Assembly: GCA_000980375.1 (NCBI GenBank)
Contig: LARD01000015.1
Location: 1 to 39,299 of the forward strand
Source: Clostridium sp. K4410.MGS-306
GTDB taxonomy: Bacteria > Cyanobacteriota > Vampirovibrionia > Gastranaerophilales > Gastranaerophilaceae
DNA length: 39,299 nucleotides
Direction: 5' to 3'
Part shown: positions 1 to 39,299 of the stretch, in pieces
Numbering within the stretch: position 1 is the first letter of the stretch
How the letters are laid out: each line of letters starts with the position of its first letter
Notes under the pieces: generated by a model
What the model was told of the DNA's origin: nothing
Databases searched by the model: none
What the model saw: the letters and a program-made list of their open reading frames with translations, nothing else
Position numbers and translations under genes: made by a program

Positions 1-80
1 CTATCGGTTTCTGCGCTGCTTTCTTTAGCTTTTTCTCTTCTTTTTTTACATTTGTTTACATTTTTAGAGGGTTAAATGTT

Positions 81-686
81 TTAATTAAAATTCTGTTGAT
101 AGTTTACATTTACACTGTCAATACCTTGCAAACGAGCATTGGCTTCTACTGACGATGGATTTATTTTTATTGCGTTTTTGTAATGATATTTGGAAAGCTT
201 GATGTCATCCAGTTTTTCATAACAAATGCCAAGTTTGAGGTTGGTTTTGTAATCATATTTGTACCCGTGCGTGTATGCCCAGTGATAAAAATCTATTGCC
301 TGTGTGTATTCTCCTTCTGCAAAGAAGGTTTCGCCAAGATAAAAACTGACTCTTGGGTTAACTTCGTTAAAATTGAGTGCCATCATCAGTGCATTTTTTG
401 CATCACGGGTATTTCCTTTAAAAAGTGCAATGCGTGCGTGTCCAATTAATGCATTCTGGTTGGATATATCTAATCTTGATGCCTGATAATAAAAATATTT
501 TGCTGCGTTTAAATATTTATCCGGGTTTGATTTATCTTCCAGCTTGTCGTAGTAATCAAGAATTTTATCCCCTTTGACGCAATAAGAATTAGCCTCTGAT
601 TCAACAGGTGTTTCTCTTGAATAGGCTGTGTTTATAAACAATAGGTTACAAATAGATATTATAAAAATAATTAGTATTTTCTTCAT
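81..686 (-). CDS. Secreted TPR-repeat protein
   Basis: A 201-residue protein with a classical signal peptide: MKK followed by a hydrophobic stretch to about residue 20 and an AYS-type cleavage site near residue 23. The mature part is built of tetratricopeptide-like helical pairs. Recognisable units lie around residues 60-90 (AAKYFYYQASRLDISNQNAL), 90-125, 125-155 (GEYTQAIDFYHWAYTHG) and 155-190 (KLSKYHYKNAIKINPSSVEA). TPR proteins outside the cytoplasm usually act as scaffolds in envelope complexes, but no partner is visible here. It is divergent from the nuoJ operon, sharing a 95-base intergenic region that holds an 8-bp inverted repeat. TPR call is firm; role unknown. Confidence 0.75.
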   Translation of the reverse strand: MKKILIIFIISICNLLFINTAYSRETPVESEANSYCVKGDKILDYYDKLEDKSNPDKYLNAAKYFYYQASRLDISNQNALIGHARIALFKGNTRDAKNALMMALNFNEVNPRVSFYLGETFFAEGEYTQAIDFYHWAYTHGYKYDYKTNLKLGICYEKLDDIKLSKYHYKNAIKINPSSVEANARLQGIDSVNVNYQQNFN

Positions 687-722
687 AAAAAAATTAAACT
701 TAATAATTCACAACATTATTAT

Positions 723-747
723 TATATCACCTTTAACATGTGATATA
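723..747. repeat. Inverted repeat in divergent promoter region
   Basis: TATATCAC, nine bases, then GTGATATA: perfect 8-bp arms between the TPR gene and nuoJ. No T-run follows, so it is not a terminator. Its position in a divergent intergenic region suggests an operator, but no regulator is identified. A TTCACAA half-site also lies at 707-713. Confidence 0.45.
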
Positions 748-781
748 AATAAATAGAAGCACACTATCGGAGAAGTTTTTA

Positions 782-1315
782 GTGGAGTCAGGCATAATAA
801 ATTTTTATTCTTTATCTGTTGCAATACTCGCCTGTGCCTTTGGTGTGATTTTTGCGCCTCGAATGTATATTGCTGCGGTGTCATTATTTTTGCTTATATG
901 TTTTTCAGGAATGTTATATCTGGGCTTGAATGCTCAATATTTAGCAATTTTTCAATTTATTCTCTGTGGTTTGTGTCTTTCGGTTTATATATTTTTCCTG
1001 TTAAAAAAAATAGGCCGCTGGAATTTAAAACTTAAACTTGTTCAACCCGGCAAAATTGTCTTTGGTTCTTTATTTGTTTTCTTGCTTCTAATCTTAACTT
1101 GCACATTTTTCTACCAGGAGTTCAATAATTCTTTGTATTCAGTATTTTCTTTTATAACTGAAAAATCTTCTGATGTAGTTAAATTTGTTCGTCATGCGTA
1201 TCCATTGAGTCTTGTAATATTATTGGTTTTTGTAAGTGCATCCGTGCTGCGTGTTTTTCTTGAAAATGCAGTTGTTAAGGCCTCTTCTTCCACAGGAAAG
1301 GAGGACGAAAAGTGA
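782..1315 (+). CDS. nuoJ: NADH-quinone oxidoreductase subunit J-like
   Basis: Five-helix membrane protein of 177 residues aligned to NuoJ of complex I by its order of helices and by the segment LNAQYLAIFQFILCGLCLSVYIFF, which corresponds to the family's 'aeFLA..vvvYvGAv.vLFlF' third helix. The usual YVGA core is replaced, so this copy is divergent. GTG start; GGAGAAG lies six bases upstream. It is the first gene of a nuoJ-K-L-M-N operon and its stop overlaps the nuoK start by 4 bp (GTGA). In complex I NuoJ joins the quinone-site module to the antiporter-like subunits. No nuoA-I genes are in the window, so where it docks is unknown. Confidence 0.75.
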   Translation: MESGIINFYSLSVAILACAFGVIFAPRMYIAAVSLFLLICFSGMLYLGLNAQYLAIFQFILCGLCLSVYIFFLLKKIGRWNLKLKLVQPGKIVFGSLFVFLLLILTCTFFYQEFNNSLYSVFSFITEKSSDVVKFVRHAYPLSLVILLVFVSASVLRVFLENAVVKASSSTGKEDEK

Positions 1316-1638
1316 TAGACTTATTTTTTACAATCGGGTTGTTTCATTATCTGATACTGTCATTAATCCTTTTTATGACAGGGCTTTTAGGGGTTTTGAT
1401 ATCTCGTAATATGTTGCGTACGGTAATGAGCCTTTTTATTATGAGTATTGCTGTTGTTATCAACTTTGTTGCGTTTGGCTGCTATTGTGATAACTCACTT
1501 GAAAATGCAAATTCTATAAGCATGTTTGTGCTGATAATTGCTGTTGTTCAAACTATTATTGCTCTTGTCATACTTTACAAAATCTATCAGGCAAACGAGT
1601 ATCTTGATGCTGAAAAAATTAAAGATAAGGAGAACTAA
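1312..1638 (+). CDS. nuoK: NADH-quinone oxidoreductase subunit K-like, channel glutamates absent
   Basis: 108 residues, three membrane helices, normal NuoK length; N-terminal HYLILSLILFMTGLLGVLI aligns without gaps to the family. GTG start inside the nuoJ stop, preceded by GGAGGA at 1300-1305. In E. coli NuoK the conserved membrane glutamates are E36 (GLEIM) and E72 (AAAEAS). Here the matching positions read SLFIM (Phe42, codon TTT at 1435) and AVVQTI (Gln80, codon CAA at 1549), so both are lost while the surrounding residues align. These glutamates are needed for proton pumping in studied complexes. The reading frame is intact and translationally coupled to its neighbours, so it is not a simple pseudogene. 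It overlaps the nuoL start (TAATG). Confidence 0.82.
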   Translation: MIDLFFTIGLFHYLILSLILFMTGLLGVLISRNMLRTVMSLFIMSIAVVINFVAFGCYCDNSLENANSISMFVLIIAVVQTIIALVILYKIYQANEYLDAEKIKDKEN

Positions 1639-2795
1639 TGGAGTTTTTTATTGAGAATATCAATCTTGTATTGTTTCTGCCTCTTATAATGTGTGCAATT
1701 ATAGGGTTTAACGGGCTTATATCCAACAAGATAGAAAAAAATACCTTGTTTGCAATAAGCGTAATAGTTTCTTTTATCTGTGTAATTTTCAGCGCTGCTG
1801 CATTTGATTATGGGGTGGTTAAACATCTTTTTGTTTCTTCAAATTTTCAGTGGCTGAGTTTTGAAACAATTAATTTTTATCTTGGTACTTATCTTGATTC
1901 TGTATCGGTTAGTTTTCTTTTGGCTTCCGGCATTTTATGCTTTTTTATACAGAATTATGCGTTTTTCAGGTTTAAAGAAAATCCTGATTTTCCAAGATTG
2001 TTATTTTATTTAAACCTTTTTGCTTTTTCTTTAAACGGAATATTTTTAAGCCCTAATATTTTTCAGACATACATTTTTTTAGAAACCGCAGGAATTGCAA
2101 GCTATCTTCTTATCAATTTTGATTTTTCAAACAGAGAACAATCAAAAGCCGGTATAAAATCTTTTATTTATAACAGGACAGGTGATTTAACGCTTCTTTT
2201 TTGTGTTTTGACAATAATGTATTATTCTGTTGTGTACAATGAGCTTTCCGGTGTAAATGCATTATCTTATGCAAACATGAATAACATTGCGGCAAGTATA
2301 AATTCCTTGATGAACACACCTTTGTTTGTGTTTTTCTGTTCAGTGTTGATTTTTGTTATTGTGATGAAGTTTATGCAGGCGTTTGTGTATATTACTTTTG
2401 AATCAAGAACAAAAAACGTACTGTCAAATATAGTGTTGATGCAAAACAGTATTCTGGCTTTGACAGGGGTATTTCTTTTTATCAGGTTTAACCCGTTTTT
2501 CTTCGAACTGGGGGCAAACTGGGCTTGGACGCTTCTTGTGCTTGCATTAATATTCATGGTTCTTGGCGTGTTAAACAGGCTTTTCCTGCCATTCTGTGCA
2601 ATTGCCGGATGGTTTGAAAAATATGTTATAGAAACCTTTATAACTTTTTGTGAGCTTGTTATAAGAGCCTTCTCTTATTTGAGCGGAAAGTTTCAAGGCG
2701 GCAATTTCCAATCGTATTTATTATATTCAATATTCGGCCTTATATTGATTCTTGGTTTTGTATTGATATTTTATGTAGCGTTGATAAAAGTTTAA
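1638..2795 (+). CDS. nuoL: NADH-quinone oxidoreductase subunit L-like, shortened
   Basis: 385 residues against about 610 for usual NuoL. The N-terminal part matches: FLETAGIASYLLINFDF corresponds to the E144 region (Glu149 here), and MKFMQ keeps the K229 equivalent (Lys244). The next block aligns without gaps to '[31 protein letters not shown]' by spacing but has lost nearly all of its signature, including the conserved His (Gln269). The sequence then jumps to a C-terminal stretch (NRLFLPFCAIAGWFEKYVIETF...GGNFQSYLLYSI) that resembles the last NuoL helices. The helices carrying K342 and K399, and the long lateral helix, are missing. One uninterrupted frame, AAGGAGA ribosome site at 1627-1633, start overlapping the nuoK stop. 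Looks like an evolved internal deletion rather than a frameshift. Confidence 0.78.
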   Translation: MEFFIENINLVLFLPLIMCAIIGFNGLISNKIEKNTLFAISVIVSFICVIFSAAAFDYGVVKHLFVSSNFQWLSFETINFYLGTYLDSVSVSFLLASGILCFFIQNYAFFRFKENPDFPRLLFYLNLFAFSLNGIFLSPNIFQTYIFLETAGIASYLLINFDFSNREQSKAGIKSFIYNRTGDLTLLFCVLTIMYYSVVYNELSGVNALSYANMNNIAASINSLMNTPLFVFFCSVLIFVIVMKFMQAFVYITFESRTKNVLSNIVLMQNSILALTGVFLFIRFNPFFFELGANWAWTLLVLALIFMVLGVLNRLFLPFCAIAGWFEKYVIETFITFCELVIRAFSYLSGKFQGGNFQSYLLYSIFGLILILGFVLIFYVALIKV

Positions 2796-2813
2796 TATAA
2801 CGGAGTATTTTAT

Positions 2814-4337
2814 ATGAGTTTTTTGTCTTTGATATGGTTAATATTTGCACCAATACTGGCTGCGCTTGTTATTATGTTTCCAAGGTTTCCTAACCATCAG
2901 GTGCTTGTGAGACGTTTTGCAAAATGGTTTGCTTCAATACACTTTGTGTATGCTTTACTTTTTCTTGCTTTCTTTGATACAGGCATGTTTGGTATGTCTT
3001 ATGAAAAAGAGCTTACATTTTTCGGTATGTCGTGGCTTAAAAGTCTTGGTATAAGCGCAAAATTTGCTGTAGATGGCATAGCGCTTTTAATGGTTGTATT
3101 AACCACTTTTATCGTGCTTATTACTTTGTTTATGAGCAAAATACATATCAGGTCAAAACACAAATTGTATTATTCCATGGTGTTTTTGCTTGAATCTTCT
3201 ATATTAGGCATATTTTGTGCCAAGGATATGTTTTTGTTTTTTGTATTCTGGGAGCTGTCTCTCATACCGGTGTATTTTATAGTTTCTCAATGGGGTGATT
3301 CCGAAGCAAGACGTGCAGCTATCAAATTTACACTCAGCTCATTTGTTGCAAATATGTTTTTGCTGTTTGGTATGCTTATTCTCTATTATTACAACTTTGC
3401 AGTGAGCAATGTTTTGACTGCAAACATAGAATCACTAAATATGGATGAAAAAATTTATCCCATGTGGTTTCAGATAATGGTTTTTGTAAATTTCCTTATA
3501 GGCTTTGTTATCAGAGTGCCTTTTGTTCCTTTTCACAACTGGTATCCGGATATTCAAAGTAAAGCTGCTGCGCCTGTCAACATTCTTCTTGCGGGTATGC
3601 TTTTAAATACAGGTGTATACGGGCTTATAAGATTCAATATGCAGGTTTTTCCCGCAATATTTAAACTCTTTGCACCGGTTCTTATGGTATGGGGCATTGT
3701 AAACATTATTTATTCTGGCGCTTTGTCTATTGTGCAATCAGGCATAAAAAAAATGGTAGCTTATGCCAATGTTTCTTCAATGGGTTTTGTTATGGTAGGG
3801 CTGGCTTGTCTTAATCCGACAGGGTTTAATGGTGCAGTATTTATGTCCATAGCTTGCGCAGTTGTATACAGTGCATTTTTTGTGATTATTTCTTGTGTGC
3901 AGTTCAGAACAAAGACAACATATATTACAGCCCTTGGCGGACTTGGAAAGGTTATGCCAAAATGCATGTATCTTGCTCTTATAATTTGTTTTAGTGCTAT
4001 AGGGGTGCCTTTTTTGATGATGTTTACACCCAAATTGATGGTTCTATCAGGTGCAATGCTGTCAAACCTGGAGCAGCAGCTTACTGTAAAAATTGCTGCA
4101 ATCATTGGTCTTGCGGCAATAGTTGTTTCAGCAGGATACATAATGTACTTTTTCTATAAGGTATTTTGCTCGGTGCTGCTTGAACAATGGAAAAAGATAA
4201 AAGATCTTTCTCCTCAAGAAACCGGTGTGTTGAGTGCGTTATGTCTAATTATTATTTATTTTGGTGTATATCCTATGAGTATTATACAAATTTATCAATC
4301 TGTTTCCAGTATAATTATAGATGTATTACAGGTATAA
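2814..4337 (+). CDS. nuoM: NADH-quinone oxidoreductase subunit M-like
   Basis: 507 residues and about 14 membrane helices, full length for NuoM. Clear signatures: FFVFWELSLIPVYFI (Glu147 = E. coli E144), VPFVPFHNWYPD, LLAGMLLNTGVYGLIRF and KKMVAYANVSSMGF. Three of the ion-path residues differ from E. coli: K234 is Arg234 (codon AGA, 3513), K265 is Asn265 (AAT, 3606) and E407 is Lys407 (AAA, 4020), each at the same number because the alignment is gap-free there. The His of 'SSVSHMGF' is Ser. The protein is otherwise well preserved, so selection keeps the fold while the channel chemistry has changed. Fourth gene of the nuo operon, with CGGAG upstream of its ATG. Confidence 0.9.
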   Translation: MSFLSLIWLIFAPILAALVIMFPRFPNHQVLVRRFAKWFASIHFVYALLFLAFFDTGMFGMSYEKELTFFGMSWLKSLGISAKFAVDGIALLMVVLTTFIVLITLFMSKIHIRSKHKLYYSMVFLLESSILGIFCAKDMFLFFVFWELSLIPVYFIVSQWGDSEARRAAIKFTLSSFVANMFLLFGMLILYYYNFAVSNVLTANIESLNMDEKIYPMWFQIMVFVNFLIGFVIRVPFVPFHNWYPDIQSKAAAPVNILLAGMLLNTGVYGLIRFNMQVFPAIFKLFAPVLMVWGIVNIIYSGALSIVQSGIKKMVAYANVSSMGFVMVGLACLNPTGFNGAVFMSIACAVVYSAFFVIISCVQFRTKTTYITALGGLGKVMPKCMYLALIICFSAIGVPFLMMFTPKLMVLSGAMLSNLEQQLTVKIAAIIGLAAIVVSAGYIMYFFYKVFCSVLLEQWKKIKDLSPQETGVLSALCLIIIYFGVYPMSIIQIYQSVSSIIIDVLQV

Positions 4338-4373
4338 TTAATAATTATCAAAACAGAGCCGGAGTCGTGTTAA

Positions 4374-5816
4374 ATGTCTGAAATAGTATCGGCATACCTG
4401 CCGGAATTCATAATAACAATATTTATTGTAATAAATTTAATAGCATCACTGTTTTTCAGTACTTATCTGTACAAGCTTTCAAAATGGGTGACATTACTGG
4501 GCATTGTCCTAGCTATTGCATCTACGTTTTTTCTACAGATAGAACCGGAGGTGTTTGCTTTTAACAACACATTTTTGACAAATATCTATACTGTATTTTA
4601 TAAAATTTTGATACTTATAAGCGGCTTTTTCCTCACTCTTTTATCACGAAATATGATAAGAGAAAAAAGAGACAGAGCGTTTGAGTATTTCAGCGTATTT
4701 TTGTCAGGCATACTCTTTGCAATGTGTACGGTTAGTGCTGTTGATTTTATCTCTTTGTTTGTCTCTTTAGAGGCACTGGGGCTTAGCTGTTACCTTTTGC
4801 TTGCACTAAATAAAAACCCTAATGCAAAACAGCTTACATTCGGTTATCTTGTTCAGGGTGCTGTTGTTTCTTCTCTGTTTTTAATGGGGTTGTCTTTAAT
4901 ATATGGAATGTGTGCGCATTTTGATTTTGAGCAGATAAGCCTATATTTTGCAAACCTGTCTTCTGTAATGGGGCAGCCGCAGGTGCTTTTGACATTTGCA
5001 TTGATTTTGATGATGTGTACTTTTCTTTTTAAGCTCGGGCTTGTACCTTTTTCGAGCTGGCTGCCGGATACATTCGAAGGCGCAAGTTATCCTATTGGAG
5101 CTTACATGTCATCCATACCTGTTTTGGCGTGTTTTGGGATTTTTTCAAGAATATTAATGATATTTTTAAACTATACATTCACAATGAAAATTGTACTGGC
5201 GTGTATTGCTGTTGTTACAATTATATTTGGTTCTTTGTCCGCAATCAGACAGGAAAGCTTGAAACGACTAATGGCATACTCAATGAGCGTGCAATCAGGT
5301 ATAATGCTGCTTGGTATGTGCGTTTTTTCAGTATACAGCCTTTCAAGCGTGCTGTTTTATCTGTTCTGTTATGTTTTTGCAAACATTGGAGCCTGGTCTG
5401 CCATAATATTGTTATACAACTCTGCAAAACTTGAAAACCTAAATGATTTAAAAGGCATAATTTATCACAGACCCTATTATGTAATAGCTTTCACTGTTGT
5501 TTTGATTGCTCTTGCAGGATTGGCACCAACGTGCGGATTTGTTGCCAAGATGTATATTTTCTCGGCTGTGGCTCGTTCCGGTTTTATTTTCTTGCCGTTT
5601 TTGCTCATTGCTTTAGTCTCATCAGTAATTATGATATACGGATACTGGCGCATAATAAGAGCGATGTTCAGGCGTATTGAAACAAAAATAGAAGTGGATA
5701 ATCAGGTTATATCCTCCAAATTTATACTTTACGCTTGTGCTTTTGCAACAGTTGGCATATGTTTTCTCGCTGACAAAATAATACAACTATGTCAACTTGC
5801 AGCATATTATATGTAA
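4374..5816 (+). CDS. nuoN: NADH-quinone oxidoreductase subunit N-like
   Basis: 480 residues, about 14 membrane helices, standard NuoN size. VSLEALGLSCYLL keeps the key glutamate (Glu133, same number as E. coli), FKLGLVPFSSWLPDTFEGA keeps the K217 equivalent (Lys220), and PTCGFVAKMYIF keeps the K395 equivalent (Lys392). The K247 position is Val250 and the conserved His after VPF is Ser. It is therefore the least altered of the antiporter-like subunits here. GGAG at 4361-4364 serves the ATG. It is the last gene of the operon; its stop lies four bases from the end of a convergent gene, with no obvious terminator between them. Confidence 0.9.
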   Translation: MSEIVSAYLPEFIITIFIVINLIASLFFSTYLYKLSKWVTLLGIVLAIASTFFLQIEPEVFAFNNTFLTNIYTVFYKILILISGFFLTLLSRNMIREKRDRAFEYFSVFLSGILFAMCTVSAVDFISLFVSLEALGLSCYLLLALNKNPNAKQLTFGYLVQGAVVSSLFLMGLSLIYGMCAHFDFEQISLYFANLSSVMGQPQVLLTFALILMMCTFLFKLGLVPFSSWLPDTFEGASYPIGAYMSSIPVLACFGIFSRILMIFLNYTFTMKIVLACIAVVTIIFGSLSAIRQESLKRLMAYSMSVQSGIMLLGMCVFSVYSLSSVLFYLFCYVFANIGAWSAIILLYNSAKLENLNDLKGIIYHRPYYVIAFTVVLIALAGLAPTCGFVAKMYIFSAVARSGFIFLPFLLIALVSSVIMIYGYWRIIRAMFRRIETKIEVDNQVISSKFILYACAFATVGICFLADKIIQLCQLAAYYM

Positions 5817-5820
5817 AAAA

Positions 5821-6450
5821 TTAGTATTCTATGCCTGCATAACAGTCATATTTATTTCTGCCCGGTTTAAAACAGTCGCTTGACATGCCGTAGCCAGAAC
5901 TATTGACTTTGTGGGCATATTCGGATTCCAGATTGTTTTTAGGTATATTTTCTATTTCATCAAGTATAGTTCTGTACAAATCTGTTTTATACTCTTGCTC
6001 TGTTTGTGCCCACGGGTTATATAACTTACCAAATTTTCTTGGCATAGTCATACACTCTGACATCCCATCTACGTTGTTTTTCAAATCATTTATTGTTTCA
6101 GCACTCAGTCTGGACATTTTTACTCTGTCAGAAAGTATCTCGTATTTTAACCTTTTGGGGTCAATTATGCTTATGTCAAATTTCAGGCCTGACTTGGCAG
6201 GTGAAAATAAATTTGTCAAAGAAAACGGTTTACCTGCTCCTGTTATCAAGATTTTTAGGTTGCTGCTCAGCTGATTGAGTTTTGGCAATAGATAACTCAA
6301 TGTATTATTCATAACAGGCGTAAATTCAATACTTTTTTCGGATATGACATCTATCATCTGTCTGTCAACCCTTACCATTGCTTTAAAAGCAGGAGTATTT
6401 GTTTTTTTATTCTGGTTAAAATTATTTGTTGTTATTGCGTTTATTTTCAT
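5821..6450 (-). CDS. Unknown protein with FKA-type N-terminal tag
   Basis: 209 residues from the ATG at 6450. A longer frame opens with TTG at 6468, but that would overlap the upstream gene, and the ATG start gives the N-terminus MKINAITTNNF...PAFKAMV seen in several other proteins of the window. No signal peptide or membrane helix. The body is mixed helical, with LITGAGKPFSLTNLF near residues 85-100. The gene follows 6453-7055 with two bases between stop and start, so they form a two-gene operon transcribed toward nuoN. I do not recognise a family. Confidence 0.6.
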   Translation of the reverse strand: MKINAITTNNFNQNKKTNTPAFKAMVRVDRQMIDVISEKSIEFTPVMNNTLSYLLPKLNQLSSNLKILITGAGKPFSLTNLFSPAKSGLKFDISIIDPKRLKYEILSDRVKMSRLSAETINDLKNNVDGMSECMTMPRKFGKLYNPWAQTEQEYKTDLYRTILDEIENIPKNNLESEYAHKVNSSGYGMSSDCFKPGRNKYDCYAGIEY

Positions 6451-6452
6451 GT

Positions 6453-7055
6453 TTACCACCCCGGACAAGACCAGTAATATTCAGGAATTTTTTCTCCCGG
6501 AACGCCATCTGGCGGATTTATCTTGTATAACTTTTTGATAAGAGTATTGTTAGATTCTCTGTTTGCAAAATCTAAAATAGTATCTCTTGTTTTTTGAAAA
6601 CCAAGTTTTTCATAAGAAGCAGTCAGCGGGAAGAAATACTCGTATTCCAACCATTTTGTGTCCTGACCATTGTTTAAATTTTTTATGACTTCTTTAGGAA
6701 AATGAAAAGTTGAGTCATTAAATTTTGTTATGTGTTTTATTAATTCTTCCTGCTTGTTAAAAGAACTATGAAGGTTGACCCTTATTGTCCTTGCTAAATC
6801 AACATGAAAATCCATACTTACATCAAAGAATTTTTCAAAATTCTTTTTGATTATAGGCCAGGTTTCCTCAGCTATTTGGAAAAGTTTTGGCCCGTCAACC
6901 CAGATGTTTTTTATTGAGTTTATGTTTCCTGGCATTTTGTAAATTTCGTATCCAAAAGAAGGTTGTTTTGGATTTTGTACAGCGATAGTGCTACCCTGGG
7001 CAGATTTTTTTGAGACTGCAGGGTATTGCGTCATAGATACAGCATTTACTCTCAT
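6453..7055 (-). CDS. Unknown protein with SFG-type N-terminal tag
   Basis: 200 residues. The N-terminus MRVNAVSMTQY, a low-complexity Ser/Gln/Lys stretch, then QPSFGYEIYK at about residue 34 has the same plan as the tagged proteins at 5821, 18901 and 25327. The rest is charged, with no signal peptide or membrane segment. AAAGGAAACG precedes the ATG. First gene of a two-gene operon with the protein downstream, whose N-terminus is similar (MKINAI versus MRVNAV), although the bodies are not clearly alike. Function not recognised. Confidence 0.6.
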   Translation of the reverse strand: MRVNAVSMTQYPAVSKKSAQGSTIAVQNPKQPSFGYEIYKMPGNINSIKNIWVDGPKLFQIAEETWPIIKKNFEKFFDVSMDFHVDLARTIRVNLHSSFNKQEELIKHITKFNDSTFHFPKEVIKNLNNGQDTKWLEYEYFFPLTASYEKLGFQKTRDTILDFANRESNNTLIKKLYKINPPDGVPGEKIPEYYWSCPGW

Positions 7056-7119
7056 TTCGTTTCCTTTGTTTTTAAAAATAATTTACCACTTTTGTAGTAT
7101 AAATGATATAATTTGATAT

Positions 7120-7135
7120 AATAATTTAAATTATT
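7120..7135. repeat. 16-bp perfect AT palindrome
   Basis: AATAATTTAAATTATT between the divergent genes at 7055 and 7176. A perfect palindrome in a divergent promoter region could be an operator, but AT-rich palindromes also arise by chance in this base composition. Confidence 0.3.
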
Positions 7136-7163
7136 GTTACAATCATAGTGTAAAATTTTAGAG

Positions 7164-7169
7164 TATAAT
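7164..7169 (+). promoter_or_regulatory. -10 box of radA, probably leaderless
   Basis: TATAAT with only six bases to the radA ATG and no ribosome-binding site between. The expected transcription start falls on or next to the A of the ATG, implying a leaderless message. No convincing -35 box. Confidence 0.45.
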
Positions 7170-7175
7170 TTTTTA

Positions 7176-8567
7176 ATGGCTAAGCTGAAAACAAAATGGA
7201 TATGTCAAAACTGCGGTTACGAAACGGCAAAATACCTGGGTAAATGTCCTGACTGCGGACAATGGAATACTCTTGTGGAGGAAGTTTTTGAATCAATATC
7301 TCCATCTCAGGCTGCAAAAACTGTTCTAAATGACACAATACCTTGCCTGATAAACGATATTGAAATCGACCGTTCTATCCGTTTTACAACAGGAATAGAA
7401 GAATTTGACAGAGTGCTTGGCGGCGGTCTTGTCCAAGGTTCTATTGTTTTGCTGGCCGGCGACCCGGGGATAGGTAAATCTACAATACTTTTGCAAACAG
7501 GTAAAGCTATTTGTAAAGACGGAAGAACAGCTCTTTATGTATCTGCGGAAGAATCGGCTTCACAGGTTAAATTGAGAGCTCAAAGGCTCGGTGTGCAATC
7601 CAATTCTTTGTATATATATTCCCAAACTAATTTTGAAGCTATAAAAAGACAGATTGATGAAATAAAGCCGCAAATCCTTATTATAGACAGTATTCAAGCT
7701 GTTTATACAGACAGCGTCACAAGCTCCCCGGGGAGCGTTTCTCAGATAAGAGAATGTACAAACATTCTTATGGATATAGCAAAAAATAAAAATATTACTG
7801 TTGTTGTAATCGGCCATGTTACAAAAGAAGGTAATATAGCAGGACCTAAAGTGCTTGAACATATGGTTGATACGGTAATTTATTTTGAGGGGGACAGGTA
7901 TAAATCATACAGACTTTTAAGATGTATGAAAAACCGTTTTGGAACAACCAATGAAGTCGGGGTGTTTAATATGTGTGATGATGGATTGCACGAAATATCA
8001 AACCCCAGCGAGTTGTTTTTGAACGAACGCACACAAAACAATACCCCGGGGAGTGTTATAATCGCTACAAACGAAGGCTCTCGCCCTTTGCTCATAGAAA
8101 TACAGGCACTTGTCGGTACAACTTCATACCCTTCGCCAAGGCGTGTATCTAACGGTATTGATTACAATCGTCTTTTGCAAATTCTTGCAGTGCTTGAAAA
8201 ACGTATAGGTCTTAATTTAAGTAAGCAGGATGTGTATGTAAACGTTATCGGCGGGTTAGAGATTGATGAACCTGCCGCGGATTTAGGTGTTGCGCTTGCT
8301 GTTGCAACGTGCGCCAGAGACGTCTGTGTCAGCCCTGATACGGTGATAGTCGGTGAAATTGGCCTTTCCGGAGAAATAAGAGCAATTAACAATCTTGATA
8401 AACGCATAAAAGAATCCGAAAAACTCGGTTTCAAAAAAATCATTGTTCCTCATACAAATACGCTTAAAAAAGAAGAGTTTAAAAACATTAATATTGTACA
8501 GGTAAAACGTCTCATGGATGCGATAACAGCGTGTGTTTCAAAATCAGATAAAACAACTGTTTCATAA
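7176..8567 (+). CDS. radA: DNA repair protein RadA (Sms)
   Basis: 463 residues, full length. Domain order is classical: an N-terminal zinc finger (Cys10, Cys13, Cys24, Cys27), a RecA-like ATPase with Walker A GDPGIGKST at 95-103 and a Walker B ILIIDS, the RadA-specific KNRFG motif near residue 252, and a C-terminal Lon-protease-like domain (LAVLEKRIGLNLSKQDVYVN onward). RadA is a DnaB-type helicase that drives branch migration during recombination repair. The gene stands alone between a divergent unknown gene and the sigma-factor gene. Its ATG has no Shine-Dalgarno site, and a TATAAT sits six bases upstream. Confidence 0.96.
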   Translation: MAKLKTKWICQNCGYETAKYLGKCPDCGQWNTLVEEVFESISPSQAAKTVLNDTIPCLINDIEIDRSIRFTTGIEEFDRVLGGGLVQGSIVLLAGDPGIGKSTILLQTGKAICKDGRTALYVSAEESASQVKLRAQRLGVQSNSLYIYSQTNFEAIKRQIDEIKPQILIIDSIQAVYTDSVTSSPGSVSQIRECTNILMDIAKNKNITVVVIGHVTKEGNIAGPKVLEHMVDTVIYFEGDRYKSYRLLRCMKNRFGTTNEVGVFNMCDDGLHEISNPSELFLNERTQNNTPGSVIIATNEGSRPLLIEIQALVGTTSYPSPRRVSNGIDYNRLLQILAVLEKRIGLNLSKQDVYVNVIGGLEIDEPAADLGVALAVATCARDVCVSPDTVIVGEIGLSGEIRAINNLDKRIKESEKLGFKKIIVPHTNTLKKEEFKNINIVQVKRLMDAITACVSKSDKTTVS

Positions 8568-8632
8568 AAATTCCTCCAAATACATGATTCCTAATATCCC
8601 TTTATAAGTAGAATGTTAATATATACCGTCAC

Positions 8633-9508
8633 ATGCATGTATATGACGACTTATTAGGGGAAATCGTTGGATATCTGACAGAGATGAGCGAAGAATTAGA
8701 GTACAGTTCTTATAACAATATTAAAAGGCTTACGGATGAGGAGCTTGAGGCTTTGTGGCATGAATATCTTGCCGATAAGACACAGAAGGCTCTTAGAGAT
8801 AAGCTTATTGTTCAATATATTTATCTAACCAGATATGTTATCGGCCGTGTAAAAATGAATCTTCCGCAAACGTTTTCTATAGAAGACATCACGAGTTTTG
8901 GTGTGGAAGGACTTATAGATGCAATAGAAAAATATACCCCTGATAAAGGTGCAAGGTTTGAAACTTATGCCCTTATGCGTATTCGCGGTACAATTATTGA
9001 CAAAATTCGTTCACAGGACTGGGTTCCCCGCTCAACAAGAAAGAAAATTAAAGAAATAAAACTGGTTGCAGAACAGCTAAAACAATCACTCGGCAGAGCC
9101 GCAACAACAACAGAGCTTGCTGCTGCAATGAATATGGAAAAAGAAAAAATAGAGGCACTTCTTGCTGACGAAATGCAGGTTACTTCTATTTATGACAAAA
9201 AAGGTACTTCCGAAGAAAGCGTTGAAGTAATTGATACAATTCAGGATGAAAACTCCAAAAACCCTCTTGAGCAGCTTGTTGACAAAGATGTCAAACATGA
9301 ATTGCAAAATGCACTCAAACGTTTGCCCGAGAGAGAAAGAATGATAATGGTTCTTTACTATCACGAAAACATGACTTTAAAAGAAATCGGTGATACTATA
9401 AATGTTTCTGAATCCCGTGTGTGCCAGCTTCATGCACAGGCTATTATGAAGCTTAAAAACATTTTAACAACACATCGTTCCGACAGACTCAAACAAAGTA
9501 TCGTCTAA
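8633..9508 (+). CDS. RNA polymerase sigma factor, FliA/WhiG type
   Basis: 291 residues with sigma-70 regions 2, 3 and 4: LRDKLIVQYIYLTRYV and DITSFGVEGLIDAIEKY (region 2.1-2.2), GARFETYALMRIRGTIIDKIR with DWVPR (2.3-3.0), region 3 around 145-175, and NMTLKEIGDTINVSESRVCQLHAQAI (4.2). The RIRG-IDxIRxxDWVPR run is characteristic of the FliA/WhiG/SigD branch rather than the housekeeping factor. FliA drives flagellar and chemotaxis genes in motile bacteria; no such genes are in the window, so its regulon cannot be read here. TATATA lies seven bases before the ATG and no Shine-Dalgarno site is visible; Met18 at 8684 is an alternative start. It is followed by the hydrogenase operon with its own promoter. 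Confidence 0.88.
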   Translation: MHVYDDLLGEIVGYLTEMSEELEYSSYNNIKRLTDEELEALWHEYLADKTQKALRDKLIVQYIYLTRYVIGRVKMNLPQTFSIEDITSFGVEGLIDAIEKYTPDKGARFETYALMRIRGTIIDKIRSQDWVPRSTRKKIKEIKLVAEQLKQSLGRAATTTELAAAMNMEKEKIEALLADEMQVTSIYDKKGTSEESVEVIDTIQDENSKNPLEQLVDKDVKHELQNALKRLPERERMIMVLYYHENMTLKEIGDTINVSESRVCQLHAQAIMKLKNILTTHRSDRLKQSIV

Positions 9509-9556
9509 ATAAATGCTTGAATTATTAGTGATTTTTGAGTAAAATATTGTTTGTAA

Positions 9557-9586
9557 TTGTGATTTATGTCACGATATTGGTCTAAT
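9557..9586 (+). promoter_or_regulatory. Hydrogenase promoter overlapping a Rex- or CRP/FNR-like operator
   Basis: TTGTGA (9557-9562), 18 bases, TCTAAT (9581-9586) makes a reasonable sigma-70 promoter. The -35 box is itself the left arm of TTGTGA-TTTATG-TCACGA (GTGA-N6-TCAC at 9559-9572). This fits the Rex consensus TTGTGA-N6-TCACAA with one mismatch and also the CRP/FNR-type TGTGA-N6-TCACA. An operator covering the -35 box argues for repression. The same operator type recurs before hydG. Confidence 0.6.
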
Positions 9587-9612
9587 AATCTTGTGTAAAG
9601 GAGAAAACGTAA

Positions 9613-10113
9613 ATGAGCCCACAGACTCAAGCCGGTCTTGACTACTCAAAAGTCGATGAAATCCTGTCGTCTTATGAGTACAAAAAGTCAAATTTGATTG
9701 CTATTTTGCAAAAAGTACAGGAAGAGTTTAGATATCTTCCTACTGATGTAATGACATATATAGGAACAAAAATAGAAGGGTTGTCACCGGCTACGGTGTA
9801 TGGGGTTGCGACATTTTATGCACAATTCAGTCTGCAACCAAAAGGCAAATACGAAGTTAAGGTATGTGACGGTACTGCCTGCCACGTTAGAGGCTCAATG
9901 CCTGTTTTAAACGCTATTCATCAGTGCTTAAAACTCGTTGACGGTAAATTTACAACAGAAGACGGCCTGTTCTCTGTAGAAACAGTCAGCTGTCTGGGTG
10001 CGTGCGGTCTTGCTCCGGTTGTGGTTGTTAACGGTACTGTATACCCGCAAATGACTGCCGACGCAATAAAAACCGTAATTGAAACCATAATGGGCGAAGA
10101 AAGGGGCAACTAG
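9613..10113 (+). CDS. hydC: [FeFe]-hydrogenase NuoE-like [2Fe-2S] subunit
   Basis: 166 residues, NuoE/HndA family thioredoxin-fold ferredoxin. The four [2Fe-2S] ligands are Cys85 and Cys90 (CDGTAC) and Cys127 and Cys131 (CLGAC), with family motifs SPATVYGVATFYAQF and GLAPVVVVN. In trimeric NAD-linked hydrogenases this small subunit sits on the flavin subunit and is thought to take part in electron transfer or bifurcation between NADH and ferredoxin. AAAGGAG lies nine bases before the ATG. First gene of a three-gene operon; its stop is immediately followed by the ATG of the NuoF-like gene. The naming hydABC/hndABCD differs between species. Confidence 0.92.
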   Translation: MSPQTQAGLDYSKVDEILSSYEYKKSNLIAILQKVQEEFRYLPTDVMTYIGTKIEGLSPATVYGVATFYAQFSLQPKGKYEVKVCDGTACHVRGSMPVLNAIHQCLKLVDGKFTTEDGLFSVETVSCLGACGLAPVVVVNGTVYPQMTADAIKTVIETIMGEERGN

Positions 10114-11970
10114 ATGACTGCGACATTAATAAACATCAAAGGTGAACAGGAAAAAGTTAAAGAGCAGATTAAAGCACAGGGTTTAAGAGTGCTGGTTTGT
10201 GCCGGCACAGGCTGTGTTGCTAACGGCTCGCTAAAGGTTATAGAAAAATTTAAAGAACTCGGCGTTAATGTTCGTCCGATGACTCATCAGGATAAAGTAA
10301 CAATCGTACCAACCGGCTGCCACGGTTTTTGCGAACAGGGTGTGCTTGTTGTAATTCCGGATTTAGATGTGACTTATGTAAGAGTAAAACTTGAAGACGT
10401 TGAAGAAATCGTTGAAAGCCATATAAAAGAAGGCAAGCCGGTTGAAAGACTTCTTTATGTTGACCCTAAAACACAAGAACATGTATTCAAAAATGAAGAA
10501 ATCAATTTCTACGCAAAACAAACAAGAACAACTCTTGCAAACTGCGGTGAAATAAATGCCGAATCTCTTGATGAAGCACTTGCTGTTGGTGCTTATGAAG
10601 CATTGCACAAAGTCCTTGAAAAAGGTAATCCGGATTGGGTTATTGAAGAAATTACAAAATCAGGACTGCGCGGCAGAGGCGGCGGCGGTTTCCCTACAGG
10701 TATGAAGTGGAAATTCACTGCTGCAAACAAAGGCGGCAAAAGTTATGTTGTTTGTAACGGCGATGAAGGCGACCCGGGCGCGTTCATGGACAGAAGTGTT
10801 ATGGAAGGCGACCCGCACAAATTACTGGAAGGTATGGCAATTGCCGGCTATGCAATTGGTGCAGATGAGGCTTATATCTATGTAAGAGCAGAATACCCTC
10901 TTGCAATCCACCGTTTGAGAGTGGCAATTAAAGAAGCAGAAGAAAGAGGTTTCCTGGGCAAAAATATTATGGGTTCTGATTTCAATTTTGAAATCCATAT
11001 TAAAGAGGGTGCAGGCGCATTTGTTTGCGGTGAAGAAACAGCTCTTATCGCTTCTATTGAAGGCGAAAGAGGTATGCCAAGACCGAAACCGCCGTTTCCT
11101 GCAAACAAAGGTTTGTTCGGCCGTCCTACTTTGATTAACAACGTAGAAACCCTTGCAAACGTTGCTCCGATTATCCTGAAAGGTGCGGACTGGTTTAGCT
11201 CTATGGGTACTGAAAAATCAAAAGGCACAAAAACTTTTGCTTTGACAGGTGAGGTAAACAATACCGGCCTTATTGAAGTACCAATGGGTACAACTTTAAG
11301 AGAAATCGTATTTGACATAGGCGGCGGAATCCGCGGAGGTAAGAAATTCAAAGCCGTACAAATCGGTGGCCCGTCCGGCGGTTGTTTGACAGAAGAACAC
11401 CTTGACCTACCTATGGATTATGACAACCTTATTGCAGCAGGCGCAATGGTCGGCTCAGGCGGTCTTGTTGTAATGAACGAAGACACCTGTATTGTTGAAG
11501 TTGCAAGGTTCTTTATGAACTTTACACAAAACGAATCCTGCGGAAAGTGTGTTCCCTGCCGCGAAGGCACAAAAAACATGTTGAAAATCTTAGAAAGAAT
11601 TGTTAAAGGCAAAGGCGAGATGAAAGATATTGAAACTCTCGAAGAGCTTGCTGTTGCTGTTAAAGACGGTTCGCTTTGCGGGCTTGGAAAAACCGCTCCG
11701 AACCCTGTTCTTTCAACGTTGAAATATTTTAAAGATGAGTATATCGCTCACATCAAGGATAAGAAATGTCCTGCGGGCGTTTGCGAAGCTATGAAAATTA
11801 TTACAATTGATCCGGAGCTTTGCAAAGGTTGTACAAAATGTGCAAGAACCTGCCCTGTTGGCGCTATTGAAGGAACGGTAAAGAATCCGCACCACATTGA
11901 TCAGTCAAAATGTATAAAATGCGGCGCCTGCTTCAATTCTTGCCCGTTCAAAGCGATTAAACAAAACTAA
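10114..11970 (+). CDS. hydB: [FeFe]-hydrogenase NuoF-like flavin/NADH subunit
   Basis: 618 residues. Order of domains: an N-terminal thioredoxin-like [2Fe-2S] module (CAGTGC near residue 30 and CHGFC near 70), the NuoF FMN/NADH domain with RGRGGGGFPTGMKW, a flavin segment VVCNGDEGDPGAFMDR, an SLBB stretch, the NuoF [4Fe-4S] motif ESCGKCVPCREGT, and two C-terminal ferredoxin clusters (CKGCTKCARTCP, CIKCGACFNSCP). This is the HydB/HndC architecture of NAD-reducing or bifurcating hydrogenases: it oxidises or reduces NAD(H) at FMN and passes electrons to the NuoE-like and HydA subunits. Translation is coupled to hydC (zero-base gap). The gene is richer in G and C than the nuo genes, as expected for high expression. 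Confidence 0.95.
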   Translation: MTATLINIKGEQEKVKEQIKAQGLRVLVCAGTGCVANGSLKVIEKFKELGVNVRPMTHQDKVTIVPTGCHGFCEQGVLVVIPDLDVTYVRVKLEDVEEIVESHIKEGKPVERLLYVDPKTQEHVFKNEEINFYAKQTRTTLANCGEINAESLDEALAVGAYEALHKVLEKGNPDWVIEEITKSGLRGRGGGGFPTGMKWKFTAANKGGKSYVVCNGDEGDPGAFMDRSVMEGDPHKLLEGMAIAGYAIGADEAYIYVRAEYPLAIHRLRVAIKEAEERGFLGKNIMGSDFNFEIHIKEGAGAFVCGEETALIASIEGERGMPRPKPPFPANKGLFGRPTLINNVETLANVAPIILKGADWFSSMGTEKSKGTKTFALTGEVNNTGLIEVPMGTTLREIVFDIGGGIRGGKKFKAVQIGGPSGGCLTEEHLDLPMDYDNLIAAGAMVGSGGLVVMNEDTCIVEVARFFMNFTQNESCGKCVPCREGTKNMLKILERIVKGKGEMKDIETLEELAVAVKDGSLCGLGKTAPNPVLSTLKYFKDEYIAHIKDKKCPAGVCEAMKIITIDPELCKGCTKCARTCPVGAIEGTVKNPHHIDQSKCIKCGACFNSCPFKAIKQN

Positions 11971-11984
11971 AAGAGGAAAAAACA

Positions 11985-13769
11985 ATGAGCGATAAAAAAA
12001 CATTAATTATTAACGGAAAAGAAGTCGAGTTTACAGACGAAGCCAACCTTCTTGAAGTAATCAGAAAAGCGGGCTTTAACGTGCCGACATTTTGCTATCG
12101 ACCTGACCTTACACAGTACGGTGCTTGCAGAATGTGTGTTGTAGAGGTTGAATACCCTAACGGAAGAACCTTAATCAACTCTTCTTGCACAATGCCGCCC
12201 GAGGCAAACATCAAGGTAAAAACAAATACTGAACGTACACGACGTATCAGAAAAACCGTATTGGAACTGCTTCTTGCAAACCACGACAGAGAATGCACAA
12301 CCTGTGATAAATCAGGCAAATGTGAACTCCAGCAGTATGCAGAAGAATACGGAATAAAAGACGTATCAAAATACGTACAGCTTCAAAAAGACAGATTCCA
12401 GCCGATTGACGACTCAAACCCGTCACTTGTAAGAGACCCGAACAAATGTATCCTTTGCGGAGCTTGCGTTAGAGCCTGTGCTGAGTTTCAGGGCCACGCT
12501 GTTTTAGGTTTTGCAAACAGAGGTTCAAAAACAGTTGTTCAACCTATGGCAGGTAAATCTCTTGCCAGCGTTGACTGCGTATTTTGCGGCCAGTGTCAGG
12601 CAGTATGTCCTACAGGTGCATTGACTATCAAAAACGAAGTTAACCCTGTATGGAGCTTAATCACTGACCCTGACACAAAAGTGGTTGCTCAAATTGCACC
12701 GTCAGTACGTGTTGCCATAGGTGAAGAATTCGGACTTGAGCCGGGTGAAAACTCAATCAAACTTATCAACGCTGCGTTAAAAGAAATCGGATTTGATCTT
12801 GTATTTGATACAAACTTCTCTGCTGACCTTACCATTATGGAAGAGGCACACGAATTTGTTGAACGCGTAAGCAAAGGTGAAAACCTTCCGTTGTTCACCT
12901 CTTGCTGTCCTGCGTGGGTAAGATATATGGAAACACAGCACCCTGATATGTTACACCACTTATCAAGCTGTAAATCACCTCAGGGAATGCTTTCTCGTGT
13001 ATTAATGGAGCTTGTTCCCCAGTACTTTGAAGGCTATACAAAAGAAAATATGAAAATAGTTTCCATTATGCCATGTACTGCCAAAAAGGTAGAGGCAAAA
13101 CGCGCTCAATTGAGAAAAGACGACAAGTTTGAGACAGATTTTGTTCTTACAACTCAAGAGCTTGCAAAAATGATTAAGAGCGCCGGTATTGATTTTAAAT
13201 CACTTGAACCAGCAGAAGGCGACAGCCCGTTTGCTCAATACTCCGGTGCCGGTACAATCTTTGGCGCTTCAGGCGGTGTAGCGGAAGCTGCCGTAAGAAC
13301 AGCCTATGAATTTGTCACAGGCGAACCTTTGTCAGACCTTGATATCAAAGGTATGAGAGGTGTTGACAAAAACCATAGATGCAAAGATGTTGAGCTGGAT
13401 ATCAAAGGCACAAAAGTAAAAGTAAGAGTTGTTTCAACATTAAAAGAAGCAGAAAAATCTCTTCAAGAAATCAAAAATGGTACAGCAGACTTCCATATGC
13501 TGGAAGTTATGGCGTGTCCCGGTGGATGTATCAACGGAGGCGGCCAGCCATTGAGCTTTAATGATTCAAAAATCAAAGAAAGAAGAGCACAAGGGCTGTA
13601 TAAAGAAGACTCCGAGCTTACTTACAGACGCTCCAATGACAACCCTGATATCAAAAAGCTTTACAAAGAATACCTTGAAAACCCAGGCTCGCACAAGGCG
13701 CACGAGCTTTTGCACACAGCTTATCAAGACAAGTTTAAAGGCTCTTACAAAGACGTTGTAAAGCAGTAA
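11985..13769 (+). CDS. hydA: [FeFe]-hydrogenase catalytic subunit
   Basis: 594 residues, group A trimeric-type HydA. N-terminal [2Fe-2S] ligands Cys37, 48, 51 and 68; the His-ligated [4Fe-4S] cluster at His100, Cys104, Cys107 and Cys113; two ferredoxin clusters at Cys155-165 and Cys198-208. The H-cluster motifs are intact: L1 TSCCPAW (305-311), L2 MPCTAKK (362-368), L3 ACPGGCINGGG (510-520). Cys307 corresponds to the proton-relay cysteine; Cys308, 364, 511 and 515 are H-cluster ligands. It evolves or takes up H2 in the cytoplasm using electrons from NADH and probably ferredoxin. It needs HydE and HydG (both in this window) and HydF (not here). A strong terminator follows. Confidence 0.97.
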   Translation: MSDKKTLIINGKEVEFTDEANLLEVIRKAGFNVPTFCYRPDLTQYGACRMCVVEVEYPNGRTLINSSCTMPPEANIKVKTNTERTRRIRKTVLELLLANHDRECTTCDKSGKCELQQYAEEYGIKDVSKYVQLQKDRFQPIDDSNPSLVRDPNKCILCGACVRACAEFQGHAVLGFANRGSKTVVQPMAGKSLASVDCVFCGQCQAVCPTGALTIKNEVNPVWSLITDPDTKVVAQIAPSVRVAIGEEFGLEPGENSIKLINAALKEIGFDLVFDTNFSADLTIMEEAHEFVERVSKGENLPLFTSCCPAWVRYMETQHPDMLHHLSSCKSPQGMLSRVLMELVPQYFEGYTKENMKIVSIMPCTAKKVEAKRAQLRKDDKFETDFVLTTQELAKMIKSAGIDFKSLEPAEGDSPFAQYSGAGTIFGASGGVAEAAVRTAYEFVTGEPLSDLDIKGMRGVDKNHRCKDVELDIKGTKVKVRVVSTLKEAEKSLQEIKNGTADFHMLEVMACPGGCINGGGQPLSFNDSKIKERRAQGLYKEDSELTYRRSNDNPDIKKLYKEYLENPGSHKAHELLHTAYQDKFKGSYKDVVKQ

Positions 13770-13787
13770 CAGTCAATTAAAAGTAAA

Positions 13788-13828
13788 AAATCCTTGTTTT
13801 TAGCATCAACAAAAACAAGGATTTTTTT
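13788..13828 (+). terminator. Rho-independent terminator of hydrogenase operon
   Basis: AATCCTTGTTTTT, nine-base loop, AAAAACAAGGATT, followed by a T-run at 13822-13828. It lies just after the hydA stop at 13769. Confidence 0.9.
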
Positions 13829-13840
13829 GTGCCGTAATGC

Positions 13841-13846
13841 TATAAT
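13841..13846 (+). promoter_or_regulatory. -10 box before the flavin reductase-rubredoxin gene
   Basis: TATAAT 29 bases before the ATG at 13876; the -35 region overlaps the terminator tail and is weak. Confidence 0.4.
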
Positions 13847-13875
13847 GTAGATGGCAGAAAATATATGAGGCGTTT

Positions 13876-14502
13876 ATGAATCAAGAAGTCCTGAGAGATT
13901 TATCCTATGGTGTTTATGTTGTAACAACTCTTTGTCCGGAGTCGCAAAAGCCCGCAGGCTGCATAGCAAACAGTATTATGCAGGTAACCTATGACACCAT
14001 TGCGGTGAGCATAAACCACGAAAATTTTACAAACAGCTGTATTAAAGAATCGGGTAAGTTTGCTATTTCAATATTAGGCGAAACCGTTGCAGACAACATA
14101 ATACCCGTGTTCGGCTTTCAGTCTGCAAGAAATGTGGATAAGTTTGTGGGGATAAAAACAAAAAACATAGACGGACTCGAAATTATCGAAGACTCAGTAG
14201 GGTACATCATTTGTAATGTAATAAATCGTATGGATACCTCTACACACACAATTTTTCTTGGCAAAATAAAAGACGGAGATATCATAAAACAGGGTACTCC
14301 AATGACATATGCCTATTATCAAACAGTAAAAAAAGGCCACAGCCCCAAAACCGCACCAACATATATAGAACAACCCGTATCTAAAACCGGCTATAGGTGC
14401 ACTGTGTGCGGATATATTTATGAAGGTGATATCACGCAGGAGCCTGACACATACGTTTGTCCGATTTGCAAAAAGCCTAAGGACGTATTTGTAAAAATAT
14501 AA
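13876..14502 (+). CDS. Flavin reductase-rubredoxin fusion (high-molecular-weight rubredoxin)
   Basis: 208 residues. Residues 1-150 are a flavin-reductase-like FMN-binding domain (YGVYVVTTL, GCIANSIMQVTYDTIAVSINHENFT, FAISILGE). Residues 170-208 are a complete rubredoxin with CTVCGYIY and CPICKKP iron ligands. This is the Hrb architecture known from anaerobes, where it passes electrons from NADH to flavodiiron proteins that detoxify oxygen, nitric oxide or peroxide. No flavodiiron gene is visible in the window. It lies between the hydrogenase operon and dgt, with its own -10 box. Family call is firm, physiological partner inferred. Confidence 0.9.
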   Translation: MNQEVLRDLSYGVYVVTTLCPESQKPAGCIANSIMQVTYDTIAVSINHENFTNSCIKESGKFAISILGETVADNIIPVFGFQSARNVDKFVGIKTKNIDGLEIIEDSVGYIICNVINRMDTSTHTIFLGKIKDGDIIKQGTPMTYAYYQTVKKGHSPKTAPTYIEQPVSKTGYRCTVCGYIYEGDITQEPDTYVCPICKKPKDVFVKI

Positions 14503-14528
14503 ATATTTTTCGTGATAAAATATTACCT

Positions 14529-15608
14529 ATGATAAATAATAATGATGTTTTAAATATAAGAGAAATTCAAGAACGAAAAGAGATTGAAGAACTCAGCCCG
14601 TATGCAGCCAAAAGCGCATTGTCAAAAGGCAGAGCAAAAGAAGAAGAAAAATGCCCGTTAAGAACAGAGTTTCAACGAGACCGTGACAGGATTATCCATT
14701 CCAAGGCTTTTCGCCGTCTCAAACACAAAACACAGGTGTTTTTCTCTCCGACAAACGACCATTTCAGAACACGAATGACCCACACTCTTGAAGTTTCTCA
14801 AATCGCAAGAACAATCGCCCGTGCGCTGAACCTTAACGAAGATTTGGCTGAGGCTATTGCTCTGGGTCACGATTTAGGTCACACTCCATTTGGCCATAGC
14901 GGAGAAGATGTCTTAAACGAAATAATGGATGCAGGTTTTCGTCATGCAGAGCATTCTGTCAGGGTTGCAACAATAATTGAAGATTTAAACCTCACTCAAG
15001 AAACGCTCGACGGTATATTGCACCATTCAGGTTCGTTGAAAAAAGAAAGCAAGGCTTTTACTCTGGAAGGTAAAATAGTGAAGCTTTCAGACAAGATAGC
15101 TTACATAAACCACGATATTGATGACGCAATGAGAGCAGGTATAATCAAAGAATCTGACCTGCCGCAGGATTGTATACAATATTTTTCGCTGGACAGAAGC
15201 GAGCGTATCACAAAAATGGTTATGGATATTGTCCGCAACTCTATGGGCAAAGACCATATTTGTATGTCAGAAGATGCTTTTTATCATATTGATAAATTGA
15301 GAACGTGGATGTTTAGAAACGTATACACAAACTCCATTGCCAAAAAAGAAGAAACAAAGGTTAAAGGTATTGTTTACGGGCTTTTCAATCATTATGAAGC
15401 ACTTTTAAAACAAAAAATGCCTAATCAAAACGAAGAAGAAATCAAACGCACTGTGTGCGATTACATTTCAGGAATGACAGACAGATATGCAATCCAAAAA
15501 TACGAGGAAATCTATATTCCACAGTCATTGCAGGATGTTTCAAACGATGATTTTCTGTTTACTCTTGCAAAAATAAATAATTTGAGCGTACAGCTGACAG
15601 TATTGTAG
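14529..15608 (+). CDS. dgt: dGTPase-like HD-domain triphosphohydrolase
   Basis: 359 residues. The HD-domain metal motif is complete: TRMTHTLEVSQIARTIAR, then LGHDLGHTPFGHSGE, then the later HDID element (YINHDIDDAMRAG). The N-terminal FQRDRDRIIHSKAFRRLKHKTQVF is diagnostic of dGTPase-like dNTP triphosphohydrolases, which split dNTPs to nucleoside plus triphosphate and set dNTP pools. TAAAAT lies seven bases before the ATG and there is no Shine-Dalgarno site, as with radA and hydE. Shorter than E. coli Dgt (about 500) but normal for the bacterial 'type 2' branch. Confidence 0.93.
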   Translation: MINNNDVLNIREIQERKEIEELSPYAAKSALSKGRAKEEEKCPLRTEFQRDRDRIIHSKAFRRLKHKTQVFFSPTNDHFRTRMTHTLEVSQIARTIARALNLNEDLAEAIALGHDLGHTPFGHSGEDVLNEIMDAGFRHAEHSVRVATIIEDLNLTQETLDGILHHSGSLKKESKAFTLEGKIVKLSDKIAYINHDIDDAMRAGIIKESDLPQDCIQYFSLDRSERITKMVMDIVRNSMGKDHICMSEDAFYHIDKLRTWMFRNVYTNSIAKKEETKVKGIVYGLFNHYEALLKQKMPNQNEEEIKRTVCDYISGMTDRYAIQKYEEIYIPQSLQDVSNDDFLFTLAKINNLSVQLTVL

Positions 15609-15636
15609 GCGTACAATTAAAATATATTTGTCAGAG

Positions 15637-16962
15637 CTATAAAAACAGAGCGTGTGCAAAAATTTCGCCGACCTGATGATTGTAATAGCGGCCGTCATCT
15701 TTCGTGAATAATTCACGCCAATGGCTTTGCGCACTTCCGTCTGTTGAGTATGACGGGTTGCACATCATAAGATGGTGGGTGTTTGTGTCATATCTTAATG
15801 GAAACAGGTCTTCCATCTGCATAAAACTTGGCAGTTTGTCACTAGCTATTTCAAATCCGAATAAAGCGTTTCTTATCCTGTTTAATCTTACTTCATAAGG
15901 GGTTCCGCCTTCTGTATTGTCGTTAGAAACTTCAACACCTGGAGCATAGTCTCTTGAGTATTTCAATTCATTTGACCAGTGTTTTACAGAATCAAAGTCG
16001 TCGACACTGACAAAAGCGGTACCTGCATTTAGCCCCATCATTCTGTAACGTTCAAAGTCATCAGAGCTTTTTTCTCCGACAAAGCTCAACGTTGTACAAC
16101 CCGAGCGGCGTCTTATTTCATCTGTTATGTATTGCATCTGATGATAATCCGGCAGTGCTCCTACTCCTGTGTAGTTTTGCATGTCATATCCGCCTATATG
16201 TTTGGCAGAATCTACAAATATAGCTTCAAATCCAAGATTTACGAGTTTGACCATCTCTTGAATATAAAGTTCAACATGCTCCGGGTTATGCCATCTAAAG
16301 ATTTCATCTTCTTTGTAAGGATGAGAAACCTTTAACTGGTCTTCTGAAATTATGGTTCTAAAACCTGTTTTCAATCCCCTGAAATGGGCAAGATCATTAA
16401 ATGCTTTGAATTGTTCTTCCGGCGATATTTTATCGGCAATGTCAAAGTCAATGATATTTTCACTATAGCCTATGCCAAGCTTGATACCGTAAATTGAATT
16501 TTCTTCCCAGGGTGCTTTATTGTATCCGTCTCCGTAAATATTTGGCCAAATTTGAGACAGAATTACACAATTGGCCCAGCTTTTTGCAGATGGAGGAATA
16601 GCCGGCAAAAGTTTTATAGAGCTTATTATTCCGTTTTTGCAGCGGCTGCCGTGCATTTCGCATATTGCACGGTTGTTGATTTCAATGTAATTGGCGAGTC
16701 TGCCCCATTTGTCTCCATAGTTTGGAGAAACTACATTGTCAGGGAATTTTTTGTAAAATGTAGTGCATTCACACAAAGTAAGGATAGATTCCACAGCTTT
16801 TTTTAATGGCCGTTCGAGCAATTCGCAAGGAAGGATTCCTGAAATCCATTGTTTTAAATTCCCGTCATTCAATGCCCTGTATCTATGCTGTTCTGTCCAT
16901 TTATCATAATGCAAAGCAGTATTGCTGCCGTATGCTTCCAAAAGTTTATTAACTGTATTCAT
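15637..16962 (-). CDS. Alpha-amylase-superfamily-like barrel protein, degenerate
   Basis: 441 residues from the ATG at 16962; a TTG at 16989 would add nine residues without a better ribosome site. The middle looks like a GH13-type (beta/alpha)8 barrel: FEAIFVDSAKHIGG (Asp251, Lys254, His255) resembles region II 'GFRxDaaKH' with the nucleophile, and LSFVGEKS (Glu297) resembles region III with the acid. VSVDDFDS at about 318-325 could be region IV. Region I (DxxxNH) is not seen, and the N-terminal 120 residues are unfamiliar. No signal peptide, so a cytoplasmic role is likely. It may be a glycosidase, a transglycosidase or an inactive relative. First gene after a convergent dgt. Confidence 0.5.
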   Translation of the reverse strand: MNTVNKLLEAYGSNTALHYDKWTEQHRYRALNDGNLKQWISGILPCELLERPLKKAVESILTLCECTTFYKKFPDNVVSPNYGDKWGRLANYIEINNRAICEMHGSRCKNGIISSIKLLPAIPPSAKSWANCVILSQIWPNIYGDGYNKAPWEENSIYGIKLGIGYSENIIDFDIADKISPEEQFKAFNDLAHFRGLKTGFRTIISEDQLKVSHPYKEDEIFRWHNPEHVELYIQEMVKLVNLGFEAIFVDSAKHIGGYDMQNYTGVGALPDYHQMQYITDEIRRRSGCTTLSFVGEKSSDDFERYRMMGLNAGTAFVSVDDFDSVKHWSNELKYSRDYAPGVEVSNDNTEGGTPYEVRLNRIRNALFGFEIASDKLPSFMQMEDLFPLRYDTNTHHLMMCNPSYSTDGSAQSHWRELFTKDDGRYYNHQVGEIFAHALFL

Positions 16963-17013
16963 ACCGGCAATATACAAAACACAAAACAATAAAACATTGT
17001 GCCAAAAGGTTAT

Positions 17014-17340
17014 TTATGCAATCGATTTGGAGAATATTTTTATTACCAGAACGCCTAAAAGTATCAGCACAATTCCGGCGATTGCGGGCAAGTCTAACGT
17101 TTGTTTGTGTACAATCCAGCCCAAAACCGCAATTCCTATTATGCCAAAACCTGACCACAATGCATATATAATGCCGGTTGGAATTGTTTGTATACACAAA
17201 CTAAGCATATAAAAAGCAACTACATATCCCAAAATTGTAAATACGGAAGGCCACAAGACAGTAAAGCCGTTAGTGTCTTTCATAATCGTTGTTGCAACTA
17301 TTTCTGCTATTATAGCAATTATCAAATATAAGTATGCCAT
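17014..17340 (-). CDS. Small multidrug resistance (SMR) transporter
   Basis: 108 residues with four membrane helices. The SMR signature is present: Glu13 in helix 1 (IIAEIVATTIMK), which couples substrate to protons, and the helix 3 motif YALWSGFGIIGIAVLGW. Typical clients are quaternary ammonium cations, polyamines or guanidinium; the sequence alone does not choose among them, although YALWSG is shared by EmrE-like members. Heterodimeric SMRs come in pairs; only one gene is here, so a homodimer is likely. It lies between the MATE exporter and the amylase-like gene on the same strand, about 50 bases from each. Confidence 0.9.
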   Translation of the reverse strand: MAYLYLIIAIIAEIVATTIMKDTNGFTVLWPSVFTILGYVVAFYMLSLCIQTIPTGIIYALWSGFGIIGIAVLGWIVHKQTLDLPAIAGIVLILLGVLVIKIFSKSIA

Positions 17341-17391
17341 TTTTCAGGTTCCATTTTGTTGAATCTAAAACGTGATATCAAAAAAACTGAT

Positions 17392-18756
17392 TTAACGGAG
17401 TTTTACTCTTGCTTTTTTCACAATACGCAAAAGGTTTGTGTAATAACCTATTGCCATAATAGAAGATGCACTCACCCAGGCAATCGGGCCGGCATAGAAA
17501 ATCCCGTAGTAACTGAATTTTACAGCCAGATAAATTGCTGCAAATGAACGGACTAAAAGCTCTGCTATACTTGCGCTTAAAGGTAAAATAACCTCTCCCA
17601 TACCCTGCAGTGCATTTCTGAATATAAATATTTGCCCGAGGAAAAAGTAAAACAATGTGCTAATCCACAGGTAGCTTCTGGCTATGTCAATTATATGTTT
17701 TTCACCTTTGCCAATAAAAATTCCGACAATATCACTTCCCCAGAAGTGTATGAGTAAAGTCATTATAATACTGAGTGTAATATTGATTATCGAGCCTTTG
17801 TTAACACCTTCTTTAATCCTTGAGAAGTTTTTTGCACCAAAATTTTGTGCTGTATATGCTGCCAGAGCAACACCAAAAGATATCATAGGCAGTGTAGCTA
17901 TTTGTTCAATACGCAAAGCTGCCGTGAATGCAGCTATTACATCAGGGCCGAATGTATTGCAGACACTTTGTATAATAAGTATACCTATACCCAGTATTGA
18001 ATATTGCACAGACATTGGTATGCCGACTTTTAAATGTTCCAGTGCAAATGAAAAGCTTCTGGGTGAAAATGCAAAAAACCAGTCCTCTTTGTTTGTATGC
18101 AGTATTGGAAACTTCATTTTTACATATATTATGCATAAAAGAGCAGATACACCCTGCGACAGTACAACCGCTACCGCAGAACCGGGCACTCCCCAGCCGA
18201 ATTTTAAAATAAATAACAGTGCCAAAAATATGTTTAAAACAGAAGCAAATATTAAAAAATATAAAGGTGTTTTGCTGTCGCCAAGGGCTCTTACTATACT
18301 GGCAAGCAGATTGTATATGTTAACAACAATCAATCCTCCCACAACTATCAAGATATAAAGATATGCATCTTTGTAAATTTCTTTTGGCACGTTCATCCAA
18401 GCCAGTATTGTGTTCATAAATATTGCCAGCAGTGCTGAGAACACAATTGTAAACACAGTGCTCAAAACAGTAGAAACAGTGGCTGATTTTCTTACGCCGT
18501 CTGTGTCTTTGGCTCCGAATCTTTGACCTGTAATTACGGCAAATCCGTTTGTGAGCCCGACAACAACAAACATAAGGAAAAAGAAAATCGGTGATATTGC
18601 TCCGACTGCGGCAAGAGCGTTCATACCAAGCGTACGGCCGACTATGACAATATCTGCTATGTTATAGAGCTGCTGGAATATATTACCGATTAACAAAGGT
18701 ACCGAAAAACAAAATAATAGCTTTAGCGGGTCACCTTTTGTCATGTCGTTTATCAT
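17392..18756 (-). CDS. MATE family efflux transporter
   Basis: 454 residues, twelve membrane helices in two related halves. N-terminal MTKGDPLKLLFCFSVPLLIGNIFQQLYNIADIVIVGR is the typical opening of NorM/DinF-class MATE carriers, and GFAVITGQRFGAKD is the helix 2-3 motif. These export cationic drugs or metabolites in exchange for Na+ or H+. Same strand as the SMR exporter downstream, so the two may form a small export operon. AAGAGAG lies upstream of the ATG. Substrate cannot be read from sequence. Confidence 0.93.
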   Translation of the reverse strand: MINDMTKGDPLKLLFCFSVPLLIGNIFQQLYNIADIVIVGRTLGMNALAAVGAISPIFFFLMFVVVGLTNGFAVITGQRFGAKDTDGVRKSATVSTVLSTVFTIVFSALLAIFMNTILAWMNVPKEIYKDAYLYILIVVGGLIVVNIYNLLASIVRALGDSKTPLYFLIFASVLNIFLALLFILKFGWGVPGSAVAVVLSQGVSALLCIIYVKMKFPILHTNKEDWFFAFSPRSFSFALEHLKVGIPMSVQYSILGIGILIIQSVCNTFGPDVIAAFTAALRIEQIATLPMISFGVALAAYTAQNFGAKNFSRIKEGVNKGSIINITLSIIMTLLIHFWGSDIVGIFIGKGEKHIIDIARSYLWISTLFYFFLGQIFIFRNALQGMGEVILPLSASIAELLVRSFAAIYLAVKFSYYGIFYAGPIAWVSASSIMAIGYYTNLLRIVKKARVKLR

Positions 18757-18900
18757 AGTAAAACTCTCTTTGAAAAAACCTTATTAATAATGCTATTTTA
18801 CTATACACATATTATAAAAAAATATTATACGTATGTAATACATCTTGTTTAGTGGCAAATTTTTATCTTCACAAGTTTTGTCTAATACGAAGGTAAAAAT

Positions 18901-19797
18901 ATGATAGTAAACTTTAATTTTTCAAAACCTGTTAAAGGTGTAAAAATAGCCAACAGTATGCCAAAACCAATCAATTTTAAGGCCGGAGCTGATACTTTTG
19001 AAAAAAATACTAAAGAAAAAGATATAGAGCTTACTGTATACAATCCATACGTGAATACTGTTTTTCATATAAAAACACCTGTTGATTTGACAAAAAAGCA
19101 ACAAATAGTGATTACTTCAAAGTATTCTCGTTTTGCAGGGAAAAAACTTGTTGTTGATTATGACCCTCAAAGATATGACTACATCTTTGATAAAAAAAGC
19201 AATCGCCGTGAAAAAACAATGATTCTTGTCGGTCATGATGAAAGAAAACCCAATGAAATCTCTTATCATTTTATGTCACGAAGTTTAAGTAAAGAATACG
19301 GATATGTTCATCTGAGCCTTCACCGTGATCCCAGGGCGGATTTAAAAGAATCTTCTTTTTTGGATAGAGAGCTGTTGATAAATTATCCAAAGCACAAAAT
19401 TCAAGGGCCAAGAGTAATTGTTGAATATCTTCAAAACTGGGAAGATTCCAAAAAAGGAGGCATTGGCAGGCTTGCAGATAAACTTGCCGTAAAATATTGT
19501 ATTGAAAATAATATTAAACCTGTAATAATTTCAAATGCAGACAGAGGCTCACATGTTGCACATTATTTAAGAGGAAAACGTTTCCTCCCGCCAGAAAAAG
19601 ACACATCTTCTTATGACTATTTGGCAAAAAATTATGGCTGTACAAATTTAAATAAAATACTTGCAAAATTACTAAAAGATTCGGAAAAAAACGAAGAAAA
19701 AATAGACCTTGGAGATTTGGGGATGTTTCCTATGTATATGCCGGAAGAACTTGCACAAAAGTATGTAAAAGAGTTAGAATCTGAAAAGAAATTATAA
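18901..19797 (+). CDS. Unknown protein with FKA-type tag, possible GNAT fold
   Basis: 298 residues. N-terminus MIVNFNFSKPV...PINFKAGAD (Phe26-Lys-Ala) matches the tagged set. No signal peptide or membrane helix. Residues about 175-225 run PRVIVEYLQNW, then KKGGIGRLADKLAVKYC, then NADRGSHVAHYL, which resembles the beta4-helix3-beta5-helix4 core of GNAT acetyltransferases with a G-I-G acetyl-CoA loop, but this is a weak resemblance by eye. GAAGGT precedes the ATG. It is followed after 14 bases by the LUD-domain gene, so they are probably co-transcribed. Confidence 0.5.
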   Translation: MIVNFNFSKPVKGVKIANSMPKPINFKAGADTFEKNTKEKDIELTVYNPYVNTVFHIKTPVDLTKKQQIVITSKYSRFAGKKLVVDYDPQRYDYIFDKKSNRREKTMILVGHDERKPNEISYHFMSRSLSKEYGYVHLSLHRDPRADLKESSFLDRELLINYPKHKIQGPRVIVEYLQNWEDSKKGGIGRLADKLAVKYCIENNIKPVIISNADRGSHVAHYLRGKRFLPPEKDTSSYDYLAKNYGCTNLNKILAKLLKDSEKNEEKIDLGDLGMFPMYMPEELAQKYVKELESEKKL

Positions 19798-19811
19798 AAA
19801 CACGGTGGATT

Positions 19812-20471
19812 ATGGAAAGAGAAAATAAATTTATTAAACAACGCAACCAAAAATTGGGTGAAAAAACTGTTGCTGCATTCCAAAAAAGACATTTTGACGC
19901 ATTTTATTGCGAGACAGCTCAAGATGCACTGAACAAAGCACTTGAACTTATAAAAAAAGATGACGTGATAGCCTGGGGCGGCTCAATGACCATAAAAGAA
20001 ATAGGCCTTGTTGATTATCTTGAAAGCAACGGTTATAAAACAATCAACAGAGATAAAGCCCCATCTGCAGAAGAAAAACTGAAATTCGCATACGACAGTT
20101 TTTTTGCTGATGTGTTTTTAATGAGCGCAAACGCAATCAGCTCGGACGGACAAATGGTTAATATAGACGGGCTTGGAAACAGAGTTGCAGCACTGTCATT
20201 CGGACCAAAGACAGTTATTGTTATTGCCGGTGTGAATAAGGTTGTAAAAACTTTGGATGAAGCTTACAAAAGAGCCAGAAACTATGCCGCACCTGTTAAT
20301 CTTCAAAGAATTGCATCAATGAACAATAATCAAACTCCTTGTGCTTTAACAGGAAACTGTGCAGATTGCATAAGCCCTGATTCAATCTGTTGTCAAATTG
20401 TCACAACACGATTATGTCGCCCTGCCGGAAGAATTAAGATTATACTGGTAAATGATGAGCTGGGTTATTAA
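19812..20471 (+). CDS. LUD-domain protein (LutC/YkgG-like)
   Basis: 219 residues covering a whole LUD domain: DVIAWGGSMTIKEIGLVDYL, DVFLMSANAISSDGQMVNIDGLGNRVAALSFGPKTVIVIAGVNKVV and a Cys-rich tail CALTGNCADCISPDSICC (about 180-200). LUD proteins include LutC and part of LutB in lactate utilisation, but solitary copies like this one, with the tail cysteines, are common in anaerobes and their function is not settled. No lutA or lutB lies nearby. The Cys-rich tail could bind metal. Co-transcribed with the tagged gene upstream. Confidence 0.85.
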   Translation: MERENKFIKQRNQKLGEKTVAAFQKRHFDAFYCETAQDALNKALELIKKDDVIAWGGSMTIKEIGLVDYLESNGYKTINRDKAPSAEEKLKFAYDSFFADVFLMSANAISSDGQMVNIDGLGNRVAALSFGPKTVIVIAGVNKVVKTLDEAYKRARNYAAPVNLQRIASMNNNQTPCALTGNCADCISPDSICCQIVTTRLCRPAGRIKIILVNDELGY

Positions 20472-20505
20472 ATCTGCTATATTTTTATAAAAAATTTCGC
20501 GCCAG

Positions 20506-20534
20506 TTGCAATGTCATACTAAAAGATATATAAT
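20506..20534 (+). promoter_or_regulatory. Sigma-70-type promoter of the glycine-rich prepilin gene
   Basis: TTGCAA (20506-20511), 17 bases, TATAAT (20529-20534). Gives a leader of about 65 bases to the ATG at 20607, which has CAGGAG in front. Confidence 0.65.
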
Positions 20535-20606
20535 ATATACATAAGTACTGTATTTAATAAGCTATTATCTTATTAATGCTGATGAATATTTAATTCAGGA
20601 GTTTGT

Positions 20607-22166
20607 ATGAAAAAGATTACACTGCCTAAATTTTGTGCATTTTCACTTGCAGAAGCATTAATCACTCTACTTATTGTATGTTTGATTACACTAGCTTCTG
20701 TGCCGATTTTGACAAAGAAAAAAAGAACGCTGGAGCAAATTCCACACGGCGAATGGACTTGTATTCTAAATGAAAACGGTCAGCATGAATCCTGGTCACA
20801 GGATTCTCCAACGCCTGTTATTAACAACTCATATTGTGAATTTGTACCTCCCGAAAGAGCTCAAAACTTTATTATTAAAGCTGTTGGCGGCGGCGGAGGC
20901 GGTGGTGCCGGCTTTAGTGAGTTGAAGCTGGATGCATTATATCCCGGAGAAAGCAAGACATTTGATTTTATTGCAAATAACAAATATCATATTGCGTTAA
21001 TCGGCGCCGGAGGCGGCGGTGGCGGAGGAAATAAAGAAAGAGGCGGTACCCGTGCACATGGTGGCGGAAGCGGTGCTGCGGTAAGTTTTGATTTTACACC
21101 AACATATAATATCTCATATTCTATCAGCGTTGGTAACGCCGGAACCGGTGGTCATGGTGATGACGGTAAACACAGCGGTGGCGATGGTAGTAACGGAGGC
21201 GACACTAGCTTTGGCGGAATGGTCTTTGCCGGTGGCGGTACAGGCGGTATGGCTATTCAATATGATGGAGCCGGTTCTGCCTGTAAAACAATAAAAGCCT
21301 CTCTGAAATGTTTTAGTTATGGTACAAACTGGCAAAGTCATCCTGAATGTATTAATAATACCGGCTATGGTTGCGGTGGTGCGTATAAGTTGTCTGATCC
21401 GTCGGGTAATTTGAAAATTACTAATGTAAAAAGCATAAATGGTACTGACGGAACAAGAGATGCATCCGGTCGAACAACAGGATACTACAGTGCTTATATT
21501 GGTGAGCAGTTATTACAGCCAACATATTCTTTCCCGTGGCCATCAAGAGGTGAAAGCGGAAACCTTGCATCTATGAAAGCCGGCTCAATTGGAATGGGCG
21601 GATATGGCGGACAGGGCAAAAATAGCAGCGGTACTTCAGGCATGGGCGGTTATGCTGCTGTAAAAAGTGATGTTTTGGTTGCCGGACGTGCAGGCGAAGC
21701 TGCACAAATGGTGCTTTACCCTGCTACAACACTCGATGGTAAAATCCGTATAGTTATTGGCAAAGGCGGCAAGGGTGGTAAAAATAAATATCAATATAAT
21801 AATCATACACAAACTGAACCAACTGACGGAGAAATTACAAAAGTCGGTGACTTGTTCAATGCTCCTTGCGGACGTGCAGGCGAAAATAAAGTGATTTTCC
21901 CGTCTTCAACAACAGCTTCAATCGCTGTAGGAACTGACGGACCTGTTTCAGGTATAGAAAATGATGAAACTCCATCTTACGGTGGCAGAAGCCTTAATGG
22001 TGAATCAGCATCAACATCTGATGCAGAAATTGTTACCGCATTTGGCGGTGGCGGAGGTGGCGGCGGTGCCATGCGAAGCTCCGATTACAGTACCGCTTCT
22101 TACAGCAATGTATACTCCGGTGACGGTGCTGATGGTGGAAACGGAAAAGTTATTATAACCTGGTAA
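20607..22166 (+). CDS. Prepilin-type N-terminus fused to a glycine-rich domain
   Basis: 519 residues. Residues 1-35 are a type IV prepilin leader and helix: MKKITLPKFCA, then FSLAEALITLLIVCLI. Cleavage by the prepilin peptidase would fall before Phe12, leaving the usual Glu at +5. The rest is very glycine-rich, with repeated AVGGGGGGG / GAGGGGGGG / GGYGGQG loops at about 93, 133, 198, 330 and 490, alternating with beta-like segments. This resembles glycine-rich domains of surface or phage-tail proteins. It probably ends up as a pilus-tip or surface pseudopilin. It carries few cysteines and no membrane segment besides the pilin helix. It has its own promoter and is closed by a terminator. Confidence 0.82.
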   Translation: MKKITLPKFCAFSLAEALITLLIVCLITLASVPILTKKKRTLEQIPHGEWTCILNENGQHESWSQDSPTPVINNSYCEFVPPERAQNFIIKAVGGGGGGGAGFSELKLDALYPGESKTFDFIANNKYHIALIGAGGGGGGGNKERGGTRAHGGGSGAAVSFDFTPTYNISYSISVGNAGTGGHGDDGKHSGGDGSNGGDTSFGGMVFAGGGTGGMAIQYDGAGSACKTIKASLKCFSYGTNWQSHPECINNTGYGCGGAYKLSDPSGNLKITNVKSINGTDGTRDASGRTTGYYSAYIGEQLLQPTYSFPWPSRGESGNLASMKAGSIGMGGYGGQGKNSSGTSGMGGYAAVKSDVLVAGRAGEAAQMVLYPATTLDGKIRIVIGKGGKGGKNKYQYNNHTQTEPTDGEITKVGDLFNAPCGRAGENKVIFPSSTTASIAVGTDGPVSGIENDETPSYGGRSLNGESASTSDAEIVTAFGGGGGGGGAMRSSDYSTASYSNVYSGDGADGGNGKVIITW

Positions 22167-22171
22167 AGATT

Positions 22172-22205
22172 AAAGAGCTCTTATGAAAAACATAAGAGCT
22201 CTTTT
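22172..22205. terminator. Bidirectional terminator between prepilin gene and nrdG
   Basis: AAAGAGCTCTTATG, AAAAA loop, CATAAGAGCTCTTT, then T-run to 22207. The A-run on the left arm gives a T-run in the other direction too, and the two flanking genes converge here. Confidence 0.88.
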
Positions 22206-22691
22206 TTAATGAAGTACTATAAAATTTTGTTTTAAAGAGTCTTTTACATTAATTACTCTCTGGTTAGAACTGCCAACCCAGTGCAAATTGTTGTCCTTAA
22301 GGCTTTCTATAAATTCACCTTCGGCAATGACGTCTATAAGCCCAATATCTTCTATATCTTTGATTTCTTCCCATTTGTATCCGGTATAGAGCCAGATAGT
22401 TTTTTTCGGCATTAAATTTTTACATTTTTTTATGAGCCTTAAAACTTCTTGCCTGTTATATGGCATCAAAGGGTCTCCTCCGCTAAAGGTAATTCCTTCA
22501 ATATGGGGCTTGTCCAATGCTTCAAACAGCTCTTCTTCTGCTTTGCTGTCAAAAGGCAGGCCTCCGTTTTTGTCCCAGGTAATTGGATTTTGGCAGTTTT
22601 TGCAATGATGTTCACATCCTGCAACCCACAGTACAACCCTAATTCCATCGCCATTTAGCATGTCTTCTTTTGTAATATTATGGTATCTCAT
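22206..22691 (-). CDS. nrdG: Anaerobic ribonucleotide reductase activating protein
   Basis: 161 residues, radical SAM enzyme with the CxxxCxxC cluster at Cys26, Cys30 and Cys33 (CEHHCKNC), preceded by the family opening MRYHNI...DGDGIRVVLWVAG. GITFSGGDPL is the SAM-binding GGDP motif. It generates the glycyl radical on NrdD using S-adenosylmethionine and a reduced [4Fe-4S] cluster. One base separates the nrdD stop from its ATG, so expression is coupled. Confidence 0.96.
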   Translation of the reverse strand: MRYHNITKEDMLNGDGIRVVLWVAGCEHHCKNCQNPITWDKNGGLPFDSKAEEELFEALDKPHIEGITFSGGDPLMPYNRQEVLRLIKKCKNLMPKKTIWLYTGYKWEEIKDIEDIGLIDVIAEGEFIESLKDNNLHWVGSSNQRVINVKDSLKQNFIVLH

Positions 22692-22692
22692 A

Positions 22693-24966
22693 TTACATGC
22701 TCACTCTGTCTTTGATTTCTTCCATTTTTGCCTCATTAAGGCGGGTATCACCTTTTACTCTTGAGTATGAAAGATATCCGTTCATTCTATCTATTTTTGT
22801 AAGGTTTTTGCTACCGCATTTAGGGCAGATGTCCATTGCAAGCTCCTGATGGCCGCAATCATCACAATATGAAAGCGATAGATTTACCCCTTCATAAAAA
22901 CCTTTATCCATTGCTCTTTTAACAAGGGTTTCAATTGCTTTTGTATTGTATGAAACAGGATATTTTACATACTGAATTTTGCCTCCGTTTAAAAGGTTCC
23001 AGAATCTACCCTCAAGGTCCTGTTTTTCAATCGGGCCTATGTCTTCTGAAACATGGCAGTGAAAACTGTTGGATACGTAGCCTCTGTCAGATACATTACT
23101 GATTTTTCCATATTTTTTACGGAATTGTTTTATCTGAAGGCCACACAGATTCTCAGCCGGTGTGCCGTAAATAGCATAGAGGTTTCCGTCTTGTTCTTTG
23201 AATTCGTTTACTTTTTTGTTTATATATTCCATTACCTCAAGAGCAAAGGCTCCGTCTTCAACAAGTGATTTTTTGTTGTGCAGCTGTTGAAGTTCGTTAA
23301 GTGCAGTAATACCAAAAGAAGCTGTTGCAGATTTTAAAAGCGGTTTTATTTTGTCGTGGATTCCAAGATGTCCGCCGTAAAAACCACCTTCGCAAAATGC
23401 CAGAGGGTTTATTGAAGCTCTCATTTCTCCAAGATATTCATAGGTTCTTACATGCAGCTGTCTTATCATTTCCATGTAGTAATCAAGCACTTCGTAAAAA
23501 TCTTTGCCTTCTTTTTGTGCTTTTGCATATATCATTGGTAAATGCAGGCTTATTGCACCAATATTAAACCTTCCCACAAAAATTGGTTTGTCATTTTCAT
23601 CCTCGGGTTTTATTCCACCTTTTTCGTACCAGGGAGAAAGAAAAGCCCGGCAGCCCATAGGCGAGATTACTCGTTTGTACTTTTTGTACATACTAGCAAC
23701 ATAGCCGTCTCCGCTTAAAGAGAGCCAGTCCGGATACATTGCTTTTTTAGAACATTCAATACCTGCATTAAAGAGCTCTTCCAGCTCTTTGCCTTTTCCG
23801 TGGAGTTGTTCGTCATAAAGGAAAACAACTTTGGGGAACAATACAGGCTTTTTGCTTCCTTTTTTGCCCTGACCTTCTTTTCTTACTTCCAGCATCATCA
23901 AGGAAGCCATTTTGGCAAATCTGTCAGTACCAAGTCCCATTGTCATTGTAATAAACGGATAATCTCCGCGACTAGAGGCTACAGTGTTGAATTTGTATTC
24001 CCACCCCTGGAACCCGTCGTGCAGGTCTTTTTTTACATCGTTTAAAGCTTCTTTTTCGGCTTTTTCTTTTTCAACACCAAGGTTTATGTATTTGTTAAAA
24101 CTGATTTCAAATGTTTTTTCAGCATACGGAGCAAGAATTTTATCCACTTCGGGAACAGTAAAACCGCCATATTGCTGACTTGCGGCAGCCATTACAATAT
24201 CTCCGATGACATCAAATGCCACCTCGAGGGATTTTGGTTCGTTGTACCAGAGGTTGCCCATCTCAAACCCGCCTTTTAAAACGTTAGCAACATCAAAAAG
24301 GCAGCAGTTCATAGTGTCTCTTCTTGCTGACATATCGTGGATGTATATGTATCCGTCACGAATAGCTTGAAGCTCAGGCACTGTTAAAAAGAATTTTTTG
24401 TAAAGCTCTTTATTAAGCTGGTTAAAAATAAGTGAACGTTTTGTTGAAACAAGTGCAGAATCGGCATTTGAGTTTTCTTTGTCGCCAATATACATGATTT
24501 TTTGGCTTTCTTGATAAACCTTATCAAGCATATCAACAAAGTCAATTTTATAGTTTCTGTAGTTTCTATAACTTTTGGCAACTTTTGGATTTATTGCTTC
24601 CAGCGCATTTTCGGCAATGCAGTGCATCTTGAAAATTTCAATTTCCGGTTCATTTGCTTGCAAAACACTTTTGTCAACAAACTCTTTTATGCTTTGAATT
24701 TCTTTTTCATTAAATTCAATGAGCATTCTTGCCGCAGATTTTTTAACTGCGGAAACGACTTTGTTTACGTCATAATCCTCTTTTGTTCCGTCTTTTTTTA
24801 TAATTTTTATCCGGTTAAGACCGTATTTTTTTTCTACATCAGAATGTTTTAACACAAAGTTGTTAGGCTCAAGTGATTTTGGCTTTGTAACAACAGCGCC
24901 TTCAATTGTGGAAGATGTTTTTGTTGTGTCTATATTGATTACATTTGTGTTGTCGTTTTTGTTCAT
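22693..24966 (-). CDS. nrdD: Anaerobic (class III) ribonucleoside-triphosphate reductase
   Basis: 757 residues from the ATG at 24966, which has AGGAGA in front; a frame extending back to 25128 runs through the leader RNA and is rejected. N-terminal ATP-cone (about 50-140, RIKIIKKDGTKEDYDVNKVV) for allosteric control; the catalytic barrel with MNCCLFDVANVL; a C-terminal zinc site (Cys701, 704, 714, 717); and the glycyl-radical loop DRMNGYLS with Gly730. It makes dNTPs without oxygen. In the known families formate is often the reductant. The leader carries a cobalamin-riboswitch-like element and a hairpin over the ribosome site, pointing to B12-dependent translation control. Confidence 0.96.
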   Translation of the reverse strand: MNKNDNTNVINIDTTKTSSTIEGAVVTKPKSLEPNNFVLKHSDVEKKYGLNRIKIIKKDGTKEDYDVNKVVSAVKKSAARMLIEFNEKEIQSIKEFVDKSVLQANEPEIEIFKMHCIAENALEAINPKVAKSYRNYRNYKIDFVDMLDKVYQESQKIMYIGDKENSNADSALVSTKRSLIFNQLNKELYKKFFLTVPELQAIRDGYIYIHDMSARRDTMNCCLFDVANVLKGGFEMGNLWYNEPKSLEVAFDVIGDIVMAAASQQYGGFTVPEVDKILAPYAEKTFEISFNKYINLGVEKEKAEKEALNDVKKDLHDGFQGWEYKFNTVASSRGDYPFITMTMGLGTDRFAKMASLMMLEVRKEGQGKKGSKKPVLFPKVVFLYDEQLHGKGKELEELFNAGIECSKKAMYPDWLSLSGDGYVASMYKKYKRVISPMGCRAFLSPWYEKGGIKPEDENDKPIFVGRFNIGAISLHLPMIYAKAQKEGKDFYEVLDYYMEMIRQLHVRTYEYLGEMRASINPLAFCEGGFYGGHLGIHDKIKPLLKSATASFGITALNELQQLHNKKSLVEDGAFALEVMEYINKKVNEFKEQDGNLYAIYGTPAENLCGLQIKQFRKKYGKISNVSDRGYVSNSFHCHVSEDIGPIEKQDLEGRFWNLLNGGKIQYVKYPVSYNTKAIETLVKRAMDKGFYEGVNLSLSYCDDCGHQELAMDICPKCGSKNLTKIDRMNGYLSYSRVKGDTRLNEAKMEEIKDRVSM

Positions 24967-24975
24967 TAAAAATCT

Positions 24976-24993
24976 CCTTTTTTTACAAAAAGG
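24976..24993 (-). promoter_or_regulatory. Hairpin masking the nrdD ribosome-binding site
   Basis: On the RNA: CCTTTTT, loop GTAA, AAAAAGG, with the AAGGAG ribosome site partly inside the right arm and the ATG eight bases beyond. Fits a translation on/off platform for the riboswitch-like leader upstream. Confidence 0.5.
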
Positions 24994-25035
24994 CAGAAAT
25001 CGGCCAGCAAAATTATTTAAACTGTTAATTTTTCT

Positions 25036-25132
25036 CCCAAATTCCTGTCTCGAGGTATGTGACAATTGAAGCATTCCGGCTATTACGGCTGCGGACCAGC
25101 GAGTGATTTTCGCACTTCTTTCCTTCAATTCC
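25036..25132 (-). ncRNA. Cobalamin-riboswitch-like leader of nrdDG
   Basis: Reading the minus strand, the leader contains GGAAAG, GTGCGAAAATCACTC, then GCTGGTCCGCAGCCGTAA (25083-25115). This follows the B12-riboswitch core 'GGGAA..GGUG.AAA.CC..C.G.CC.GC..C.GUAA' closely. It is followed by CGAGACAGGAAT (25041-25052), similar to the B12 box 'AGYCMGGA'. A perfect 8-bp helix, AATTGAAG (25123-25130) with CTTCAATT (25064-25071), encloses the core. Only about 30 bases separate the core from the B12 box, so the large peripheral helices of the classical form are missing; this looks like a compact variant. Identified by eye, without a covariance search. Confidence 0.6.
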
Positions 25133-25197
25133 TTTTTATTATTTTATCAAAAATAATAAGTATTTTCAAATGGTTTTAAAAATAAATTAATAAAAAA

Positions 25198-25284
25198 CGG
25201 AGAGGGTGGGATTCGAACCCACGGTACAATTGCTTGCACACAGACTTTCGAGATCCGCACCTTAAACCACTCGGACACCTCTCC
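25198..25284 (-). tRNA. tRNA-Ser(CGA)
   Basis: Cloverleaf with acceptor GGAGAGG/CCTCTCC, discriminator G, D-arm GTCCGAGTGGTTTAAGG, anticodon loop CTCGAAA (anticodon CGA, codon UCG), a long variable arm typical of serine tRNA, and T-arm GTGGGTTCGAATCCCAC. The 3' CCA is not encoded. It lies upstream of the nrdD leader on the same strand. Confidence 0.95.
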
Positions 25285-25326
25285 ATAGCTTTATTTTATT
25301 ATAAAATCATTTTTTTTAAAGCGAAA

Positions 25327-25695
25327 TTAAACTTCTTCTTTTTTTGTTTCAACACCGGGTGCATCTTTGATAATAAACGGTCTTACAAATGCGTAAGTGC
25401 CGTATAATGAAGCTGCAAGACCTGCAAAAGAAAGTGCTTTTGATGTTTTTGCCAGGGTTTTGCCAAGAAGGCTGCCCGCTGTTATTAATGTAGTGCCTGC
25501 CATTATACCAAGATAACCTTTAAATATTGTTCTTGGCACAACAATAGTATCTGTCATATCAGCACTGTTTTTTGTTTTTTCATGGAATTTTTCAAAAAGT
25601 CCTGTTTTTTTAACAGGCGCTTTTTCCGCTTGATCTTGTTTAAAATTTGTTTTGTAATTTGAATTGAATGAAGTATTAATAGAGTGCAGTTTCAT
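25327..25695 (-). CDS. Small tagged membrane protein
   Basis: 122 residues from the ATG at 25695, chosen because it gives the N-terminus MKLHSINTSF...YKTNFKQ, which fits the tag seen in other genes here; a frame from 25725 adds ten residues. Two hydrophobic segments lie at about residues 60-82 (YLGIMAGTTLITAGSLLG) and 88-108, with a short basic loop between, and a charged C-terminus. The tag precedes the membrane segments, so it would be exposed on one face. No known family. Minus strand, 47 bases downstream of the MCE gene. Confidence 0.55.
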   Translation of the reverse strand: MKLHSINTSFNSNYKTNFKQDQAEKAPVKKTGLFEKFHEKTKNSADMTDTIVVPRTIFKGYLGIMAGTTLITAGSLLGKTLAKTSKALSFAGLAASLYGTYAFVRPFIIKDAPGVETKKEEV

Positions 25696-25742
25696 GTTTC
25701 GGTTCCATTCCCTTTGTCTACACAATCATAATACTTCAAAAA

Positions 25743-26630
25743 TCAGCGCCTGCAAGGGTTACATTCACATTCCTTAACAGTTTTTCCAAATAAAATCCTC
25801 AAGCCGCCAAACCGTTTGGAAAGAGTTTGTCTTATGCCACAAGTTATTGCATTTGCGTTGCTGACAAGGCTTTGTGTTTCATAAAGCGTTGTATCTATTC
25901 TTGGCATAGCGGTATTGATGCTCTGCGTTGTACCGTTTAGGCTGCTTGTGAGAGTTTGTACGTTTTTAACGGATTCATCTATGCTGGTCATTGTGTTATC
26001 AAGCGATTTTTGTTTGATTGAACGGTCAAATTTTGATGTAATCTGGTTCAAATTTCCTGTTGTACCTGCAAGGTTTTTTGATAAGGATTTTATGCTTACC
26101 TGATTTTCTTTAATCACATCTTGAATAAGCACCAGAAGTTCTGTAAGCTGGCCTGTTGCATCGTCTAGGTTTTCGGATGCGCTTGCCAGATTTTCCTTAA
26201 TCTGCTGTAAGTCGTCAGGATCTTGATTTGCCATAAAAGAATCTACATCAACTGTTGCTTTTCCCTTCAATTCTGTACCGTCAGCTATCATTTTGTCGGA
26301 AGGCTCTTTGGGATAAATAAGCTCTAAAAAATCGTGCTCTTTTTCGTTATTTCTTTTTTCTTTTTTTAACAGAACCTTAGTGTTGTCTGGCAGCATGAGA
26401 TTTTTGGGATATAAGACGACATTTACGAGGGTATATTTGTAATCATCCGTATGGTTTCTGTCCAATGCTTTACCAACGACAATTCCTTTGTAATACACAG
26501 GAATACGATGATGAAATGGTCTCAGTTCGCTAAACTTGACTGTTATATAGGTATAGGTTGTGAGTTTATAAATGTAAAAGCCGAGCCCTAGCAAAATAGC
26601 TATAGAAGCTAAATAAAAGTATTTTTTCAT
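25743..26630 (-). CDS. MCE/MlaD-domain protein
   Basis: 295 residues. One N-terminal membrane helix (about 5-23) is followed by an MCE domain (about 28-125): YTYITVKFSELRPFHHRIPVYYKGIVVGKA, with the 'G..VG.V' turn of the family. Then a long Ser/Thr/Asn-rich helical region (about 140-275) forms a coiled-coil tail. MCE proteins make hexameric rings or tubes that carry lipids between the two membranes, usually with an MlaE permease and MlaF ATPase. Neither is next to this gene. The C-terminus ends in CECNPCRR, with three cysteines. A diderm envelope is implied. Confidence 0.85.
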   Translation of the reverse strand: MKKYFYLASIAILLGLGFYIYKLTTYTYITVKFSELRPFHHRIPVYYKGIVVGKALDRNHTDDYKYTLVNVVLYPKNLMLPDNTKVLLKKEKRNNEKEHDFLELIYPKEPSDKMIADGTELKGKATVDVDSFMANQDPDDLQQIKENLASASENLDDATGQLTELLVLIQDVIKENQVSIKSLSKNLAGTTGNLNQITSKFDRSIKQKSLDNTMTSIDESVKNVQTLTSSLNGTTQSINTAMPRIDTTLYETQSLVSNANAITCGIRQTLSKRFGGLRILFGKTVKECECNPCRR

Positions 26631-26700
26631 AGTTCAAATAATATATCTGATTTTAATATGAATAAACACCCGATACGGCTAATTAATTGTTTTAATATTA

Positions 26701-28809
26701 TTAAAAGCTCAGGTTTATCTGGAATTTTTTCAAATACATCTCCATGTCTTCTTTATCAAAGCGCAGTACGGTATTAGGAGTACCGTTGAAGTATCTTATT
26801 CCGTCTTCTTTCATTCCAAGGGATTTGTACAGTGCAATATTGCGCGGATTATCTGTTGCAAATTTTAGTGTGTCGTTGCCTGTTTCCAGACAAAAACTCA
26901 CCATTCTGGCAATTACAGCTTTTGCACTGTTTTTCATAATTCTTTCCTTGCCCTGATTCCAGGGTGCTGTATTAAGGCTTCTTCCCCATATACAGCCGTC
27001 ATTTTGAATTTCTACATTAGCTATTGCTTGAATTTTTCCTTCAGCTCTTAACACAAAATATTGCGCGTCTGGGTATAATTTTCCTGACTTGTAGGGTGGT
27101 AAAATCTCTGCTTGTGGATATTTTTCCTGTTTCCATTGCTTTTTAATTTCTGCTGCCAGATCAGTATATGTTTTTTCGCTGCTAAAAGGCATAATATCAT
27201 TTATTTCGCCGAAAACAGAGCGGCCTTCTTTTATATTTTGAAGATATACGCTCTGACCATCTTTTAGTATATTCCAAGGTAGTTTAACATCTTCTTTTGG
27301 CACAAGTGACAGGTATTTGGAGTCTTTGTTTTGTATTCTTTTTAAAAGCAGCTCTCTTTTTTGAGGTAAAAGTTTCATATATGCTTCAAAGTCTCTGTCT
27401 TCTTTCGGTTTTATAGAGTAAGAGCCGTCTGCCATTGCGGCAATTTCTTTTTGCAATTCTTCGCTCAGGTCGTGTTTTGAAACATCAAATCTGATTCCTG
27501 ATTTTTCAATTCTGTCAAATGCTTCGTTTATTTGTTTTTCATTTGCAGACATTACTATCCTGACATACCCGTCACCGTTTGGGCCAAAAACATCACCGGG
27601 CGTGAATGCAATTTGTGATTTGTGTAAAACATATTTAAAAAATTCATCAGAGTTAAAATCAGGTGGAATTTTGGCCCATAGATAGTAAGTTCCGTCTGTG
27701 GGTTTTGCATCACTGCCAAGTTTGTGCAGTCTGTTTATAGCTGTATTTTTACGGTTCCTGTATATCTTGTTTACTTTTGAAATGTATCCTTCTTCGTCTT
27801 TTAAGGCCTCAATTGCAGCTGCCTGTACGGGAATATAAACGCTTCCGCCAGAAAGATATTTAGCTTTTAAAAGGTTGTCGATATTTTCTTTTGCGCTTAC
27901 GGCAAAGGCAACGCGAAGACCCGGCATACTCTGTGCTTTAGAAAAAGTGTGTATTTCAAAAGCAACATCTTTGGCTCCTCTAGCCTGCATAATCCCGGCA
28001 GGCTTTTTACCGGAATGAGTAATTTCGCTGTTATCCATATCGTGGATGATTAGGATTCCGTTTTCTTTTGCAAATTTTACTGCCTGTTCATAGATACTTT
28101 TTGGAGCAAAAGAACCCGTAGGATTGTGCGGGTAATTTAGAATCATTATTTTTGCATCTTTTGGCATTTTTGAAAAATCCGGCAGATATCCGTTTTGCGG
28201 ATACAGTTTGTATGCTTCTTTTTTCAGGTCATGACGTGTTATAAGGTCATCGTACAAGGAATATCCCGGGTCTGGAACAAGCACTTTATCGCCGTAATTT
28301 GCATAAGCTGTAAATATATGGTCAATAGCATCCGAGGAGCCGGATGTGGCCATTACTTCTTTTTTAGGGTCAATATCCACACCGAATCTTTTTTTCATCC
28401 AGCTGCTTACTGTATAAAAAAATGCGCCATCTCCTTTGGGACTGTTATATCTGTGTGACCAAAGGTCGTTAACTTTATCTTTTAGTGCCTGTTTTGCTTT
28501 TTCCGGCGGGGTTAAATCAGGATTGCCCATTGACATATCAACAACTGCTCTGTCTCCGTGCAGGTATCTTGCTTTGCTTATTTCTGCAATGTAATTTGAA
28601 ATTTTGTAATCTGAATTTTCAAGTCTTGAAGACGGCTTTATTTTTTTGTCTCCATAAAAACTTATCAAAGCAAGTTTTGCGCTGACAATGGGAAAATCCG
28701 GTTTTTCTTCTTGAATTTTTTTCTGATAGTTGTTGTCTGTCTTAATATTTACGACATTAAGACTGTTTTTTATAAATTTATTGTGAAAAGTTACGGGATA
28801 TATTTTCAT
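26701..28809 (-). CDS. Class I/II aminotransferase fused to a GNAT-like domain
   Basis: 702 residues. Residues 1-12 (MKIYPVTFHNKF) look like the N-terminal tag of this window. Residues about 70-450 are a PLP-dependent aminotransferase: GNPDLTPP, SGSSDAIDH, YPHNPTG (Asn229), HDMDNSEI and the PLP lysine Lys291 in HTFSKAQSMPGLR, close to the LL-diaminopimelate/aspartate aminotransferase type. Residues about 540-690 resemble a GNAT acyltransferase (YFVLRAEGKIQAIANVEI, then NPRNIALYKSLGMKEDG). The two parts could act in succession on an amino product, but the substrate is unknown. Its ATG overlaps the stop of the SDR gene by 4 bp, so they are co-translated. Confidence 0.82.
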   Translation of the reverse strand: MKIYPVTFHNKFIKNSLNVVNIKTDNNYQKKIQEEKPDFPIVSAKLALISFYGDKKIKPSSRLENSDYKISNYIAEISKARYLHGDRAVVDMSMGNPDLTPPEKAKQALKDKVNDLWSHRYNSPKGDGAFFYTVSSWMKKRFGVDIDPKKEVMATSGSSDAIDHIFTAYANYGDKVLVPDPGYSLYDDLITRHDLKKEAYKLYPQNGYLPDFSKMPKDAKIMILNYPHNPTGSFAPKSIYEQAVKFAKENGILIIHDMDNSEITHSGKKPAGIMQARGAKDVAFEIHTFSKAQSMPGLRVAFAVSAKENIDNLLKAKYLSGGSVYIPVQAAAIEALKDEEGYISKVNKIYRNRKNTAINRLHKLGSDAKPTDGTYYLWAKIPPDFNSDEFFKYVLHKSQIAFTPGDVFGPNGDGYVRIVMSANEKQINEAFDRIEKSGIRFDVSKHDLSEELQKEIAAMADGSYSIKPKEDRDFEAYMKLLPQKRELLLKRIQNKDSKYLSLVPKEDVKLPWNILKDGQSVYLQNIKEGRSVFGEINDIMPFSSEKTYTDLAAEIKKQWKQEKYPQAEILPPYKSGKLYPDAQYFVLRAEGKIQAIANVEIQNDGCIWGRSLNTAPWNQGKERIMKNSAKAVIARMVSFCLETGNDTLKFATDNPRNIALYKSLGMKEDGIRYFNGTPNTVLRFDKEDMEMYLKKFQINLSF

Positions 28810-29648
28810 AAAGTCTTTCTAAAATTAAATAGTTTTGTGACACCTGTGTTAAAATCTGTAAACTCAAAATCCGGCAGCTCTTTTAAAAGCAGTGAGTTAT
28901 CGCCTGTGTATTCAAAATTAAGACCTTGTTCTTTGAATCTTATATCTGATTCAAATCCGCTTATTTGGTTGACTGTTTGTGCTATCTGCAGCAGTGAAAT
29001 ACTCTTTGTTGGTGTGACATTTATTACTCTGCTTTTGGGAAAGCTTGTTATAAATTTTTCCACAATTCTGCATAAATCATCGATATAAAGATAATCGAAC
29101 ACAACATTCTTGTTAATTATCACAGGCTCTTTTTTTAGGTTTTGAATAATCGCATACGATGGGAATCTACTTTCTTTTTCATATTTTCCGTAGCATGCAA
29201 ATATATTGAGGCACAACATATCTCTTCTTGATAAAGCCAGCTTACATAGCTCCATTTTTGATTTACCGTACTGATCTTCCGGTACAACCTCGCCTATTTG
29301 AGTTTCTTTTACTTTTTTTAAATCTCTTGCTTTTGAATATGCTGCTCCCGAGCCGAAAATTATGACTTTTGTTGTTTCAGGCTTTGCAAACAGAATATTG
29401 TTTACCATTTTTATATTATCCTGTTCACAGTTTTCAGGGTCGGCACAGCCTCTGACACCGCCTGTAGAGGCACAATGTATAACAAAATCAATACTGTTGT
29501 TTGAAAAAAAATTTTTTACACTTTCACAATCTGTCAAATCCAGTTCAAAACTTCTTGGACATAAAAGATTGTACTTAGAATTAAAATATTCTTTTAAATT
29601 TTTTCCGACAAAGCCCCCAGAGCCCGTTATTAAAATATTTTTAATCAT
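28806..29648 (-). CDS. NAD-dependent epimerase/dehydratase (extended SDR)
   Basis: 280 residues. N-terminal Rossmann motif ILITGSGGFVGKNL; VIHCAS; FGSGAAY; and the catalytic YGKSK (YxxxK). The set resembles nucleotide-sugar epimerases and dehydratases such as GDP-fucose synthase or rhamnose reductases. It is 20-40 residues shorter than most. It is the first gene of an operon with the aminotransferase-GNAT fusion. Aminotransferase plus SDR plus acyltransferase is a common set in amino-sugar synthesis, but the aminotransferase here is not of the sugar class, so this link is only a suggestion. Confidence 0.82.
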   Translation of the reverse strand: MIKNILITGSGGFVGKNLKEYFNSKYNLLCPRSFELDLTDCESVKNFFSNNSIDFVIHCASTGGVRGCADPENCEQDNIKMVNNILFAKPETTKVIIFGSGAAYSKARDLKKVKETQIGEVVPEDQYGKSKMELCKLALSRRDMLCLNIFACYGKYEKESRFPSYAIIQNLKKEPVIINKNVVFDYLYIDDLCRIVEKFITSFPKSRVINVTPTKSISLLQIAQTVNQISGFESDIRFKEQGLNFEYTGDNSLLLKELPDFEFTDFNTGVTKLFNFRKTL

Positions 29649-29705
29649 AGGACAATGATATCATATAAAAGGCAAAAAAATTTTTTTACGTGTTTTCTAA
29701 CTTGT

Positions 29706-31466
29706 ATGAATCAGATTTTTTTTAACTCTTTAAATTCCTTTAAATATCCTTTTCATAAAAATAAAGAACATTTGCCCCGTCAAAATGTAAGTTTTGCTCA
29801 ACGACGCACAAGTGCTGATATTTATGAAAAAACGTACACAATTATCCCTTACGATATAAGAGAAGATTTGCATTCTCTTGAATATTCTTTTAAACAAATA
29901 AAAGAAATTCTTGATAAAAAAACTGGAGAGGGTGTAAAATCTTTAATTAATGCATCCGGTAAATTTAATACAGTTGATGGTATTACTTTTAAAAATGTTG
30001 GAGACGCGTGTGATAATGTTTCTTTTGACTCGGGAAGTTTCAAAAATCTATCAGGCACAATAAGAATTACGCAAAGATCTTCTGCCGGCGAAATTAAACA
30101 GGGGTGGCTGATTCATAACGACAGAGTTGTTAAAAATTACAATCCGTCAAATCCAAATTCTCTGCCGAATAATATTGAATATTATTCACTTGAAGAGCTT
30201 CAACAATCCGGCATAAATGACAAACTAAGAAATGTGCTGGCAAACCTTGACCCTGTGATGCTTAAGGTTAGGCAGCTGGCTGTTGCTCAAAAAGATACGC
30301 ATTTAAAAACCCCGGCTGCTACCATTTCTGAGGATGCTCTTCATTCTCTGGATAAAATTCAGGATTTGACTGATAAAGTCATAAAAACAGCTGATGAGAT
30401 ACCTCATTCCACTTTGTATAAGCTTAATGTGAAGTTTCCTGATTATAAACAAATCTCCGGACAGAGTTCTTATACTTTTCAAAATTTAGGCGATGATAAA
30501 ATTCAAATAAATTATTCTACAATAGATAGCAAGAAACTCGGGTATCTGCAAAGATTAATGGTTTATGATAAAGAAGGGCAGATTAGAACAGGATATTTGA
30601 TCAGTGACAACAAAATAGTTGCCAACTTTAATCCTAAAATCCCTGCGATGATGCCTGAAAAATTTTATTATGTTGATGAAAATAAAATTCAAAATGCTCA
30701 TTATTCTCAAGCTTTTGAAGATTATCTAAACCTTTATTCCGATGCAATTAATGCTTATTTAAAGCATATTACGCCTGATAATAACCCTGCATCATTGCCA
30801 CAGGAATATGCTCCTGTAATGGAATCTGTGCGCAATTGCTTTGAATCTATAGAAGATAAATTTGCAAAGATAAATAAAGTAAAAGTTTCCAAGCTAAAGA
30901 CTTCTTATCCTGATTTTCTTAATATGGCCGGAAAACGCGGCTATACCTTTAAAAATGCAGGCCCTAATAACGAGACTATCAATATTATGCGCTGCAAAAC
31001 AAAGCAGTGTAATGATATCCTAAAAATAACAGTTTTTGATGATAAAGGTGATATAAAAGATTATCTGCTTGTACAGGATAATTTTGTAATAAGCAATTAT
31101 AATCCAAAGTATCCGATGGATATACCTTCTGCGCCTAAGTTTTATAACAGCCGTGATATCTACAAATTATCAGCCTTTGATTACCTGGAGTCGCTTAATG
31201 CAAAGATTGCTGATTTTGAAAAATTTGTTGATGAAAAAATTACAAAAAAACAACAATCTAAAGAAGAAAAATGTTTACAACCGGAGAAGGTTGTTGAGCC
31301 TAAACCGATTTCTAAAAAGTTAGGATACAAAGAAATTGTTGCACAATGCAAGCGTGATTTTAAAGAAGCTGTTGCCAAACTACAACAGGGCAAAGAAGCA
31401 AAAGAAGACTTTTTTAAAGCACTTGATGACATTCGTGCAAAAGTAGAGGATTATTTTGGTGAATAA
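29706..31466 (+). CDS. Unknown protein with three internal repeats and SFA tag
   Basis: 586 residues from the ATG at 29706. An ATG at 29655 would sit only six bases from the divergent SDR start. From 29706 the N-terminus is MNQIFFNSLNSF...NVSFAQRR, in line with the tag. Three copies of a domain of about 160 residues follow. Each ends in a matching strand-turn: RVVKNYNPSNPNSLP (30120), KIVANFNPKIPAMMP (30613), FVISNYNPKYPMDIP (31084). Each copy also has an ITFKNVGD / YTFQNLGD / YTFKNAGP element. The C-terminus is a charged coiled coil. No family recognised. It directly precedes hydG, and its stop lies inside a hydG operator. Confidence 0.65.
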   Translation: MNQIFFNSLNSFKYPFHKNKEHLPRQNVSFAQRRTSADIYEKTYTIIPYDIREDLHSLEYSFKQIKEILDKKTGEGVKSLINASGKFNTVDGITFKNVGDACDNVSFDSGSFKNLSGTIRITQRSSAGEIKQGWLIHNDRVVKNYNPSNPNSLPNNIEYYSLEELQQSGINDKLRNVLANLDPVMLKVRQLAVAQKDTHLKTPAATISEDALHSLDKIQDLTDKVIKTADEIPHSTLYKLNVKFPDYKQISGQSSYTFQNLGDDKIQINYSTIDSKKLGYLQRLMVYDKEGQIRTGYLISDNKIVANFNPKIPAMMPEKFYYVDENKIQNAHYSQAFEDYLNLYSDAINAYLKHITPDNNPASLPQEYAPVMESVRNCFESIEDKFAKINKVKVSKLKTSYPDFLNMAGKRGYTFKNAGPNNETINIMRCKTKQCNDILKITVFDDKGDIKDYLLVQDNFVISNYNPKYPMDIPSAPKFYNSRDIYKLSAFDYLESLNAKIADFEKFVDEKITKKQQSKEEKCLQPEKVVEPKPISKKLGYKEIVAQCKRDFKEAVAKLQQGKEAKEDFFKALDDIRAKVEDYFGE

Positions 31467-31493
31467 TATCACGATAGTGTGAAATTATTCACA
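31459..31493 (+). promoter_or_regulatory. Two tandem GTGA-N6-TCAC operators before hydG
   Basis: Site 1: GTGA-ATAATA-TCAC at 31459-31472. Site 2: TGTGAA-ATTA-TTCACA at 31478-31493, a perfect palindrome matching the Rex consensus in 17 of the 18 bases from 31477 to 31494. Centres are 20 bp apart, about two helical turns, so two dimers would sit on the same face. Relative to the predicted start near 31534 they are centred at about -68 and -48, which would also suit a CRP/FNR-type activator. The same operator type overlaps the hydrogenase promoter at 9559-9572. Confidence 0.6.
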
Positions 31494-31518
31494 ATTGTGT
31501 GCCGCTGTATTTCAAGCG

Positions 31519-31527
31519 TGGTATAAT
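31519..31527 (+). promoter_or_regulatory. Extended -10 promoter of hydG
   Basis: TGGTATAAT: an extended -10 (TGn before TATAAT). No good -35 box at 17 bp, which fits an extended -10 or an activated promoter. GAAGGG at 31544-31549 serves the ATG at 31554. Confidence 0.6.
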
Positions 31528-31553
31528 TGTTTACAGATAGAGAGAAGGGTACC

Positions 31554-32975
31554 ATGTATAATCCAAAATCACATAAAGCGGAAGAATTTATAAATCATGA
31601 GGAAGTTTTAGAAACTTTAGAATACGCTGAAAAAAACAAAAATAATATTGCTGTTATAGATAAAATTCTGGAAAAAGCAAGGCTAAAAAAAGGCCTTACT
31701 CATAAAGAAGCTGCTGTTTTGCTAGATTGCGAAATAGAAGAGAAGAATAAAGAAATTTTTGAGCTTGCAATGGAAATCAAGCAAGATTACTACGGCAACA
31801 GAATTGTTCTGTTTGCTCCTTTGTATTTATCAAATTACTGTGTCAACGGCTGTGTATATTGCCCGTACCACCATCAAAACAAACATATCCCCAGACGAAA
31901 ACTCTCTCAAGAAGAAATTAAAAATGAAGTAATTGCTCTTCAGGATATGGGGCATAAACGTCTTGCTATAGAAGCAGGAGAAGACCCTGTTAACAACCCC
32001 ATTGAATACATATTGGAATCTTTGAATACAATATATTCTGTGAAGCACAAAAACGGTGCAATTCGTCGTGTGAATGTGAATATAGCTGCAACTTCTGTTG
32101 AAAATTACAAAAAACTCCATGAGGCAGGCATTGGAACTTATGTGCTGTTTCAGGAGACTTATAACAAAGAAACATATGAAAGACTCCACCCGACAGGGCC
32201 AAAACACAATTATGCATACCATACAGAGGCTATGGACAGGGCAATGGAGGCAGGTATTGATGATGTAAGCCTTGGTGTGTTGTTTGGTCTTGAGCTTTAC
32301 AGATATGAGTTTACTGCTCTTATGATGCATGCAGAGCATCTTGAGGCAGCTTTCGGGGTTGGCCCGCACGCCATCAGTGTGCCGCGTATTAAAAAAGCTG
32401 ATGATATTGATCCTTCTGCTTTTGACAACGGCATTGATGATGATACTTTTGCAAAAATTGTTGCCTGTATTCGTATAGCTGCGCCATACACAGGCATGAT
32501 TGTTTCAACAAGAGAGTCTGAAGAATGCAGAAAAAGACTTTTGTCTTTGGGGGTATCTCAAATGTCGGGCGGTTCTAAAACAAGTGTTGGCGGATATTTT
32601 AACCCTATGCCTGAGACAGAAGATTCTGCTCAGTTTGATATTTCCGACAGACGCCCGCTGGACGAAGTTATTAAATGGTTAATGGAGCTCGGTTACCTTC
32701 CAAGCTTTTGTACAGCCTGCTATAGAGCCGGTAGAACAGGTGAACGGTTTATGGAAGTGTGCAAGCAACAGCAAATTCATAACTTCTGCCACCCTAATGC
32801 CATAATTACGCTAAAAGAGTATCTGGAAGACTATGCTTCTCCAGAGACAAAAGCACTTGGTGAAAAGTTTATAGCAAAAGAAATGAATATTCTCGAAAGC
32901 TCAGAGCAAATCAAGAATGCCGTAGTTGAAGATTTGATAAAAATTGAACATGGAGAAAGAGACTTCCGTTTTTAA
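31554..32975 (+). CDS. hydG: [FeFe]-hydrogenase maturase HydG
   Basis: 473 residues from the ATG at 31554; the opening MYNPKSHKAEEFINHEEVLETLEYA is the family start. Radical SAM cluster at Cys96, Cys100 and Cys103 (CVNGCVYC). The C-terminal CTACYRAGRTGERFMEVC (about 385-405) holds the auxiliary cluster that distinguishes HydG from ThiH. HydG splits tyrosine to CO and cyanide for the H-cluster iron. Its gene is separate from hydA (18 kb away) but shares the operator type. Stop overlaps the stop of the convergent gene by 4 bp. Confidence 0.97.
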   Translation: MYNPKSHKAEEFINHEEVLETLEYAEKNKNNIAVIDKILEKARLKKGLTHKEAAVLLDCEIEEKNKEIFELAMEIKQDYYGNRIVLFAPLYLSNYCVNGCVYCPYHHQNKHIPRRKLSQEEIKNEVIALQDMGHKRLAIEAGEDPVNNPIEYILESLNTIYSVKHKNGAIRRVNVNIAATSVENYKKLHEAGIGTYVLFQETYNKETYERLHPTGPKHNYAYHTEAMDRAMEAGIDDVSLGVLFGLELYRYEFTALMMHAEHLEAAFGVGPHAISVPRIKKADDIDPSAFDNGIDDDTFAKIVACIRIAAPYTGMIVSTRESEECRKRLLSLGVSQMSGGSKTSVGGYFNPMPETEDSAQFDISDRRPLDEVIKWLMELGYLPSFCTACYRAGRTGERFMEVCKQQQIHNFCHPNAIITLKEYLEDYASPETKALGEKFIAKEMNILESSEQIKNAVVEDLIKIEHGERDFRF

Positions 32976-33634
32976 TTTTTTCCGTTTTTGACGGTAATTT
33001 TTAATGGCGGAGTCAACTTGTCCTTTGAGCCGAAATGGGAGAAGATAAATGTTTCCGGCAGAATCTGGTATTTAGAAACTTCGAAAACACCTCTTATCAA
33101 TTCATAGCCGCCCAGGTTTTCAAACTGGTATTTGTAAAAATCAGTGTTGGTATCGTTCAGCAGCATAAATGTTTTTTGCTCAAGCCAGGGTTTATAAAGC
33201 GTGATTTTGTTGTTTTTGAATGAGGAAATCATTACTATTTCTAAATTAGGAAAAAGATTTTTAACTTCTTGCGCTGAAAGCTCAGTTGCTTCTATTTTGT
33301 CGTTTATGTAGTCCAGTTTGTAAAATTTAAGTTGATGAGAATTGTAACTGATTAAATTTCCATTGTGTAAAAATTCGTATGTAGAGCCGTCTTTGCCCGC
33401 TTCATACTGCTTATTTTGATATTCATATTCTGAATATCCGCCTGAACCTTTTGTCATATATTTTGTGAAGGTTATGTCATCACTTTGAGCTTGTCTGGTC
33501 CATTTGTGGTCTTTTGGCGAGTATGATACCGTATCTTCAGGTTTTATTCCGTCTTTTATGAACGGTGGATAATCGTATGCAGATACAGTGTTAGCCGATA
33601 ATATAAGTATTAATGTAATTAAAAGTTTTTTCAT
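32972..33634 (-). CDS. Secreted protein of unknown function
   Basis: 220 residues from the ATG at 33634, chosen because AGGAGG lies ten bases upstream and it opens with a signal peptide (MKKLLITLILILSANTVSA, cleavage before YDYPP). A frame to 33712 is rejected. The mature part is a beta-rich domain of about 200 residues with many Tyr and Lys residues and no cysteine. There is no recognised family. Convergent with hydG, overlapping its stop. Confidence 0.7.
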   Translation of the reverse strand: MKKLLITLILILSANTVSAYDYPPFIKDGIKPEDTVSYSPKDHKWTRQAQSDDITFTKYMTKGSGGYSEYEYQNKQYEAGKDGSTYEFLHNGNLISYNSHQLKFYKLDYINDKIEATELSAQEVKNLFPNLEIVMISSFKNNKITLYKPWLEQKTFMLLNDTNTDFYKYQFENLGGYELIRGVFEVSKYQILPETFIFSHFGSKDKLTPPLKITVKNGKN

Positions 33635-33684
33635 TTTGACCGTCCTCCTATCAGATACAAATTTATTATATATTATAAAATAAT

Positions 33685-33720
33685 AAAAGACTATGCAATT
33701 AGCATTTTGCATAGTCTTTT
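33685..33720 (-). terminator. Terminator of the skp-like gene
   Basis: Arms AAAAGACTATGCAA and TTGCATAGTCTTTT with an eight-base loop. On the minus strand it is followed by TTTTATTATTTTA. It lies just after the stop of the Skp-like gene. Confidence 0.85.
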
Positions 33721-33741
33721 TTATACTGTTTTATGAAATTT

Positions 33742-34206
33742 TTATTTAACTGATTTAGCCACTTCAGCTGTGATATCGCTGCCGCCGTATAATACAACGC
33801 CTTTTGCAATTACCATATCATAGCTTGCTGCTTTAGCTTTTTGAGCTATTACAGCAGAGATATTTTTGTCAACTTCAGCAAGTTTTTTTGCATAATCTTT
33901 TTGGATTGCATCTCTTTTTGCGTTGAGTTCTTTGTTATATTTAGCTTCAAGGGCTTTTTTCTTATCAGCATTAGTTTCTTTTTTAACAGCAGCTCTTGCA
34001 TTGCTTACAAATGTTGTCAAGTCTTTTATTTTAGCTTCTCTATCTGCTTTAAGAGCTTTTACCTGTGCTGAAGAAGCAACAACTTTTTGTACATCAACAA
34101 CTGCAATTTTTGAAGGTACGTTGGAAATAGCGTAATTGTTAACTGACATACCAATGATAAATGCGCTTAAACCTAAAGCCAAATACTTAATACTTTTGTT
34201 CATCAT
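33742..34206 (-). CDS. OmpH/Skp-like periplasmic chaperone
   Basis: 154 residues. Signal peptide or N-terminal anchor to about residue 27, then KIAVVDVQKVVASSAQVKAL, a long charged helical hairpin (about 50-120, Lys/Ala/Glu-rich), and AASYDMVIAKGVVLYGGSDITAEV, the conserved C-terminal strand of the Skp family. These chaperones hold unfolded outer-membrane proteins in the periplasm, implying an outer membrane. AGGAG precedes two adjacent ATGs (34206 and 34203); either could be used. It is a single-gene unit with its own terminator. Confidence 0.88.
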   Translation of the reverse strand: MMNKSIKYLALGLSAFIIGMSVNNYAISNVPSKIAVVDVQKVVASSAQVKALKADREAKIKDLTTFVSNARAAVKKETNADKKKALEAKYNKELNAKRDAIQKDYAKKLAEVDKNISAVIAQKAKAASYDMVIAKGVVLYGGSDITAEVAKSVK

Positions 34207-34276
34207 ATAATCTCCTTTTCTTTATACAATTATTTTATAATAAAACAATCTATAAGCAACAAAAAGTATTGTAAGG

Positions 34277-34972
34277 TTAAATTTTGTATTGCGCTTTAAA
34301 ATGAATATGCCTGTGTGTGCAGTCACAAAATGGTTTGTTTGATGATCTGCCGCATCTGCACAAGGTTTGTCGTGTACGTATCTGGTAGCTTTCATTTTCT
34401 TCGTTTTCTACTCTTATGCCACCTTTCAGCCACAATGGGCCGCTTATTCTTAGGTTTGTATCTTCCAAAATTCCTATTGATTTTTCAAGTTTTGTTTCAA
34501 TTAGGTTGCCTTGTTTGTCAAAAACAATAAGTCTGCCGGAAGGGCACATATCTGCTTGTCTTTTTACTTCTGAGATGGAAAAATCGTCATCTTTAAATAT
34601 AAGTTCCCATATTCCGCTGTTTGCATCACAAAATCTTGCAAATGCACAATATTTTTCGTTGTCAAAGAGGGTTAAAGTCGGGCCTTCATACTTTTGGGCT
34701 TTATCCAAAATGTCATTAAATTCTGCCTTTAATGTGCCGTCAAATTTGCTGTTAATATGGCTTCCGTCACAAAAAGGAGAGTTTTTGCTGTTGCCGCATC
34801 TGCACAACGCAACAGGAGATGTTTTTATCTCAAAGACGCCTTCATTTGCATATTCTATGCTTATGCCTTCTTCATCAACAATAATGGTTTGTTTGACCAC
34901 GGGAGGCGCTCCATAAAGCATATATGGCCCGTTTTTTGTAACCTTTATGTAAATCTCTTTATTTGTTTCCAT
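34277..34972 (-). CDS. Double CDGSH iron-sulfur protein with a central ferredoxin-like domain
   Basis: 231 residues from the ATG at 34972 (a TTG lies six bases earlier). Two CDGSH zinc-finger-type [2Fe-2S] motifs: CRCGNSKNSPFCDGSH (Cys57, 59, 68, His72) and CRCGRSSNKPFCDCTH (Cys205, 207, 216, His220), each with the 3Cys-1His ligand set. Between them a region with CAFARFCDANSGIWELI and ADMCPSGRLIVFDKQ resembles the divergent 4Fe-4S single-cluster domain often paired with CDGSH. Such clusters are redox- and pH-sensitive and may be donated to other proteins. No clear operon partner. Confidence 0.88.
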   Translation of the reverse strand: METNKEIYIKVTKNGPYMLYGAPPVVKQTIIVDEEGISIEYANEGVFEIKTSPVALCRCGNSKNSPFCDGSHINSKFDGTLKAEFNDILDKAQKYEGPTLTLFDNEKYCAFARFCDANSGIWELIFKDDDFSISEVKRQADMCPSGRLIVFDKQGNLIETKLEKSIGILEDTNLRISGPLWLKGGIRVENEENESYQIRTRQTLCRCGRSSNKPFCDCTHRHIHFKAQYKI

Positions 34973-35073
34973 ACTCAACTTTTAAAATAAAATATGGAAG
35001 AGTTTGTCAGACTTTTCAATGATTTTAAAGGTTAATTATTATTTTATTTATGATTTGAAAAGTAATTGTAATA

Positions 35074-35490
35074 TTAGCTTACAGCTTCTTCTTCCTGCAA
35101 GTTGTTCATGGGGTTCCATGCATCGCTTGAATTATTTTTTATAAGATTTTTGTAATATCCTTCTTTGTATTCCAAAATATCAAGCTGTTTTTTCAAGTCA
35201 TTCATTTGTTGTTGAGCTTTTTGTTTTGTGGCTTTGATGATTTCAAAACGTTCTTTTATAGTGGAATCGCCTATGATGCAAAGGTCAATGTATCTTTTTA
35301 TAGCTTTGTTTTCGGTTCCGACACTTCTCAGGCATTTAACAATTTTTACCCACTCAAGGTCGCTTTGCGAAAAAAGTCGTATATTATTTTCATCCCTTTT
35401 TATGAAAGGGAAAAAACCGCTTTTTGCCCAAAACCTGAGAGTGTGCTCTGATACGTCCATAATATTAGAAACTTCTTTTATTGTGTACAT
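35074..35490 (-). CDS. MerR-family transcription regulator
   Basis: 138 residues from the ATG at 35490, which has GGAGGT just upstream. N-terminal winged-helix of the MerR type (YTIKEVSNIMDVSEHTLRFWAKSGFF, then RLFSQSDLEWVKIVKCLRSVG), then a coiled-coil dimer helix (about 75-120) and a short tail without the metal-binding cysteines of metal sensors, so an organic or redox signal is more likely. It is divergent from hydE with 69 bases between the two starts, the usual arrangement for a MerR that controls its neighbour. Confidence 0.92.
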   Translation of the reverse strand: MYTIKEVSNIMDVSEHTLRFWAKSGFFPFIKRDENNIRLFSQSDLEWVKIVKCLRSVGTENKAIKRYIDLCIIGDSTIKERFEIIKATKQKAQQQMNDLKKQLDILEYKEGYYKNLIKNNSSDAWNPMNNLQEEEAVS

Positions 35491-35547
35491 ATTAACCTCC
35501 ATAATTTTATACTAGCACAAAAGACTTTATACTTTTTTTAACTCCTG

Positions 35548-35553
35548 TATAAT
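35548..35553 (+). promoter_or_regulatory. -10 box of hydE, probably leaderless
   Basis: TATAAT with six bases to the hydE ATG and no ribosome site. The -35 region is poor, as expected if a MerR-type regulator helps the polymerase. Confidence 0.45.
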
Positions 35554-35559
35554 AACTGT

Positions 35560-36546
35560 ATGTTTTCAAAAAAAGAGATTATCGATTTATTAAAAGATGA
35601 TACACAAAATCAGTGGCTGTTTTCTTATGCGGATAATGTGAGAAAACAATATGTTGGTGATAGAGTTCACCTTAGAGGTTTAATTGAATTTTCTAACATT
35701 TGTAAGTGCCATTGCAAGTATTGCGGTTTGCGCTGTGAAAACAAAACTGTTGAAAGATACCGAATAATGCCTGATGATATTATGCTTCATGCTCAAAGAG
35801 CTGTACAAATGGGCTATAAAACAATTGTGCTTCAATCCGGAGAAGATAGTTATTTCACAAGAGATGTTATGTGTAAGCTTATTGAAAATATTAAAACCCT
35901 GGATGTAGCTCTCACATTAAGTATCGGCGAAAAATCTTATGATGACTTAAAGGCATACAAACAAAGCGGTGCAGACAGGTATCTTATCAGAATAGAAACA
36001 ACTGATAAAAATTTGTATAAAAAAATGCATCCGTATATGGATTTTGAAAAAAGAATGCAATGTCTCAAGGATTTAAAAAAACTTGGATATGAAACAGGTT
36101 CCGGCTGTCTTGTAGGTTTGCCTGAACAGACTGTGGAATCTCTTGCTGATGATATATTGTTTTTTAAAGAGCTTGACGCGGATATGATAGGAATAGGGCC
36201 TTTTATTCCTCACCCTGATACTCCATTAAAAGATTGTGCGCAAGGAAATTTTATCCTTGCTTTAAAAGTGATGGCAATAGTTAGAATTATGTTGAAAAAT
36301 ATAAATATTCCCGCAACTACTGCAATGGAAACTTTGAATCCGAACGGAAGATTGATTGCTTTGCAAAGCGGAGCTAATGTTGTTATGCCAAATGTTACAT
36401 CTACTGAATACAGAGCTAAATACGAAATTTATCCTGACAAAATATGTATTAATGACCAACCCTCAAAGTGCAGGAATTGTATCGAAACAAAGATAAAATC
36501 CATAGGTCGTGAAATTGCGAAGGATTATGGGTTTCGTTCTTCTTAA
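35560..36546 (+). CDS. hydE: [FeFe]-hydrogenase maturase HydE
   Basis: 328 residues, radical SAM with the cluster at Cys48, Cys52 and Cys55 (CKCHCKYC) and family motifs GLIEFSNIC, IVLQSGEDSY, LSIGE and IGIGPFIPHPDTPL. It is shorter by about 20-30 residues than many HydE proteins. HydE acts on the diiron site during synthesis of the H-cluster bridging ligand. It is separated from hydG and hydA, and divergent from a MerR regulator. Stop overlaps the convergent SGNH-hydrolase stop. Biotin synthase-related radical SAM enzymes are the main alternative, but the sequence context supports HydE. Confidence 0.92.
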   Translation: MFSKKEIIDLLKDDTQNQWLFSYADNVRKQYVGDRVHLRGLIEFSNICKCHCKYCGLRCENKTVERYRIMPDDIMLHAQRAVQMGYKTIVLQSGEDSYFTRDVMCKLIENIKTLDVALTLSIGEKSYDDLKAYKQSGADRYLIRIETTDKNLYKKMHPYMDFEKRMQCLKDLKKLGYETGSGCLVGLPEQTVESLADDILFFKELDADMIGIGPFIPHPDTPLKDCAQGNFILALKVMAIVRIMLKNINIPATTAMETLNPNGRLIALQSGANVVMPNVTSTEYRAKYEIYPDKICINDQPSKCRNCIETKIKSIGREIAKDYGFRSS

Positions 36547-37154
36547 TTATTGTTTAGGAGCTCAAACATAGCCTGTGCAATTTTTTGATGTTCTTCTGCT
36601 TTATAGTGCAAGCCGTCAGCTTCTGATACTTTTGCTATTTTATTCAAGTCAATAAAAATACAGTCTTCACTTTGTGCAATGGTTTTATAGATTGCAGGCA
36701 TGTGCTTTGATTTTTCAATAGAATCCATATCAAAAAGGTTTATAAAATAACTGTGTAAAATGTCTGTTGTAATTACAGACGGTGCAGCGAGTACAATTTT
36801 TGCACATGGACAAGTTTCCTTGATAATTCTTATCAGGAGTTTTATTCCGTCTTCTACCTGTTGAAGCGTTGGTGCGTAGCTGTATTGAAGGTCGTTAAGT
36901 CCAATGGCCAGGATTATGTAATCCGGATTTTGCTGCAATAAATTAGGTAAAACTTTGTATCCGGTCTGCTCAATTCCTTGCGGATTGTCACTAAAAGCTG
37001 TCCTGTTATTGCAGCCTGCTTCTATAATTTCAAACTTTCCGTCACAAAGCTGCTTTAATATTCCGCTCCAACGGCTGTTTTTGTCATAGCGTATTGCTCT
37101 GCCAGGACAATAACCATAAGTATTGCTGTCTCCAAAACAGAGGACTTTTTTCAT
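36543..37154 (-). CDS. SGNH/GDSL hydrolase
   Basis: 203 residues from the ATG at 37154; the frame runs back to 37289 but only by reading through tRNA-Ser. Block I VLCFGDSNTYGY holds the serine nucleophile, block III is AIGLNDL, and the Asp-His pair is in ADGLHYKAEEHQ. This subfamily includes carbohydrate and acyl esterases. No signal peptide, so it acts in the cytoplasm. It lies just downstream of tRNA-Ser(GGA), about 46 bases away on the same strand, and may be read on the same transcript. Confidence 0.88.
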   Translation of the reverse strand: MKKVLCFGDSNTYGYCPGRAIRYDKNSRWSGILKQLCDGKFEIIEAGCNNRTAFSDNPQGIEQTGYKVLPNLLQQNPDYIILAIGLNDLQYSYAPTLQQVEDGIKLLIRIIKETCPCAKIVLAAPSVITTDILHSYFINLFDMDSIEKSKHMPAIYKTIAQSEDCIFIDLNKIAKVSEADGLHYKAEEHQKIAQAMFELLNNN

Positions 37155-37200
37155 AATAACTCTTTCATCCGCATTGTTTATTGTAATAAAGAGGAAAAAT

Positions 37201-37287
37201 CGGAGAGGGGGGGATTCGAACCCCCGGTGGAGTTGCCCCCACACAAACGTTCCAGGTTTGCACCTTAAACCACTCGGACACCTCTCC
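37201..37287 (-). tRNA. tRNA-Ser(GGA)
   Basis: Acceptor GGAGAGG/CCTCTCC, the same acceptor and D-arm as tRNA-Ser(CGA) at 25198, anticodon loop CTGGAAC (anticodon GGA, codons UCC/UCU), long variable arm, T-arm GGGGGTTCGAATCCCCC. No encoded CCA. Confidence 0.95.
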
Positions 37288-37341
37288 ATTGAATGATTCT
37301 TAACTATTATAAACAGCTAAATGTTTTTCATCAAGTGTAAA

Positions 37342-37836
37342 CTAAATTATATGGTTAAGCTCAATTTTTAAGGTTGTTGTCAGTATTTCCGAATTTTTTG
37401 ATGTGCGTATAAGTTTTGTCAAAATATTTTTTGCTTTCAAGCCACTGAAAAGCTGGGAATTTTTATATATATTTCCTATTACCTCAAGAGTATTACTGTA
37501 GGTTGATTTGCACCCTATACCTATTTTTTTGTTTAAAAATTTAATTGGCTTAAAAAATAAAATATGTTCTCCATGAGAAATTTCACAAACAGGTGTCAAA
37601 AGATTGTTAAATTCGTCTGTTAATATGTCTCCAAAGTATATAATTTGTCCGTTCTTGTCTCTTAATCCCAAAAACTCCATGTGCTCAAACTTGTTGAGAT
37701 TATTCAATACTTCCCGTTCTGCGTCATTGTGATTCAGGGTAATTACGGATATAAGTTTTTTTAAATCAATCTCAAATTCCAGCGTAGTTTTATTTTTATT
37801 TATTTCGCATGCTCTGTATTTTAATATCTTATTCAT
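37342..37836 (-). CDS. YopX-domain protein, phage type
   Basis: 164 residues from the ATG at 37836, with AAGGAAGG upstream; a frame to 37989 is rejected. The core MEFLGLRDKNGQIIYFGDILTD and the later EVIGNIYKNSQL are the two hallmarks of YopX proteins, which are mostly encoded by phages and prophages of low-GC bacteria; their role is not established. The N-terminal 85 residues and the C-terminal tail are unfamiliar. It lies next to tRNA-Met and a phage-like element, supporting past integration in this region. Confidence 0.78.
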   Translation of the reverse strand: MNKILKYRACEINKNKTTLEFEIDLKKLISVITLNHNDAEREVLNNLNKFEHMEFLGLRDKNGQIIYFGDILTDEFNNLLTPVCEISHGEHILFFKPIKFLNKKIGIGCKSTYSNTLEVIGNIYKNSQLFSGLKAKNILTKLIRTSKNSEILTTTLKIELNHII

Positions 37837-38201
37837 ACATATAACCTTCCTTCTTGGTAACGATAACTTAAACTCGGGGTGCGTTACATACAAAAAATTT
37901 ATTATTATATTTATAGCAGTTACAAAGCTTTTCTTATACAGTTTGTAAATTCTTTGTAAATATAATCTAAAAGGAAAATACAGAGGCAATTTTTTGTAAA
38001 TTCAGTAATTACTTTAAAAATTCTTTTTTCTTTGACACCTTAAAGGATGCAATAATATCAGGTTTTTTTGATATTGTTACTTAAGTTAAATTAACAACAT
38101 AAATCGTTACAAAATCTATCTAGAAACTTTTTTGAAAAAAATATTGTATTTTTTTGTTGTTTATTTAATAATAATGATTACAGTTAAATATTTAAACAGA
38201 T
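37837..38201. other. Gene-free AT-rich stretch before tRNA-Met
   Basis: About 365 bases without a supportable gene. It contains a 10-bp imperfect inverted repeat, AATAATATCA (38051-38060) and TGATATTGTT (38069-38078, one G-T pair), with a T-run in the loop rather than after the stem, so it does not look like a terminator. The stretch also holds promoters presumably serving the YopX gene and tRNA-Met. Nothing else is clear. Confidence 0.4.
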
Positions 38202-38275
38202 GGCATAGTAGCTCAGTTGGTCAGAGCGCTCGGCTCATACCCGGGAGGTCACTGGTTCGAACCCAGTCTATGCTA
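38202..38275 (+). tRNA. tRNA-Met(CAT), elongator type
   Basis: Acceptor GGCATAG/CTATGCT with a G-T first pair and discriminator A, D-arm AGCTCAGTTGGTCAGAGC, anticodon loop CTCATAC (CAT), T-arm CTGGTTCGAACCCAG. It lacks the three G-C pairs next to the anticodon loop expected of initiator tRNA. A CAT anticodon could also be tRNA-Ile2 after lysidine modification. Its 3' end is duplicated downstream. Confidence 0.9.
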
Positions 38276-38281
38276 TTTTTT
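38257..38281 (+). repeat. Direct repeat copy 1: tRNA-Met 3' end (attachment-site-like)
   Basis: 25 bases, from the T-arm (TCGAACCCAG) through the end of the tRNA and the T-run after it, identical to 38345-38369. Duplicated tRNA 3' ends mark integration by tyrosine recombinases. Confidence 0.75.
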
Positions 38282-38292
38282 CATGTTCTTGT

Positions 38293-38311
38293 GACCTCCC
38301 TTTCGGAGGTC
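38293..38311. repeat. Stem-loop between the att-like repeats
   Basis: GACCTCC, CTTTC, GGAGGTC, a 7-bp stem. The wider GTGACCTCCC at 38291-38300 is the exact reverse complement of tRNA bases 38243-38252. No T-run follows directly. Confidence 0.5.
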
Positions 38312-38344
38312 CTAATCTATATACGCAACGCAAGCGTCGCTCAG

Positions 38345-38369
38345 TCGAACCCAGTCTATGCTATTTTTT
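38345..38369 (+). repeat. Direct repeat copy 2: tRNA-Met 3' end (attachment-site-like)
   Basis: Exact 25-base copy of 38257-38281, 88 bases downstream and followed by phage-type genes. It may be a boundary of the element that runs off the right edge, or a trace of an earlier integration. Confidence 0.75.
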
Positions 38370-38398
38370 GTTGTCAATAGTTTTTTAACAAAAATTAT

Positions 38399-38412
38399 TA
38401 CCCGAACGGGTA
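38399..38412. promoter_or_regulatory. Palindrome before the phage-type genes
   Basis: TACCCG-AA-CGGGTA, perfect 6-bp arms, 65 bases before the ATG at 38477 and just upstream of a possible -10 (TACAAT, 38425-38430). GC-rich for this AT-rich stretch. Candidate operator of the element. Confidence 0.45.
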
Positions 38413-38476
38413 CAATTAATTTGCTACAATAAAACAAATAGATATATGCTTCACAAAATCCATAAGGAGGAAATTT

Positions 38477-38968
38477 ATGGAAAAAGACTTTATGCAAGTG
38501 TCAAAACTGCTCTTCCCCGAAAAATCATCATTAAACAGAACCCCGTCACAAAAATTTGAAGACCAATTGAGGAATAAACTGCATTCAATGAGAAATGAAC
38601 GAATGCACATCTTAAATCCGAAATCACAGAAACAAGATTTTGAAAATGAAAACTACAAAGAAATAGCATACTTTATCAAAAACCATGTTCTCTCTGTCGG
38701 AAAAGAACAGGCAGTAAAAGATTTTCAAACAGGTCTTAATTTTTTGCACAAAGATTTATTGGAGCCGTTAAAAGAAGACGGTGACTTCGGCGAAAAAACC
38801 TTCAAAGCCTTCTATGCCATATTTAAACATTACGACATAGATATTATCAAAAATGCAATATGCAAAGGAGCCTTGAGTAACACTGTAATTGGAACATCGA
38901 GTGACAAAACAATAAACACACAAGCACTGGTTAATCAGATTCAGAACAATTTAGGAGGTTTAAGATAA
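38477..38968 (+). CDS. Unknown phage-associated protein, peptidoglycan-binding-like C-terminus
   Basis: 163 residues with a strong AAGGAGG ribosome site. The N-terminal half is charged and helical. Residues about 75-120 (QAVKDFQTGLNFL, then KEDGDFGEKTFKAFYAIFK) resemble a peptidoglycan-binding domain of the 'L..DG.FG..T..A' type found in phage endolysins and secretion activators. The tail is Asn/Thr-rich. No catalytic motif. It is translationally coupled (TAATG) to the head-morphogenesis-like gene, so both belong to the same phage-derived unit. Confidence 0.55.
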   Translation: MEKDFMQVSKLLFPEKSSLNRTPSQKFEDQLRNKLHSMRNERMHILNPKSQKQDFENENYKEIAYFIKNHVLSVGKEQAVKDFQTGLNFLHKDLLEPLKEDGDFGEKTFKAFYAIFKHYDIDIIKNAICKGALSNTVIGTSSDKTINTQALVNQIQNNLGGLR

Positions 38969-39299
38969 TGGGTAACTTTACATTAAAAGGACATATAAGT
39001 TATGCAGCGAAAAGAAAATACAAATGGATAGCCGAGTATGGCAAGAACACCTGTGAAAAGTGTGCAGCATTGGACGGACAGGAATTTGACGAAGATGAAG
39101 TACCATATTGGCCGCACCCAAACTGTCGCTGTAAAGTTGAAGAAATCAGTGTGATAGATGAAATAGAAGCAGAAATCAACGAGTACGAGGAAGTAATTGA
39201 ACAATTGAAACTTCAAGCAAATGAACTTCTTGGAGACACAAGTGTGTTAAAAGAACAGATAGAAAAACTGATGGAAGAGAATAAAGGCAGTGAACTGAA
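38968..39299 (+). CDS. MuF/SPP1 gp7-like head-morphogenesis motif protein, partial
   Basis: At least 110 residues, cut by the window edge. The motif NTCEKCAALDG (residues 27-37) followed by PYWPHPNCRCKVEEI is the conserved C-terminal signature of Mu gpF / SPP1 gp7 minor head proteins (TCp.Ca..DG ... HPnCRC). Here it sits at the N-terminus and is followed by a long Glu/Lys coiled coil rather than preceded by the usual 200-residue domain, so this is a stand-alone or rearranged version. Its ATG overlaps the stop of the gene before. No integrase or portal gene is visible before the edge. Confidence 0.7.
   Translation, partial: MGNFTLKGHISYAAKRKYKWIAEYGKNTCEKCAALDGQEFDEDEVPYWPHPNCRCKVEEISVIDEIEAEINEYEEVIEQLKLQANELLGDTSVLKEQIEKLMEENKGSEL

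What the first reader, a model, noticed from the sequence alone, without database searches (positions are those of the whole stretch)
5821..29804. A shared N-terminal tag on unrelated proteins
Five or six proteins start with a short beta-like stretch, M-[K/R/I]-[I/V/L]-[N/H/Y]-x-[I/V/N], then a polar low-complexity stretch, then a [N/A/S]-F-[K/G/A] motif around residues 18-36. They are at 6450 (MKINAI...AFKAM), 7055 (MRVNAV...SFGYE), 18901 (MIVNFN...NFKAG), 25695 (MKLHSI...NFKQD), 28809 (MKIYPV, an aminotransferase-GNAT fusion) and 29706 (MNQIFF...SFAQR). The bodies are unrelated and no signal peptide is present. This looks like a targeting, docking or export signal not among the known classes.
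Basis: partly seen in the sequence, partly recalled or inferred. Interest (0 to 1): 0.82.

Follow-up and report, generated by a model that had tools for sequence, protein, structure and literature searches.

The report
Shared N-terminal address tag, gut Gastranaerophilales
Unrelated proteins in a little-known group of gut bacteria begin with the same short, floppy sequence tag, which looks like an address label read by some unidentified partner in the cell and matches no sorting signal we could test.

Summary
The tag is real. Better defined, it is M-[K/R/N]-[I/V]-x-x-[I/V], a polar linker of variable length, then [P/V/I/L]-[S/N/A]-F-x-[G/A]. Five of six window proteins beat their own shuffles, one of them (25695) through a wrongly placed core; the sixth (29706) does not, but its homologues keep the Phe. 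In the best-sampled relative, 34 of 720 ORFs score as tagged (two judged false); other stretches are poorer, one not enriched. In 20 aminotransferase homologues the only columns of residues 1-53 at 85% or more are M1, K2, I3, I6 and F51; in 59 aligned 5'-nucleotidase-like proteins the Phe is invariant. AlphaFold2 leaves both tags below pLDDT 50: conserved but unfolded, hence probably read in trans. Codons vary synonymously; tagged proteins lack Sec-like N-termini. Outside the order I found no convincing set, but sampling was thin. Microcompartment and encapsulin shells gave no match in 97 genomes of the order. All 97 match the FlhA/SctV family while 63 give no flagellin match, so an export signal for a non-flagellar type III-like gate is my leading, unproven reading (0.35); docking inside the cell is equally likely, given tagged AAA+, radical-SAM-like and aminotransferase enzymes.

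The parts
6379..6450 (-). Tag on the 209-aa orphan: MKINAI ... T-P-A-F-K-A (residues 1-24)
   Evidence: score 17.7, shuffle p=0.0002
5821..6450 (-). Tagged orphan protein, 209 aa
   Evidence: no Pfam match above cut-off
6948..7055 (-). Tag on the 200-aa orphan: MRVNAV ... Q-P-S-F-G-Y (residues 1-36); neighbour of the previous tagged gene
   Evidence: score 14.1, p=0.0038
6453..7055 (-). Tagged orphan protein, 200 aa
   Evidence: no Pfam match above cut-off
18901..18984 (+). Tag on the 298-aa orphan: MIVNFN ... P-I-N-F-K-A (residues 1-28)
   Evidence: score 14.0, p=0.0012
18901..19797 (+). Tagged protein, 298 aa, no Pfam; homologues in 2 of 6 related genomes (four copies, two of them with S-F-K-A or S-F-G-S near the N-terminus, two without)
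25636..25695 (-). Tag on the 122-aa small protein: MKLHSI, then two candidate cores, Phe at residue 10 (as in the homologues) or 18 (residues 1-20)
   Evidence: 21 of 22 distinct homologous N-termini keep a Phe at residues 8-19
25327..25695 (-). Tagged small protein, 122 aa, no Pfam; family in 60 of 97 order genomes
28651..28809 (-). Tag on the aminotransferase-GNAT fusion: MKIYPV, linker, L-I-S-F-Y-G (residues 1-53)
   Evidence: M1, K2, I3, I6, F51 are the only columns >=85% in residues 1-53 of 20 sequences; pLDDT <50 over residues 1-55; p=0.0002
26701..28809 (-). Class I/II aminotransferase (PF00155, residues 89-434) with a GNAT-like C-terminal region (PF00583, 15.1 bits, below its cut-off 20.7)
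29706..29801 (+). Weak tag: MNQIFF ... N-V-S-F-A-Q (residues 1-32)
   Evidence: p=0.105 alone; three homologues keep V-[NS]-F
29706..31466 (+). Tagged protein, 586 aa; 8 proteins found at E<=0.001; no Pfam match above cut-off

Best explanation
The shared N-terminus is a two-point linear address peptide: a small hydrophobic anchor at residues 3 and 6 (M-K-I-x-x-I), a disordered polar spacer whose length hardly matters, and a Phe anchor ([PVIL]-[SN]-F-[K]-[G/A]) before the folded body. SHOWN: it is protein-level and N-terminal, it is conserved within three families while the spacer drifts, it is shared by bodies with unrelated domains, it is not part of the predicted fold in the two families modelled, and it is not Sec-like. 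INFERRED: it is bound in trans by one common reader, which sends or tethers many proteins per genome to one place. COMMITTED BUT UNPROVEN STEP: the single likeliest reader is the export gate (or the soluble FlhA-C-like paralogue) of the non-flagellar type III-like apparatus that nearly all sampled genomes of the order keep, so tagged proteins would be its substrates (about 0.35); docking to an unknown intracellular or membrane scaffold is as likely (about 0.35). The confidence given is for the trans-read address tag, not for the destination.
For: Within-family conservation: aminotransferase: only M1, K2, I3, I6, F51 at >=85% in residues 1-53 of 20 sequences; phosphoesterase: only F12 in residues 1-14 of 59; F12 invariant in 59; F51 invariant in 20; 21 of 22. 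Disorder: mean pLDDT 92.4, residues 7-12 <50; residues 1-55 <50; mean 74.5. Enrichment: G002 strict core in residues 4-20 at 10.4 per 10,000 against 1.1-1.7 beyond residue 60; 24 proteins against 8.6 +/- 3.1 shuffled; F-to-Y, F-to-L and order-changed controls show no comparable N-terminal rise in G002; loci without training proteins: 41 of 429 at score >=11 against 2.0; by my count 16 of the 41 lie outside the two bait families. Protein-level: (synonymous codons vary, ordinary upstream). No Sec-like segment: (0 of 34 tagged against 164 of 686 untagged). Clustering: (7 adjacent tagged pairs, 1.55 expected, p=0.0006). Type III-like gate: 97 of 97; FliP 96 of 97; flagellin 34 of 97.
Against: No partner, location or secretion shown. 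Enrichment in stretches not chosen for it is uneven: G001 1 of 201 at >=11 against 0.7 shuffled; G013 5 of 185 against 0.4, of which I judge two or three genuine; G007 8 against 4.4 +/- 2.0. Of the 34 G002 hits 23 were training examples. Of the 16 non-bait hits several are homologous pairs and I judge three false. Not every relative keeps the tag: two of four copies of the 18901 family lack it, and some G002 paralogues of tagged proteins do (C3:119016, C3:21334, C2:110204). Against export in particular: tagged AAA+ ATPases, radical-SAM-like proteins with CxxxCxxC, PLP aminotransferase, CheR- and HD-type enzymes look cytoplasmic; 6 of 34 have a hydrophobic segment further on; ORFs that look like flagellar-type structural parts by eye start without the tag; G163, with a gate of the same score class, shows 0 of 84. 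Low acidity of the linker is not special: polar-rich untagged N-termini are as low (7.1% against 7.0%).
Confidence: 0.72

Rival explanations
1. Intracellular docking: the tag tethers cytoplasmic and membrane proteins to an unknown scaffold, ring or membrane site of the bacterium itself; nothing is exported.
For: Tagged bodies include AAA+ ATPases, CheR-like, HD-type, radical-SAM-like and PLP enzymes; some carry later hydrophobic segments (6 of 34), and one (L104:13472-14941) repeats the S-F-K-G core internally (sequence).
Against: The two shell systems sought gave no match (BMC 0 of 97; encapsulin 0 of 97); no other scaffold was tested. Strict N-terminal placement is more typical of sorting signals than of tethers (my judgement).
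Confidence: 0.35
2. Type III export signal: the tag is the common N-terminal secretion signal of an order-wide, non-flagellar type III-like apparatus. (This is the committed sub-step of the best explanation, listed apart so that it can be judged apart; its odds are part of the 0.72.)
For: FHIPEP match in 97 of 97 and FliP in 96 of 97 genomes, flagellin in 34 of 97; the G002 gate protein scores 434.9 bits with a FlhA and 404.6 with a 'Low calcium response protein' chain, a type III gate by my recollection; tag is N-terminal, disordered, polar, without Sec-like segment; a tagged orphan lies about 3-4 kb from the ATPase and gate genes in L105; the tagged phosphoesterase has 5'-nucleotidase fold matches, many of them exported proteins to my knowledge, although the second best, YunD, is cytoplasmic by recollection.
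Confidence: 0.35
3. Cis-acting element: the N-terminus helps folding, stability or translation of its own protein and is shared by convergence.
For: In the phosphoesterase family the core abuts the first strand directly.
Against: Same two-point pattern on unrelated folds; Phe at residues 7-71; pLDDT <50 at the invariant Phe; synonymous codons vary.
Confidence: 0.12
4. Chance: low-complexity Asn/Lys/Ser-rich N-termini of an AT-rich genome give MKI starts and an S-F-K-G now and then.
For: Some random stretches are not enriched (G001).
Against: Shuffle and letter-swap controls, and invariance of the Phe within families.
Confidence: 0.05

Closest known systems
Two-part export signal of early flagellar (rod/hook) subunits: N-terminal hydrophobic signal plus gate recognition motif (Bryant et al. 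2022, PMC8983047; abstract, outline and passages seen)
   Same: Hydrophobic residues at the extreme N-terminus, a spacer, and a second short docking element.
   Different: There at least 26 residues should separate the two elements (passage); here the Phe sits at residue 20 in the median and at residue 12 or before in about a quarter of 77. Bodies here are enzymes and orphans, not rod/hook subunits.
N-terminal type III secretion signals of effectors as a class (recalled)
   Same: Disordered, polar N-terminus on unrelated bodies.
   Different: I recall no shared sequence motif of this strength for that class; secretion is not shown here.
Encapsulation peptides (bacterial microcompartments) and encapsulin cargo peptides (recalled)
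   Same: Short linear tag on unrelated enzymes, read in trans.
   Different: Neither shell family gave a match in 97 genomes of the order.
Sec/Tat signal peptides
   Same: N-terminal, Lys at residue 2 common.
   Different: 0 of 34 tagged G002 ORFs have a hydrophobic stretch in the first 45 residues.

Membership tests
Sec/Tat signal peptide | Hydrophobic core in the first ~45 residues | tested here: not met
   0 of 34 tagged G002 ORFs against 164 of 686 untagged, by a Kyte-Doolittle window of 19
Bacterial microcompartment encapsulation peptide | A BMC shell protein in the genome | tested here: not met
   PF00936 in 0 of 97 sampled genomes of the order; controls ring in 2 of 14; the window's own genome is not held
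Encapsulin cargo-loading peptide | An encapsulin shell in the genome | tested here: not met
   PF04454 in 0 of 97; controls ring in 3 of 14
Early flagellar subunit two-part export signal | Small hydrophobic residues at the extreme N-terminus | tested here: met
   among tags with the Phe beyond residue 11 (a subset of 77 score-selected sequences), residue 3 is hydrophobic in 70% and residue 6 in 57%
[quoted passage not shown]
   Phe position median residue 20, quartiles 12 and 40, n=77; requirement from a passage of PMC8983047
Type III secretion substrate | A type III export gate in the genome | tested here: met
   in relatives only: FHIPEP 97 of 97 (in G051 only a partial match), FliP 96 of 97; the window's genome is not held
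Type III secretion substrate | Disordered N-terminus | tested here: met
   pLDDT <50 at residues 7-12 and 1-55, two families modelled
Type III secretion substrate | Secretion that depends on the gate | not testable with these tools
   needs an experiment
Type III secretion substrate | Tag present only where the gate is present | tested here: inconclusive

The most novel reading that the evidence does not exclude
Gut Gastranaerophilales keep, mostly without flagella, an unrecognised order-wide type III-like secretion apparatus, and this two-point Phe tag is the shared address of its many substrates per genome, some of them lineage-specific copies of housekeeping enzymes sent to the cell surface, neighbours or host. 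The soluble FlhA-C-like protein found alongside would be the tag's receptor.
Probability: 0.25. Interest if true: 0.92.

Novelty: new variant of a known kind. Interest (0 to 1): 0.7.

Tried and rejected
Unbiased motif discovery on N-termini found only hydrophobic, signal-peptide-like segments, which drown the tag. DNA patterns for the tag were too insensitive in early form; a better one (9 hits in 1.58 Mb of the order against 0-3 for its four controls) could not be run over genomes. Acid depletion of the N-terminus looked like a signal-peptide trait, but polar-rich untagged N-termini are as acid-poor as the linkers, so I do not use it. A DNA-level or translational element was rejected on codon variety. 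Shell-based compartments were rejected. The consensus of the 40-protein alignment (MxIxxxxPxxxxxSFKG) is not independent evidence, since the proteins were picked for the motif; a second set of 27 gave only MxIxxI. Tag hits in outgroup genomes G111 and G102 are mostly weak or doubtful gene calls; two in G111 (20476, 58016) could be genuine. A search for phylum relatives of the tagged 5'-nucleotidase L004:1378-2817, to see whether they have Sec signals, did not complete.

My ORF caller is crude (longest non-overlapping ORFs; start by codon and Shine-Dalgarno score) and the score is trained on 33 hand-picked examples; sensitivity is limited (tagged-looking paralogues such as C4:69765 and C3:54126 were missed). 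The G002 hits C3:3809 and C4:80971 I judge false. One search stopped with an error after printing the conservation figures; its second part was rerun. Family and domain names not tied to a call (FliE, FliF, FlgC, dGTPase of the window and the like) are by eye or from memory.
Full report
WHAT WAS CLAIMED AND WHAT IS THERE. The window belongs to a Gastranaerophilales bacterium or close kin: its aminotransferase-GNAT fusion has 21 relatives in genome contigs at 64-81% identity; 14 of the 21 record titles name Gastranaerophilales, Melainabacteria or Scatousia, the other 7 say only 'bacterium'. The whole genome of the window is not held, so relatives were used. In them many unrelated ORFs start M-[K/N/R/Q]-[I/V]-x-x-[I/V], go on with an Asn/Lys/Gln/Ser-rich stretch and reach [P/V/I/L]-[S/N/A]-F-[K/x]-[G/A]. 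Of 77 score-selected sequences the position before the Phe is Ser in 41 and Asn in 15, the one two after it Gly in 45 and Ala in 20, and the one two before it Pro, Val, Ile or Leu in 61 (the selection makes these a description, not a proof).

CHANCE. In G002 (five contigs, one of them 3 kb short, plus 20 kb; 735 ORFs) the strict core [PVIL][SN]F.[GA] occurs at 10.4 per 10,000 positions in residues 4-20, 2.0 in 21-40, 6.1 in 41-60 and 1.1-1.7 beyond; 24 proteins have it in residues 4-60 against 8.6 +/- 3.1 in 300 shuffles (maximum 21). Versions with Tyr or Leu for Phe or with the order changed show no such rise there. In G007 (397 ORFs) the count is 8 against 4.4 +/- 2.0, with 7.4 per 10,000 in residues 4-20 and 1.0 beyond 200. 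With a trained score, loci that hold no training protein give 41 of 429 ORFs at 11 or more against 2.0 in shuffles; by my count 25 of the 41 belong to the two families that brought the loci in, leaving 16, several of them homologous pairs and three judged false. Unselected 200-kb stretches are poorer: G013 5 of 185 against 0.4 (two or three judged genuine) and G001 1 of 201 against 0.7. So density varies, from 34 of 720 ORFs by score in G002 (two judged false; 23 were training examples) down to no measurable excess.

WITHIN FAMILIES. This is the strongest evidence. Among 20 aminotransferase sequences the only positions of residues 1-53 conserved at 85% or more are M1, K2, I3, I6 and F51, with a mean of 39% for the region; the spacer differs in length and letters. 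A 5'-nucleotidase-like phosphoesterase first met as a tagged ORF in G007 has 468 relatives, the best 120 listed. Of 99 distinct N-termini among these 120, by my reading 97 have the Phe just before the first strand and two are fragments that lack the N-terminus (P0049, P0111). In the 59 that I aligned, F12 is invariant and is the only position of residues 1-14 above 85%. Of the small protein at 25695, 21 of 22 distinct N-termini keep a Phe at residues 8-19. Two pairs of G002 paralogues only 26-35% identical both look tagged, among them the two radical-SAM-like proteins; other paralogues of tagged proteins (C3:119016, C3:21334, C2:110204) do not, and neither do two of four copies of the 18901 family.

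NOT PART OF THE FOLD. The phosphoesterase model has mean pLDDT 92.4, yet residues 7-12, with the invariant Phe, are below 50. In the aminotransferase model residues 1-55 are below 50 (a poorer model, mean 74.5, with other low stretches). Conserved but unfolded is the mark of a linear motif that binds something else. The motif is selected at protein level: Ser, Gly and Phe codons at the core vary and the upstream DNA looks ordinary.

WHAT CARRIES IT. Of 30 tagged or tag-like proteins scanned one by one, 20 match no Pfam family at the thresholds used. Matches seen in all scans: aminotransferase, AAA+ ATPases, metallophosphoesterases (one with a 5'-nucleotidase C-domain), an HD protein, a CheR-like methyltransferase, a DUF2963 protein, an HNH match, helix-turn-helix families, and weak radical-SAM and isochorismatase matches. 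Tagged genes sit next to each other more often than expected (7 pairs, 1.55 expected, p=0.0006). None of 34 has a hydrophobic stretch in its first 45 residues, against 164 of 686 untagged.

DISTRIBUTION. Outside the order I saw no convincing set: 14 genomes of the phylum without PF00771 1 of 276 ORFs at 11 or more (0.6 expected), G163 0 of 84, G100 0 of 72, G128 0 of 31, G102 2 of 183 (0.6 expected), G111 4 of 283 (0.4 expected; strict core 5 against 3.05). The groups of these genomes are not told.

WHO READS IT. Microcompartment shells and encapsulins gave no match (0 of 97 each). What each of the 97 sampled genomes has is a FHIPEP-family (FlhA/SctV) match (in G051 only a partial one), with FliP in 96, although flagellin is matched in only 34. 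Two full-length classes are visible, 858-891 bits in 31 genomes and 668-736 bits in most. In G002 a protein of the second class scores 434.9 bits with a FlhA and 404.6 with a 'Low calcium response protein' and lies beside an ATPase with the T3SS ATPase C-terminal domain. Passages of PMC5877343 speak of partial flagellar gene sets in the order; passages of PMC4451040 on Vampirovibrio speak of a type IV system. Each genome of the order sample has at least two FHIPEP matches; where listed, the second is often a protein of about 490-510 aa that holds only the C-terminal domain (one checked). An export signal for this apparatus is therefore my leading reading, with docking inside the cell as likely, because cofactor enzymes are among the tagged proteins. 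In the early flagellar two-part signal (PMC8983047, abstract and passages) at least 26 residues should separate the parts; here more than half of the tags are shorter, so membership of that class is not met although the layout is similar.

LITERATURE. Searches for the lineage names with N-terminal, motif, type III secretion, secretion system and flagella listed no paper that, by title and start of abstract, describes this tag or a type III-like apparatus in the group; one search showed 15 of its 20 papers, and only the held open-access library was searched.

VERDICT. A real, protein-level, probably trans-read N-terminal address tag of Gastranaerophilales (confidence 0.72), destination unproven.

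Noticed in passing
G007:C11:295080-301066 (L060-L061) and L105:13139-19815: Type III-like gene clusters (gate protein and T3SS-type ATPase by Pfam in L105; FliE/FliF/FliG/FliH-like neighbours by eye). G007 has no flagellin match; in the order sample FHIPEP is matched in 97 of 97, FliP in 96, flagellin in 34.
   Followed up: partly
L155:10082-11542: A 486-aa protein whose residues 124-476 match only the C-terminal part (301-654) of FHIPEP; similar second matches are listed for many genomes of the order. Function unknown.
   Followed up: partly
window 26701-28809: Aminotransferase-GNAT fusion, listed near full length for only 8 of 156 genomes of the phylum sample.
   Followed up: partly
L104:13472-14941: A tagged protein with hydrophobic segments that repeats the S-F-K-G core inside (sequence) and shares domains with its tagged neighbours at L101:5895-7639 (31-38% identity).
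   Followed up: no
window 37342-37989: YopX-domain protein (PF09643, E 8e-13), a family I recall from phages, near a tRNA-Ser.
   Followed up: no
L079:393-8659 (G002:C3:60393-68659) and L062:16071 to L063:7838 (G007:C11:336071-347838): Islands of several near or adjacent tagged genes with different bodies.
   Followed up: partly
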